In this document: piece after piece, positions 1 to 64,000 of the stretch
Layout: every line of letters starts with the position of its first letter
Position numbering within the stretch: the first letter of the stretch is position 1
Origin: Bathymodiolus japonicus methanotrophic gill symbiont
GTDB lineage: Bacteria > Pseudomonadota > Gammaproteobacteria > Methylococcales > Methylomonadaceae
Length of the DNA stretch: 64,000 nt
NCBI RefSeq assembly: GCF_019721995.1
Contig: NZ_BLYC01000013.1
Location: forward strand, 1-64,000
Reading direction: 5' to 3'
Made by a program: the position numbers and the translations under genes
Notes under the pieces: model-generated
Told to the model about the DNA's origin: nothing
Databases searched by the model: none
Seen by the model: the letters and a program-made list of their open reading frames with translations, nothing else

Positions 1-73
1 GAGCGGACTTTGAAGACATGAAAATTACGTACAGAATCATCAGTGTTCCCATTGAAAGAAGAAGTACCTAAAC

Positions 74-630
74 CAGGCGCGCCATGCTACCTCACGAAAT
101 TCCGGGACTCCTGTCGCCGTAATTCGTTCACCTACGCTGAAAATCCTGGAAACGGAGCTTTAGCGAAGTGAAGATTTTTAGTCCGCGATAGCCGTAGGGC
201 CGTTGTTTTGTCGGAGTCTGAGCGTTAGCGAAGGTGGAGACAAAATAAAAGGCCATCCGACACGGCGTCAAGTCATTTGGAGCCTATGTTCCGACCCCTT
301 GTTGGGTCGGGACAAGGTGACGAGGACGAATCGGGGCCGCCGGAGGCATAAGTGGTCGCGTTAAGTTTTTGCTGCTTGCTTGGGCTGGGATGCCCAAAAC
401 AAGCTTTCGCAAAAATAGCGACTCCCCGACGCAGCGAATAGGAGATGCCCCAGCCGCCCTGCGTCCGCCACAGACTTGAGCACAAAGCAGCTCAGTCATG
501 GCTACCACAAATGGCTCTACGGCTATTCGGGATAAAATTTTAGCCCTCCCTCGCGCGCTATCGCGCACTTCGGATTGGCAAATTTCCCTGCGCCTTCTGG
601 AGACTATCAGCCCGTCCGGGGCTGACAGCG
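74..630 (-). mobile_element. CGCTG element type B, copy 1 (interrupted by type A)
   Basis: A 262-bp type B element (tail CAGGCGCGCC first, head ending GACAGCG) sits in the left end of IS4-a. The uninterrupted site CCTAAAC/AAAGCAG is present at about 14590 and 38720, so the insertion is exact, with no target duplication. A type A copy is nested at 135-429. Confidence 0.85.
135..429 (+). mobile_element. CGCTG element type A, copy 1 (295 bp)
   Basis: Begins CGCTGAAAATC and ends ACTCCCCGA. The host is the type B element; the empty site CCTA/CGCAGCG is seen in other type B copies (e.g. 17274-17533), so there is no target duplication. Its first 52 bp are a variant (AAAATCCTGG) identical to the solo head at 55203-55254. 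It holds several strong hairpins and no credible gene. Confidence 0.85.
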
Positions 631-755
631 AAAGCAGCCTATAACCTACCTGAAGGTAGCACCACTCGAATATTTCCATCTTTTTGATTTTAATCACTTA
701 TAACAGCAAATAGACACTCTGTAGGCACCGTAAAAAAACAACAAATAATTTCAAA

Positions 756-929
756 CGCTGAAAATCATGGAAACGGAGCTTAGCGAAGTGGTGATTTTTA
801 GTCCCTGATAGGCGACAGGGCAATTCGCTGATTCGACGTGTGCTAGCAGCACGCGAGAGGAGCAAGAATTGCATTCCGAATAGCCGTCCAGCCAGTGAGG
901 TAGTAATGACGAAGCGGCTTTTGTGCGTA
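756..929 (+). mobile_element. CGCTG element type C, copy 1, right part missing
   Basis: Starts with CGCTGAAAATCATGG directly after TTCAAA of the IS4-a left end (intact continuation at 38850). It matches the first 174 bp of the 280-bp type C copies, then stops where type B copy 2 begins. The GGCGCGCCTG tail of this copy is absent. Confidence 0.8.
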
Positions 930-1189
930 CGCTGTCAGCCCCGGACGGGCTGATAGTCTCCAGAAGGCGCAGGGAAATTTGCCAATCCGAAGTGCGCGAT
1001 AGCGCGCGAGGGAGGCTAAAATTTTATCCCGAATAGCCGTAGAGCCATTTGTGGTAGCCATGACTGAGCTGCTTTGTGCTCAGTCTGTGGCGGACGCAGG
1101 GCGGCTGGAGCATCTCCTATTCGCTGCGTAGGTGAACGAATTACGGCGACAGGAGTCCCGGAATTTCGTGAGGTAGCATGGCGCGCCTG
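930..1189 (+). mobile_element. CGCTG element type B, copy 2 (260 bp)
   Basis: A complete element from CGCTGTCAGCC to GGCGCGCCTG. It joins the truncated type C on the left to the truncated IS66 transposase on the right, so its two flanks are not a single former sequence. A deletion or recombination accompanied or followed insertion. Confidence 0.85.
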
Positions 1190-2291
1190 TTTAGGCTTAT
1201 CGGGTGGTGGGCATTCGATCTCCGCTTTGCCAAGTAATTCTCTGTATTGTACCTTCCATTTTTCTGCTTCTTTATGTAGTAGCATGCCACCTGCTTCATT
1301 GACGGCATCATTCATTTTTTCAAGTAGTCGTTTCATTTCAAGCGCCCACTCCTGTTTATCCTGCTCCCAGGCGCGCGTTAATTCCCTCAAATGATGTGCA
1401 TTACAAAGCGAATGAGTACAATCATATTTATAGTAGGGCTTCCAATGATCATGACATAAAATCCCATGAAAATGGGGTAAAATACCAATGTCATTCATTG
1501 CCTCTGTGCCACGTTTGGCATGGGGAAAGAAGTGTGTCCACTGAACATTGGAGGCCCCATGTAGCCAATGGCGCTTACCATTAATATTAATGCCTGTTTC
1601 ATCCGCATGAATGCACGCTGATTCGACTAAGTGTTCTTTACTGATAGTTTCAAACCCAGCCAACTTCTCATAGGCCAGTTCATTGAAATTATAGATAGAG
1701 CCTTCACTAATCGGCATACCTAATTGATCAGCGAAATACTCCTGTATTCGGTTGTAGGGCAATAACTGATATTGCGAAAGATAAACCACATGGGCTTTTA
1801 TCCCATTACCATATTGCGCAGCCTTAGTAACCTCATCTGGAAAAGGAGCGATAAAACACTGACCCTTTTCCATTTATCAACCGTTGCGCCTGGTATTCTG
1901 TCACTACCCTTGAGATATCAATATCGAATACCTGGCGTGTTTCAAAGCCATCTGCCGTGTATCGCCCTTTTGGCAAGGTACGGCGATCAATGGTAATGAT
2001 CTCGATTTCATCCGAGTCATCTATTTTTTGAAGTGTCGTGCCGACATGCGATTTTTGTCCGCCAGAAGGCTTATCTGATTTTTTTCGATTCCCTTTTTTA
2101 CGGTTGGGATCACTTGCAGGTGGTTTACTGCTATTTTTGCTGTTCAGTGTCACTCGATTGAGTAATACCGTGACTAATAATAGAATCACTTCCAGTGCTG
2201 ATTTTAGCGCAGGCGATATATCACGCTCAGTTTCAAGTAACTGTTTGGCATGACTGATTGCGGAATCAACATCGATGAAGTCTATTTTCAA
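1190..2291 (-). pseudogene. IS66 transposase, truncated and frameshifted
   Basis: IS66-family DDE transposase remnant. The N-terminal part (1833-2291) and the central part with the HADETG catalytic motif are in different frames because one extra G lies near 1866 relative to the copy at 28780. The C-terminal third, including NNAAENSIR, is lost where a CGCTG type B element abuts, and the reading frame runs on into that element (QARHATS...). The element is non-functional. Confidence 0.9.
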
Positions 2292-2517
2292 AGGGTAACC
2301 TGTATTGCTTTAAGGACAGGCTTATTATCTCATGGGTTTTAAATCCCGAATTTTCCTTGTTTTAAGCGATTGTAAGGCGAATAAAAAAGTTCTTCGAGGT
2401 CGTAGATGTTTAAGGGGACATTTTGTGATGACTATAGCGATAGAAGCAATAAAGCGTGGATTAATCGACTGTTGGGCAGTTTACTAAAAATCACAAAAAC
2501 CAGACTAAAACCCTGTC

Positions 2518-2671
2518 ACTCGATGTTCAAGTTTTCAGCTATAACTGGGCTAAGAAAAGTAAATTTTTCCGGCTTTGTTTTATAGGTGATTGATTTACAA
2601 TGATGTTGATGCTTTCTTTGTCAGTAAAATTATCAATAAAATCAATCAGTTAAAAAACTTGAACATCGAGT
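2518..2671. repeat. 154-bp MITE of the IS4-b family, copy 1
   Basis: A non-coding 154-bp unit with 18-bp terminal inverted repeats ACTCGATGTTCAAGTTTT, the same ends as IS4-b. It is flanked by GTC on both sides (2515-2517 and 2672-2674), and the empty site CCCTGTCAAG is seen at about 28555. It must be mobilised in trans by the IS4-b transposase. Confidence 0.9.
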
Positions 2672-2693
2672 GTCAAGAACTTTTTTAATTATT

Positions 2694-2984
2694 CAGGCGC
2701 GCCATGCTACCTCACAACATTCTGGGACTCCTGTCACCAACATTCATTCGCCTACGCAGCGAATGGGAGATGCCCTGGTCGCCCTGCGTCCGTCTCAACT
2801 ACTCAACTACGCACAAAACCCTGCTCAGTTAAGTCTACCTCAAATGGCTGGACGGCTATTCGGAATGCAATTCTTGCCTCCCTCGCGCGCTACTAGCGCA
2901 CTTCGGATCAGCGAATTGCCCTGTCGCCTACCAGAGACTAAAAATCATCACTCCGCTTAGGCTCCGTTTCCCTGATTTTAAGCG
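2694..2984 (-). mobile_element. CGCTG element type D, copy 1 (291 bp)
   Basis: Runs from CAGGCGCGCC to TTTTAAGCG. It lies between the IS66 terminal repeat and the transposase leader, at the same place as in the complete IS66 at 27905, so it inserted once and was then copied as part of the IS66 element. Confidence 0.85.
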
Positions 2985-3000
2985 TACGCTGAGTAGTTAC

Positions 3001-4362
3001 TTTTAAATCACTGAAGTCGCATAGACGAACAAGTATGCTTGAGGCATTTGAACAGCAGAGCTATCATCTTCACTCTGAAACACTGCTGTCGCAAGGCATT
3101 GATTATCTTAAAGCATTCCCTGAACTTGACGAATACACCATCGCTGAAAATCAGGGAAACGGAGCCTAAGCGAAGTGATGATTTTTAGTCCGCGATAGCC
3201 GTAGGGCCGTTATTTTGTCGGAGTCTGAGCGTTAGCGAAGGTGGAGACAAAATAAAAAGCCATCCGACACGGCGTCAAGTCATTTGGAGCCTATGTTCCG
3301 ACCCCTTGTTGGGTCGGGACGAGGTGACGAGGACGAATCGGGGCCGCCGGAAGCATAAGTGGTCGCGTTAAGTTTTTGCTGCTTGCTTGGGCTGGGATGC
3401 CCAAAACAAGCTTTCGCAAAAATAGCGACTCCCCAAAGAAGCAGCGGATGGACATTTTATTGATCATGCCTGCCATACTGAAAAAAACAGCAAGGGGAAA
3501 GTTTATGCGGCCGGGGGGGATTTACGCGTTGAATCTCAGAAGTGGGTTGCTCAGATTTCTTTGTCTGGTGACAAACGGAACTCAGAGGCATCAAGAAATA
3601 CCTGTGTTACGAGATCATATTGAAAAGCAAAACAAGGGAAATAACAGCTCTCAGAAACATCTCTATGTCTACGATAAAGCCGTCACCGACTTTGTCTGGT
3701 GGGATCGGCAGAAACGACATGCTAATTACATGATTTCAATGCTAAAAGAAAATTCAATTGCGACTCTGGTTGAGTCTATCCCTTTTGACTCCCGCCATGA
3801 GATCAATACAGGGGTTGAAGCATACAGTGTGTACGAAAACAAGGGCATCAAATTTAACGTGGTGGATTACCGTGATCCAGAAACCGGAAAACTTCACCGG
3901 TTTGTGACAACCTTGCCAATGACTATTAACCCTGGAACCATTGCCATGCTGTATTTCAAGCGATGGACGATTGAAAAGACATTCAATAACACTAAAAGTA
4001 ATTTCAAGGAAACTAAAGCTTGGTCTTCCAATACCCGCTCACTTGAAAATCAAATGCGCCTGACTGCAATGAGCTATAATTTAATGCGCGTGTTTGAAGA
4101 GATTTCAAAAATACAACAGCCAGAATTGATTCATCCATCGGATAAAAAATATAGCGAGGCTCTGGAGATTAGGCAGCAACAGGCCCAAAAACGAGATCGT
4201 TTTGTGAATCCATTATTTTTCCAGGCAAGAATATCTCGTATCAGCCCGTATACCATTCGGGCAGTTCAAAACGCAATAATAACAGGAATGTCTTTACAGT
4301 GCTTTATGAGCTCTCTTGTGGCGAGGTTAGTTTCACGGCCTCAATTGATAGGGGAACACTGA
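3001..4362 (+). pseudogene. IS4-a transposase, 5'-truncated, split by type A
   Basis: DDE transposase of the IS4 family. The visible signature is Y-2-R-3-E-6-K in YFKRWTIEKTFNNTK. Reading resumes after IS66 at FKSLKSHRR (about 3002), is broken by a 295-bp CGCTG element at 3142-3436, and continues to LIGEH at 4362. The first 80 or so residues are displaced by IS66. Compare the intact order at 38927-42337. Confidence 0.9.
3142..3436 (+). mobile_element. CGCTG element type A, copy 2 (295 bp)
   Basis: Inserted in the IS4-a transposase between CCAT and AGAAGCAGC (intact at about 39299). No target duplication. It ends CCCCAA rather than CCCCGA. Confidence 0.88.
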
Positions 4363-4365
4363 TGA

Positions 4366-5640
4366 TTACTTTAGGGCTTTAAAGCCGATATCGGTGCGGT
4401 AATAGACTTTATTCCAGCAGATTTTGGACGTTAACTGGTAGGCTTTTTCCTGTGCCTGCTGGATATTATCACCAAGTGCACAGGCACATAAAACGCGGCC
4501 ACCTGCAGTAACAACATTGCCGTCGACTAAGCGGGTACCAGCATGAAAGACCTTGCTGTCACTGGTTTGTATTTTGGGTAAGCCGCTGATTATATCTCCT
4601 TTAGGGTATTTGTCTGGATAGCCTCCGGCGGCTAATACGACACCCAGGGCACTGCGTTCGTCCCATTCGGTACTGATATTGGCCAGGTGCTGAGCCAGCG
4701 CTGCTTCACATAGTTCCACCAGATCACTTTTCAGGCGCATCATAATCGGTTGTGTTTCCGGGTCGCCAAAGCGGCAGTTGTATTCCAGAACTTTTAGCTC
4801 ACCATTCGGCTTAATCATTAAGCCGGCGTATAAAAAGCCGGTATAGGGCATACCATCATCGGCCATGCCTTTTAAGGTTGGGTTAATCACTTCATCCATC
4901 ACCCGCTGATGAATTTCAGCAGTGACAATTGGGGCAGGGGAGTAGGCACCCATACCACCTGTGTTAGGCCCTTTATCGCCATTGTCGCGCGCTTTATGAT
5001 CTTGCGAACTGGCCATGGGCAGAGCCTGCTTGCCATCGGCTATTACGATAAAGCTGGCTTCTTCTCCGCTGAGAAATTCTTCAATAACCACGCGGCTACC
5101 CGCTTCCCCAAAGCTATTGCCAGACAGCATATCTTCCACTGCCACAATCGCTTCAGCTTCGCTTTGGGCAACGATAACGCCTTTGCCTGCGGCTAAGCCA
5201 TCGGCTTTAACCACGATGGGGGCGCCTTTGCTGCGGATATAGTCTATGGCTGCTTTGGTCTCTGTAAATGTCTGGTATTCTGCTGTAGGAATATTATGCC
5301 GTGCCATAAAGTCTTTGCAGAATTTTTTCGAGCCTTCAAGTTGTGCCGCTTTTGCACTAGGGCCAAAGCACTTTAATCCAGCTGCCTGAAAGGCATCGAC
5401 TATGCCTGCAACCAGTGGTACTTCAGGGCCAATAATAGTTAAGCCGATTTTTTCCTGTTGCGCAAAGTTCAGTAAGCCAGTGATATCTTCAACTTGTAGG
5501 TCTATATTTGTAAGCCTGGATTCTAACGCTGTTCCAGCATTACCAGGGGCAACATATACCCTCGCGACTTTAGGAGATTGACTGGCTTTCCAGGCTAGGG
5601 CATGCTCACGACCGCCACCACCGACTATAAGAATTTTCAT
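4366..5640 (-). CDS. purD: Phosphoribosylamine--glycine ligase (GAR synthetase)
   Basis: Catalyses step 2 of purine synthesis: ATP-dependent joining of glycine to phosphoribosylamine in the cytoplasm. The 424 residues match the usual family length. Visible are the N-terminal GGGGREHA motif (about residues 7-14), the ATP-grasp segment with VVKADGLAAGKGV (about 147-159) and the metal-binding CRFGDPETQ. It is the last gene of dusB-fis-purH-purD. The IS4-a right end lies immediately after the stop codon, so the native 3' flank is lost but the protein looks complete. A long palindrome separates it from purH. Confidence 0.97.
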   Translation of the reverse strand: MKILIVGGGGREHALAWKASQSPKVARVYVAPGNAGTALESRLTNIDLQVEDITGLLNFAQQEKIGLTIIGPEVPLVAGIVDAFQAAGLKCFGPSAKAAQLEGSKKFCKDFMARHNIPTAEYQTFTETKAAIDYIRSKGAPIVVKADGLAAGKGVIVAQSEAEAIVAVEDMLSGNSFGEAGSRVVIEEFLSGEEASFIVIADGKQALPMASSQDHKARDNGDKGPNTGGMGAYSPAPIVTAEIHQRVMDEVINPTLKGMADDGMPYTGFLYAGLMIKPNGELKVLEYNCRFGDPETQPIMMRLKSDLVELCEAALAQHLANISTEWDERSALGVVLAAGGYPDKYPKGDIISGLPKIQTSDSKVFHAGTRLVDGNVVTAGGRVLCACALGDNIQQAQEKAYQLTSKICWNKVYYRTDIGFKALK

Positions 5641-5674
5641 AAAGATACGAGAGGTTTTTAGATAAGAATTTCAA

Positions 5675-5740
5675 CCTGTAGTGCGTGGCTTTAGCTCGCC
5701 ATTCTTTAGTGATTAGCGGGCTAAAGCCACGCACTACAGG
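5675..5740. terminator. Long palindrome between purH and purD
   Basis: Arms of about 22 bp (CCTGTAGTGCGTGGCTTTAG at 5675 and its complement ending at 5740) surround a 20-bp loop. An arm of the same kind recurs at 47233-47290. It could form a strong transcript hairpin that lowers purD expression relative to purH, or be an extragenic repetitive palindrome. No U-tract follows on the minus strand, so a classical terminator is uncertain. Confidence 0.6.
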
Positions 5741-5758
5741 GTAATGATATGGCGTTAT

Positions 5759-7318
5759 TTAATGTTTAAAATGGCGCATGCCGGTAAATACCATGGCGAT
5801 ATTATGCTCATTCGCGGCATCTATCACTTCATTATCGCGCATCGAACCACCTGGCTGAATCACTGCGGTAATACCCGCTTCGGCAGCAGCATCCAGGCCA
5901 TCTCTAAAGGGGAAAAAAGCATCTGAAGCCATCACTGAGCCAGGTACTGTTAAGCCTTCATCAGCTGCTTTTATGCCTGCAATTCTAGCAGAATAAACTC
6001 GGCTCATTTGTCCGGCACCCACTCCGATCGTACGTCCACCTTTACAGTAGACGATAGCATTGGATTTAACAAATTTGGCGACTTTCCAGGCAAATAGTAA
6101 GTCGCTTAATTCCTGTTCGGTCGGCGCGCGCTTGCTGACGACTTTAACTTCAGCGGCGCTGATCATGCCGTGGTCCTTGTCCTGTACAAGCAAGCCGCCT
6201 GATACACGTTTATAGTCGAGGCCAGGTTCGTTGCCGCTATTCCATAAACCACATTCCAGCACCCGCACATTTTGTTTTGCAGAGAGCACTTGCAGTGCAG
6301 CAGGACTGATCGTCGGCGCAATAATGACTTCAACAAACTGACGCTTAATAATCTCGGTGGCAGTGGCTTCATCTAGCTCACGGTTAAAGGCAATGATGCC
6401 GCCAAAAGATGAAGTAGGGTCTGTAGCATAGGCCAGGTCATAAGCATCCAGAATGGAGTCTGCCTGTGCGACACCACAGGGATTTGCGTGTTTGACAATT
6501 ACGCAAGTGGGCTTGTCTTCAAATGACTTAACGCACTCTAGTGCGGCATCGGTATCAGCGATATTATTATAGGACAGCTCTTTACCTTGCAGTTGCTTTG
6601 CCGCTGCAATCGTGCCTGATATGGGTGATTTTTCCTTGTAGAATGCTGCATTCTGATGCGGGTTTTCACCATAACGCATGCTTTGAATTTTGTTAAATTG
6701 TAGGTTCAGCGTTGCGGGAAATTCCTGCTGGTTTACTTTCGCTAAATAAAGTGAGATAGCTGTGTCGTAGTTTGCCGTGTGCTCAAAGCTTTTTAACGCA
6801 AGATTAAAACGGGTCTGCCGTGCTAACTGCCGGTCATTATCGCGTAGCTCATTTAAGATTGCTGCATAATCGGCTGGATCAACGACAATCGTGACATCCT
6901 TATGATTCTTAGCTGCACCACGTATCATGCTAGGTCCGCCTATATCGATATTTTCAATAGCGGTTGCTAAATCACAGTCAGGCCGGGCAACGGTTTCTTC
7001 AAAAGGGTAGAGATTGACAACTACCATATCAATGGGTTTGATACCGCTGTCTGCCATCACCTGATCGTCGACACCACGACGCCCCAGGATGCCTCCATGT
7101 ATTTTTGGGTGCAAGGTTTTGACACGGCCACCCATCATCTCTGGAAAGCCAGTGTAGTCAGAGACTTCGGTAACATTAATGTTATTTTCGGCTAATAATC
7201 TGGCCGTGCCGCCGGTGGATAATAATTCAATACCGAGTTGGTCGAGTTCGCGGCAAAAATCAAGTACACCGGTTTTGTTAGAAACGCTGATTAACGCGCG
7301 ATTAACTTTTTTTTTCAT
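5759..7318 (-). CDS. purH: Bifunctional AICAR formyltransferase / IMP cyclohydrolase
   Basis: Carries out the last two steps of IMP synthesis in the cytosol. The start chosen is ATG at 7318 ([13 protein letters not shown]), because residues upstream in the same frame come from the fis region and are not PurH-like. That gives 519 residues, the usual length. Visible are the N-terminal MGS-like cyclohydrolase domain ([34 protein letters not shown]) and the C-terminal transformylase domain with [17 protein letters not shown] and [12 protein letters not shown]. It is preceded closely by fis and dusB and probably cotranscribed with them. Confidence 0.97.
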
Positions 7319-7343
7319 GAAAATCTCTAAAGATAAAGGGAGG

Positions 7344-7604
7344 TTAGGATAGGCCGTATAAGGCAAGCTTTTTGCGTAAAGTGCTACGGCTAATACCAAG
7401 AATTTGTGCGGTTTTAGTCTGGTTATAGCCTGAATACTGCAGCGTCGCTTCGAGTAGTGGCTTTTCAACTTCAGTGAGTACCAGTGCATGCAGGTTAGTC
7501 GTCTGATGACCATCCAGTGAAGCCAGGTATTGATTAACCGCTGTTTTTACCTGAGCAGACAAGGTGATGGGCGTTTGATTATTAGCAATGGTCATTGGTA
7601 TCAA
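7344..7604 (-). CDS. fis: Fis family nucleoid-associated regulator
   Basis: Small DNA-bending protein that influences chromosome structure and growth-phase transcription. The C-terminal helix-turn-helix ([20 protein letters not shown], about residues 59-78) is the Fis signature. The frame can start at TTG 7604, overlapping the dusB stop, or at ATG 7595 (MTIANN); either gives 83-86 residues. The overlap with dusB is the classic enteric arrangement and implies one transcript. Confidence 0.93.
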
Positions 7605-8611
7605 TACTTTATTTCGATGCTTGCAGGTCTCAATGGCAGCGTATTATTGAACAGATCAAATGCTGAACTAACAAGTGATAGCTGATTCTCAGGGGAATTT
7701 GTCTGGTAAATCGGTTGTTTTATCGCGGCTGGTAGTGAGCCTAGATGATCGAAATACCAGCCGATATGTTTGCGACCTATTCTAACACCATTCAGTGCGC
7801 CATAAAACAGATATAGTTCTTGCAGATGATGCATTAATATATCTTTTATTTTAGCTATATCAGTTTGAACCATCTGTTCACCGGTTTGCAGATAATGCTG
7901 GATTTCCTGAAAAAACCAGGGTCGTCCCTGTGCAGCACGGCCAATCATAATGGCATCGGCCGAAGTATAATCCAGCACGTATTTCGCTTTTTCTACCGAG
8001 TCTATATCGCCGTTAGCGATGACCGGAATGGCAACAGCGCTTTTTACTGCTTTAATGGTGTCATACTCTGCAGCCCCCTTAAAAGCGCAAGCGCGGGTAC
8101 GGCCATGAACGGTTAAAGCAGCTATGCCGGATTGCTCTGCTACCCGGGCTATGTTGACCGCATTTCGATTGTCTTTATCCCAGCCGGTACGAATTTTCAG
8201 GGTTACCGGGATATTAACTGCCTGAACGACCTGCTGCAGAATATCGCTGACTAGGTTTTCATCGCGTAATAATGCCGATCCTGCGGCTACCGAACAGACT
8301 TTTTTAGCTGGACAGCCCATATTTATATCGATAATTTGTGCGCCACGCTGCGCATTAAACTGTGCCGCTGCTGCCATTTGCTTGGGGTTGGTGCCTAGAA
8401 TTTGTACTGAACGCAGGCCAGTTTCGCCAGTATGATCGGCTTTTAACAAGGTGCGCTTATGTTTACGTAGCGCAGGGTTTGACGCGACCATTTCCGACAC
8501 AGCAAGCCCCGCACCATAGCGCTTACATAAATTTCTGAACGGGCGATCGGTAATACCTGCCATAGGAGCCAAAATAAGATTATTTTGTAATTGGTAGGGA
8601 CCTATCTTCAT
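7601..8611 (-). CDS. dusB: tRNA-dihydrouridine synthase B
   Basis: FMN-dependent enzyme that reduces uridine to dihydrouridine in the tRNA D-loop. It has 336 residues. The N-terminus LAPMAGITDRPFR is typical, the catalytic cysteine is in NMGCPAKKVC (about residue 100), and VTLKIRTGWD and VHGRTRACAFKG follow in the TIM barrel. It is the first gene of the dusB-fis-purH-purD unit. In many gammaproteobacteria prmA lies directly upstream; here they are about 15 kb apart. Confidence 0.96.
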   Translation of the reverse strand: MKIGPYQLQNNLILAPMAGITDRPFRNLCKRYGAGLAVSEMVASNPALRKHKRTLLKADHTGETGLRSVQILGTNPKQMAAAAQFNAQRGAQIIDINMGCPAKKVCSVAAGSALLRDENLVSDILQQVVQAVNIPVTLKIRTGWDKDNRNAVNIARVAEQSGIAALTVHGRTRACAFKGAAEYDTIKAVKSAVAIPVIANGDIDSVEKAKYVLDYTSADAIMIGRAAQGRPWFFQEIQHYLQTGEQMVQTDIAKIKDILMHHLQELYLFYGALNGVRIGRKHIGWYFDHLGSLPAAIKQPIYQTNSPENQLSLVSSAFDLFNNTLPLRPASIEIKY

Positions 8612-8729
8612 CTTAGGGTAGGGGTATTTTTTACGCGGCTGATAATGATACTACAAAAGCAGTATGAAATACTGAGTTTTGTGTGCTTACGTAGGTTTTT
8701 TTATTGTTATGCTAGGTTAAAAGAACAGT

Positions 8730-9518
8730 CTAGTCTTGCTGTGCAAGGTACTTTTGATAATTTAATTCTACTATTTCTGGCGTGTAGTTGCGCTCCAGTC
8801 TGCGCAATGAGAAGTGAGCATGAGCCAGGTCCTGAAAATAGCTAATAAACAATAGATTAATCGTGGCACCTCCTATAGCGCCAATCACCGGAATAGACTG
8901 GGCAGCTAATTTCTCGGAAACCGGAATACTAAAGCGTGCTGCTATTTGATTGATGGCTTTGCTGACGATCGGCGCGCTTTCCTTGCTGATGACTGGCGTG
9001 CCTAGTTGTGCTGACGCATCGGCGAGTCCCTTGGCGAGGATTGAACGAATAGCATAGTATCCAGTTTCTGAGCCGTGCTTGGTCGTATCGCTTAAGGCAA
9101 ACACCTCCAGGCAGGCCATTTTAGTATTGCCATGACTCAGGTTTTCACCATAGAAACGGGCAATATCGGCAATGGAGCGCAGCATTATGGTGGTTGAGAT
9201 AGGCAGCTCTACAGTGATAGCACTGAGTCCAAAAGCGCCACCCAACGCACCACTTAAGCCGGCGAAAAATTTGTGGGTCTTAGTAAAGGGGATGCTGCTT
9301 TTACGGGAATTCAAGGTAAAAATAGCGCCTTCCAGGGATTTTTCCAAAGCGGTGCGGGTAATGTCATTTAATGACAGTGCAACCTGTGCGGGAAGAATCG
9401 CAATGGTTTTTTCTACGGCACCGCCTACCGTTTTAGTGATTTTTGAGCTAAAGCTGGGGTTTTCTAATACATCGGCTGCCTGATGTAAAACTATTAGATC
9501 TTTAGGCGTGAGTTTCAT
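8730..9518 (-). CDS. EcsC family protein
   Basis: 262 residues resembling the EcsC protein family, whose role is poorly known (first named from a Bacillus ABC transporter operon). The central segment is rich in Gly and Ala with hydrophobic stretches (FFAGLSGALGGAFGLSAITVELP and a C-terminal SIPVIGAIGGATINLLFISY), suggesting membrane association. It lies 8 bp downstream of the TauE/SafE-like gene on the same strand and may share its transcript. Function in the metal cluster is not established. Confidence 0.75.
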   Translation of the reverse strand: MKLTPKDLIVLHQAADVLENPSFSSKITKTVGGAVEKTIAILPAQVALSLNDITRTALEKSLEGAIFTLNSRKSSIPFTKTHKFFAGLSGALGGAFGLSAITVELPISTTIMLRSIADIARFYGENLSHGNTKMACLEVFALSDTTKHGSETGYYAIRSILAKGLADASAQLGTPVISKESAPIVSKAINQIAARFSIPVSEKLAAQSIPVIGAIGGATINLLFISYFQDLAHAHFSLRRLERNYTPEIVELNYQKYLAQQD

Positions 9519-9526
9519 TGCAAATA

Positions 9527-10324
9527 TTAAGGCATATTATGCAGAGAATGATCCATTTCCGTGCCTGTCTCTGGTTGTGGCTGATTTTCTATGCTCATTA
9601 ATTCCATAGACTGCATATGGTGCATCATTTCTGTAAAGCCGGTGTCTGAAGCAAGAAATCTTAAGCCGTTATACATGGTATTTGCGCCCATAACGATCAT
9701 TAGCACAGCTGCAACTTTAAGCATTAGGCCGCGCGCTCCGGTTCCCAGTTTACCAAAGGCGAAAGTTACCACAAGCATGGTAGGCAAAGTACCAACGCCT
9801 AAAGCCAGCATCATTAATCCGCCTTCGACAGGGCTGGGTGCGGAGGTCGCATTGATTGCCATGGCAAAGGTAAGCGGGCAGGGCATCAGTCCATTTAGCA
9901 TGCCGCCCATGCTTGCTCCTAGTACAGAGCCGCGCCGGGCTGTAGACATAAAGATTTTATTGAGTACTTTGGTAGGCATATATTTCATCGAAAACTGCCA
10001 CGGTGAAAGTCCCACGATACCCAGAGCCAGCACAATTACGAAGAAACCGATCAGCACTTGCAGAATACCCTGAATATGGCCCAGGATACCGGTCGAAACC
10101 AGTGCAACACCGAGCAGAGCCGCGCTAATGCCGACGATAAAATACATGCTAATGCGCGCAAAGTGGTAGGCGATATAGGGCCAGACACTTTTTTTCTCGG
10201 TTTTCATAAAGAAACCAGCAACTAGTGCGCCACACATTCCTGCACAATGGCCACTGCCAAAAAAACCGGTTAATAAAGCCAGCGTGTAAACCGTGTAATC
10301 CAGGTTAGCAAAAAATTCGCTCAC
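9527..10324 (-). CDS. Sulfite exporter TauE/SafE-type membrane protein (DsbD_2-like)
   Basis: 265-residue integral membrane protein with about six hydrophobic segments. Two motifs suit the cytochrome-biogenesis/TauE-SafE-like subgroup often found next to copper ATPases: GSGHCAGMCG near the N-terminus and GLMPCPLTFAM in the middle. The cysteines could bind metal or cycle redox state. The C-terminus is Met- and His-rich (MMHHMQSMELM), compatible with copper binding. It starts 2 bp from the end of the copper ATPase gene, so the two are almost certainly cotranscribed. Confidence 0.8.
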   Translation of the reverse strand: MSEFFANLDYTVYTLALLTGFFGSGHCAGMCGALVAGFFMKTEKKSVWPYIAYHFARISMYFIVGISAALLGVALVSTGILGHIQGILQVLIGFFVIVLALGIVGLSPWQFSMKYMPTKVLNKIFMSTARRGSVLGASMGGMLNGLMPCPLTFAMAINATSAPSPVEGGLMMLALGVGTLPTMLVVTFAFGKLGTGARGLMLKVAAVLMIVMGANTMYNGLRFLASDTGFTEMMHHMQSMELMSIENQPQPETGTEMDHSLHNMP

Positions 10325-10325
10325 A

Positions 10326-12779
10326 TTATTTCCCGTTGATGCGTAGAGAGTTGACGATCACCGAGACTGAGCTTAATGCCATCGCAGCGGAAGCTATCAT
10401 CGGGTTCAGCTTGCCAATTGCTGCAATTGGGATAGCGACAGTATTGTAGCCAAATGCCCAGAATAGGTTTTGTTTGATGATTTTCATGGTATAGGTGCTG
10501 AGTTCTACTGTTTCAGCAACCTTGGAAATATCACCATTCACCAGGGTTAGGTCAGCTGACTCAATGGCAATATCGGTTCCATGGCCGATGGCAAAGCCAA
10601 CATTTGCTGCTGCCAGAGCAGGGGCATCATTAATGCCATCGCCTATCATGCCGACCAGGCCGCCTTCATCTTGCAGGGTGCGTATTTCCAGAAGTTTCTG
10701 TTCGGGAGTTGCATGAGCGATAATGTTTTTTATACCCACCAGTTCCGCGATATGTTCTGCTGTTTCAGTGGTGTCCCCGGTGACCATCAGGGTTTCGATA
10801 TTGAGCTGATTCAGTGCCGCAATGGCTTGTTTGGCGGATTCTCTGGGTTGATCAGCAATACCAAATATTGCTGTGGCTTTACCATTAAATGCGGTAAACA
10901 CCGGTGTTTTTCCCTTTAGCCCGAGATCATGTGCCAGAGGCAATAACTCAGCAATATCAATATTGTGCTCTTCCAGCCAGGCTTGATTACCAATTAGTAC
11001 CTGGTAGCGGCCTACTTTTGTTTTTAAGCCACGACCGGCAGTGACCTTGAAATCTTTAACCGGTTTAAAGTCAAAACTATGTTCCGCCTGAGCATAGTTA
11101 ACAATCGCTTGCGCCAGAAAGTGCTCGGAATTATGTTCGGCAGAGGCAATATGCGTAAGTAGCATTTCGTTATCCAGCTGGCTGATATTAATAAAATCAG
11201 TGACCACTGGCTTGCCTTCGGTAATCGTGCCGGTTTTATCAAAGATAATTGCGGTTAAATGGGTTGCTGTTTCCAGGCTTTCACCATTACGGATAAATAC
11301 ACCGCGCTTAGCTGACTGGCCGGTGCCGACCATAATGGCGGTCGGAGTAGCTAGCCCTAATGCACAGGGGCAAGCAATGAGTAATACGGTCACCGCACTG
11401 CTAAAAGCAAAGCTAAAAGGTGCGCCGGCAATAGTCCAGGATGCAAAGGTTAGCGCTGAAATCCCCATAACGCTGGGTACAAATACTGCAGAAATTTTAT
11501 CGACCATTTTTTGTACAGGCAATTTGGATGCCTGAGCATGATCGACCATATGAATTATACCGGCAAGCACGGTATCCATACCTATGGCGGTTGCCTTTAT
11601 GGTAAGCAGGCCCATGCCATTGACACAGCCGCCTACAACCTTATGTCCGGGTTCCTTAATAACTGGAATACTTTCGCCGGTGACCATGGCTTCATCAACC
11701 GTTGATATTCCTTCAATCACCTCGCCATCGGTGGGGATTTTTTCGCCAGGGCGCACTAACAAGGCATCACCTAGTTCTATATCATCAATACCGATGGTGA
11801 TTTCCCTGCCGTCTTTTAGTAGAGTGGCGGTTTGGGGTTGTAAATCAACCAGTTTTCTAATTGCTTCTCCGGCTTTTCCCTTGGCGTTCTCTTCCATATA
11901 GCGCCCCAGCAGAACAAAGGAAATAATACTTGCTGCTGCTTCAAAATACAGATGCCCTCTGCCTCTTAACAGCGAGGGTATGCTATAGCCATAAGCCGAG
12001 CCAACACCGATAGCGATCAGACTATCCATATTGGCCTTGCCTATTTTTGCCAGTAGCCAGGCTTTGCTAAAAAATGTTCCACCTGCGGCAAAAACCACGG
12101 GTGTTGTGAGTGCAAATTGAATCCAGTGAAAAATACGCCCCGCAGGCATAGCCATGCCGATTGCAACAACCGGTGCGCTAAGGACGCTGGCCCAGATAAA
12201 TCGTTTTTTAGCGCTGGCCAGGCGCTGGTGCTCCTTTCTTATAAGCTCCTGACGCTGAGATAGCGTGTCCATTAAATTGGCGTTATAACCCACTTTTTGG
12301 ATAATTTCGGCCATCTCCTGGCGTGATAAGCGCCCATTTGCTGTGGCTATTGCCGAGGCAAAGTTGACGGTGGCGCTATGTACGCGCGGATCTCGTTTTA
12401 AGGACATCTCCAGTAATAGTGCGCAAGAAGCACAACTCATGCCTTCAATAGATAAGCTAATATCCTGTATGGGAATGCTGGTGTCTTCAACTATACCCTG
12501 GTTAGGCAGGCTGATTTTTTTATTGCCTATATTGCCTAGTACCATGTCTAGTATGGTCAGGAGATTTTCTTTAGGTAAGCTTTGATGATCAAAGTACAGC
12601 GTTACCGAGCCAATTTCCGGAATGGATTTAATGGTTTTTATTTCAGGGCGCTTTTTTAAAATAATTTCAAAAATATAAGTTCGTTCCGGATCTTTTTCCA
12701 GAATAGGAACTAAAATCCGGATACGGTTTTTTAGTTCATGAACGAGCTTAAAATTTTTGGGCTGAAATGCGGAAGTCAT
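10326..12779 (-). CDS. Copper-translocating P1B-type ATPase
   Basis: 817-residue ATP-driven heavy-metal pump of the inner membrane. Domains in order: an N-terminal ferredoxin-like region with no CxxC (residues 1-95), an HMA domain with GMSCASC (about 113-119), transmembrane segments, TGES of the actuator domain, the copper-site [11 protein letters not shown] in the transport helix, DKTGT phosphorylation motif, and GDGINDAP hinge. The CPC motif indicates Cu(I) or a similar soft metal. Upstream is an HMA-like membrane protein, downstream a TauE/SafE protein. A role in copper supply or efflux is inferred. Confidence 0.93.
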
Positions 12780-12793
12780 ATAAAACGAGTGCG

Positions 12794-13408
12794 TTATTTA
12801 CTTTTAGGGGTTTTTGATCGAATAAATAAAAACATCAGGTAAAAAATGGTCAGCCATTGATAACGATACTTCAGTGGCGCCAAGATCCATTTTTTGCTGA
12901 TTAATTTCCAGTGTACCTTAATTAAAAACAACACGAGAACATCATTAAAAAAGGTAATCAGGGTTTTTTCGGGATTAGTGAGAATTTCGGTTTTTTTTTT
13001 CAGCCCTAGTTTTGCCAAAATACTGATCGCTTTCGCTGTTTCTTTGGTTTCAGTGTATTTATCTTTCGCCCAGTCGGTGCCTTTCCAGTTGGGAAATTTA
13101 AGTTTGCTTGATAAGCGACTGGTTTTTGCTGTATCAGGTTTAGGCTTGAAGAAACCTTTTTTCTCCAGGCCGGTGAGCAATTGGATAAGTTGCTGTACTA
13201 ACTCTTGCCGCGTAAGATTTTCTTCGGTGTAACGTATCGAGAGTTTTTGTTTATTTCTGAATAAATTAACCCGATACACACCATCAAAATTATTGATTGC
13301 ATTTGCAATGAAACTAGCGACTTCATCGCTACATAAACGTTCCGGGATCTGGAATCTTACATGACCGGATGATTTATAGCGTAGGGTAATTTCTTTTTGT
13401 ATAGACAT
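12794..13408 (-). CDS. HMA-like domain protein with C-terminal membrane segment
   Basis: 204 residues. The first 75 ([19 protein letters not shown] through [16 protein letters not shown]) have the beta-alpha-beta pattern of a heavy-metal-associated fold but lack CxxC, resembling the CxxC-less N-terminal domain of the adjacent ATPase. A charged linker (about 85-125) precedes a hydrophobic C-terminus ([27 protein letters not shown]). It lies 14 bp upstream of the ATPase gene. A partner or regulatory subunit of the pump is likely but unproven. Confidence 0.7.
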
Positions 13409-13575
13409 GGAGGTAGTAATACGAGAAATTGGAGTGATTGTGGAAAAGTTAAAGCAATATGAGACGGATGCTATGCTTCGGCATCGTTTGTATGGTAATC
13501 CCTAGTCATAGGGCGTGGCGTAGAAGCACCGCCCTATCTTCAGTTTCTGTAATAATCAGTTTTGCAAGGGAAGAT

Positions 13576-13917
13576 TTATTCTTGATCTTCTTTAGATTCT
13601 GCAACCATATCTTCAAGGTTCTCTTTTTGCTGTAAGACAAAGTCCTTACCTTTGTCTCCCACTGAAGTGACTGAAGAAATGATTTCTTTTCTGTACTTGT
13701 GGGCATAGTAGCCTGCGACCACACCGATACCGATTAAAAGCAGAGGATGTTTCGTAATTTTACTCATAATAGTTTTTCCTGTTTGTGCGCCTGCTGACAT
13801 AACAGCACCTTTAATTAATGTATTTGAAACTTCATGCCTGGCTAGTCCGTGGTGAGCAATATGTTGTGCATGCTTCATTGTGGAGACAGCCGCTTTTTTA
13901 CCATGATTGTGAGCCAT
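13576..13917 (-). CDS. Small His-rich N-terminus, single-pass membrane protein
   Basis: 113 residues, not assigned to a known function. The N-terminus is His-rich (MAHNHGKKAAVSTMKHAQHI, then AHHGLARHE), followed by a hydrophobic segment at about 60-75 (HPLLLIGIGVVAGYYAH) and a charged C-terminal helix ending in acidic residues. The shape resembles YtxH-like one-pass proteins. Its place between a metal-binding mini-protein and the HMA-like protein on the same strand suggests a metal-related role. Confidence 0.65.
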   Translation of the reverse strand: MAHNHGKKAAVSTMKHAQHIAHHGLARHEVSNTLIKGAVMSAGAQTGKTIMSKITKHPLLLIGIGVVAGYYAHKYRKEIISSVTSVGDKGKDFVLQQKENLEDMVAESKEDQE

Positions 13918-13948
13918 ATTTTAAGTCCTGTAAAATGTGAATTAATAG

Positions 13949-14116
13949 TTATTTATCGGCTTCGACAGGGAGCAGATTATCTTCGTTAAGCATTTGATAG
14001 ATGCCTTGACAGCCTTCACAGCAAAATTCTTTTTTGCCTTCTTTTGTTGGCAGGCTAAAGCCCTGAATTTCTACAGGGAGCCCGCATAAATCGCATGATT
14101 TTTTTTGGTCAGCCAT
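13949..14116 (-). CDS. Free-standing P-ATPase-type metal-binding mini-protein
   Basis: A 55-residue reading frame starting at ATG 14116 (MADQKKSCDLCGLPV) and ending at TAA 13949. It carries CDLCG near the N-terminus and FCCEGCQGIYQML in the middle, the Cys pattern of the putative metal-binding domain normally fused to the N-terminus of CcoI/FixI-type cation ATPases. Here it stands alone, 32 bp upstream of the 113-residue gene, in a cluster whose ATPase has its own HMA domain. It may deliver metal to the pump or be a domain split from it. Confidence 0.75.
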   Translation of the reverse strand: MADQKKSCDLCGLPVEIQGFSLPTKEGKKEFCCEGCQGIYQMLNEDNLLPVEADK

Positions 14117-14301
14117 AAGTATAAATTGTAATGGTGTTTAAAACTGAAAATCACAAAAAACCTTGCAAACAGCATAAAAATATAACTGTTATTTAGTAAG
14201 GTTGAGTTGCGCTTTGAGCGCAGACTATACCAGAATTTAAGCAAAAAAGTAGAGGTTTTTTGGGTAGTTTGCAGCAATTAGCTGCTAAATCGGAGGAGCG
14301 A

Positions 14302-14553
14302 TTAATTACAATCGGCACCAGGAAGGCAAGTTTCTGTGCGAGTTAGACCATTTCCTGAGTTGTGGTTATTACAGACTTTAGCTGATGCTTTCATCAATGC
14401 AATGCGCATGGCGCCAGTAAGACTGGAGCCTATGCCAAAGCGTGCGGCTACAGCTGGAAGTACGATAAAGGACGCAAGGGCAAGACCTGTTCCAAGCATA
14501 ATAGCGCCATTTGAAATCTGAGTGTCCTGTTGTAATGATTTTTTATTGCTCAT
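14302..14553 (-). CDS. Small hypothetical membrane protein
   Basis: 83 residues of unknown function. A single hydrophobic segment (AIMLGTGLALASFIVLPAVAA, about residues 17-37) is followed by a short amphipathic stretch and a Cys-containing tail (CNNH, CLPGADCN). It is the most upstream gene of the minus-strand metal cluster. An IS4-a left end begins 17 bp upstream of its start, so its native promoter has probably been replaced. Confidence 0.6.
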   Translation of the reverse strand: MSNKKSLQQDTQISNGAIMLGTGLALASFIVLPAVAARFGIGSSLTGAMRIALMKASAKVCNNHNSGNGLTRTETCLPGADCN

Positions 14554-14569
14554 ATTTTTGTATGATTAA

Positions 14570-14769
14570 CATCAGTGTTCCCATTGAAAGAAGAAGTACC
14601 TAAACAAAGCAGCCTATAACCTACCTGAAGGTAGCACCACTCGAATATTTCCATCTTTTTGATTTTAATCACTTATAACAGCAAATAGACACTCTGTAGG
14701 CACCGTAAAAAAACAACAAATAATTTCAAATAAAGCTTGCATTTACCGAAAAAATTTTTCTAAAAATTA
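14570..14769 (+). mobile_element. IS4-a copy 2, left-end fragment
   Basis: About 200 bp identical in layout to the left end of IS4-a at 38694 (CATCAGTGTTCCC, then a non-coding leader). The match ends at CTAAAAATT, just before an IS3 element. More of the same IS4-a copy reappears at 16396-16671, so the IS3 landed in it with loss of the transposase start. Confidence 0.85.
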
Positions 14770-14870
14770 TAATACTCCCTATTGTCCAGACCAATTTATT
14801 AAATAGTTAAGATAGCCCTTCCCTTTTTATATTAATAATTTGTTATTATTGCGCCGCAGGCGTTTTGATA

Positions 14871-15758
14871 CTACTCTTTGTCCACATGGAGTCCGCCTGC
14901 AGGGACTCTCACGTATAGACCGTTTTTTTTATAATAAACCTCCGCTGGCGTTCGATAGTCCAAGGACTGATGAATTCGCCTGTGATTGTAAAATTCAAAA
15001 TAGTCTTTCAGCCCTAAATATGCTTCATTCACTGTCTGAAAGTCATTCAGATAGACCTTTTCATACTTGACTGATCGCCACAATCGTTCAACAAAAATAT
15101 TATCCAATGCGCGGCATCTGCCATCCATGCTAACACGGATTCCTTTCTCCAATAAGGGCCCTGTAAATCGATTCGTTGTGAATTGACTTCCCTGGCCCGT
15201 ATTAAAGATTTCACACTGTGATGAACTTAGTGTTTCATTAAGGGCTGCTATGCAAAAGTCTGCGTCCATTGTCGTACTTAACGCCCAATTAAGTACATAT
15301 CGGCTATGCCAGTCAATAATGGCCATCAGATAGACAAAACCATGCTTCATGCGGATGTAGGTAATATCCGTACTCCAGACCTGATTGCATCGCTCGATCT
15401 GCAGGTTTCTCAGTAAATAAGGATAGATCTTATGCTCTGAGTTGCCATGACTTAGTCTTGGCTTTGGATATACCGCTTCCAGCCCCATCTGCCTTAGTAA
15501 CCGTCTCACTCGCTTCGGATTGACCTGGTGCCCTTGAGATCTCAAATGCTCCGTCATTTTCAAGACACCGTAAAAGGGTGTTTCGGTATATTGTTTATCC
15601 AATTCATGCATCAGCATCAGGGTATAGTCATCTATGCCAACGGGTCGGTAATATAAACTTGACCTGTTGATGCTCAACAAGCAACACTGCTTTCTGATAC
15701 TTAACTCTGAATGACCTGGCTCTATCCACATTTTTCGAGTCGCAAGTGGAAGAGTCAT
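14871..15758 (-). pseudogene. IS3 transposase OrfB, catalytic Asp replaced by Gly
   Basis: 295 residues with the integrase core: WSTDITYIR (first Asp), FNTGQGSQFT where the family has NTDQGSQFT, and FVERLWRSVKYEKVY (Glu). The second catalytic Asp therefore reads Gly, which should abolish strand transfer. Length and the rest of the sequence are normal. Confidence 0.85.
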
Positions 15759-16327
15759 AGATTTTTTTTAGAAAATCATTCTCTACTTTCAGTTGCCCTA
15801 TCTGCTTGTACAGATCGTCAACTAAAGCCTGCTGGTCATTATCCTGTTGTTTCCTTTTAGTCGAGAATGCTTCAGGAATAACCTCTAATACAGCTTTTTT
15901 CCAATTGTTGATTTGTGTTGCATGAATACCATATTTCGCGGTAATTTCAGCCGCTGAAAATCAGGGAAACGGAGCCTAAGCGAAGTGATGATTTTTAGTC
16001 CGCGATAGCCGTAGGGCCGTTATTTTGTCGGAGTCTGAGCGTTAGCGAAGGTGGAGACAAAATAAAAGGCCATCCGACACGGCGTCAAGTCATTTGGAGC
16101 CTATGTTCCGACCCCTTGTTGGGTCGGGACGAGGTGACGAGGACGAATCGGGGCCGCCGGAGGCATAAGTGGTCGCGTTAAGTTTTTGCTGCTTGCTTGG
16201 GCTGGGATGCCCAAAACAAGCTTTCGCAAAAATAGCGACTCCCCAATCTTGTCTTTTCCCCTTTTAGTACGTCTAATAACACTTTTACTTTGGTTTGCGT
16301 ACTATGCTTCTTACGATTTATGGTCAT
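15749..16327 (-). pseudogene. IS3 OrfA, split by a CGCTG type A element
   Basis: Starts MTINRKKHSTQ at 16327. When the 295-bp element at 15952-16246 is removed, the frame is restored exactly (KGEKT/RAEITAKYGI), giving a normal helix-turn-helix and leucine-zipper OrfA. This shows the insertion was exact and duplicated nothing. Confidence 0.88.
15952..16246 (+). mobile_element. CGCTG element type A, copy 3 (295 bp)
   Basis: Inserted in IS3 orfA; ends CCCCAA. Excision on paper restores the protein frame with no extra or missing base. Confidence 0.88.
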
Positions 16328-16395
16328 TTCTTAATCCTCAGTTTTGAGGGCAAGATTCTATCTTAAATGCTGGTCTAGTTTTTGGGGATCATTAT

Positions 16396-16671
16396 AGTTA
16401 GCAGAGCGTCATCCTTTGTGGGCTCGTTCATGCCCAGAGTTGAAGGATATCGACTTTATTCGCCTTGGGTTATTACGCTGTATCAGTGTAGTCGATAGTG
16501 GTCGCCATTTCCTCCAAACCAATGAACAGATTTATGGCCAGCTGCTTCCCCACTCAACGTATTTTAAATCACTGAAGTCGCATAGACGAACAAGTATGCT
16601 TGAGGCATTTGAACAGCAGAGCTACCATCTTCACGCTGAAACACTGCTATCGCAAGGCATTGATTATCTTA
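16396..16671 (+). mobile_element. IS4-a copy 2, transposase fragment
   Basis: A 276-bp piece of the IS4-a transposase gene (ARSCPELKDIDFIRLGLLR to GIDYL), cut on the left by the IS3 and on the right by a CGCTG type B element. Confidence 0.88.
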
Positions 16672-16928
16672 CGCTGTCAGCCCCGGACGGGCTGATAGTC
16701 TCCAGAAGGCGCAGGGAAATTTGCCAATCCGAAGTGCGCGATAGCGCGCGAGGGAGGCTAAAATTTTATCCCGAATAGCCGTAGAGCCATTTGTGGTAGC
16801 CATGACTGAGCTGCTTTGTGCTCAGTCTGTGGCGGACGCAGGGCGGCTGGAGCATCTCCTATTCGCTGCGTAGGTGAACGAATTACGGCGACAGGAGTCC
16901 CGAATTTGTGAGGTAGCATGGGCGCCTG
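16672..16928 (+). mobile_element. CGCTG element type B, copy 3
   Basis: From CGCTGTCAGCC after GATTATCTTA of IS4-a to a slightly degraded tail (GGGCGCCTG, lacking GC of GGCGCGCCTG). The right-hand host sequence has been lost and a 315-bp MITE follows directly. Confidence 0.82.
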
Positions 16929-16929
16929 A

Positions 16930-17244
16930 CCCATCTCGTCACTTTCTCTTTTAAGCCATGATCATCGGTTTAGCGATTTTTTGTCGAAAAATTCTCTTTA
17001 AAATCCATGGTGTTTTTTTTGAAAGTTTTGTAGTGCCATTTATATTATTTTTGTCGATAAATTCATTGTGACTTTTGTCAAAAAAATCATCATTATTTGA
17101 GTGTAATTTACATGCGACAAAAATACTCTAAAAAATCCAACGTTTTATACAAAAACACAAAATCTGTAGTGCCAACTGGCTACTTTTTAAAATTTCAACC
17201 AATTGATTTATAACAACTACATCATCAATAGTGACGAAGATGGG
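16930..17244. repeat. IS5-like 319-bp MITE, copy 1 (315 bp)
   Basis: Inverted ends CCCATCTTCGTCAC / GTGACGAAGATGGG (left end here reads CCCATCTCGTC). Flanks are CTGA on the left and CTAA on the right. The two sides belong to different hosts (type B element, IS4-b), so this copy looks like a recombinant between two insertions. It holds internal degenerate repeats of TTTTGTCGAWAAATT and no gene. Confidence 0.85.
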
Positions 17245-17273
17245 CTAAGCGCCCTAAATCTCTGCCAATCATA

Positions 17274-17533
17274 CGCTGTCAGCCCCGGACGGGCTGATAG
17301 TCTCCAGAAGGCGCAGGGAAATTTGCCAATCCGAAGTGCGCGATAGCGCGCGAGGGAGGCTAAAATTTTATCCCGAATAGCCGTAGAGCCATTTGTGGTA
17401 GCCATGACTGAGCTGCTTTGTGCTCAGTCTGTGGCGGACGCAGGGCGGCTGGAGCATCTCCTATTCGCTGCGTAGGTGAACGAATTACGGCGACAGGAGT
17501 CCCGGAATTTCGTGAGGTAGCATGGCGCGCCTG
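17274..17533 (+). mobile_element. CGCTG element type B, copy 4 (260 bp)
   Basis: Complete copy, best reference for the type. The head is CGCTG, stem TCAGCCC, loop, stem GGGCTGA, TAGTC. It sits in IS4-b between CCAATCATA and CTTTATTAATT; about 33 bp of IS4-b are missing at the junction compared with 20816-20866. Confidence 0.87.
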
Positions 17534-17896
17534 CTTTATTAATTCACCTAACTCTTTCAGCTTATCACCAGGATCTGGAAACTCTAGCAATGACGTGATG
17601 AACTCAAGCAGTACATCCATTTGAGACTTGCGCTCATAAAGCTTCCAGTCCTCAAAGAAAACCTCAACCAGCCATCTCAACGTATAGGCTTGAATAATAT
17701 CTTGTGTGCGCCAAGTCAGGTCTGTCGCCACTAAATAGCGATAGTCGTTTTCACCGTCATATTTTAAGGCAATGACAAAGCGTTTTTTACTGTGAGAACT
17801 CACCTTTAATCGTGCACTGCTGACAGTCACTTTAATCTCTTTTCCGCCACGTACACGTATTATCTGATCAATGCCTTTGTTAATCGAATTAAAGTA

Positions 17897-19018
17897 CCTG
17901 AATTCGTATAATAAGTGCATAACCCTCTGCAAGTATTGGCTAGACTAACACCTGTTGAATTAAGACAAGACATAGGTGTAAAGTAAACAGCTACCAAACA
18001 ATTTACAGAGGCTACAAATGAGCTATACACACCTATGTCCTGAAGAAAGATATTATATAGAAATTGAATTAAAAAAGGGAACTTCACAGAATAAAATAGC
18101 AGAAGCCTTAGAACGAAGCCAAAGCAATATTTCACGCGAGATTAAACGCAATACAGGTCAAAGAGGCTACAGGCATAAACAAGCAGAAGATTTTGCCCAA
18201 GAACGACACAAAAACAAGCCTAAAGAGGTTAAATTAACGGATGAAATAAAAGGCATTGTTAATGTTCGCATTGAGGATGACTGGAGTCCTGAGCAGATTG
18301 CAGGGCGGTTAAAACAAGAGGGTATAATTAGTCTTCATCATGAAACAATCTACCAGCATATTCTGGCGGACAAAAAGGCAGGGGGTGAACTATACAAGCA
18401 TCTTCGGCATCAGAACAAAACCTATCGCAAGCGGTATGGGTCAGCCCATAATAGGACAGGAATCCCTAATAGAGTCGATATAGATGAGCGTCCTGAAGAG
18501 GTCAACAACCGTAAGCGTATAGGTGATTGGGAGGCAGATACAATCATTGGGAAAAATCACAAAGGGGCGATTGTAACGTTGGATGAGCGAGTCTCTAAAT
18601 TACGGTTGGCCTTCCCTTTAGCGGGGAAAAAGGCTCAATATGTATTAGACGCAACTATTTTAATGCTTGATCCTATAAAAAGCTTTGTTAAAACAATTAC
18701 TTTTTATAACGGGAAAGAGTTTACCCTGCATGAAAAAATAGCAGAAGCACTAGGTTGTGATACGTATTTTTCGACTCCATACAGCTCTTGGGAAAGAGGG
18801 CAAAATGAGAATGCTAATGGCTTATTAAGACAGTATTTCCCTAAAGTAATGGAGTTGATTGATGTTACGATAAAAGAGGTTTTTATAGCCGTTGATAAGC
18901 TAAATAGTCGCCCTAATAAAGTGTCTCAATTACAAAACACCTTATGAGGTATTTGAAGAGCTGACTGGGATAGATATGAAAAATTTATTGGGTTATGTAC
19001 TTATGACTTGAATTCAGG
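17897..19018 (+). mobile_element. IS30-family element copy 1 (1122 bp)
   Basis: Terminal repeats CCTGAATTC...ATAAGTGCATAACCC and the complement of CCTGAATTC...ATAAGTACATAACCC. It is inserted in IS4-b copy 1 with about 170 bp of IS4-b lost between the flanks, so no target duplication is seen. Confidence 0.88.
18018..19011 (+). pseudogene. IS30 transposase, mutated
   Basis: N-terminal helix-turn-helix (SQNKIAEALERSQSNISREI) and DDE core (GDWEADTIIG; ENANGLLRQYFPK). Two defects compared with the copy at 36156-38011: the second catalytic Asp is Tyr (ITFYNGKEF against ITFDNGKEF), and an inserted base near 18914 shifts the frame before KCLNYKTPYEVF. Confidence 0.9.
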
Positions 19019-19359
19019 TCTTTTAATAAGCCTAATGCAATCTCTGTTTTGGTCGGGTAGGCACTGTCACGTTCAGGCTTAATAGGCCGATCTTTTTTTG
19101 CTATACCGCTCTTTTTCAACCGTTTATCTTCTTTATCCCACTGCTTTAAGGCTGGATCCGGCATATAAAAGAAAAAACCGACAGGCACTGTAATGGATGA
19201 GGTAACTAGCAGCAATAATACTATCGTTTGTCCATTAACATACCCGCCGGAGCCTTTGTGTTTCTGCTTGTAAACCTTATACTCGATGTTCAAGTTTTTG
19301 ATATTGAGAAGGTAAAATCAGGTATTCTGAGGTTGTTGTAATTTTATCGGTGTAATCCC

Positions 19360-20924
19360 ATGTTAATGAATGCCCCAGCCACCTTTATCCAAAGCTATAT
19401 TGACGATTTAAATGATGCGCTCAATCAGCTAAAACCCGGAGCCGCTTTGACACGGATTCAAGCCGCTTGGTTGGGCACTTGTTTAACGTGCATACTGCTA
19501 ATGAACTCTGTTTGCTGGGCTAAGTTTGAGCGAGCAAGCCTTGGAGATTGCAAAGTAGCCGCATTATCCTGGGTGTTTCGTAAAGCAAGTATACCCTGGG
19601 ACTGGTTGCTACGGGTGAGTGTGGTCTTAATTTTAAAACGTTATGGCATTACTGAAGGTGTGTTGGCCTTTGATGAATCAGACCGAGCACGATCTAAGTC
19701 TACAAAACGTATTTATAAGGTTTACAAGCAGAAACACAAAGGCTCCGGCGGGTATGTTAATGGACAAACGATAGTATTATTGCTGCTAGTTACCTCATCC
19801 ATTACAGTGCCTGTCGGTTTTTTCTTTTATATGCCGGATCCAGCCTTAAAGCAGTGGGATAAAGAAGATAAACGGTTGAAAAAGAGCGGTATAGCAAAAA
19901 AAGATCGGCCTATTAAGCCTGAACGTGACAGTGCCTACCCGACCAAAACAGAGATTGCATTAGGCTTATTAAAAGAGTTTAAAGTTGCGCATAGCCTGAT
20001 TAAAATTAAAGGCGTACTGGCTTGATGCGCTGTATGGTGAAAAAGCCTTTATGGACGAAGCCGCTAAAGAATCTGGAGGCTCGCAGGTGATTAGCCAATT
20101 ACGTAAAAACCAAAATATTGAATATAGAGGTAGAATAAGGTCAGTCGAGAGCTACTTTAATTCGATTAACAAAGGCATTGATCAGATAATACGCGTACGT
20201 GGCGGCAAAGAGATTAAAGTGACTGTCAGCAGTGCACGATTAAAGGTGAGTTCTCACAGTAAAAAACGCTTTGTCATTGCCTTAAACTCGATGTTCAAGT
20301 TTTCAGCTATAACTGGGCTAAGAAAAGTAAATTTTTCCGGCTTTGTTTTATAAGTGATTGATTTACAATGATGTTGATGCTTTCTTTGTCAGTAAAATTA
20401 TCAATAAAATCAATCAGTTAAAAAACTTGAACATCGAGTTAAAATATGACGGTGAAAACGACTATCGCTATTTAGTGGCGACAGACCTGACTTGGCGCAC
20501 ACAAGATATTATTCAAGCCTATACGTTGAGATGGCTGATTGAGGTTTTCTTTGAGGACTGGAAGCTTTATGAAGGATGGGGGCGTGAGGCCAAACAATTA
20601 GATGAAGAGGGATCAAGCCGTGGCCTGATTCTGAGTCTTTTGTTTGACCATTGCCTTCTCCTTCACCCAGAGCAAATAGCCCGCATTGAAAGCAAACTAC
20701 CTGCGTATACCGTAGGAAGCTTACAGCGCAAGTCTCAAATGGATGTACTGCTTGAGTTCATCACGTCATTGCTAGAGTTTCCAGATCCTGGTGATAAGCT
20801 GAAAGAGTTAGGTGAATTAATAAAGGATGTGTTTCAACTGATGCCATCAGGAAAACATATGATTGGCAGAGATTTAGGGCGCTTAGAGCCAACACCATCA
20901 TTAAAGTATTGTTCTGCTGGGTGA
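19360..20924 (+). pseudogene. IS4-b transposase, frameshifted and MITE-interrupted
   Basis: IS4-family DDE enzyme, about 468 residues when repaired. LAFDESDRARSK and the YTLRWLIEVFFEDWK (Y-2-R-3-E-6-K) signature are visible. An extra T at about 20023 (GGCTTGATGCGC against GGCTGATGCGC at 60411) breaks the frame, and the MITE at 20286-20439 breaks it again. Confidence 0.9.
20286..20439. repeat. 154-bp MITE of the IS4-b family, copy 2
   Basis: Same 18-bp ends as IS4-b. Inserted inside the IS4-b transposase gene itself, flanked by TAA duplications (20283-20285, 20440-20442). The empty site CCTTAAAATATG is at about 60672. Confidence 0.92.
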
Positions 20925-21404
20925 AGGTAAGAGTTTGATGGCAATGGGATGGAAAAACTTGAACATCGAGTTATAAATACGTTTTGTAGACTTAGATCGT
21001 GCTCGGTCTGATTCATCAAAGGCCAACACACCTTCAGTAATGCCATAACGTTTTAAAATTAAGACCACACTCACCCGTAGCAACCAGTCCCAGGGTATAC
21101 TTGCTTTACGAAACACCCAGGATAATGCGGCTACTTTGCAATCTCCAAGGCTTGCTCGCTCAAACTTAGCCCAGCAAACAGAGTTCATTAGCAGTATGCA
21201 CGTTAAACAAGTGCCCAACCAAGCGGCTTGAATCCGTGTCAAAGCGGCTCCGGGTTTTAGCTGATTGAGCGCATCATTTAAATCGTCAATATAGCTTTGG
21301 ATAAAGGTGGCTGGGGCATTCATTAACATGGGCTTACACCGATAAAATTACAACAACCTCAGAATACCTGATTTTACCTTCTCAATATCAAAAACTTGAA
21401 CATC

Positions 21405-21687
21405 CGCTTAAAATCAGGGAAACGGAGCCTAAGCGGAGTGATGATTTTTAGTCCCTGGTAGGCGACAGGGCAATTCGCTGATCCGAAGTGCGCTAGTAGC
21501 GCGCGAGGGAGGCAAGAATTGCATTCCGAATAGCCGTCCAGCCATTTGAGGTAGTCTTAACGGAGCAGGGTTTTGTGCGTAGTTGAGACGGACGCAGGGC
21601 GACCAGGGCATCTCCCGTTCGCTGCGTAGGCGAATGAATGTTGGTGACAGGAGTCCCAGAATTTCGTGAGGTAGCATGGCGCGCCTG
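21405..21687 (+). mobile_element. CGCTG element type D, copy 3 (283 bp)
   Basis: Inserted within the last bases of the IS4-b end: GAACATC / GAGT, which reads GAACATCGAGT in every other IS4-b end. No target duplication. Starts CGCTTAAAATC, ends GGCGCGCCTG. Confidence 0.9.
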
Positions 21688-21690
21688 GAG

Positions 21691-22887
21691 TTACAGGCTT
21701 TCAGAAACAGCACAAAAATAGCTTGTTAAATATTCTGTTTCCGAGATTGCCGGATGAATTGGGTGATCAGCTGCCTGCCCACCGGTAGCGACTATGGTTA
21801 AATTTCGATCTATATGTCGTGCTGAAGAGCGTAATATCTCGTGTAAATTCGCCTTGCTTAAATGGTAGGAGCAGGATGCTGACACTAAAATACCGTCTTT
21901 TGCTAATACTTGTAATGCAAGATGGTTAAGCCTGCGGTAGGCTTCATAACCAGTTTTAAAGTCTTTCTTGCGTTTGATTAAAGCCGGAGGATCTAAAATA
22001 ACGATATCAAAGCGCCGCTTTTCCAGACGGGCTTGCTTTAAATAGTCAAACACATCGCTTTGTATAAATTGCATGTTGTCGCTTACTTGATTCAAATGTG
22101 CATTGTGTTCAGCTAATTTAATCGCACCAGCTGAGGCATCAACACAGGTCACCTGTTGAGCGTTGTGTAATGCAGCCGGAATTCCCCAGCCTCCGGTGTA
22201 CGAAAATAAGTCTAATACAGTTTTATCTTTTGCTAGCGGGGCTAACAGAGCGCGGCTACTGCGATGATCATAAAACCAGCCGGTTTTTTGTCCTGCAACA
22301 ATGTCAATTTTAAATTGTGCGTTATTTTCTTCAATAATTAGCTGCTCAGGTATTTCTCCATAAATGCAAACAGACTCTGTAGACAGGCCCTCTAACTCCC
22401 GTTGTGGGTTGTCATTTTTCAGTAAAATAGCTTGTGGTTGTAATAGCTCAATTAAAACTTTGACCAGTGGCTCTTTTTGCCGCTCTATTCCAGCTGTGGT
22501 TATTTGTACTGATAGAACATCCCCAAACCGGTCGATAACCAGACCAGGTAGGCCATCACTTTCACCAAAGATGAGCCGGTAAAATGATTTGTCATAAAAA
22601 CGCTCACGTAAAGCTAGGGCGCGGCTAATACGAGCAGTGAACATTTTAGCGCCTAGTTTGGCACTTGGCTTTTTTGATAATAGCCGGGCACAGACAAGGG
22701 TGCCTGGATTTATATAGGCACTACCCATTATTTGGCCGTTACTTGCGACAATTTTAACCATATCGCCTGGGGCAAATTGATTTAAAGGACTGCGCTGGAT
22801 ATCCACCTCATTACTGAACACCCAAAGGTGCCCTTTGCGTAGGCGTTTATCTTCATTTTTCTTTAGAAATAATTCGGGGTGAGCCAT
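21691..22887 (-). CDS. rlmI: 23S rRNA m5C methyltransferase, RlmI-like
   Basis: 398-residue SAM-dependent methyltransferase of the RlmI family, which methylates cytosine in 23S rRNA. The N-terminal PUA domain begins LFLKKNEDKRLRKGHLWVFS. The Rossmann motif is VLDLFSYTGGWG (about residues 222-233), followed by VILDPPALIKRKKDF and a catalytic-type SCSYHLS near 335. The stop codon borders the IS4-b copy 1 end at 21691, so the 3' flank is foreign but the coding region looks whole. Confidence 0.92.
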   Translation of the reverse strand: MAHPELFLKKNEDKRLRKGHLWVFSNEVDIQRSPLNQFAPGDMVKIVASNGQIMGSAYINPGTLVCARLLSKKPSAKLGAKMFTARISRALALRERFYDKSFYRLIFGESDGLPGLVIDRFGDVLSVQITTAGIERQKEPLVKVLIELLQPQAILLKNDNPQRELEGLSTESVCIYGEIPEQLIIEENNAQFKIDIVAGQKTGWFYDHRSSRALLAPLAKDKTVLDLFSYTGGWGIPAALHNAQQVTCVDASAGAIKLAEHNAHLNQVSDNMQFIQSDVFDYLKQARLEKRRFDIVILDPPALIKRKKDFKTGYEAYRRLNHLALQVLAKDGILVSASCSYHLSKANLHEILRSSARHIDRNLTIVATGGQAADHPIHPAISETEYLTSYFCAVSESL

Positions 22888-23133
22888 AAGATGTTTTTGT
22901 AGTTAAGATCAGGTTGAGTATTATAACCAACCAGGAAATGGGTATGGAATAAATCCATAAATAGTGGAATTTCAAGAAATAAATTAAGTCTTAAACTTAA
23001 GGGTCAAGAAAGATTCATTTTCCTATTTTAACTCTATGCTATAGCCAGAAATATCCTGCTCGGGGACAGTAATATAGAAATCAATATCAGTAGTCGTCAA
23101 GCTATCAATGAGAGTCGTTGAATTTTTACTTAG

Positions 23134-23452
23134 CCCATCTTAGTCACTTTCATCTTTCTAAGCCATTGATTCATCGGTTTAAGCGATTTTTTGTCGAAAA
23201 ATTCTCTTTAAAATCAATGGTGTTTTTTTTGAAAGTTTTGTAGTGCCATTTATATTATTTTTGTCGATAAATTCATTGGCTTTTGTCAAAAAAATCATTA
23301 TTATTTGAGTGTAATTTACATGCGACAAAAATACTCTAAAAAATCCAACGTTTTATACAAAAACACAAAATCTGTAGTGCCAACTGGCTACTTTTTAAAA
23401 TTTCAACCAATTGATTTATAACAACTACATCATCAATAGTGACGAAGATGGG
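23134..23452. repeat. IS5-like 319-bp MITE, copy 2
   Basis: Complete MITE with CCCATCTTAGTCAC / GTGACGAAGATGGG ends and a clean TTAG duplication (23130-23133, 23453-23456) inside the DUF3426 gene. YTAR 4-bp duplications are the habit of the IS5 group of the IS5 family. Confidence 0.9.
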
Positions 23453-23659
23453 TTAGGTATTCCTCGGGAGAGAATGTTCTTTGAGCAAACTGTCCGCCTT
23501 GTAAGTTATGCAGAGATATTTGAATATTTGCTAAGCGCTGGGCAAAGTCAGCATGGTTAATAAAGCTGATTTGTACGCGGTAGTTATTTGCGCTGAGCTT
23601 GTGTATTGCACTGCCGATAGTGGTATATTCGGCAAGATTACGGTATGTCGGTAGAGGAT

Positions 23660-23961
23660 AGCGGGGAGTCGCTATTTTTGCGAAAGCTTGTTTTGGGCAT
23701 CCCAGCCCAAGCAAGCGGCAAAAACTTAACGCGACCACTAATGCCTTCGGCGCCCCAGACGTCCTGCGTACGTGCCACTTCGCCATTACCATCGTAAACT
23801 CGGGGCTGGCTTCGTAACACTCCCTCAAATGACTGGACGGCGTTTCGGAATGCCTTTTATTTTGTCTACACCTACGCTAGCGCTACGATTCCGACAAAAC
23901 AACGGCTCTACGCCTTCTGGGGACTACCAGCCCTCGCTTTCGCTCTCCATGGCTGGCAGCG
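23660..23961 (-). mobile_element. CGCTG element type E, only copy (302 bp)
   Basis: Tail and body match type A (GGGGAGTCGCTATTTTTGCG, TTTTATTTTGTC) but the head is of the type B kind: GACTA, stem CCAGCC, loop, stem GGCTGG, CAGCG. It interrupts the DUF3426 gene, and its removal restores the frame (NKLH/YPLPTYRNL) with no duplicated base. One base of boundary ambiguity. Confidence 0.85.
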
Positions 23962-24298
23962 AATGAAGTTTATTGCTGATTGCACTGAGCCAGGGTCTTA
24001 CGCGTGGATTTTGTGCCAGGGGGTAGCCGGTAAAATAAATAATTTGATAAATAAGCAACACTATTGCTAGTAGGCTCCCAACTACCCAGAGCCTAGAATG
24101 AGGAGTTGAAGGTTTTTGCCAAGGGTATGCTTCGAGAATAATAGTCTCATCTTCTGCGGGAGCTTGATCAGATGCAGAGACGAGTGGGTTAAACTTGTAT
24201 TTGCACTGTGTACAGCTAATCCGCAGGTGTTTTTTTTCAGTTGCCGGTTGCTGATTTTTTGCGGGTGCTTACACTTTGGGCAAAAAGTGTCCATACGC

Positions 24299-25177
24299 CT
24301 ATTTTTTAACTCCGTCCAGGCGACACCAGTCATCTTGAATCACTGCATCACTGATTATGAATCTGGCTTGATAGCATTTGCAAACCTCATCCGCCTGTTC
24401 TTTGAGAACGCCGGATAACACCAGCTGCCCTTGAGGGCGTACCAGGTTGCTAATATTATCCGATAGCTCGATGAGTGGCTGGGCAAGAATATTAGCTAAT
24501 ACTACATCTGCTGCAAAAGATGTAAATTGCTCGGGTAAATAGGTTTTAATTTTAGCGCTGACCTCATTTTTTTGTGCATTGTCAAGTGTGGCTGTTAGAG
24601 CCTGAGGGTCTATATCAATTGCGTGTGCTTCTTTTGCACCCAGTAAAACAGCTGCAACGGCGAGGATGCCAGAGCCACAGCCAAAATCGATGACCGTTTT
24701 TCCGCTAACATCGTTTTTCGCCAGCCATTCTAAACACAGAGCCGTGGTTGGGTGGGTGCCAGAGCCAAAGGCCAGGCCAGGGTCGAGAATTAAGCTTACA
24801 GTTCCAGGTATGGATTGCTCCTGACCTGAAGGATAGACCCATAAACGTTCGCCAAATTGCATAGGCTGGAAGTGCTCCATCCATGCTCTCTCCCAGGTTT
24901 GATCTTGCAGAATTTCAGCATGCCAGTCCTGTAGGGCATGCTCGGCAAATTGCTGGAAAAGCAGAGTCTTGATGATCTCAGGCGTTGCATCAAGTTCATA
25001 CAAGGCGATGGTTTTGGTTCGCCCCCAGATTTTAGTTTCGCCTATATTCGGCTCATAAACGGGTTCGGCATCAGCGTTCATAAATGTGACTGAGACCGCG
25101 CCCAGTTCGCTAAGAAAATCAGAGATATCAGCTGCAGTGTTTGCGTCACTGATCACAGAAATTTGATGCCAGGCCAT
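24299..25177 (-). CDS. prmA: Ribosomal protein L11 methyltransferase
   Basis: SAM-dependent methylation of ribosomal protein L11, cytoplasmic. 292 residues, normal for the family. The N-terminal substrate-recognition domain begins MAWHQISVI; GSGTHPTTALCLEWL and VIDFGCGSGILAVAAVLLGA (about residues 160-180) form the SAM site, and VLANILAQPLIEL is the N-P-P-like active-site strand. It follows accC after a 250-bp repeat-containing gap and precedes the broken DUF3426 gene by 4 bp. Confidence 0.96.
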   Translation of the reverse strand: MAWHQISVISDANTAADISDFLSELGAVSVTFMNADAEPVYEPNIGETKIWGRTKTIALYELDATPEIIKTLLFQQFAEHALQDWHAEILQDQTWERAWMEHFQPMQFGERLWVYPSGQEQSIPGTVSLILDPGLAFGSGTHPTTALCLEWLAKNDVSGKTVIDFGCGSGILAVAAVLLGAKEAHAIDIDPQALTATLDNAQKNEVSAKIKTYLPEQFTSFAADVVLANILAQPLIELSDNISNLVRPQGQLVLSGVLKEQADEVCKCYQARFIISDAVIQDDWCRLDGVKK

Positions 25178-25429
25178 AATAAAGTGATTAGGGTAGGGCG
25201 GACTTCAGTCCGCTAACATGGAAAGAAAATTCATATATTAAGTAGTTGTTAACTGACTATTTTCACCATGAAGCGCATGAAGTTAATGAAGAAGGATGAA
25301 TAAAGCAATGCAGTAAATGTTGTCTTTCAAGTTCTTCATGCCCTTCATGGTGATAATTAAAGGGTATATAGAATGCTGAACTAAATAGGCGGATTAAAGT
25401 CCGCCATACAGTCCATCCAACAGCCTTAC
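25178..25429. repeat. Intergenic palindromes between accC and prmA
   Basis: Two short palindromes (GCGGACTTCAGTCCGC at 25198-25213 and GGCGGATTAAAGTCCGCC at 25388-25405) bracket a larger imperfect inverted repeat (TCACCATGAAGCGCATGAAG from 25265; partner CTTCATGCCCTTCATGGTGA near 25335). No gene is seen. They could act as transcript hairpins or be extragenic repetitive palindromes; GCGGACTTTAGTCCGC recurs at 54581-54596. Confidence 0.7.
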
Positions 25430-26773
25430 TTAGTTCATACCCAGTTTCTTTTCCAGGTAATGGATATTCTGACTGCCAGCTGCAAAAGCACTGTCGGCCA
25501 TAATGTCCTGTTGTAATGGGATATTGGTTTTAATACCATCGATCACCATTTCGCTTAGTGCCGTACGCATACGCGCTATAGCGCTGGCTCTATCATCACC
25601 GTGAGCTATCAGTTTACCAATCATGGAATCATAATAAGGGGGTACTTTATAGCCGTTGTATATATGCGTTTCACAGCGAATTCCAGGGCCCCCAGGCATA
25701 TGGAATAGATCAATAGTTCCTGGGCACGGCATAAAGGTAACCGGGTCTTCTGCATTTAGGCGACACTCAATCGCATGACCCCGTAAAACCACATCATCCT
25801 GAGTAAACGAAAGTGGCTCACCTGCGGCTATACGCAATTGTTCTTTGACGATATCAATTCCGGTAACCATTTCAGTCACAGGATGCTCAACCTGTACGCG
25901 GGTATTCATTTCGATAAAGAAAAACTCGCCTTTCTCAAATAAAAATTCAAATGTCCCCGCACCTAAATAACCGATGTCTCTACAGGCTTGCGCACAGCGC
26001 TCACCAATAAATTTACGTTGCTCTTCGGTAATGCCTGGTGCCGGGGCTTCTTCGACAACTTTTTGGTGGCGACGCTGCATAGAGCAGTCGCGCTCGCCAA
26101 GGTGAACCGCATTACCATGTGAATCAGCAAGAATCTGAATTTCAATATGGCGAGGGTCTTCCAGGAATTTTTCCATATAGACGGTAGAGTTGCCAAAAAA
26201 TGAACCAGCTTCTGATTTGGTTAAGGCAATCGAGCTGATTAAGGCACCTTCGGTATGTACTGTGCGCATTCCACGCCCACCGCCACCGCCAGCCGCTTTA
26301 ATGATAATCGGGTAACCGATTTCTTCTGCCATTTTTAGGTTAGTGGCGTTGTCGTCTCCTAACGGCTCGCCATTGCCGGGAACACAAGGTATACCGGATG
26401 CGATCATCGCTTTTTTAGCTTCGATCTTATCGCCCATAATGCGAATGGTATCTGCCTCAGGACCAACAAAAACAAAGCCGCTTTGCTTAACTTTTTCTGA
26501 AAACTCCGCGCTTTCGGCTAAAAAACCATAGCCTGGATGAATGGCTTCGGCATCGGTAACTTCAGCAGCGCTGATAATTGCAGGGATATTTAAGTAGCTG
26601 TCTGCCGAGGCTGCAGGGCCAATGCAAATGGCTTCATCGGCCAGGCGTACATGCTTTAAATCACGGTCGGCGCTGGAATAAACCGCCACCGTTTTAACGC
26701 CTAATTCACGACAGGCGCGCAAAATACGTAGCGCAATTTCACCGCGATTGGCAATAACAAGTTTATCGAACAT
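25430..26773 (-). CDS. accC: Acetyl-CoA carboxylase, biotin carboxylase subunit
   Basis: ATP-dependent carboxylation of biotin on AccB, first step of fatty acid synthesis. 447 residues, standard length. Visible: [20 protein letters not shown], the glycine-rich ATP-grasp loop [13 protein letters not shown] (about 159-171), [12 protein letters not shown], and the active-site [16 protein letters not shown]. It follows accB by 15 bp in an accBC operon with aroQ upstream. Confidence 0.97.
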
Positions 26774-26788
26774 AGTATGACCCCATTA

Positions 26789-27232
26789 TTATTCTATGAT
26801 GAAAAGTGCTTGATCATACTCAACGGGTTGTGCATTCTCGATTAGGATTTGCTTGATCACGCCAGTTTTATCAGCTTCAATCTGGTTAAGGATTTTCATT
26901 GCTTCGATAATGCAAAGCGTATCACCTTCTTTAATCGATTGTCCGACTTCTACAAAGGGAGCCGAGCCAGGTGATGCCGAGCGATAGAATGTACCGACCA
27001 TAGGCGACTTAACCGCATGCCCTGATGGCTCGCTAGCTGCGGGCTCACTTGCCGCTGCTGCTGGTGCCGCGATCGCAGCAGGTGCGGCAGCAATGGCAAC
27101 CGGAGCAGCTGGGGCGACTGCTGATGAGTAGCGGTTAATACGTACCGACTCTTCGCCTTCGGTAATTTCGATTTCAGCGATGTCGGATTCTTCAATAATT
27201 TCGATTAGTTTTTTTATTTTTCTAATATCCAC
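26789..27232 (-). CDS. accB: Biotin carboxyl carrier protein of acetyl-CoA carboxylase
   Basis: 147 residues: short N-terminal segment, long Ala/Pro-rich flexible linker (about 35-68), and C-terminal biotinyl domain with the biotinylated lysine in [15 protein letters not shown]. It carries carboxybiotin from AccC to the carboxyltransferase. Three bases separate it from aroQ, so the two are cotranscribed. Confidence 0.97.
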
Positions 27233-27235
27233 GAT

Positions 27236-27682
27236 TTATTTTCTCTCGAGTAGTGTCTGATGTGCAGCCTGTAGGGCCAGTTCGTATCCATTTGCTCCAA
27301 GCCCACAGATAACCCCTTCTGCAATATCAGAGAAGTAGGAGTGCTTACGAAACGGCTCCCGGGCGTGAACATTGGATAAATGGACTTCTATAAAAGGAAT
27401 TTTTGTTGCTAATAAAGCATCACGAATCGCGACGCTGGTATGCGTAAATGCAGCAGGATTGATAATAATAAAATCCACCTGATCGGCAAAAGCCTGGTGA
27501 ATCAATTCAACAATCTCATGCTCGGCATTATCTTGGTGAAAACTTAAGCTATGTCCTGCTTTGCTAGCGAAGGATTCAACGCTCGCTTGAATGTCAGCCA
27601 GGGTTTTATTGCCATACTGATCCGGCTCCCGAACACCGAGTAGGTTGAGGTTTGGACCATTGAGAACTGTAATTTTAGCCAT
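27236..27682 (-). CDS. aroQ: Type II 3-dehydroquinate dehydratase
   Basis: Third step of the shikimate pathway, dodecameric cytosolic enzyme. 148 residues. Signature residues visible: [17 protein letters not shown] (catalytic Tyr), [41 protein letters not shown]. First gene of aroQ-accB-accC; the tlpA C-terminal fragment ends about 140 bp upstream. Confidence 0.97.
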
Positions 27683-27920
27683 TCTGTACGTTGTTTTTTA
27701 TTATTTTACGTAAAGTTTCACCAATTTTCCCTAATTTGCAGGGTTTTGTCCAGATATATGTTTTTTAGCAACAGTTCACGACAAAACTACGGTTTTTTTA
27801 CTACTTAATCGTGTGATGATTTAGGGCGTAGCGCTTAATAATGGCTTAATCAGCTCGCGTAAACGCTGTCCGGATAACTCGCCCTGCTGATAATAAATAA
27901 TTTCGTAACTACTCAGCGTA

Positions 27921-28534
27921 CGCTTAAAATCAGGGAAACGGAGCCTAACCCATCTTCGTCACTTTCATCTTTCTAAGCCATTGATTCATCGGTTTAAGCG
28001 ATTTTTTGTCGAAAAATTCTCTTTAAAATCAATGGTGTTTTTTTTGAAAGTTTTGTAGTGCCATTTATATTATTTTTGTCGATAAATTCATTGACTTTTG
28101 TCAAAAAAATCATCATTATTTGAGTGTAATTTACATGCGACAAAAATACTCTAAAAAATCCAACGTTTTATACAAAAACACAAAATCTGTAGTGCCAACT
28201 GGCTACTTTTTAAAATTTCAACCAATTGATTTATAACAACTACATCATCAATAGTGACGAAGATGGGCTAAGCGGAGTGATGATTTTTAGTCTCTGGTAG
28301 GCGACAGGGCAATTCGCTGATCCGAAGTGCGCTAGTAGCGCGCGAGGGAGGCAAGAATTGCATTCCGAATAGCCGTCCAGCCATTTGAGGTAGACTTAAC
28401 TGAGCAGGGTTTTGTGCGTAGTTGAGTAGTTGAGACGGAAGCAGGGCGACTAGGGCATCTCCCATTCGCTGCGTAGGCGAATGAATGTTGGTGACAGGAG
28501 TCCCAGAATGTTGTGAGGTAGCATGGCGCGCCTG
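27921..28534 (+). mobile_element. CGCTG element type D, copy 2 (interrupted by MITE)
   Basis: CGCTTAAAATC at 27921 to GGCGCGCCTG ending at 28534, with the 319-bp MITE at 27949-28267. It lies between the IS66 terminal repeat and transposase leader, as in IS66 copy 1. Confidence 0.87.
27949..28267. repeat. IS5-like 319-bp MITE, copy 3
   Basis: Clean CTAA duplication (27945-27948, 28268-28271) inside the type D element. The empty site GAGCCTAAGCGG is seen in other copies. Ends CCCATCTTCGTCAC / GTGACGAAGATGGG. Confidence 0.93.
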
Positions 28535-28779
28535 AATAATTAAAAAAGTTCTTGACAGGGTTTTAGTCTGGTTTTTGTGATTTTTAGTAAACTGCCCAAC
28601 AGTCGATTAATCCACGCTTTATTGCTTCTATCGCTATAGTCATCACAAAATGTCCCCTTAAACATCTACGACCTCGAAGGACTTTTTTATTCGCCTTACA
28701 ATCGCTTAAAACAAGGAAAATTCGGGATTTAAAACCCATGAGATAATAAGCCTGTCCTTAAAGCAATACAGGTTACCTT

Positions 28780-30188
28780 TTGAAAATAGACTTCATCGAT
28801 GTTGATTCCGCAATCAGTCATGCCAAACAGTTACTTGAAACTGAGCGTGATATATCGCCTGCGCTAAAATCAGCACTGGAAGTGATTCTATTATTAGTCA
28901 CGGTATTACTCAATCGAGTGACACTGAACAGCAAAAATAGCAGTAAACCACCTGCAAGTGATCCCAACCGTAAAAAAGGGAATCGAAAAAAATCAGATAA
29001 GCCTTCTGGCGGACAAAAATCGCATGTCGGCACGACACTTCAAAAAATAGATGACTCGGATGAAATCGAGATCATTACCATTGATCGCCGTACCTTGCCA
29101 AAAGGGCGATACACGGCAGATGGCTTTGAAACACGCCAGGTATTCGATATTGATATCTCAAGGGTAGTGACAGAATACCAGGCGCAACGGTTGATAAATG
29201 GAAAAGGTCAGTGTTTTATCGCTCCTTTTCCAGATGAGGTTACTAAGGCTGCGCAATATGGTAATGGGATAAAAGCCCATGTGGTTTATCTTTCGCAATA
29301 TCAGTTATTGCCCTACAACCGAATACAGGAGTATTTCGCTGATCAATTAGGTATGCCGATTAGTGAAGGCTCTATCTATAATTTCAATGAACTGGCCTAT
29401 GAGAAGTTGGCTGGGTTTGAAACTATCAGTAAAGAACACTTAGTCGAATCAGCGTGCATTCATGCGGATGAAACAGGCATTAATATTAATGGTAAGCGCC
29501 ATTGGCTACATGGGCCTCCAATGTTCAGTGGACACACTTCTTTCCCCATGCCAAACGTGGCACAGAGGCAATGAATGACATTGGTATTTTACCCCATTTT
29601 CATGGGATTTTATGTCATGATCATTGGAAGCCCTACTATAAATATGATTGTACTCATTCGCTTTGTAATGCACATCATTTGAGGGAATTAACGCGCGCCT
29701 GGGAGCAGGATAAACAGGAGTGGGCGCTTGAAATGAAACGACTACTTGAAAAAATGAATGATGCCGTCAATGAAGCAGGTGGCATGCTACTACATAAAGA
29801 AGCAGAAAAATGGAAGGTACAATACAGAGAATTACTTGGCAAAGCGGAGATCGAATGCCCACCACCCGATAAGCCTAAAGAAGTAAAACGGGAGCGAATA
29901 AAACGCAGTAAAGCTAGAAACTTACTGGAAAGGCTGATTAATTATGAAGAGGATGTCTTGCGCTTCATGACAAATACCTGGGTGCCATTTACCAATAATG
30001 CCGCAGAAAATTCGATTCGGATGACCAAGGTTCAACAGAAAATATCCGGCTGCTTTCGTAGTACCAAGGGTGCAGAGATATTTTGTCGTGTCAGAGGGTA
30101 TTTATCAACGTGCCGTAAACAAGGTCTAAGTGCAACTCAGGCAATGACCTTGGTCTTTGAGGGAAAGTTACCTGAATTTTCTTTATAA
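28780..30188 (+). pseudogene. IS66 transposase, single-base frameshift
   Basis: Starts at TTG 28780 (MKIDFIDVDSAIS). Contains the linker with NSKNSSKPPASDPNRKK, HADETG catalytic motif, CNAHHLREL, and C-terminal NNAAENSIRMTK. One G is missing near 29513 compared with copy 1 (ATGGGCC against ATGGGGCC), shifting the frame before SNVQWTHFF. Copy 1 is intact there but broken elsewhere, so the ancestor was functional. Programmed frameshifting is less likely because the break site differs between copies. Confidence 0.85.
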
Positions 30189-30711
30189 TTTCATTGAACT
30201 ACTCAGCTTCGCTGAGTAGTTACATAATTTCTTGCTGCTGATTTACGATGGCGGTAAAAGGGATGGCGCTCATTGTGTTACCTAATCTTTGCGATAGTTT
30301 ACCGCCTTCAGTCGTAGCAATTAGAATAGGGTAATTGATATTGATAAAACTTATATAGTCATTAACTAGCTCGGGCTCATCAATTGCTATGCCGATAAAT
30401 TGCACATTCTGATCAGCATACTCAGCTTGTATCTGGATAAATTCGGGGATTTCCTGCAGGCAGGGAGGGCACCAGGTCGCCCAGAGATTTATCACTATTA
30501 TCTTTCCCTGCCACTCTGAAATTGAGTGGACAACACCTGCAGTATCAGGCAGAGAAAATTCGGGTAAGGGAATAGCGTGCTGTGGCTGCTGGTTAAATTG
30601 CTGGGCAAACAGTGTGCTAATCAGCAGTAGGGAAAAAAACAGTAATGCAATAAATTGTTTAGGCATAAGCATTATTATGTGCAAATTTTTAGGGCGGACT
30701 TAAAACCAGTA

Positions 30712-32952
30712 TTAAAGTTCTGACAAATGCTGCAAAAAGGTTTCTGCATCCTGGTAGCCGATGACGCGTGCAGCAGATTGCTCCTGCTGATCGAGGTTAA
30801 AAAACAATATCGCAGGGGGGCCTATTAAGTTAAAGGCTTTCAGTAGCGCTTTATCCTGATCATTATTTGCCGTGACATCAGCCTGTAACAAAACAAAGCG
30901 CGATAGCGCCTGTCTTACTTTAGGTTTGCTTAAAGTATAGGCCTCCATTTCTTTGCAGCTAATACACCAGTCGGCATAAAAATCCAGCATCACTAATTTT
31001 CCCTGTGAGCTTGCAGCTTGAAGTTGTTGATTGAGTTCTGCCAGAGATGCTACGCGCTTATATACCAAAGGTGGCTGCTGTTGCTGGCTGGATACGCTGT
31101 GTGCGAGACCCTTTAAGGGTTGTAAGGGGTTGTTACTGCCGGCGCTAAGGCCAATGAGAATAAGTAAACCATAGGTAAATAAGATAACGCCAAAGCCCTT
31201 CCATAACTTATGCCAGCCGCTATCGACTTCAGGCAAGGGGTCTAATACGCGCAGGTAAATAGCCGGAATAATGCACAGCATCGCCCAGAATAACATGGTG
31301 ATTTCAGCGGCAAGAACGCGTTCGAGCATCCATACTGCGACCGCCAGCATAATAACCCCAAACACAGTTTTACTGGCATTAAGCCAGTGTCCGGCTTTTG
31401 GTAATAAACTTCCGGCTGATGCACCAATAATTAATAGTGGAATGCCCATGCCAAAGCCCATAACAAATAAAGCAGAGCCGCCTAAGATTACGTCTCCCGT
31501 CTGGCCAATATACATCAGTGCTGCCGCAAGAGGTGCAGCCACGCAAGGGCCGACTATCAGAGAAGAAAAAACCCCCATTAACGCGGCACCAATAAAAGAG
31601 CCATCCCGGTGCTTGTCACTGGCATTGTGCAGGCGCGACTGTATAGATTTTGGCAGTTCCAGGTTAAAAAAGCCAAACATGGAAAATGATAAAACAACAA
31701 AGATGCCACTAAACAAGTAAATGATCCAGGGAGCTTGAAAAGTTGCCTGCAGATTACTGCCAAATAAAGCGGCAAGTACGCCAAAAACGGTATAGGTAGC
31801 TGCAGAAGCCAGCACGAAACTTAGCGATAGAAAAAATGCTTTGCGATGAGTGATGTCTTTGCCCTGACCGACAATAATCCCGGATAAAATGGGGATCATG
31901 GGAAATACGCAAGGGGTAAAGGCTAATAATAAGCCAAAACCCAAAAAGCTTAGTAAGGTCAGTAAGAAAGAGTCCTGCTGTAAAGAGGCTACGATAAGGT
32001 CTTGTTCAGACGCTGCTTTTTCAATTACATCAGGGGAGCCGGAGATAGCTGCAGCTGAAATAGCAGGTAACAATATATTTACCGTTTTCTGCATCGGGGG
32101 GTAACAAACGCCACGCTCCGCACAACCTTGAAACTTGGCTGTCAGGGTTATTTCATGTTCAGCGGTATTGGTACGCGCTAAAGGCACATCAAAGACGAGG
32201 TCGCCATATAATAGCTCAACATCACCAAAAGCTTCATCGTATTTTTCCTTGCCGTGAGGAATATTATAAGCAAGGATGTCAGTGTCGGTGGTTGAACCTT
32301 TGGGTAACTGCAACTCAAATTTTTCCCGATACAGATAATAGCCATCAGCTATATGCCATTGTAATGTCAGTGTCTGGCCATCTTTTGCTGTGGCAAAGAA
32401 TTGAAAGGCATCATCGGCGGGTAGTAATTGACTGGAAAATAGTGACAATCCCGAGCCTAGTGCTTTAGTTAACTGGTCTAAGGGGTTAAAAGACCCGCTG
32501 AATTTTGCAGAGGTCGTTTGCGCGGGTAAGTCAATATTTAGAACGACTCGCTGTGGAGGGTAGCAAAGCCCTAGGTCTGCACAGCCCTGATATTTGATCG
32601 ATAGAGAAAATGGCAGAGCGGTTGTCGGGCGCTGAAGTATTAATAGGTTTTCTGTCGTATGCCGATAGATCTGCATATCACCAAAGTTTGGGTCGTGCTT
32701 TACTTTTCCGGCAGGTAAATCAGCTTGTTCAATACTGACTGCGTCTGTTTTTGAGCTAAAAGAAATTTTCTTGCGATATAAATAATAGCCATCAGCAATC
32801 TGCCAGGATACCTTAACATTGCCACTTTCTGTGGCAGTTGCGGAGACCTTAAATGCCAGCTCTGGCGGTAATAATTGATCTGGGTTTATGGCATAAACCC
32901 ACTGGCTAACAAGAATAAAAAAGCAGGAAAAAGTAAATTTTAAATAGTGCAT
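30712..32952 (-). CDS. dsbD: Thiol:disulfide interchange protein DsbD with two N-terminal domains
   Basis: Transfers electrons from cytosolic thioredoxin across the inner membrane to periplasmic thiol proteins. The 746 residues are well over the roughly 565 of E. coli DsbD. The excess is a second N-terminal alpha-type domain: both repeats carry ADGYYLYR and a Cys pair (GCADLGLCYPP, GCAERGVCYPP). An eight-helix membrane domain follows with TPCVFPMIPILSG and GPCVAAPLAAALM, then a C-terminal thioredoxin domain with YADWCISCKEME. A signal peptide is at residues 1-21. It is followed by tlpA. Confidence 0.93.
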   Translation of the reverse strand: MHYLKFTFSCFFILVSQWVYAINPDQLLPPELAFKVSATATESGNVKVSWQIADGYYLYRKKISFSSKTDAVSIEQADLPAGKVKHDPNFGDMQIYRHTTENLLILQRPTTALPFSLSIKYQGCADLGLCYPPQRVVLNIDLPAQTTSAKFSGSFNPLDQLTKALGSGLSLFSSQLLPADDAFQFFATAKDGQTLTLQWHIADGYYLYREKFELQLPKGSTTDTDILAYNIPHGKEKYDEAFGDVELLYGDLVFDVPLARTNTAEHEITLTAKFQGCAERGVCYPPMQKTVNILLPAISAAAISGSPDVIEKAASEQDLIVASLQQDSFLLTLLSFLGFGLLLAFTPCVFPMIPILSGIIVGQGKDITHRKAFFLSLSFVLASAATYTVFGVLAALFGSNLQATFQAPWIIYLFSGIFVVLSFSMFGFFNLELPKSIQSRLHNASDKHRDGSFIGAALMGVFSSLIVGPCVAAPLAAALMYIGQTGDVILGGSALFVMGFGMGIPLLIIGASAGSLLPKAGHWLNASKTVFGVIMLAVAVWMLERVLAAEITMLFWAMLCIIPAIYLRVLDPLPEVDSGWHKLWKGFGVILFTYGLLILIGLSAGSNNPLQPLKGLAHSVSSQQQQPPLVYKRVASLAELNQQLQAASSQGKLVMLDFYADWCISCKEMEAYTLSKPKVRQALSRFVLLQADVTANNDQDKALLKAFNLIGPPAILFFNLDQQEQSAARVIGYQDAETFLQHLSEL

Positions 32953-33354
32953 GGGGTTATAAATATGTGTAGTCAGTAGCTTATTCGATAGAGGTAATAT
33001 TTTGATATATCGTTATCGCTACTACGCTGATACATTGCTCGGTATCTATCTGCATAGATGTGGTAGGAGCAAATGTATTTGTTATAAATGCTCGCTGGCC
33101 AGGAGAATCGAGCTTGAATTTACGCACGATATTAACACAGCACTTCAGTACAGCGCCTACTAAATGTAATTAACAACTTTCACATTAAGCGGTTAGATTT
33201 ATCAAAGCTAATAATTAGTTAAATTTAATGGATTGCAGCACCTACACAAGTTTGTTTTCAATGATTTGTGTAGAGGTGTTAAACAAATAGCGTTAGTCGG
33301 GTTTAATAGTAGGTCGTAAAGTATAATTTGATTTTTTTAAAAAAGCCCTTATTG
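32953..33354. other. Intergenic region upstream of dsbD and fxsA
   Basis: About 400 bp of AT-rich DNA between the divergent dsbD and fxsA genes, outside the MITE. No conserved gene or RNA is recognised. It should hold both promoters, but no convincing -35/-10 pair could be singled out. Confidence 0.4.
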
Positions 33355-33363
33355 TAGATAGAT

Positions 33364-33741
33364 CTGAAGTTTCCCAATAACTGAAGTTTCCCAATAATTA
33401 TTTATGGTAAAATTGAAACTATGCTACAACTATATGAAAAAGATAGTCTTTTCATTCGTTTCAAATGCTATTGCCTAAGGGGAATTAAGTAGGGGTTTGC
33501 TATAACTCGATGTTCAAGTTTTTTAACTGATTGATTTTATTTATAATTTTACTGACAAAGAAAGCATCAACATCATTGTAAATCAATCACTTATAAAACA
33601 AAGCCGGAAAAATTTACTTTTCTTAGCCCAGTTATAGCTGAAAACTTGAACATCGAGTATAAACATGGCAAAACCACCTAAAATAAACCTCGATACACCA
33701 GCATTGTGTATTTCAGCTACTCAATAATTGGGAAACTTCAG
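33364..33741. repeat. IS4-c-type MITE (202-bp family), copy 1
   Basis: Ends CTGAAGTTTCCCAAT, related to the IS4-c ends CTGAAGTTTC. Flanked by a 9-bp duplication TAGATAGAT (33355-33363, 33742-33750). The left 17 bp are duplicated in tandem (33364 and 33381). A 154-bp IS4-b MITE is nested at 33505-33658. Confidence 0.9.
33505..33658. repeat. 154-bp MITE of the IS4-b family, copy 3
   Basis: Nested inside the IS4-c-type MITE with an ATA duplication (33502-33504, 33659-33661). The empty site TGCTATAAACATG is at about 52916 on the other strand. Confidence 0.92.
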
Positions 33742-33804
33742 TAGATAGATTATTGCACGATCGTAAGTTAGCTTTTAGTCACTGGACAAACAAGAGGTCA
33801 CATC

Positions 33805-34245
33805 ATGAACCCAGTACAACTCGTCTTTTTAGTCTTTTTAATTGTCCCGTTTATAGAAATTTATCTGCTCTTGCAAATAGGCGGTATTGTCGGGGTGTTT
33901 CCTACCATTTTGCTAGTAGTTAGTACTGCAATCATAGGTGCAAGTCTGTTAAGGCATCAGGGCCTGGCAACCCTGCTGCGGTTTCAGGGAAATTTACAGC
34001 GTGGAGAAATCCCCGCTTATGAAATGGTTGAAGGCCCAATATTGCTGGTAGGTGGCGCCTTATTATTAACCCCGGGGTTTTTTACCGATGTGATTGGCTT
34101 TGCCTGCTTAATTCCAGCTGCGCGTAGAAAAATTGCACAATACCTTATTGAAAAGCACTTAATACAAGCTGGCGTGGTTCCGGGGCAACAAAGACCTAAA
34201 GCCGAACCAGGTGTTATAGAAGGCGAGTATATAAAGAGAGGATGA
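33805..34245 (+). CDS. fxsA: FxsA family membrane protein
   Basis: 146 residues with hydrophobic segments (VFLVFLIVPFIEIYLLLQIG, GVFPTILLVVSTAIIGASLL) and the family segment GPILLVGGALLLTPGFFTDVIGF at about 73-95. In E. coli FxsA counteracts exclusion of phage T7 by F plasmid PifA; its ordinary role is unclear. It stands alone: a MITE pair lies upstream and an IS4-c element begins 8 bp after the stop. Confidence 0.92.
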   Translation: MNPVQLVFLVFLIVPFIEIYLLLQIGGIVGVFPTILLVVSTAIIGASLLRHQGLATLLRFQGNLQRGEIPAYEMVEGPILLVGGALLLTPGFFTDVIGFACLIPAARRKIAQYLIEKHLIQAGVVPGQQRPKAEPGVIEGEYIKRG

Positions 34246-34252
34246 TGTTAAA

Positions 34253-35820
34253 CTGAAGTTTCTTAGAAATTCATCAAGCAACCATTCGCAATAAAACGGC
34301 TACCACCGAATTTACAGGGGAGCTGCTGTATTTGGGGCAAACCCTTTCAAAATCCGGATCCAAAGCCGCTTCGGCAATGGTGCGGCGGATATCTGAAAAG
34401 GCGAAACTGGCTCGCCCCTTCACTTTGTGCCGACGTTCCGGATTGGTTTTTAAACGAACCGCGTAAATCCACGTCAGCGTTGTTGCCATCATACAGAAGT
34501 TCAAATGGTTGGTCACTGCCTGCGCATTTCGACACTGACTTTTATGGCTCCCTATGTCTTGCTTGAGCTCTTTGAGCCCGGATTCGATTTTCCATCGCGC
34601 ACCATAATACTCAATAATCTGTGTGACGGATAAACTTAGATCGGTCGTAAACAAAGCAATCCACTGTGTGCGACGAAACACCCAGGCAACCTGAACGGGT
34701 CGTTTCAATGTTTTCAGCATGACAACGCGACTATAAGCCCTGACTTCACGCTGTTTTCCATAGAGATTCACGGTATACGATCGGGCCTTTTGTTGTACTG
34801 TTTTTGCCATGTCTGTGGCTGACCCCAGACGCTGCCCGTACTTTTTATTCCGCCCCCTCTGCTTGGGTTTTCTTTTTTCTGGACGATCGTACAGTACATT
34901 ATTGCACCTTAACCTAGAGAGAATATTAAACCGGCTTCCGATAGCTTTGTAAACAGGCTTCCATAGGCCATTGTTACCAAACCAGCTATCAGTGACTGTC
35001 AATATCGGAGCGGTGGAAAAATGTTCTGCAATTGCAATTGCAATCAGCATTTGAGCCGCCTGAGCCATCTTGGTCTGGAAAGGAACGACATCACCTCTTA
35101 TCGTGGCGGTTTCTTTTTTTGCCTGAATTGTTTTTAAGGGCAGATAAAATCGGAAATCTAAAAATAAGCACGCCCAGCGACCTTTGACCTGTTTCAGCAA
35201 CCCTACCGATACAATATTTTATGCCCATGGATATTTGCTTTGATTCGGCCGCGTGGTCAAAAATGGCTTCACAGCCGAAGATATTTTTGCCTACTTTAGT
35301 GATAATGGAGTCATCCAGTGCAACCAATATGCGCCCATCTGTTTCAGGAGACGGAATCAGCTCCCAGATAGTTTTCCACAGCCCAGCCCACGGCAAAGTT
35401 GAAGAAGCCATGAAAGTGTAAAAGCGCTTATTCTTGATCTCAAACCCAAACAACGTATCAAGGCAACGCCAAAGATTAGAGGTCATTGATGACGTAAAAG
35501 GAACGATAATGGACAGGATCGTGTAAACGAACAGAGAGGCTCGTTCGCGGCCTAAAGTGGTTTCGGAAAAATGATCTTGAAGCGGGAGTAAAATATCGCG
35601 TAAAATGAACATGAATGAGGTCGTTTTATTTGTATAATCAATGTGTTATAAACTCTCGTTATACAGTAAAACTAGGCCTCATTTACGATTAACCTGTTGT
35701 TTTTAAAAGGAATTCAAGGCTTTTAGTCAACGGAATGCCATTAATATTAGTAATATCTAATATTTCAGAAAAATAAGCATTAGCTGATATTCTTATGCTT
35801 TAAAAACTAGGAAACTTCAG
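34253..35820 (-). mobile_element. IS4-c copy 1 (1568 bp)
   Basis: Ends CTGAAGTTTCTTAG / CTAGGAAACTTCAG. No target duplication: left flank is fxsA downstream, right flank the interior of a mechanosensitive channel gene. Recombination between two copies, or an adjacent deletion, is therefore likely. Confidence 0.85.
34274..35612 (-). pseudogene. IS4-c transposase, one-base frameshift
   Basis: DDE transposase with LVALDDSIITKVGK, TVTDSWFGN and the YYGARWKIESGLKELK (Y-2-R-3-E-6-K) signature. The N-terminal 173-residue frame and C-terminal 308-residue frame join if one A is restored in the run at about 35217 (MGIK/NIVSVGLLKQVKG). Confidence 0.88.
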
Positions 35821-37121
35821 ATATCCCAGTATACCTCCCAGTAATCTTGAGTTTTTACCCAGGGACGGACAATAAAGTCCACCGAGGATTCTCCCAGGGT
35901 ATGTATCTTGATGACAGGTTCCGGTTTTTTTAGGATCAGATCATGTTGATCCAAAATATCTCGTAAAACCCTTTCTGCTTCGCTGATGCTATCGCCATAA
36001 CCTATACCAAATACAAAATCTATGCGGCGCACTTTTTCTGCCGTCACATTGGTGATAATATCACCCCAAATTTTACTATTGGGGACAATCAGACGTTGAT
36101 TATCAATGGTTAAAATAGTGGTCGAAACCAGGTTCATTTGTTTTACCTCCTGAATTCAAGTCATAAGTACATAACCCAATAAATTTTTCATATCTATCCC
36201 AGTCAGCTCTTCAAATACCTCATAAGGTGTTTTGTAATTGAGACACTTTTTAGGGCGACTATTTAGCTTATCAACGGCTATAAAAACCTCTTTTATCGTA
36301 ACATCAATCAACTCCATTACTTTAGGGAAATACTGTCTTAATAAGCCATTAGCATTCTCATTTTGCCCTCTTTCCCAAGAGCTGTATGGAGTCGAAAAAT
36401 ACGTATCACAACCTAGTGCTTCTGCTATTTTTTCATGCAGGGTAAACTCTTTCCCGTTATCAAAAGTAATTGTTTTAACAAAGCTTTTTATAGGATCAAG
36501 CATTAAAATAGTTGCGTCTAATACATATTGAGCCTTTTTCCCCGCTAAAGGGAAGGCCAACCGTAATTTAGAGACTCGCTCATCCAACGTTACAATCGCC
36601 CCTTTGTGATTTTTCCCAATGATTGTATCTGCCTCCCAACCACCTATACGCTTACGGTTGTTGACCTCTTCAGGACGCTCATCTATATCGACTCTATTAG
36701 GGATTCCTGTCCTATTATGGGCTGACCCATACCGCTTGCGATAGGTTTTGTTCTGATGCCGAAGATGCTTGTATAGTTCACCCCCTGCCTTTTTGTCCGC
36801 CAGAATATGCTGGTAGATTGTTTCATGATGAAGACTAATTATACCTTCTTGTTTTAACCGCCCTGCAATCTGCTCAGGACTCCAGTCATCCTCAATGCGA
36901 ACATTAACAATGCCTTTTATTTCATCCGTTAATTTAACCTCTTTAGGCTTGTTTTTGTGTCGTTCTTGGGCAAAATCTTCTGCTTGTTTATGCCTGTAGC
37001 CTCTTTGACCTGTATTGCGTTTAATCTCGCGTGAAATATTGCTTTGGCTTCGTTCTAAGGCTTCTGCTATTTTATTCTGTGAAGTTCCCTTTTTTAATTC
37101 AATTTCTATATAATATCTTTC

Positions 37122-37975
37122 GGTAGTGGGTTAAATCTGTGTTTTTGCATGAATATCCCTGCCAAATTCCACCTTATTTATTAACAGACCAATCACAATA
37201 TCATGCATTTTCTCTAACTTAGAGAAGCAGATTGTTCGACGAGTTAATCGTTTTATCCATGCTCTAAAATTCAAGTTTTTACGTTCAATTTTTTGGGTGT
37301 TTTTCTTACCTATTTCATGTTTCTCAGCATCGAGATGACGTTCATAAGCGCCCCAGTCATCGGTGTAATAACGACTGATATTTAAAGGCAAAAGTAACGC
37401 TTTTAATTCTTTGAAAACAATGTCCTTACGCTTGCCAAAAACATAAGCGAGTACCGTGTTGGTTTTATGATCAACAGCATGCCATAGCCAGCGTTGATTG
37501 CTTTTATTTCCTACAAAAGACCACTGTTCATCCATTTCGGCTTCATCACAGCAGACCTGTTCTAGTCTGACTTCCAATGGTTTCCCTTGATCAAAGGTCT
37601 GAAAAAGAGGGTTCACTTGAACAAGACTGTTTTCTTTGTTTTTTAAAGTACGAGTCACCGTATTTTTATTGATTTTAAGAACCCTAGCCGTGTCTCGAGT
37701 GCCACTACTATTGATAGCCATTTCGACAACGTGTTCTTTGGTTCCAAATTCACATGCTTTATAACAATATTCCAACATGAAGGTGTTGGTTGAGCAAGCT
37801 GTGGTCTGGCAACGATATCGCTGCACACCACGATCGCTACTACCTGATTTCATCAGGTTGGAATTAGTACAGTTAGGGCAGGTGATTTCTTGATAATATT
37901 TCATGAGGGAATTATGCAATAAATCACTTTCTTATTCTATTGCTCTCATGCTAAACACAGGTTTAACCCACTACC
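37122..37975 (-). mobile_element. IS1-family element (854 bp), structurally intact
   Basis: Terminal repeats GGTAGTGGGTTAAA / TTTAACCCACTACC and a perfect 9-bp duplication ATATCTTTC (37113-37121, 37976-37984) in the IS30 transposase. The perfect duplication and intact gene mark it as one of the youngest insertions in the window. Confidence 0.95.
37131..37919 (-). CDS. IS1-family transposase, single frame
   Basis: 262 residues combining the InsA-like zinc finger (CPNCTNSNLMKSG, CQTTAC) and helix-turn-helix with the InsB-like DDE core (CDEAEMDEQWSFVGNK, YYTDDWGAYERHL, KNTQKIERKNLNFR). Enteric IS1 needs a frameshift to make InsAB; this version is one continuous frame. It is the only transposase in the window that looks fully functional. 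Confidence 0.93.
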   Translation of the reverse strand: MHNSLMKYYQEITCPNCTNSNLMKSGSSDRGVQRYRCQTTACSTNTFMLEYCYKACEFGTKEHVVEMAINSSGTRDTARVLKINKNTVTRTLKNKENSLVQVNPLFQTFDQGKPLEVRLEQVCCDEAEMDEQWSFVGNKSNQRWLWHAVDHKTNTVLAYVFGKRKDIVFKELKALLLPLNISRYYTDDWGAYERHLDAEKHEIGKKNTQKIERKNLNFRAWIKRLTRRTICFSKLEKMHDIVIGLLINKVEFGRDIHAKTQI

Positions 37976-38054
37976 ATATCTTTCTTCAGGACATAGGTGT
38001 GTATAGCTCATTTGTAGCCTCTGTAAATTGTTTGGTAGCTGTTTACTTTACACC

Positions 38055-38334
38055 CGCTGAAAATCATGGAAACGGAGCTTAGCGAAGTGGTGATTTTTAG
38101 TCCCTGATAGGCGACAGGGCAATTCGCTGATTCGACGTGTGCTAGCAGCACGCGAGAGGAGCAAGAATTGCATTCCGAATAGCCGTCCAGCCAGTGAGGT
38201 AGTAATGACGAAGCGGCTTTTGTGCGTAGTCGTTGCGGACGCAGGGCGTTCAGGGCATCTCCCATCCGCTGCGTAGGTGAACGAATTATGGCGACAGGAG
38301 TCCCGGAATTTCGTGAGGTAGCATGGCGCGCCTG
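38055..38334 (+). mobile_element. CGCTG element type C, copy 2 (280 bp)
   Basis: Complete copy joining truncated IS30 (left) to the channel gene fragment (right). The frame of the channel gene continues into its tail as QARHATSRNSGTPVAII. Its two flanks are not a former continuous sequence. Confidence 0.86.
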
Positions 38335-40008
38335 TATCAGGTTTTTAAGAATAGTCACTTCTGACTTAATAGTCTGTTCCTGAGCAGTAGTCAGTGGTTG
38401 GAGTTGTTTTAGTAAATGTCGGGATTCAGCGCTATTTTTATCTAGCTTTTGCTGAATTTTGACTAAGCGCCCAAGGTCTGCACGGATTTCCTTTTCAATA
38501 TTGATAATCAGTGTGATAAATAATAGGCGATCAAAAGTAGGAATTTCAGCAGCCAAGTCTTTTAGTTCAGCAGAGCGTAAGGTAAGTGTATTAATATTAT
38601 TTAAAAGCGCTACACTTTCTGCCTGAGGTGATTGTTGTTTATTTGAATTTGTTGGGTTTGCAGTTTCAGCAAGTGACGAAAGACTAATTATGCCATCAGT
38701 GTTCCCATTGAAAGAAGAAGTACCTAAACAAAGCAGCCTATAACCTACCTGAAGGTAGCACCACTCGAATATTTCCATCTTTTTGATTTTAATCACTTAT
38801 AACAGCAAATAGACACTCTGTAGGCACCGTAAAAAAACAACAAATAATTTCAAATAAAGCTTGCAATTGCCGAAAAAAATTTTCTAAAAATTTCCGTTTT
38901 AATCACTTCATAAACGGATATCACCCATGCTTAAAGACCTACCACTCTCTGAACATATTCACCAACACTGCAATGAAAGTATGGAACGTGCCCTGTTAGC
39001 AGAGCATCATCCTTTGTGGGCTCGTTCATGCCCAGAGTTGAAGGATATCGACTTTATTCGCCTTGGGTTATTACGCTGTATCAGTGTAGTCGATAGTGGT
39101 CGCCATTTCCTCCAAACCAGTGAACAGATTTATGGCCAGCTGCTTCCCCACTCAACGTATTTTAAATCACTGAAGTCGCATAGACGAACAAGTATGCTTG
39201 AGGCATTTGAACAGCAGAGCTATCATCTTCACGCTGAAACACTGCTATCGCAAGGCATTGATTATCTTAAAGAATTCCCGGAACTTGACGAGTACACCAT
39301 AGAAGCAGCGGATGGACATTTTATTGATCATGCCTGCCATACTGAAAAAAACAGCAAGGGGAAAGTTTATGCGGCCGGGGGGATTTACGCGTTGAATCTC
39401 AGAAGTGGGTTGCTCAGATTTCTTTGTCTGTTGACAAACGGAACTCAGAGACATCAAGAAATACCTGTGTTACGAGATCATATTGAAAAGCAAAACAAGG
39501 GAAATAACAGCTCTCAGAAACATCTCTATGTCTACGATAAAGCCGTCACCGACTTTGTCTGGTGGGATCGGCAGAAACGACATGCTAATTACATGATTTC
39601 AATGCTAAAAGAAAATTCAATTGCGACTCTGGTTGAGTCTATCCCTTTTGACTCCCGCCATGAGATCAATACAGGGGTTGAAGCATACAGTGTGTACGAA
39701 AACAAGGGCATCAAATTTAACGTGGTGGATTACCGTGATCCAGAAACCGGAAAACTTCACCGGTTTGTGACAACCTTGCCAATGACTATTAACCCTGGAA
39801 CCATTGCCATGCTGTATTTCAAGCGATGGACGATTGAAAAGACATTCAATAACACTAGAACTCGATGTTCAAGTTTTTCCATCCCATTGCCATCAAACTC
39901 TTACCTTCACCCAGCAGAACAATACTTTAATGATGCTGTTGGCCCTAAGCGCCCTAAATCTCTGCCAATCATATGTTTTCCTGATGGCATCAGTTGAAAC
40001 ACATCCTT

Positions 40009-40288
40009 CGCTGAAAATCATGGAAACGGAGCTTAGCGAAGTGGTGATTTTTAGCCCCTGATAGGCGACAGGGCAATTCGCTGATTCGACGTGTGCTAGC
40101 AGCACGCGAGAGGAGCAAGAATTGCATTCCGAATAGCCGTCCAGCCAGTGAGGTAGTAATGACGAAGCGGCTTTTGTGCGTAGTCGTTGCGGACGCAGGG
40201 CGTTCAGGGCATCTCCCATCCGCTGCGTAGGTGAACGAATTATGGCGACAGGAGTCCCAGAATTTCGTGAGGTAGCATGGCGCGCCTG
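40009..40288 (+). mobile_element. CGCTG element type C, copy 3 (280 bp)
   Basis: Inserted in IS4-b between ACATCCTT and TATTAATTC; the intact site is at about 20820 on the other strand. No target duplication. Confidence 0.92.
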
Positions 40289-40510
40289 TATTAATTCACC
40301 TAACTCTTTCAGCTTATCACCAGGATCTGGAAACTCTAGCAATGACGTGATGAACTCAAGCAGTACATCCATTTGAGACTTGCGCTGTAAGCTTCCTACG
40401 GTATACGCAGGTAGTTTGCTTTCAATGCGGGCTATTTGCTCTGGGTGAAGGAGAAGGCAATGGTCAAACAAAAGACTCAGAATCAGGCCACGGCTTGACC
40501 CCTCTTCATC

Positions 40511-40805
40511 CGCTGAAAATCAGGGAAACGGAGCCTAAGCGAAGTGATGATTTTTAGTCCGCGATAGCCGTAGGGCCGTTATTTTGTCGGAGTCTGAGCG
40601 TTAGCGAAGGTGGAGACAAAATAAAAGGCCATCCGACACGGCGTCAAGTCATTTGGAGCCTATGTTCCGACCCCTTGTTGGGTCGGGACGAGGTGACGAG
40701 GACGAATCGGGGCCGCCGGAGGCATAAGTGGTCGCGTTAAGTTTTTGCTGCTTGCTTGGGCTGGGATGCCCAAAACAAGCTTTCGCAAAAATAGCGACTC
40801 CCCGA
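40511..40805 (+). mobile_element. CGCTG element type A, copy 4 (295 bp)
   Basis: Inserted in IS4-b between CTTCATC and TAATTGTTTGG; intact site at about 20595 and 60833. No target duplication. Ends CCCCGA. Confidence 0.92.
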
Positions 40806-42399
40806 TAATTGTTTGGCCTCACGCCCCCATCCTTCATAAAGCTTCCAGTCCTCAAAGAAAACCTCAATCAGCCATCTCAACGTATAGGCTTGAATAATAT
40901 CTTGTGTGCGCCAAGTCAGGTCTGTCGCCACTAAATAGCGATAGTCGTTTTCACCGTCATATTTTAAGGCAATGACAAAGCGTTTTTTACTGTGAGAACT
41001 CACCTTTAATCGTGCACTGCTGACAGTCACTTTAATCTCTTTTCCGCCACGTACACGTATTATCTGATCAATGCCTTTGTTAATCGAATTAAAGTAGCTC
41101 TCGACTGACCTTATTCTACCTCTATATTCAATATTTTGGTTTTTACGTAATTGGCTAATCACCTGCGAGCCTCCAGATTCTTTAGCGGCTTCGTCCATAA
41201 AGGCTTTTTCACCATACAGCGCATCAGCCAGTAAGCCTTTAATTTTAATCAGGCTATGCGCAACTTTAAACTCTTTTAAATAAGCCTAATGCAATCTCTG
41301 TTTTGGTCGGGTAGGCACTGTCACGTTCAGGCTTAATAGGCCGATCTTTTTTTGCTATACCGCTCTTTTTCAACCGTTTATCTTCTTTATCCCACTGCTT
41401 TAAGGCTGGATCCGGCATATAAAAGAAAAAACCGACAGGCACTGTAATGGATGAGGTAACTAGCAGCAATAATACTATCGTTTGTCCATTAACATACCCG
41501 CCGGAGCCTTTGTGTTTCTGCTTGTAAACCTTATAAATACGTTTTGTAGACTTAGATCGTGCTCGGTCTGATTCATCAAAGGCCAACACACCTTCAGTAA
41601 TGCCATAACGTTTTAAAATTAAGACCACACTCACCCGTAGCAACCAGTCCCAGGGTATACTTGCTTTACGAAACACCCAGGATAATGCGGCTACTTTGCA
41701 ATCTCCAAGGCTTGCTCGCTCAAACTTAGCCCAGCAAACAGAGTTCATTAGCAGTATGCCCGTTAAACAAGTGCCCAACCAAGCGGCTTGAATCCGTGTC
41801 AAAGCGGCTCCGGGTTTTAGCTGATTGAGCGCATCATTTAAATCGTCAATATAGCTTTGGATAAAGGTGGCAGGGACATTCATTAACATGGGCTTACACC
41901 GATAAAATTACAGCAACCTCAGAATACCTGATTCTACCTTCTCAATATCAAAAACTTGAACATCGAGTAAAAGTAATTTCAAGGAAACTAAAGCTTGGTC
42001 TTCCAATACCCGCTCACTTGAAAATCAAATGCGCCTGACTGCAATGAGCTATAATTTAATGCGCGTGTTTGAAGAGATTTCAAAAACACAACAGCCAGAA
42101 TTGATTCATCCATCGGATAAAAAATATAGCGAGGCTCTGGAGATTAGGCAGCAACAGGCTCAAAAACGAGATCGTTTTGTGAATCCATTATTTTTCCAGG
42201 CAAGAATATCTCGTATCAGCTCGTATACCATTCGGGCAGTTCAGAACGCAATAATAACAGGAATGTCTTTACAGTGCTTTATGAGCTCTCTTGTGGCGAG
42301 GTTAGTTTCACGGCCTCAATTGATAGGGGAACACTGATGAGTTATGCTGAAAGTTAAGGCTAATAGTAGCGACACAAAATTAGTATTAATTAATTTCAT

Positions 42400-43845
<1,446 letters not shown>

Positions 43846-43947
43846 ACTGGCGGAAAAATGGCTGAATGAAATCCTTAATGGTGACTGTGCAAAGTATATG
43901 TCATAATAGAGGGCTTTTATTTTAACTTATATGATATTGGGGAAGAC

Positions 43948-44295
43948 ATGAGTTTTTTTATTTCTGATGCGCTCGCAGAAGCGGCTCCGGCAGCAGCGCA
44001 ACCTGGTTGGGAAGGGATGATGTTCCCCATAGGGATTCTAGTATTTTTTTACTTTTTATTTTTAAGGCCTCAGCACAAGCGGACTAAAGAGCATAAAAAA
44101 ATGCTTGAACAGATGCAGGCAGGGGCAGAGGTCGTGACAGGCGGTGGTGTCTTAGGTAAAGTCGTTAGTCTGGATGAAAATTTTGTGCAAGTCGAAGTTG
44201 CGACAAATGTTGTTATTCAAGTGCAGCGTCATCAGATTAGCAGCTTAATGCCTAAAGGAACTTATAAGGTTCAAATGAAAAAAACCAAATCTTAA
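43948..44295 (+). CDS. yajC: Sec translocon accessory subunit YajC
   Basis: 115 residues, single N-terminal membrane helix (MMFPIGILVFFYFLFLRP, about 29-46) followed by a soluble domain with VTGGGVLGKVVSLDENFV. It forms the SecDF-YajC complex with the next two genes and assists protein export. Confidence 0.95.
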   Translation: MSFFISDALAEAAPAAAQPGWEGMMFPIGILVFFYFLFLRPQHKRTKEHKKMLEQMQAGAEVVTGGGVLGKVVSLDENFVQVEVATNVVIQVQRHQISSLMPKGTYKVQMKKTKS

Positions 44296-44429
44296 GTCGC
44301 AAACAGCGTTTAAGAGCGAACACAATAGGTGAGTGTGTCGCGGGAGTAGGTTGTTTTTAGCTTCCGGGTGCGCTCATTCTTCATTGGTGCAGACAGCGCC
44401 AGACATTGATTTATCTTGTTGGACTTATC

Positions 44430-46283
44430 ATGCAAAACCATTTCCCTTTATGGAAAAACCTGTTGATTCTCACCGTTCTGGTTCTGGGAATTGTCTATTC
44501 ATTGCCAAATCTTTATGGTGATGATCCATCGGTACAAATATCGGCGAGTAATTCTACCGATATTACAGAATTACAGTTAACACGAATTGAAGGTATATTA
44601 ACCGATGCTGCGATTACAGCGAAAGCGATAGAAGTTGAAGGCAGTAAGGTTTTAGCGCGCTTTAATAATACCGATGAACAAATGCGTGCTGCAGATTTGT
44701 GGCGTAATCAGCTAGGTGGGCGATATATCGTTGCCTTAAATTTAGCCCCGGCGACACCTGAATGGCTAAGATCCATAGGTGCGGAGCCTATGTATTTGGG
44801 GCTGGATTTACGTGGCGGCGTGCATTTTCTATTAGAAGTCGATATGGTTGCCGCCATAAAACAGGCTGATGAACGTTACAATAACGATATTCGCCAGGCA
44901 TTGCGTACCGCTAAGATCCGCTATAAGTCGGTAGCCTATGATAACGGTGCAGTGAAAGTTGTGCTACGTAATGAGCAGGACAAATTAGCGGCTATCGAAA
45001 TGGTTGATGATGAATTTCGCAAGCTGGATATGCGGGTGGATGAAACTCAGCCGATCATCTATTTAAGTATTTCTGAGCATGAAGTAAAAGAAATCAAGAA
45101 ATTTGCGCTGGCGCAAAATATTACTACCCTGCGTAATCGAGTCAACGAACTGGGTGTGTCTGAGCCGGTGATTCAGCAGCAAGGCGATAACCGCATCGTT
45201 GTGCAGTTGCCAGGGGTCCAGGATACCGCACAGGCTAAGGAGATTCTGGGCACAACTGCAACGCTGGAATATCGCAAGGTGGACACCAAACATGATGTGC
45301 AGCGTGCTGTTAATGGCCGTGTACCTGTGGGTTCCAGGCTTTATTATGAGCGGGATACTAAAGCGCCGGTGCTATTGAAGCGCCGTGTGATTATAACCGG
45401 AGACCAGATCGTTGATGCATCATCTGGCCTGGATCAGAATGGTTCGCCATCGGTGAATATTACGCTGAATGGCATTGGCGCCAAGAAAATGGGTAAGTTT
45501 ACCAAAGATAATATTGGTCAGCCTATGGCGGTGGTGTTTATTGAACAAAAAACCACCACCAAAATGGTCAATGGTAAAAAGATACGCCATAAAGAAAAAA
45601 TTGAAGAAGTCATCAGTATCGCAACGGTGCGTGATGCCTTCAGCAAGCGCTTTCAAACCACTGGCTTAGATAGCACGCAGGAAGCACGTAAATTATCGCT
45701 ATTGTTAAGAGCGGGAGCTTTGGCCGCACCAGTCGATATCGTTGAAGAGCGTACAGTAGGCCCAAGCCTTGGGCAGGATAATATTAATAAAGGTATGTTG
45801 TCGGTACTGGTAGGCTTTGTCCTGGTGCTGATTTTTATGGTTGTGTATTATAAGGTTTTTGGCCTTATCGCTAATCTCGCACTGACCTTTAACCTGGTAG
45901 TGATCGTTGCCGTGCTATCGATGCTACAGGCAACCTTAACTTTGCCGGGTATTGCCGGAATAGTGCTAACCGTTGGTATGGCGGTTGATGCGAATGTACT
46001 GATTTTCGAGCGTATCAAGGAAGAGTTACGCAATAGAAACTCACCGCAGGCCAGTATTTTTCTGGGTTATGAAAAAGCCTTTGCAACAATTTTTGATGCG
46101 AATATCACCACGCTTTTAGTCGCGCTGGTGTTATTTGGTTTTGGCACAGGCCCGATTAAAGGCTTCGCGATTACTCTGGCTATCGGTATTTTAACCTCTA
46201 TGTTTACCGCTATTTTAGGTTCCAGGATGGTCGTTAACTGGATATACGGCTCACGTCAGCATCTTGATAAGCTGTCTATTTAG
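44430..46283 (+). CDS. secD: Protein translocase subunit SecD
   Basis: Proton-driven export motor component. Start taken at ATG 44430 (MQNHFPLWKNLLILTVL) rather than an in-frame TTG eight codons upstream. 617 residues: first helix, periplasmic P1 domain with LGLDLRGGVHFLLEVD, then five helices including GMAVDANVLIFERIKEEL and FDANITTLLVALVLF. Followed by secF after 14 bp. Confidence 0.97.
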   Translation: MQNHFPLWKNLLILTVLVLGIVYSLPNLYGDDPSVQISASNSTDITELQLTRIEGILTDAAITAKAIEVEGSKVLARFNNTDEQMRAADLWRNQLGGRYIVALNLAPATPEWLRSIGAEPMYLGLDLRGGVHFLLEVDMVAAIKQADERYNNDIRQALRTAKIRYKSVAYDNGAVKVVLRNEQDKLAAIEMVDDEFRKLDMRVDETQPIIYLSISEHEVKEIKKFALAQNITTLRNRVNELGVSEPVIQQQGDNRIVVQLPGVQDTAQAKEILGTTATLEYRKVDTKHDVQRAVNGRVPVGSRLYYERDTKAPVLLKRRVIITGDQIVDASSGLDQNGSPSVNITLNGIGAKKMGKFTKDNIGQPMAVVFIEQKTTTKMVNGKKIRHKEKIEEVISIATVRDAFSKRFQTTGLDSTQEARKLSLLLRAGALAAPVDIVEERTVGPSLGQDNINKGMLSVLVGFVLVLIFMVVYYKVFGLIANLALTFNLVVIVAVLSMLQATLTLPGIAGIVLTVGMAVDANVLIFERIKEELRNRNSPQASIFLGYEKAFATIFDANITTLLVALVLFGFGTGPIKGFAITLAIGILTSMFTAILGSRMVVNWIYGSRQHLDKLSI

Positions 46284-46297
46284 AAAGGAGATATACG

Positions 46298-47221
46298 ATG
46301 ATTAAACAAATAGATTTTTTAGGTAAGCGCCGTCTGGCGGCATTTTTTTCCGGTTTTTTATTGCTTGCGGCCATTGTTTCTTTGGCGGCACAGGGCTTAC
46401 AACTAGGCATTGATTTCACGGGTGGAACGCTGGTCGAAATTGGCTATAGCAAGTCGGTTGATCTTAAAAGCATGCGCGCTGCATTGGATAAGGCAGGCTT
46501 TGACGACGCGACAGTGCAGCACTTTGGCTCGACTCAAGAGGTGTTGATTCGCCTAAAGCCGCGCGACGGTTTAAGTAATGCGCAGTTGAGTACCGGAGTA
46601 GCAACTGCAGCAAGTGAGGCCATGGCTGAGCAAGGTGATCTACGCCGTGTTGAGTTTGTCGGGCCGCAAGTGGGTGATGAACTAACTGAAGATGGTGGGC
46701 TGGCATTACTGTACTCAATGTTTGGTATCCTGATTTATGTTGCCTGGCGCTTTGAGTATAAATTTGCCTTGGGATCGGTTGCAGCTTTGGCACACGATGT
46801 CTTGATTACGCTAGGGTTTTTCTCGATATTACAGATGGAATTTGATTTAACTGTTTTAGCGGCTGTTTTGGCGGTGATTGGTTATTCGTTAAACGACACC
46901 ATTGTTGTGTACGATCGTATTCGGGAGAATTTTAGATTGCTACGTAAAGGTTCGGCTGAAGAGGTGATGAATACCTCGTTGAACCAGACCTTAAGTCGTA
47001 CCATTATGACCTCGTTGACAACCCTGTTGGTATTAATCGCTTTAGCCGTATTGGGAGGAGAGATCATCCATAATTTTGCAATTGCATTAACTGTGGGTGT
47101 AGTAATCGGAACCTATTCATCTATTTTTGTTGCAAGCCCGCTGGTATTGGCGCAGGGAGTCAGCAAAGAAGACTTGATGGAGCCAGAAATTGAAGGCGAT
47201 GATATCGATGCAATGCCTTAA
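46298..47221 (+). CDS. secF: Protein translocase subunit SecF
   Basis: 307 residues with six helices; GIDFTGGTLVEIGY near the N-terminus, GYSLNDTIVVYDRIREN and NQTLSRTIMTS in the membrane domain. A strong ribosome-binding site (AAGGAG, about 46285-46290) precedes the start. Partner of SecD. Confidence 0.97.
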   Translation: MIKQIDFLGKRRLAAFFSGFLLLAAIVSLAAQGLQLGIDFTGGTLVEIGYSKSVDLKSMRAALDKAGFDDATVQHFGSTQEVLIRLKPRDGLSNAQLSTGVATAASEAMAEQGDLRRVEFVGPQVGDELTEDGGLALLYSMFGILIYVAWRFEYKFALGSVAALAHDVLITLGFFSILQMEFDLTVLAAVLAVIGYSLNDTIVVYDRIRENFRLLRKGSAEEVMNTSLNQTLSRTIMTSLTTLLVLIALAVLGGEIIHNFAIALTVGVVIGTYSSIFVASPLVLAQGVSKEDLMEPEIEGDDIDAMP

Positions 47222-47232
47222 CAGATATTAAT

Positions 47233-47290
47233 GTAGGGCGCGGCTTTAGCCCGCCTGTACATATAAAGGCGGGCTAAAGCCGCGCCCTAC
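47233..47290. terminator. Palindrome between secF and ndk
   Basis: Two perfect 23-bp arms (GTAGGGCGCGGCTTTAGCCC first) around a 12-bp loop. The transcript would form a very stable hairpin, followed by a T-rich stretch (ATTTTTTTATTTTAAT at 47298), so it may terminate the sec transcript. It is also a member of the same palindrome family as 5675-5740. Confidence 0.7.
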
Positions 47291-47343
47291 AAAGACAAAT
47301 TTTTTTATTTTAATATTTAATTAACCTTAGGAGTTTTAAAAAA

Positions 47344-47775
47344 ATGGCAGTAGAACGTACTTTTTCTATCGTAAAACCAGATGCAGTTGCTAAAAACCAT
47401 ATTGGTGAGATTTATGGCCGCTTTGAAAGCAATGGTTTACGCATTGTTGCAGCAAAGATGATGCAATTAACGAAAGAAAAAGCTGAAGGCTTTTACGCTG
47501 AGCACAGTGAGCGTCCTTTTTTCAATGACCTGGTTGCGTTTATGACATCTGGCCCGGTGATGGTTCAGGTGCTGGAAGGCGAAGGCGCAGTATTAAAAAA
47601 TCGTGATCTAATGGGCGTAACAAGCCCGGCAGAAGCTGAAGCGGGTACTATCCGTGCAGATTTTGCGACTAGCATAGATGAAAATGCAGTACATGGTTCA
47701 GATGCAGTGGAGTCAGCAGCCAGAGAAATTGCATATTTCTTCTCTGATGAGGGACTTTGTGAGCGTATCCGCTAA
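47344..47775 (+). CDS. ndk: Nucleoside diphosphate kinase
   Basis: Balances NTP pools by phosphoryl transfer through an active-site His. 143 residues. [15 protein letters not shown] at the N-terminus and the catalytic segment [20 protein letters not shown] (His in VHGSD). Followed by rlmN with an overlapping start. Confidence 0.97.
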
Positions 47776-48862
47776 ACAGCAAAAAATAAATCTGCTCAAT
47801 TTTGACAGAAAAGGCATGCAGGCCTTTTTTGTTGAAATTGGTGAAAAGCCTTTTCGCGCCACGCAGTTGATAAAATGGATTTATCAAGAAGGCGAGTATG
47901 ATTTTGATCAAATGACGAATTTAAGTAAGCCCTTACGTGCTTACTTAAAAGAGCATTGCTGTATTATTGCGCCAGATATTATCTTTGAGCAGGTTGCCAG
48001 CGATGGCACTCGCAAATGGGTAGTGGAAATGGGCGGCGGCAATAAAGTCGAAGCAGTTTATATTCCAGAGGCCAATCGTGCAACGCTATGTGTGTCATCC
48101 CAGGTGGGTTGCGCATTAGCCTGCACATTTTGCTCTACAGCACAGCAGGGCTTTAATCGTAACCTTAGTACTGCGGAGATTATTGGCCAGTTGATTGCCG
48201 CCAATCAGCGCATGGGCGAGCAGGGACGCGTCACTAATGTCGTAATGATGGGCATGGGTGAGCCCTTATTGAATTTTGATAGTGTGGTGTCGGCGATGAA
48301 CCTGATGACCGAGGACTTTGCCTTTGGCTTATCCAAGCGTCGGGTAACAATCAGCACTTCGGGCGTAGTTCCGGCTATGCACCGGCTAACAGAAGTGTGC
48401 GATGTCAGTATGGCAGTGTCATTACATGCACCTACTGATGCATTGCGCGATATTTTAGTGCCGATTAACCAGAAGTATCAGCTACAGGAACTGATGGCAG
48501 CCTGTCAGAAATATATTGCTACATCGCCTAGAGGGTTTATCACCTTTGAATATGTGATGTTAGAGGATGTGAATGATTCCCCGGCAGATGCCCGCGCACT
48601 GGTGAAATTGCTGAAAGGTATTCCCTCTAAAATGAACTTAATTCCGTTTAACCCATTTCCTGATACGAAATATACCTGTTCTACGCCGCAGGCAATTGAG
48701 CGGTTCAGGGATGTGTTATATAAAGCCGGGATAGTCACTACCGTGCGCAAAACACGGGGTGAAGATATCGATGCCGCTTGTGGGCAGCTAGTCGGTAAAG
48801 TTAAAGATAAAAGCAGACGCGCTGAAAAATTACAGCATATGGAGGCGATGCATGAGCATTAA
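47747..48862 (+). CDS. rlmN: Dual-specificity 23S rRNA/tRNA m2A methyltransferase
   Basis: Radical-SAM enzyme making 2-methyladenosine in 23S rRNA and tRNA. The start is ATG 47747 or GTG 47759, both overlapping the end of ndk; either gives about 370 residues. The [15 protein letters not shown] motif binds the iron-sulfur cluster. Also seen: [22 protein letters not shown], and IDAACGQL with the C-terminal catalytic Cys. Ends overlapping the start of pilF. Confidence 0.95.
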
Positions 48863-49634
48863 TAAGTTTTGGCCATTAATGGTGATCGGCTTATTCACGG
48901 CTTGTACGTCTACAGAAGAGCAGGAAAAAATTGTCTATGTTGAGCCTGAGCAAATGGTGCTGAATCGCTCTGCTCAGGATCGTGCGGCAACCTTAACTGA
49001 GCTCGGATACGCGTATTATAAATTAGAAAAATATAGCTATGCAGAGGAGTATCTGCTGCGTTCATTAGAACTGGATAAAAATAACGCCACGTCTTATCAG
49101 GTTTTTGCCTTGATCGAGCAGCGTGGCAAAAATCCATAAAAAGCACAATATTATTTTGATAAAGCGTTAAAACTGAAGCCTGATGACTTCGATATACTCA
49201 CCGCCTATGCAGTTTTTTTATATGAAGAGCAGCGCCATAAAGAAGCCGTTATTGAGTTACAGAGAATTGTCAATGCCCCATTCTATAAGCGCAAGTGGGT
49301 AGCTTATAGCTATCTGGGTTTATATGATCTGCAAAAAAATCAGCAAAGGGCAGCGGAGATAAAATTTTATAAAGCTTTGCAGATGAACCCCGAATACTCG
49401 CTGGCTTTATATGAAACAGCTAAGATCCGCTATGCAAAAGGGGAGATGATGTCTGCCCGGGCTTATATAGAACGCTACTTTAGTGCAGAAGGAAAAACCT
49501 TGGCTGGCCTGGAGCTGGCGATTAAAATAGAAACGGCTCTGCAGAGCTATGACCTGGTTGAGGAATACCAGTTGCAGTTAACACGATCCTTTCCTTTTTC
49601 TGCAGCGGCAGAAAAAATAAAACATAATTATTAG
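48852..49634 (+). pseudogene. pilF: Type IV pilus biogenesis lipoprotein PilF/PilW, in-frame stop
   Basis: TPR-containing outer-membrane lipoprotein needed for PilQ secretin assembly in other bacteria. Lipobox GLFTAC at residues 13-18; TPR repeats AEEYLLRSLELDKNNA, FDKALKLKPDD, FYKALQMNPEYS. A single TAA at 49137-49139 interrupts a frame otherwise open to HNY at 49634 (261 codons, no shift): GKNP*KAQYYFDKAL. A CAA-to-TAA change would explain it. It sits in the conserved rlmN-pilF-hisS order. Confidence 0.88.
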
Positions 49635-49652
49635 AGCAGTAAAGATTTATTT

Positions 49653-50918
49653 ATGGCAAAAAATATTCAGGGAATTCGTGGTATGCACGATGTCCTTCCT
49701 GAGCAAACCGCACGCTGGCAGTTTGTTGAGCAACATATAAGAGAGGTTTTAGGCGCATACGGGTATCAGGAAATACGCCTGCCGATTGTCGAAAAAACAG
49801 AATTGTTCAAGCGCTCGATTGGTGAAGTGACCGATATAGTCGAAAAGGAAATGTACACTTTCGATGATAGAAATGGCGACTCGCTGACTTTACGTCCGGA
49901 AGGCACAGCTGGGTGTGTGCGCGCCTGTTTAGAGCATGGCTTATTGCATAATCAGACGCACAGGTTATGGTATTTTGGCCAGATGTTTCGCTATGAACGC
50001 CCGCAGAAAGGGCGTTACCGTCAGTTTGTACAACTGGGCGTGGAAACCTACGGCATGGCTGATGCTGATATAGACGCGGAATTAATTTTACTGAGCCGCC
50101 GACTATGGCTGCGCCTAGGCATTAATGATAGCGTAGAATTACAGTTGAATTCGCTGGGAACAATTGCCGAGCGAGCAGTTTATCGCGAGCAGTTAGTCGC
50201 TTATTTTAATGCGCACCTGGAGCAGCTGGATGAAGATAGCCAGCGTCGCTTACAGAGTAACCCCTTGCGTATTCTGGATACCAAAAACCCGGGTATGCAG
50301 GCGCTAGTAGAGGCTGCGCCGAAGCTGATGGAATCTTTAGGCGAGGAGAGCATAGCGCATTTCAAGCGTCTGACAGATACTTTGGATGCACTGGGCATAG
50401 CGTATACCATCAACAAGCGTCTGGTTCGAGGCCTTGATTATTATAGTAAAACGGTGTTTGAATGGGTTACGACAGAGCTAGGCGCGCAAGGGACAATATG
50501 TGCTGGGGGTCGTTATGATGGGCTTATTGAACAACTGGGTGGCAAGCCAAATTATGCAGTCGGATTCGCTATGGGTATGGAGCGTATACTGGCATTACTG
50601 GAAAATCGCGAAGACCTGGATAATAAACAGGCTGTAGATGCGTATATGATCTTAGTGGGTGAGGGTGCGCAAAAAGCAGGCGTGTTGCTGGCTGAGGAAG
50701 TTAGGGATTGTTTGCCTGGGCTGAGGCTACAGATGCACTGTGGCAATGCAAGCTTTAAGAGCCAGTTTAAGAAAGCGGATAAAAGTGGCGCTGAGTACGC
50801 TTTGATTCTGGCTGAAGATGAAGTGCAAAACTCACAGGTCAGTATTAAATTTTTACGTACTGACCAGCCGCAGTGTACTGTGTCAACGGCTGAGCTGATA
50901 GAGATGTTAAAACAATAA
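49653..50918 (+). CDS. hisS: Histidyl-tRNA synthetase
   Basis: Class II aminoacyl-tRNA synthetase, 421 residues. [12 protein letters not shown] at the N-terminus, motif 2 around [19 protein letters not shown], and the HisA signature [17 protein letters not shown]-terminal anticodon-binding domain follows. Part of the pilF-hisS-yfgM-bamB-der block. Confidence 0.97.
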
Positions 50919-50944
50919 CCAACTATATTTAGAAAGGTAATAAA

Positions 50945-51598
50945 GTGGAAATTTACGAAACTGAAGAAGAACAGGTAGCAGCATTAAAAGACTGGTGGAA
51001 AGCGAATGGCTCATCCGTCATTACCGGTGTGATTAGTGCAATCATTATAGTGCTGGGCTGGAATTTATGGCAAAGCTATCAGCAGGATAAAATGAATCAG
51101 GCGTCTACCTTATATGAGCAAATGCTCAAGGCGGATGCTGCGATGAATCCAGAGTCAGTCGATAAAATTGCCAATAAGCTGAATACCAATTATAACTCGA
51201 CTGCTTATTCGACTTATGCGCTTTTATTTGCAGCAAAAGCAAAAGTCGAGCAGCAGGATTTAGTCGCTGCGAAAGAGCAGCTACAATTAGCCGTGCTTGA
51301 CAGCAATGATGCAGAGCTCACCCATGTTGCGCGGGCGCGTTTAATTAGAGTATTGCTGGATTTACAGGAATACGAGCAGGGTCTGGAAATTATTGCGGAT
51401 ATTGATCAATCTACACTAGGCGGCTTTGAGGCAATTTATGAAGAACTTAAAGGCGATTTATATGTTGCGATGGGCCGGATTGGAGAGGCGCGTACAGCAT
51501 ATCAGGCCGCTTTATCTGCAGGTCGTAGCTCACCCTTATTACAATTTAAGCTGGATGATTTAACCAGTTCTGATAATACCAACGAGCTAGCTAATTAG
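50945..51598 (+). CDS. yfgM: YfgM-like SecYEG ancillary TPR protein
   Basis: 217 residues; one N-terminal helix (SSVITGVISAIIIVLGWNLW, about 23-42) anchors a periplasmic TPR-like domain. In E. coli YfgM binds SecYEG and PpiD and hands over exported proteins. Fits between hisS and bamB, its usual place. Confidence 0.92.
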   Translation: MEIYETEEEQVAALKDWWKANGSSVITGVISAIIIVLGWNLWQSYQQDKMNQASTLYEQMLKADAAMNPESVDKIANKLNTNYNSTAYSTYALLFAAKAKVEQQDLVAAKEQLQLAVLDSNDAELTHVARARLIRVLLDLQEYEQGLEIIADIDQSTLGGFEAIYEELKGDLYVAMGRIGEARTAYQAALSAGRSSPLLQFKLDDLTSSDNTNELAN

Positions 51599-51642
51599 CC
51601 GCAGATATTTCATACATCTAGTAAGTGAAAACTGATTTATAC

Positions 51643-52824
51643 ATGCGAAGAATTCTAGCTTTAATATTTATTCTGGGCCTAAGCGGCTGTGCAACGCTGA
51701 CTAATATGAGCGATGCGGTCGGTGATTTGTTTAAGGACTCGGATAATTCAGAACCTCCGGCAGAACTAACCGAATATGAACCAGAAGTAAAACTGGAAAT
51801 TGTATGGGATGAATCTGATGGTGATGGTACTGATGAGTTAGCGCTTAATCTAGTGCCTGCCGTTGCTGAGGGGCGGGTTATTATTGCTGATCATGACGGC
51901 CTGATTCAGGCGAGAAGCCTGCTTGATGGTGAGCTGTTCTGGGAAGTGGAAACTGATTTGCCTATTTCATCGGGCCCAGTTATTGATGGAGATTTGCTGT
52001 TTGTCGGTACCAGTAAGGCAGATGTTCTGGCGCTAAGCATCAATAATGGCGAGGCTGTCTGGAAACACCGGGTATCCAGCGAGATTATGGCTTTACCGCT
52101 GGTGGTTGATGATCTGCTGATTGTCCGGTCTGCGGATGGTTTTGATATCGCGCTGGATAGGGCAAGAGGTACGCAGATCTGGTCTATAGAACACAGTATT
52201 CCTGCCCTGAGCGTAAGAGGGGAAGGGTCGCCAGTAGTTATCGGAGATATGCTAGTTATTGGTTATGCGAATGGAAAACTAATTGCCATGAATGCTCTGG
52301 ATGGCGCGCATATCTGGGAAACCAGTGTGGCTATTCCTCGCGGGCGCTCAGAAATAGATAGGCTTACGGACCTGAACGGTACGCCTATCGTCAGCGATGA
52401 TACCATTTTTGTCAGCAGTTATAAGAGTGGCATAAATGCAGTAACACCCGTTGATGGCGAAGTGTTATGGCGTAATGAAAGTATTTCAGCGTTTCAGGGG
52501 CTGAGTGCTGATTATAGTTATTTATATTTAAGCGATGCTAGCAGCGACGTGTGGCAGTTAGATCAGCGCAATGGAGCATCTTATTGGAAGCAAACCGATT
52601 TACACCAGCGCCGCTTATCTAAGCCTGCCGTCTATGATGAATATGTAGTGGTCGGGGATTTTGAGGGCTATTTGCACTGGCTGTCGAAAACCGATGGCCG
52701 CTTGCTGGGGCGTATAGAAATTACTGATGAGCCTATCGTCGCACAGCCTGTTGTGCAAGATGGTAGGGTTTACGTGTATACCACTGATGGAACAATAGCG
52801 GCAGTAAGAGTGCTCTTATTTTAG
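51643..52824 (+). CDS. bamB: Outer membrane assembly lipoprotein BamB
   Basis: Beta-propeller lipoprotein of the BAM complex. Start ATG 51643 gives a clean lipoprotein signal (MRRILALIFILGLSGC, lipobox LSGC); an upstream in-frame GTG at 51625 would add six residues. About 393 residues with repeated PQQ-like blades (DGELFWEVE, NNGEAVWKHR, DGAHIWETS, DGEVLWRNE). Confidence 0.95.
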   Translation: MRRILALIFILGLSGCATLTNMSDAVGDLFKDSDNSEPPAELTEYEPEVKLEIVWDESDGDGTDELALNLVPAVAEGRVIIADHDGLIQARSLLDGELFWEVETDLPISSGPVIDGDLLFVGTSKADVLALSINNGEAVWKHRVSSEIMALPLVVDDLLIVRSADGFDIALDRARGTQIWSIEHSIPALSVRGEGSPVVIGDMLVIGYANGKLIAMNALDGAHIWETSVAIPRGRSEIDRLTDLNGTPIVSDDTIFVSSYKSGINAVTPVDGEVLWRNESISAFQGLSADYSYLYLSDASSDVWQLDQRNGASYWKQTDLHQRRLSKPAVYDEYVVVGDFEGYLHWLSKTDGRLLGRIEITDEPIVAQPVVQDGRVYVYTTDGTIAAVRVLLF

Positions 52825-52840
52825 GCACATAGATAATCTA

Positions 52841-53042
52841 CTGAAGTTTCCCAATTATTGAGTAGCTGAAATACACAATGCTGGTGTATCGAGGTTCATT
52901 TTAGGTGGTTTTGCCATGTTTATAGCAAACCCCTACTTAATTCCCCTTAGGCAATAGCATTTGAAACGAATGAAAAGACTATTTTTCATATAGTTGTAGC
53001 ATAGTTTCAATTTTACCATAAATAATTATTGGGAAACTTCAG
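52841..53042. repeat. IS4-c-type MITE (202-bp family), copy 2
   Basis: Uninterrupted 202-bp copy between bamB and der, ends CTGAAGTTTCCCAAT. Flanks ATAATCTA and GTAATCTA suggest an 8-bp duplication with one later change. It could impede cotranscription of der with bamB. Confidence 0.9.
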
Positions 53043-53143
53043 GTAATCTATTGTTTTGGTTACATTATTTAATTGCAGGCCACTAGGTTCTGTACTTTAA
53101 TCGGGCTTGTATAGAGTTCGGTGCTTTACTCTACGGAATTTGT

Positions 53144-54574
53144 ATGACATTACCCGTTATCGCCCTGGTTGGCCGACCTAATGTGGGCAAATCAACTTTA
53201 TTTAATTATCTAACCCGTACTCGCGATGCCCTGGTTGCCGATTACCCCGGCTTAACACGCGACCGCAAATATGGTCGTGTAAGGCGCGGGGAAACGCCCT
53301 ATCTACTAGTGGATACCGGGGGAATAACCGATAATGTCGATGGCATTGACTTGGTTGCCAAAAGACAGGTTGAACTGGCTTTGGAAGAAGCTGATGTAGT
53401 GTTGTTCCTGGTTGATGCGCGTGAAGGTTTGAACAGCGCGGATGAAGCCATTTCAGCCATGCTGAGAAAACTAGACAAGCCCGTTATTCTGGTGACTAAC
53501 AAGATTGACGGCATCAATGCCGAGATTGCAGTTGCAGACTTTCATCGCCTGGGGATAGGTAACCCGGTTTCTATCGCTGCAACCCATGGGCGTGGGGTGA
53601 ATGAATTACTGCATCGAGTCAGTTCTGAATTACCTGAAACCATAGAGCAAACAGAAGCCGAACTACAGGGCCAGGGTGTTGCTATCGCAATTGTTGGCAG
53701 GCCGAATGTGGGTAAGTCAACGCTGGTTAATCGCCTGCTGGGTGAAGAGCGGGTGGTGGTTTTTGATGAGCCGGGTACCACTAGAGATAGCGTCTATATT
53801 CCGTTTGAGCGTAACGACAAAAAATATACCCTGATTGATACTGCAGGTATGCGCCGCCGGGCAAAGGTGACACTGGTGGTAGAAAAATTTAGTATTATTA
53901 AAGCCCTGCAATCGGTAGAAAAGGCTAATGTAGTGATTTACTTGGTTGATGCCAGTGAAGGTATCACCGATCAGGATGCACATTTACTAGGCATGGTGCT
54001 AGATGCGGGGCGTGCACTTATTATCGGCTTTAATAAATGGGATGGGCTGGACTTTGATCAGCGCGAATTGATTAAGCGCCAGACTGAGGTCAAGCTCCCT
54101 TTTTTAAGCTTTGCCGAGAAGCACCCTATCTCTGCCTTGCATGGCAGCGGCGTGGGTAATCTATTCGATGTGGTACATAAATTATATGATGCGGCGATGG
54201 TGGATATGTCTACTTCGGTACTCACGCAGATATTAAAAGATGCGGTAGCAGGACATCAGCCGCCGATGATCAACGGGCGCAGAATTAAATTAAAATATGC
54301 GCACCAGAGTGGACGAAACCCACCAGTGGTTGTAGTACATGGTAATCAGACAGATTTATTGCCAGCGGCTTACGGGCGTTACTTAATTAATTATTTTCGT
54401 AATAAGCTACGCCTGGAAGGCACGCCAATAAAGATTGTCTTTAAATCTCCTAAAAACCCATTTAAAGCAGTTAAAAATAAATTAAGCGATCGACAGTTAC
54501 ATAAGAAAAAGCGCTTAATGGAACATTATAAAAAGAAGAAAATATCCTTAAAAAGAAAAAGCAGGGGTGCGTAG
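53144..54574 (+). CDS. der: Ribosome-assembly GTPase Der (EngA)
   Basis: 476 residues with two tandem GTPase domains. Each has a P-loop (GRPNVGKSTLFNYL near 10, GRPNVGKSTLVNRL near 184), DTGG/DTAG switch II and NKID/NKWD. A KH-like C-terminal domain and a Lys-rich tail follow. Acts in 50S subunit maturation. Confidence 0.97.
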   Translation: MTLPVIALVGRPNVGKSTLFNYLTRTRDALVADYPGLTRDRKYGRVRRGETPYLLVDTGGITDNVDGIDLVAKRQVELALEEADVVLFLVDAREGLNSADEAISAMLRKLDKPVILVTNKIDGINAEIAVADFHRLGIGNPVSIAATHGRGVNELLHRVSSELPETIEQTEAELQGQGVAIAIVGRPNVGKSTLVNRLLGEERVVVFDEPGTTRDSVYIPFERNDKKYTLIDTAGMRRRAKVTLVVEKFSIIKALQSVEKANVVIYLVDASEGITDQDAHLLGMVLDAGRALIIGFNKWDGLDFDQRELIKRQTEVKLPFLSFAEKHPISALHGSGVGNLFDVVHKLYDAAMVDMSTSVLTQILKDAVAGHQPPMINGRRIKLKYAHQSGRNPPVVVVHGNQTDLLPAAYGRYLINYFRNKLRLEGTPIKIVFKSPKNPFKAVKNKLSDRQLHKKKRLMEHYKKKKISLKRKSRGA

Positions 54575-54580
54575 CGCAGA

Positions 54581-54596
54581 GCGGACTTTAGTCCGC
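54581..54596. repeat. Short extragenic palindrome after der
   Basis: GCGGACTTTAGTCCGC, 7 bp after the der stop. Same core as 25198-25213 and the half copy at the start of the window. Confidence 0.65.
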
Positions 54597-55202
54597 TAGG
54601 AAAAAGAGGATTAACTTGAAAAGGCTGCTACATAAATAGTTTTTTTGCTTTATTAAAGTTTTAAGCTGAAGTTTCTTAGAAATTCATCAAGCAACCATTC
54701 GCAATAAAACGGCTACCACCGAATTTACAGGGGAGCTGCTGTATTTGGGGCAAACCCTTTCGAAATCCGGATCCAAAGCCGCTTCGGCAATGATGCGGCG
54801 GATATCTGAAAAGGCGAAACTGGCTCGCCCCTTCACTTTGTGCCGACGTTCCGGATTGGTTTTTAAACGATCCGCGTAAATCCACGTCAGCGTTGTTGCC
54901 ATCATACAGAAGTTCAAATGGTTGGTCACTGCCTGCGCATTTCGACACTGACTTTTATGGCTCCCTATGTCTTGCTTGAGCTCTTTGAACCCAGATTCGA
55001 TTTTCCATCGCGCACCATAATACTCAATAATCTGTGTGACGGATAAACTTAGATCGGTCGTAAACAAAGCAATCCACTGTGTGCGACGAAACACCCAAAC
55101 AACCTGAACGGGTCGTTTCAATGTTTTCAGCATGACAACGCGACTATAAGCCCTGACTTCACGCTGTTTTCCATAGAGATTCACGGTATACGATCGGGCC
55201 TT

Positions 55203-55254
55203 CGCTGAAAATCCTGGAAACGGAGCTTTAGCGAAGTGAAGATTTTTAGTCCGC
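55203..55254 (+). mobile_element. Solo 52-bp CGCTG head
   Basis: Exactly the first 52 bp of type A copy 1 (CGCTGAAAATCCTGG to TAGTCCGC), standing directly before a complete type A. The empty site GGGCCTT/TTGTTGTACTG at about 34790 shows that the 52-bp unit plus the 295-bp unit are the whole insert, with no duplication. Confidence 0.85.
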
Positions 55255-55549
55255 CGCTGAAAATCAGGGAAACGGAGCCTAAGCGAAGTGATGATTTTTA
55301 GTCCGCGATAGCCGTAGGGCCGTTATTTTGTCGGAGTCTGAGCGTTAGCGAAGGTGGAGACAAAATAAAAGGCCATCCGACACGGCGTCAAGTCATTTGG
55401 AGCCTATGTTCCGACCCCTTGTTGGGTCGGGACGAGGTGACGAGGACGAATCGGGGCCGCCGGAGGCATAAGTGGTCGCGTTAAGTTTTTGCTGCTTGCT
55501 TGGGCTGGGATGCCCAAAACAAGCTTTCGCAAAAATAGCGACTCCCCGA
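55255..55549 (+). mobile_element. CGCTG element type A, copy 5 (295 bp)
   Basis: Complete; adjacent to the 52-bp head inside IS4-c. Ends CCCCGA. Confidence 0.9.
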
Positions 55550-56088
55550 TTGTTGTACTGTTTTTGCCATGTCCGGGGCTGACAGCGGAAGAAGCCATGA
55601 AAGTGTAAAAGCGCTTATTCTTGATCTCAAACCCAAACAACGTATCAAGGTAACGCCAAAGATTAGAGGTCATTGATGACGTAAAAGGAACGATAATGGA
55701 CAGGATCGTGTAAACGAACAGAGAGGCTCGTTCGCGGCCTAAAGTGGTTTCGGAAAAATGATCTTGAAGCGGGAGTAAAATATCGCGTAAAATAAACATG
55801 AATGAGGTCGTTTTATTTGTATAATCAATGTGTTAGAAACTTTCATTATACACTAAAACTAGGCCTCATTCACGATTAACCTGTTGTTTTTAAAAAGAAT
55901 TAAAGGCTTTTAGTCAACGGAATGCCATTAATATTAGTAATGTCTAATATTCCAGAAAAATAAGCATTAGCTGATATTCTTATGCTTTAAAAACTAGGAA
56001 ACTTCAGGTTTTAAGTTAGCTACAATTTAAATAGCACAAATAAGGTTACCAAGTTAGACCAGAACAAATAAAAAATGAAGTTAGCAAA

Positions 56089-56383
56089 CGCTGAAAATCA
56101 GGGAAACGGAGCCTAAGCGAAGTGATGATTTTTAGTCCGCGATAGCCGTAGGGCCGTTGTTTTGTCGGAGTCTGAGCGTTAGCGAAGGTGGAGACAAAAT
56201 AAAAGGCCATCCGACACGGCGTCAAGTCATTTGGAGCCTATGTTCCGACCCCTTGTTGGGTCGGGACGAGGTGACGAGGACGAATCGGGGCCGCCGGAGG
56301 CATAAGTGGTCGCGTTAAGTTTTTGCTGCTTGCTTGGGCTGGGATGCCCAAAACAAGCTTTCGCAAAAATAGCGACTCCCCGA
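56089..56383 (+). mobile_element. CGCTG element type A, copy 6 (295 bp)
   Basis: Complete, ends CCCCGA. It lies 6 bp after the stop of the PIN-domain pseudogene. No empty site is available in the window for comparison. Confidence 0.87.
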
Positions 56384-56389
56384 CTGGAG

Positions 56390-57075
56390 TTAGGCTTCAA
56401 TAAAATCTGTCACATCTATTGAAATAGATGGAAACTCGCGTAAAATTTTTTTGTTTTGTGTAACAAGTGGAATATTGAGGTGCTGAGCTAAAGCAATAAA
56501 TTCACAGTTATAAGATGAGTAATTACTTTTAGCAACTAATGCTAGAACTTGAGCCGATGGAAGATCAAATTCATTATTAAGCATAATAGATTCTGCCGCT
56601 GAAAATCATGGAAACGTAGCTTAGCGAAGTGGTGATTTTTAGTCCCTGATAGGCGACAGGGCAATTCGCTGATTCGACGTGTGCTAGCAGCACGCGAGAG
56701 GAGCAAGAATTGCATTCCGAATAGCCGTCCAGCCAGTGAGGTAGTAATGACGAAGCGGCTTTTGTGCGTAGTCGTTGCGGACGCAGGGCGTTCAGGGCAT
56801 CTCCCATCCGCTGCGTAGGTGAGCGAATTATGGCGACAGGAGTCCCGGAATTTCGTGAGGTAGCATGGCGCGCCTGTGTCTCTTGTAGCTAAAATGCCTT
56901 ATTCAAAAGTAATAATTTCTTTTCTGATATAAAGGGCTAAAACATTACGAAATTCACTTTTCCATAATGTTGGAGTAAGCCATTCTGAGTCTAGTTTATA
57001 AAGTTTATCAACTAACTCTGAGTATGAAGTTGGTAATAAAAGATAACAGAGGATATTTGTATCAGCAACAATCAT
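56390..57075 (-). pseudogene. VapC-like PIN-domain toxin, split by type C element
   Basis: Start ATG 57075: MIVADTNILCYLLLPTSYSE, then SEWLTPTLWKSEFRNVLALY. An in-frame TAA follows ITFE (about 56905; CAA expected), then the 280-bp element at 56597-56876, then AESIMLNNEFDLPSAQVLAL and YNCEFIALAQHLNIPLVTQN to FIEA. The acidic residues of a PIN ribonuclease are recognisable (VADTN, CEF). A one-base frame mismatch across the element shows further decay. The toxin is dead. Confidence 0.85.
56597..56876 (+). mobile_element. CGCTG element type C, copy 4 (280 bp)
   Basis: Complete copy in the PIN-domain gene, CGCTGAAAATCATGG to GGCGCGCCTG. Confidence 0.9.
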
Positions 57076-57165
57076 GGCCTGCCTTCATTAGTAGTATGTT
57101 CAATATCGTGCGTGCTAATATTATTTGCTTTAACTTGAGAGCGAAGAGCTTGAAGGTTTATGTAT
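57072..57165 (-). pseudogene. Antitoxin C-terminal remnant
   Basis: A frame ending TGA at 57072 overlaps the PIN toxin start in the classic ATGA arrangement. It reads INLQALRSQVKANNISTHDI then EHTTNEGRP. No start codon is found upstream before an in-frame stop near 57200, so the N-terminal DNA-binding part has been lost. Confidence 0.6.
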
Positions 57166-57509
57166 AATATTGTAATGTTGTATGCATCTTTTTCGGAGGG
57201 CTATATGAGAACTACTCTTGATTTACCAGGGAATTTGCTTATTGAGGCTATGAAATTAAGCCATGCAAATACTAAAATCGGGGTTATTGTACGAGCCTTG
57301 GATGAATTATTAAGAAAATCAAAAAGTTCTAATTTAAAAAAAGAATAACGGGAAGATTGATATATAGACTTTCAGAAAATTAATTTCCGAACAAACAAAA
57401 ACGACAGAGGGGAAACTGGCTTATAATTTTCGTCCCAACACTAACGGAAACAGTCAAAAATGGTATCCCTCACTTTTTCAAAGTCAATTGTAGACCGACT
57501 AAAAAAAAT

Positions 57510-59043
57510 ATGGCGACAGCTCTCAAGCTAAGTAATATTTGTTTATATCGATTAACTCAAGCTTTACTCTGGTTCAGTGAATGCATGGGAATCAAAGAAA
57601 TAGCACGCCTAATGGGAGTCTGTGAAAAAACCATTATAAATTGGCTGAAAACATTCATGCATAAAGGTGTCGGTTGGTTAATAGGGCAACACTATCAAGG
57701 ACGTGGTCGGAAGTCAAAGTTAACTAAAGACCAGAAAAATAGATTGGTTGAGTTGATAAAGAAAGGCCCAGAAGACAATGGATTTCATTGTGGAATATGG
57801 AATACTGCGATGATTGCCGAGCTTATTTGGTTAAAATTTGAAGTTCGTTATAACTTGAACTATTTATCAAGCCTAATGAAAAAACTGGGCTTCAGTTATC
57901 AAAAAGCTCGTTTTGTGACTGATCGCCAAGAAGAAGAAAAGTACGAGCTTGAAAGAAAAACGTGGCTGGAAGAAACATTGCCTGCCATTATGGAAAAGGC
58001 GGTAGAAGAAAAGAGTGTCGTTTTATTCGGTGATGAGGTGTCATTTGCTATGTGGGGTTCATTGGCACGAACCTGGGCTCCAATAGGAGAGCAACCCACA
58101 GTGAAAACATCAGGGATTCGAAAAGGGTTGAAAATGTTTGGTACGATCGAACTCGAAGGAGGGAGTTTTCAATACCGAGAATCATTCGCTGAAAATCAGG
58201 GAAACGTAGCCTAAGCGAAGTGATGATTTTTAGTCCGCGATAGCCGTAGGGCCGTTGTTTTGTCGGAGTCTGAGCGTTAGCGAAGGTGGAGACAAAATAA
58301 AAGGCCATCCGACACGGCGTCAAGTCATTTGGAGCCTATGTTCCGACCCCTTGTTGGGTCGGGACGAGGTGACGAGGACGAATCGGGGCCGCCGGAGGCA
58401 TAAGTGGTCGCGTTAAGTTTTTGCTGCTTGCTTGGGCTGGGATGCCCAAAACAAGCTTTCGCAAAAATAGCGACTCCCCGAGGCTTATGAGATAAAACCA
58501 AAGTCACTTAGACTTTTAAAAGAAGCTGGGCTGCCTCAAGAATTTTTAGCTATTCTTAAAAGCTTAAAAAATGAGAAATATCCAACACAGAAGCTTTTTA
58601 TGGAAGCGATATATTCTATTGCCGACAACGTCTTAATCGAGAGTTATAAGCCAATGATATTACAACACGCTGAAACATCTGGGCGTTTTAATGGTGAAAG
58701 CTATGTTGAGTTTTTAACACAATTGCTGGCTTATTATAAAGGCAAGATTATTCTAATTGAAGATGGTGCCCCGTATCATGGAAGCGGTGTTATTAAGGAA
58801 TTTAAGTTAGCTAATGTAGATCGTTTGACAGTAGAACGTCTCCCTGCGTTCTCGCCGGATTTTAATCCGATTGAGAAATTATGGAAAAATACGAAACGCG
58901 ATTCGACTCATATGAAGTATTTTAAAACTTTTGAAGATCTTCATGATTCAGTTGTGCAAACTTTTAACACTTATATGCATGATGCCAGTAAAGTGATTTG
59001 TGTTATGCAAAAATTGCGGGAAGATTTCGTTGTTACCGCCTAA
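57510..59043 (+). pseudogene. IS630 transposase, split by type A plus 186-bp passenger
   Basis: Helix-turn-helix N-terminus (MGIKEIARLMGVCEKTI), DDE core: FGDEVSFAMWG, ILIEDGAPYHGSGV, LPAFSPDFNPIEKLW. Between GGSFQYRES and TSGRFNGESYVEFL, where the family is continuous, lie the 295-bp element and 62 extra in-frame codons (AYEIKPKSLRLLKEAGLPQE onward). Removing 58187-58667 restores YRESFAETSGRFNG. Confidence 0.88.
58187..58667 (+). mobile_element. CGCTG element type A, copy 7, plus 186-bp passenger
   Basis: 58187-58481 is a complete type A (head CGCTGAAAATC, end CCCCGA). 58482-58667 is an unrecognised 186-bp open stretch (encoding AYEIKPKSLRLL to IESYKPMILQH). The host resumes at CGCTGAAACATC, so host sequence TCATT/CGCTGAAACATC is interrupted exactly, but the host itself happens to read CGCTGAA there. 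Confidence 0.75.
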
Positions 59044-59263
59044 GTTTAAGCGCTCCAAATTTGGAAATTATTTATCTGAGAAACTATAGACATTAATCTG
59101 GATGCAATTAGAGATCGTCATTAGTACAGGTTTTAGTAGATACATCTGTATGGATTGATTGCTTTCGGGGGAGTGGCAATTTTGCTAATCCGGATTTTTT
59201 AATCGATGAAAATATTATCGTTACCAACGAGATTGTATTCGCCGAATTAACGCCTTATCTATA

Positions 59264-59417
59264 ACTCGATGTTCAAGTTTTCAGCTATAACTGGGCTAAG
59301 AAAAGTAAATTTTTCCGGCTTTGTTTCATAAGTGATTGATTTACAATGATGTTGATGCTTTCTTTGTCAGTAAAATTATCAATAAAATAAATCAGTTAAA
59401 AAACTTGAACATCGAGT
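59264..59417. repeat. 154-bp MITE of the IS4-b family, copy 4
   Basis: Inserted in the second vapC gene with an ATA duplication (59261-59263, 59418-59420). Same 18-bp ends as IS4-b. Confidence 0.92.
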
Positions 59418-59672
59418 ATAAATAAAGCAGCAAACGAAAGTAATCGAATTGCTAGATGCAGTAAAAAAATGCCGCTAGATATTAACTGGAAAGAAATTAT
59501 TGAGTTTCAGGTATTGTGTTTTGAGAATGGTGCAAATGGAGTGGGTATTTCTGATTTGATTATTGCCCAAAATGCAAAGCAGAATGCTAACAGGGCCTAC
59601 TCTTTAGATACTGAAGTTTCCCAATTATTGAGTAGCTGAAATACACAATGCTGGTGTATCGAGGTTTATTTT

Positions 59673-60895
59673 ATTCGATGTTCAAGTTTTTGATATTGAG
59701 AAGGTAAAATCAGGTATTCTGAGGTTGTTGTAATTTTATCAGTGTAAGCCCATGTTAATGAATGCCCCAGCCACCTTTATCCAAAGCTATATTGACGATT
59801 TAAATGATGCGCTCAATCAGCTAAAACCCGGAGCCGCTTTGACACGGATTCAAGCCGCTTGGTTGGGCACTTGTTTAACGTGCATACTGCTAATGAACTC
59901 TGTTTGCTGGGCTAAGTTTGAGCGAGCAAGCCTTGGAGATTGCAAAGTAGCCGCATTATCCTGGGTGTTTCGTAAAGCAAGTATACCCTGGGACTGGTTG
60001 CTACGGGTGAGTGTGGTCTTAATTTTAAAACGTTATGGCATTACTGAAGGTGTGTTGGCCTTTGATGAATCAGACCGAGCACGATCTAAGTCTACAAAAC
60101 GTATTTATAAGGTTTACAAGCAGAAACACAAAGGCTCCGGCGGGTATGTTAATGGACAAACGATAGTATTATTGCTGCTAGTTACCTCATCCATTACAGT
60201 GCCTGTCGGTTTTTTCTTTTATATGCCGGGTCCAGCCTTAAAGCAGTGGGATAAAGAAGATAAACGGTTGAAAAAGAGCGGTATAGCAAAAAAAGATCGG
60301 CCTATTAAGCCTGAACGTGACAGTGCCTACCCGACCAAAACAGAGATTGCATTAGGCTTATTAAAAGAGTTTAAAGTTGCGCATAGCCTGATTAAAATTA
60401 AAGGCGTACTGGCTGATGCGCTGTATGGTGAAAAAGCCTTTATGGACGAAGCCGCTAAAGAATCTGGAGGCTCGCAGGTGATTAGCCAATTACGTAAAAA
60501 CCAAAATATTGAATATAGAGGTAGAATAAGGTCAGTCGAGAGCTACTTTAATTCGATTAACAAAGGCATTGATCAGATAATACGTGTACGTGGCGGCAAA
60601 GAGATTAAAGTGACTGTCAGCAGTGCACGATTAAAGGTGAGTTCTCACAGTAAAAAGCGCTTTGTCATTGCCTTAAAATATGACGGTGAAAACGACTATC
60701 GCTATTTAGTGGCGACAGACCTGACTTGGCGCACACAAGATATTATTCAAGCCTATACGTTGAGATGGCTGATTGAGGTTTTCTTTGAGGACTGGAAGCT
60801 TTATGAAGGATGGGGGCGTGAGGCCAAACAATTAGATGAAGAGGGATCAAGCCGTGGCCTGATTCTGAGTCTTTTGTTTGACCATTGCCTTCTCC
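59673..60895 (+). mobile_element. IS4-b copy 4, 3'-truncated
   Basis: Left end ATTCGATGTTCAAG (one change from the consensus). The match to IS4-b ends near CTTCTCCTT, where MITE sequence TTACCATAAATAA resumes; the last quarter and right end are deleted. Confidence 0.88.
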
Positions 60896-60909
60896 TTTAC
60901 CATAAATAA
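59752..60909 (+). pseudogene. IS4-b transposase, C-terminally truncated
   Basis: MLMNAPATFIQSYIDD onward, uninterrupted through LAFDESDRARSK, ADALYGEKAF and YTLRWLIEVFFEDWK to SLLFDHCLLL, about 380 of 468 residues. It is the longest continuous IS4-b frame and contains all DDE-region motifs, but lacks the C-terminal domain and the right end of the element. Confidence 0.9.
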
Positions 60910-61125
60910 TTATTGGGAAACTTCAGTTTAGATAAACATTTTTGTTTGTTAAATCAGGTTTTGAGTGTTGATTTGTATGCATAATCTGGCTAATTAGCTC
61001 AAAATATACTTTGCCAGTTGAATATATTATTTAACATCAGAATTAAGTATGAACTAACCTGTTACAGATCGATACATACCCCACTTGGAAATAGCACTAA
61101 CTAACAGTTATAACGAGAAATAAAT

Positions 61126-61641
61126 ATGGCAAAACTAACATTTAAACCCGGCAATGATGAAATCATTATCAACACCAGTGGTGAATTACCTGTTGTTGGC
61201 TCTAAGGCACCTGACTTTAGTCTGGTTGATGGCAAACTGAATGATGTTTCCCTGGCGAACTATGCGGGCAAGCGCAAAATCCTGAATATAGTTCCTAGCC
61301 TGGATACACCGGTTTGTGCTGCATCTGCCAGGGCATTTAATGAAAAAGCGAGCCGCTGTGAAAATACCGTGATACTGATGGTGTCGGCTGACTTGCCTTT
61401 TGCTCAGGGGCGTTTCTGTGAGGCTGAGGGCTTAAAGGAAGTGCATCCATTGTCTACCTTTCGCTCCAGTTTTGCTGATGATTATGGCGTGCGTCTACTC
61501 GATAGCATGCTGGCAGGATTAACCGCGCGTGCGGTGGTTATTATTGATGAGCATGATCGGGTTATTTATACCGAATTAGTCACAGAAATTACGCATGAGC
61601 CAAATTATGATGAAGCTCTGGATGCACTAAAAGATTTATAG
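61126..61641 (+). CDS. tpx: Thiol peroxidase (lipid hydroperoxide peroxidase)
   Basis: Thioredoxin-dependent peroxidase, 171 residues. The peroxidatic Cys is in [20 protein letters not shown] (about residue 62) and the resolving Cys in [13 protein letters not shown] (about 96). Upstream is a 140-bp gap after the vapC remnant; tsaB follows 14 bp downstream. Confidence 0.96.
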
Positions 61642-61655
61642 TTTTTTAAAAATAA

Positions 61656-62354
61656 ATGAAAATTCTGGCCGTAGATACCGCTACAGAAGCCTGTTCAGTA
61701 GCGCTTTTTATAGACGGTGAGATCAGTGAGCGCTTTGAAATAGCACCCAGAGAGCATGCCCGGCTATTATTGCCAATGATCGATAGCTTAATGGCAGAGG
61801 CCGGGTTAAAACCACAGCAACTAGATGCCATTGCATTTGGTTGTGGTCCCGGGTCTTTTACTGGGCTTAGAATTGCCACCGGGGTTATGCAGGGCATAGC
61901 TTATGGTGCTGATTTGCCCGTGGTCCCCGTGTCGACTTTAGCCGCAATCAGTCAGGCATGTCTGCAGAAAACCGGGTACGATACGATATTTACCGCTGTT
62001 GATGCGCGCATGAATGAAATATACTGGGCTGTTTATCAACGCGATGCTGAGGGTGTTGCCCAATTATTAGGCAGAGAAAAAGTTCAGCCTGCATCTGAGG
62101 TTGATGCTTTGCAATTGACAGGATTTGGCATAGGTTCCGGTTGGCAGCCCTATCAGCATGAATTAACGACCCGTTTAGGTGAACAGCTAATTGGCTATGA
62201 TGCTGATTATTTACCTCGCTCAGCAGAGATTGCCTATCTGGGCATGATAGGTGTGCAGCGCCAGCAAACAGTGCCTGTAGAACAAGCCATGCCCGTGTAT
62301 TTACGTGATAAAGTGGCGCAAACAACAGCAGAAAGAGAAGCAAGCAAGAAGTAA
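61656..62354 (+). CDS. tsaB: tRNA threonylcarbamoyladenosine biosynthesis protein TsaB
   Basis: 232 residues. ILAVDTATEACSVALFIDG and GCGPGSFTGLRIATG are family signatures; TsaB scaffolds the TsaD partner for t6A37 synthesis. Followed 5 bp later by a YciO-type gene of the related Sua5 fold, then a membrane protease. Confidence 0.95.
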   Translation: MKILAVDTATEACSVALFIDGEISERFEIAPREHARLLLPMIDSLMAEAGLKPQQLDAIAFGCGPGSFTGLRIATGVMQGIAYGADLPVVPVSTLAAISQACLQKTGYDTIFTAVDARMNEIYWAVYQRDAEGVAQLLGREKVQPASEVDALQLTGFGIGSGWQPYQHELTTRLGEQLIGYDADYLPRSAEIAYLGMIGVQRQQTVPVEQAMPVYLRDKVAQTTAEREASKK

Positions 62355-62359
62355 TATTT

Positions 62360-62983
62360 ATGGCTGATTATATTGAAATACATCCAGATAACCCACAGGC
62401 ACGTCTAATCTATCAGGCGGTAGAGAATATACGTAAAGGGGGAGTGATCGTTTATCCAACGGACTCGGGGTATGCCCTGGGGTGTCGTGTTGGTGAAAAA
62501 CGGCCTCTAGATATCATTAAGCGCATCAGGAAGCTGGATGATAAGCATAACTTTTCCCTAGTGTGTAAAAGCCTGGCGCAAAGTTCCAGCTTTGCCAAGC
62601 TGAGTAATGATGCGCATCGCCTGATTAAAAGCCTGACTCCAGGGCCATTTACCTTTATTGCCGATGCGACTAAAGAAGTGCCCCGGCGTATGATGCATGC
62701 AAAGCGCAAGACAATTGGTATACGTATCCCAGGCAATAAAATTGCGCTGGCAATCGTTGAAGAACTGGGAGAGCCCTTGCTGAGTGCATCATTGATTATG
62801 CCTGATGAAGAATATGCGATGAATGATCCGTACGAGATTAGAGAGCAACTGGAAAATGAGCTGGATTTAATTATTGATGCAGGTATTGTTAATGGCGAAA
62901 ATAGCACCATTATTTCCTGCATAGATAACCAGGTTGAGATTGTGCGTCAGGGAATTGGTGCTGCACCTATGCTGGAGGATTAA
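62360..62983 (+). CDS. L-threonylcarbamoyladenylate synthase-like protein, YciO type
   Basis: 207 residues of the Sua5/YciO/YrdC family: VIVYPTDSGYALGCRVG, KRIRKLDDKHNFSLVCKSL, TPGPFTFIADATKEVPRRM, KTIGIRIPGN. The KxR/SxN-type residues of threonylcarbamoyl-AMP synthases are partly present, but the family member YciO is a weak enzyme in E. coli, so function is tentative. Only one base separates it from the next start. Confidence 0.9.
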   Translation: MADYIEIHPDNPQARLIYQAVENIRKGGVIVYPTDSGYALGCRVGEKRPLDIIKRIRKLDDKHNFSLVCKSLAQSSSFAKLSNDAHRLIKSLTPGPFTFIADATKEVPRRMMHAKRKTIGIRIPGNKIALAIVEELGEPLLSASLIMPDEEYAMNDPYEIREQLENELDLIIDAGIVNGENSTIISCIDNQVEIVRQGIGAAPMLED

Positions 62984-62984
62984 G

Positions 62985-63635
62985 ATGGATGAACTAACTT
63001 TAATACAGAAAATTGTCGTCTGGGTTGTGCCGGTTATTTTTGCAATTACCGTACATGAAGTTGCACATGGCAGGGTCGCTAAATATTATGGTGATAATAC
63101 CGCGTGGATGCTGGGGCGATTAACTCTAAATCCGATTAAACATATAGACCCGGTAGGAACGATTCTAGTGCCCGGCTTAATGCTGGCATTTACTGGCTTC
63201 GTGTTCGGCTGGGCAAAGCCTGTGCCGGTTAATGTGCGGAACTTACGTAACCCAAAGCATGATATGGCGATTGTGGCTTTAGCTGGCCCTGTCGCTAATT
63301 TATGTATGGCTATAGGCTGGGCTTTGTTTGCCCGGGTAGGTATTTTAATTAATACTGCTGAAGTCACCGTTCCGATGATATATATCGGTATTGCGGGCAT
63401 TATGATTAATCTGGTTCTGGGCTTGCTGAATTTGTTGCCTATTCCGCCTTTAGATGGCAGTCGTATTCTATCCTGGGCTTTGCCGGGTCGCTGGAGTTAT
63501 TATTACAATCAGTTTGAGCAATATGGTTTTTATTTATTGGTGATTTTATTAATGACCAATAGCCTGGGCGTCATTTTAGGTTACCCATTAAGCATTGCCA
63601 AAGACCTGTTTTTCAGTTTAGCCGGACTGCAATAA
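62985..63635 (+). CDS. Site-2 protease family (M50) membrane protein
   Basis: 216 residues from ATG 62985 ([16 protein letters not shown]). [14 protein letters not shown] supplies the HExxH zinc motif in the first region; [16 protein letters not shown] holds the conserved DG of S2P-like proteases. About five hydrophobic segments. It commonly lies upstream of scpA, as here. Confidence 0.93.
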
Positions 63636-63636
63636 G

Positions 63637-64000
63637 TTGATTTCGGAGGCCGTCTCACAAGATGAAACGGCAATCGCCATCGTTTCAGGTGAGCCGTATC
63701 TGCAATTACCCGAAGATTTATATATCCCCCCTGAAGCACTTAAGGTTTTTTTAGAAGCCTTTGAAGGGCCACTGGACTTGCTGCTGTATCTGATCAGAAA
63801 GCAAAATCTGGATATTCTGAATATCCCGATAGCCCGGATTAGCAAGCAGTACATGCGCTATATTGAAGTAATGAGTGAATTTCAGCTGGAATTAGCTGCT
63901 GAATATTTACTGATGGCGGCTTTGCTTGCAGAGATAAAATCACGTATGCTATTACCCAGACAGGTAACCGTGGAAGAGGAAGAAGAGGATCCGCGAGCAG
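63637..64000 (+). CDS. scpA: Segregation and condensation protein ScpA, 5' part
   Basis: Frame starts at TTG 63637 (start tentative; no in-frame ATG nearby before the conserved part) and runs off the window. [20 protein letters not shown] and [15 protein letters not shown] are the kleisin N-terminal signature, followed by [20 protein letters not shown]. It bridges SMC heads in chromosome condensation. Confidence 0.92.

Follow-up and report, generated by a model that had tools for sequence, protein, structure and literature searches.

Gene-less elements of 260-300 bp that insert without target duplication in the genome of a methanotrophic gill symbiont

Elements in the 64-kb window and beyond

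In the present study, we analysed a 64-kb stretch of DNA (the window, 64,000 nucleotides) from the methanotrophic gill symbiont of Bathymodiolus japonicus, together with sampled parts of the same genome and of its relatives. The window holds 22 matches, 15 of them full, to a family of elements that are 260-300 bp long and carry no gene. Types A (in two subtypes), B, C and D and a 52-bp unit, all named in the original prediction, were recovered. The copies are listed below, with a slash marking the junction in each target.

74-630, minus strand: type B (74-134 and 430-630), split by type A1 at 135-429
135-429, plus strand: type A1, full, inside type B; uninterrupted B found (L085)
756-929, plus strand: type C, first 174 bases only, abutting the next B copy
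930-1189, plus strand: type B, full
2694-2984, minus strand: type D, full, 95% identical
3142-3436, plus strand: type A2, full; target CCAT/; uninterrupted site found
15952-16246, plus strand: type A2, full; target CAGC/; uninterrupted site found
16672-16928, plus strand: type B, full
17274-17533, plus strand: type B, full
21405-21687, plus strand: type D, full; target CATC/
23662-23926, minus strand: diverged A-like copy (80%), lacking the 5' end
27921-28534, plus strand: type D (27921-27948 and 28268-28534), interrupted by an inverted-repeat MITE that is not related to it
38055-38334, plus strand: type C, full; target CACC/
40009-40288, plus strand: type C, full; target CCTT/; uninterrupted site found
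40511-40805, plus strand: type A2, full, ending ...CCCCGA; target CATC/; uninterrupted site found
55203-55254, plus strand: 52-bp unit, the first 52 bases of an A1
55255-55549, plus strand: type A2, full; target CCGC/
56089-56383, plus strand: type A2, full; target CAAA/
56597-56876, plus strand: type C, full; target CTGC/
58187-58481, plus strand: type A2, full; target CATT/; uninterrupted site found

The 52-bp unit at 55203-55254 is probably an A1 that was invaded by an A2 and then lost its remainder. Within each type, the full copies of the window are 97-100% identical, barring the one type D at 95%. Direct reading of both ends confirmed that the left end (CGCT...) does not return in inverted form at the right end (...GCGACTCCCC+2 or ...GGCGCGCCTG); in type A, the last base of the insert is two past CCCC. 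The proposed type E had to be removed from the family, because it is a 319-bp MITE with inverted repeats and a 4-bp target duplication in 60 of 62 copies (both strands counted); this is the element that splits the type D copy at 27921-28534.

Across the genome (4.97 Mb) the 5' end pattern was matched 920 times. The 1.61 Mb sampled contains 376 full copies, and 7.7% of its bases fall in element matches when all matches are pooled. In a class-wide pattern search, 2 of 369 genomes were positive, this one and G027. Copies also occur in the named strain M. buryatense 5G, whose genome is near-complete and in which the target rule described below is the same. Four plasmid records matched each of two types, and all of them belong to Methylomonas, Methylobacter or Methyloprofundus, and phage records searched with type C gave no match. 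Among the papers that searches of the open-licence PMC literature listed, none describes the family in its title or abstract opening.

Exact insertion and a one-base target

The exactness of insertion was examined in 193 copies; for 83 of them, the sampled part of the same genome also offers an uninterrupted site. In 73 of these 83 nothing was duplicated or lost (A 38/41, B 22/25, C 12/16, D 1/1). Five of the ten remaining cases were failed alignments, one had mismatches at the junction and one had a gap some bases off with the junction intact. The last three had extra junction bases, namely four instead of two in an A, one in a B, and a 6-bp repeat in a C that could be a duplication. Within the window, the predicted uninterrupted sites were found for the copies at 135, 3142, 40009 and 40511, and sites for two further copies, at 15952 and 58187, were added. 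The wider sample therefore supports what had been claimed from the window, a gene-less mobile family that makes no target duplication and does not consist of DDE-type MITEs.

The view that the sites share no target motif was contradicted. A C stands four bases before the element (CNNN/) in 183 of 187 distinct sites in this genome and in 133 of 135 sites in relatives, and the right flank carries almost no information; the only strict target base is C at -4. A C in this position also marks the 3' ends of the elements themselves (CCTG/, CTTG/, CCAG/, CCRN/). In solo hairpins with a left-type end at both sides, C at -4 was seen on both sides in 6 of 6 cases, a pattern noticed after the rule was known.

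Conserved fold and strand preference

The elements fold into a 5' hairpin, a central branched domain and a 3' hairpin with a short tail. Hairpins lie near both ends, and the foot of the 5' hairpin is at base 2-3, two bases from the cut. Covariation across genomes is strong on the plus strand in the 5' region, the 3' region and the central domain. Covariation speaks for the original description of the elements as hairpin-rich, but single sequences go only weakly beyond their composition, with z of -0.86 (RNA) and -0.69 (DNA) for a C copy and -2.46 (DNA) for an A copy.

In 283 of 376 full copies, the G-rich strand carries the plus strand of the element, and counted by contigs the ratio is 23 to 5. 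The share of such copies climbs with the skew, from 54 to 68, 76 and 80%, and gene direction does not explain the bias (87:19 and 69:46). Such a placement is predicted by insertion into the lagging-strand template. No strand bias was found in type D (9:9) or, by replichore, in two relatives (13:13 and 9:5).

Proposed mechanism and related systems

We lean towards the view that these are non-autonomous elements moving as folded single strands through an HUH enzyme of the Y1 type supplied in trans, in a manner resembling that of PATEs. A candidate trans-acting Y1-type nuclease or transposase would cut at three places, each lying three bases 3' of a C: the left junction (CNNN/CGCT...), the element's 3' end (after the four motifs given above) and the target (CNNN/). 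The released strand would then be joined into the single-stranded lagging-strand template at a replication fork, and the whole-body fold may serve to bring both ends together. HUH-like insertion of a single strand had been one of two routes suggested originally, and it is favoured by the exact insertion, the one-sided C at -4, the end hairpins and the strand bias of this genome; no matching enzyme was met among the loci read. According to PMC6006769, the template of the lagging strand is where IS200/IS605 enzymes insert, and subterminal hairpins are what they recognise. Several observations run against an HUH reading: only one target base is strict, the whole-body covariation exceeds what hairpin ends need, type D and the two relatives are without bias, the position of the 5' hairpin leaves no space for a guide of the IS200/IS605 kind, and the genomes that have close RAYT orthologues contain no more than one exact 5' end.

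A longer autonomous version with the same ends, for which a search had been advised, was not found in the regions inspected. A scan of 0.81 Mb of this genome gave 6 left ends whose next right end was more than 420 bp off (0.4-2 kb); 40 right and 26 left ends were unpartnered. The long-spaced pairs whose content was inspected were nested or recombined rather than carriers of a gene. Only two copies, both in M. buryatense, were longer while keeping the same ends; within their 5' hairpin a group II intron sits between nt 16 and 17, and this intron looks like a passenger. Among the loci read there was no Y1 (tnpA) enzyme with matching ends: the IS200 blocks of this genome and G008 have other ends, and the one intact RAYT of this genome has other palindromes and is not flanked by the elements. 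The closest orthologues of this RAYT are in G049 (76%; 0 exact 5' ends) and G017 (63%; 1), and the element-rich G006, G008, G015 and G027 have RAYT relatives of only about 37-46%. A Y1 gene in G006:C129 holds an inserted piece of an element. The IS91 (Y2) transposase PF04986 gave no match in this genome and matches in 6 of 21 genomes searched, and IscB was not detected in this genome, G006, G008, G015 and G027.

Other routes were weighed against the HUH reading. The transcribed element, as RNA or cDNA, might be inserted exactly at the fork by a reverse transcriptase in trans or by reverse splicing. That the whole body and not the ends alone keeps a covarying plus-strand fold would suit such a route, as would the reverse transcriptase genes present here (5 matches) and in 4 of 4 relatives searched. 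However, Rfam gave no match to the elements and no group II intron domains over the whole window at curated thresholds, and only three chance-like matches in bases 1-3500 with E up to 10; the strongest-matching reverse transcriptase locus of this genome has no group II intron RNA. The target sites of group II introns are set by exon pairing, unlike a single strict base, and we consider the RNA route unlikely.

Less probable still is a duplication-free DNA recombinase in trans, whether an IS110-type enzyme with a bridge RNA, an IS607-type serine recombinase or a tyrosine recombinase. Target duplication is absent with such enzymes too, and a bridge RNA would suit the structured, non-coding end, but bridge-RNA and core-site systems require longer or shared core sequences and here nearly all the target information is one C at one side. 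We give hardly any credence to DDE-type MITEs with decayed duplications or to assembly artefacts, although 3 of 83 sites have extra junction bases, one of them the 6-bp repeat. Against this, 73 of 83 are exact, while 60 of 62 strand-counted copies of the inverted-repeat MITE from these very stretches still show the 4-bp duplication, so duplications survive and are detectable here. Assembly joins are also made unlikely by the number of cases and by the same target rule in the near-complete chromosome of M. buryatense 5G.

Among known systems, HEARO/IscB omega-RNA elements are folded, non-coding, about 300 nt long and able to lack a gene, and they too insert without duplication. They differ from the present family, which has no Rfam match, no IscB detected in the five element-bearing genomes searched and no fixed tetranucleotide target. 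IS200/IS605 elements (IS608, ISDra2) are alike in the absence of duplication, the subterminal hairpins and the like-placed cleavage proposed here for both ends. Their use of the lagging-strand template may be a further likeness, suggested by the strand bias of this genome but not by the two relatives. They carry tnpA, however, and recognise a target of four to five bases through a guide, whereas here there is no gene and one strict base. In PMC6006769 the guide has four bases and lies 5' of the hairpin foot; with only two bases between the cut and the 5' hairpin, there is no room for it here. The same source presents REP/REPIN sequences as many-copy hairpin elements for which movement in trans through a Y1 protein has been put forward, as may be the case here. 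REPs measure 21-65 nt, carry GT(A/G)G at the foot and border their RAYT gene, whereas our elements have 260-300 bp, lack this foot and are not found beside the RAYT that was read.

The PATEs of Haloquadratum, as described in the part of PMC3119063 drawn on, also lack terminal inverted repeats and target duplication, have palindromes near their ends, are too short for a transposase and insert into other mobile elements. Their palindromes are similar to the ones that IS605-type transposons of the host genome carry, most PATEs are tied to a conserved short terminal or target oligonucleotide, and 177-194 occur per genome. In contrast, no IS605-type parent was found among the IS200 blocks read in this genome and G008, one base is strict instead of an oligonucleotide, the whole body keeps its fold and the copies are more numerous. 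Rickettsia palindromic elements, ERIC and Correia are likewise small stable-hairpin repeats spread through genomes; in the part of PMC10969869 consulted, the Rickettsia elements encode conserved peptides within genes, ERIC and Correia are classed as MITEs, and the highest copy number given is 711, for ERIC.

Tentatively, the family may be a new kind of element, a gene-less fold of 260-300 nt whose whole three-domain structure would be the substrate of a host-encoded enzyme that recognises one C at a distance of three bases from the cut; it has so far been seen almost only in Methylococcales, with about a thousand copies or more and an intermediate that may be RNA. The combination of a one-base target rule, exact insertion and whole-body structural selection was not met in those parts of the single-strand-element literature that were consulted. 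Near-identical copies and empty sites in the same genome make this a good natural system for the spread of gene-less sequences, and since M. buryatense 5G carries copies, the enzyme can be hunted by experiment.

Abundance, distribution and ends of the elements

In the genome of the window (4.97 Mb in 109 contigs), the exact 5' end pattern of the elements, which are gene-less, hairpin-folded and about 260-300 bp long, occurs 920 times. A census of 1.6075 Mb of this genome, a non-random sample made up of the window and 80 stretches, gave 511 matches, 376 of them full copies (C 119, B 97, A2 83, A1 57 and D 20), and 123,488 bases or 7.7%. The exact pattern was found in 19 of 61 genomes, that of the window being counted among them, and a class-wide draw gave it in 2 of 369, namely the window's genome and M. 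buryatense. In a GTDB-wide scan at least 53 stretches carried an element; among the matches listed, 52 were labelled methanotrophs (Bathymodiolus methanotrophic symbionts, Methylotuvimicrobium buryatense 5G, Methylomonas, Crenothrix and others) and one a thiotrophic symbiont. An element copy on a 4.4-kb contig labelled Bathymodiolus heckerae thiotrophic symbiont (L160, NZ_FQTP01000104.1) may reflect either transfer from gill symbiont to gill symbiont or a mis-binned contig.

All five types (A1, A2, B, C and D) open with CG-CT(G/T) and have a 5' hairpin with the foot CT(G/T)...TAG; type B shares this foot and has an entirely different stem (CTGTCAGCCC...GGGCTGATAG). The 3' end is GCGACTCCCC plus two bases in type A and GGCGCGCCTG in types B, C and D. 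Copies of the relative G008 end in GGCGCGCCTG or GGCG(C/T)GCCAG, and the majority of 22 aligned M. buryatense copies end in ...GGCGCG(C/T)TTG, with GCGACTCCCTG in two. Solo palindromic versions of the 5' hairpin (48-51 bp), both ends being left-type, were read in L008, L049, L087, L092, L146 and L195. A type A end runs directly into a type B start (CTCCCC followed by CGCTGTC) at four places (L036, L038, L074 and L182), and since the bases 3' of B differ from the A remainder at two of them, the A+B pair may have moved as one unit.

Target rule and exactness of insertion

The original statement of no shared target motif was not borne out. The fourth base before the element (position -4) was C in 183 of 187 distinct target sites (background 0.197; P about 2e-122), in 77/79 for type A, 45/47 for B, 54/54 for C and 7/7 for D. 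Depletion was seen for C at -5 (7/187), G at -3 (19) and G at -1 (6), and the right flank held little information (at most 0.06 bit per position). Among relatives, C at -4 was present in 133 of 135 distinct sites, and C at -5 and G at -1 were rare (7 each). The elements' own 3' ends likewise show C at -4, and the solo hairpins have it on both sides in 6/6, as spotted after the rule was known.

Using the joined 80-base flanks of 193 full copies, the uninterrupted site was recovered for 83. An insertion was scored as exact if it left no gap (types B, C and D) or exactly two bases (type A), with no more than one mismatch close to the junction; under this fixed rule, 73 of these 83 insertions passed. 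The other ten were alignment failures (5), junction mismatches (1), a gap some bases off (1) and extra junction bases (3: four bases instead of two, one base, and a 6-bp repeat that is possibly a duplication). Insertion without gain or loss, as had been claimed, was largely borne out. The supposed 302-bp family member (type E) proved to be an unrelated, ordinary 319-bp MITE with inverted repeats (TIR CCCATCTTCGTCAC). A count over both strands gave its 4-bp duplication, YTAR, in 60 of 62 copies, and this MITE was the positive control of the exactness test.

Copies of the 319-bp MITE in the window
About 16923-17244
23134-23452
27949-28267, inside a type D copy at 27921-28534

Fold, replication strand and mechanism

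Alignments were made with one sequence per cluster from several genomes (8 of type A and 10 of type C/D), after 4 of 12 A clusters and 5 of 15 C clusters had been excluded beforehand as chimeric, nested or internally deleted. Of the 75 pairs in the type A fold, 26 have changes at both positions, and 94.2% of the cells are paired; in the type C fold the figures are 22 of 82 pairs and 96.7%. None of 500 shuffles matched the observed double changes or covariation score, and 'further pair types' were reached by 2/500 (A) and 39/500 (C). When the partner was slid 1-3 columns, the pairs with double changes dropped to 5-8 (A) and 1-5 (C), a comparison in which the real structures are advantaged because they were derived from the same alignments. 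The pairs with double changes fall within the central domain and the 3' hairpin, and the 5' hairpin is almost invariant. Single-sequence folding z-scores were modest, and the minus strand folds less well (-35 vs -73 kcal/mol for C, -62 vs -78 for A). From the double changes, the shuffles and the weaker minus-strand fold, the whole element appears to be selected to fold on the plus strand, as DNA or RNA.

With the elements masked before the skew was taken, their plus strand lay on the G-rich strand of the contig in 283 of 376 full copies; of 31 contigs, 23 agreed, 5 disagreed and 3 were tied or empty. By stretch, the G-rich share climbed with skew strength (54, 68, 76 and 80%). The bias was seen in A1 (36:14), A2 (50:16), B (53:21) and C (68:25) and was absent in D (9:9). 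It persisted beside ORFs of either direction (87:19 and 69:46, leaving aside weak-skew stretches and 64 copies lacking a nearby ORF). This preference fits insertion into the lagging-strand template, as described for IS200/IS605 in PMC6006769. However, replichore counts in two near-complete relatives, made by hand with some copies placed via neighbouring windows, run counter to the lagging-strand reading (M. buryatense 13:13, G008 9:5). Exact-pattern copies there instead favour one chromosome strand overall, not one replichore strand (20:6 on contig C1 of M. buryatense, 13:1 on C1 of G008).

Both an HUH-like and an RNA-mediated route had been put forward. An HUH-type single-strand mechanism is probably the best account of the observations, because it unites the exactness, the one-sided C(-4) rule, the terminal hairpins and the replication-strand bias; the C(-4) rule is common to left junction, right end and target. 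Searches of the window's genome gave no IS91-type and no IscB protein. Y1_Tnp gave 22 matches there, mostly partial, and two near full length: an IS200-type frame on contig C2, with its own start and then an in-frame stop, and an intact single RAYT gene on C5 (L071 5389-6057). The latter was rejected as mobiliser, since its own flanking palindromes (AAAGGGGACGYTACCCTTT) are unrelated in sequence to the elements and the co-distribution does not match. By description the elements are PATE-like; their descent from an IS200/IS605 element of the window's genome was unsupported by the tests made there. We regard the RNA-mediated route as unlikely, though the structural conservation of the entire element body speaks for it. 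RT genes are present in the window's genome, and the locus of the strongest RT match shows no group II intron. In another relative (G006:C129, L252 about 5200-5320), the start of a RAYT-like Y1 gene is present as 50-bp direct repeats with a 45-nt piece of an element 5' end between them, which is an aberrant event.

Group II intron in the M. buryatense elements

In M. buryatense 5G, the 5' hairpin of the element is interrupted between nt 16 and 17 by an RT-bearing group II intron at two loci read, and a corresponding partial match adjoins a third RT gene.

Group II intron loci within an element, M. buryatense 5G
About 722 kb (L357)
About 2530 kb (L362)

Since the intron occupies the identical element position in two unrelated places, the element appears to be a landing site for the M. 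buryatense group II intron.
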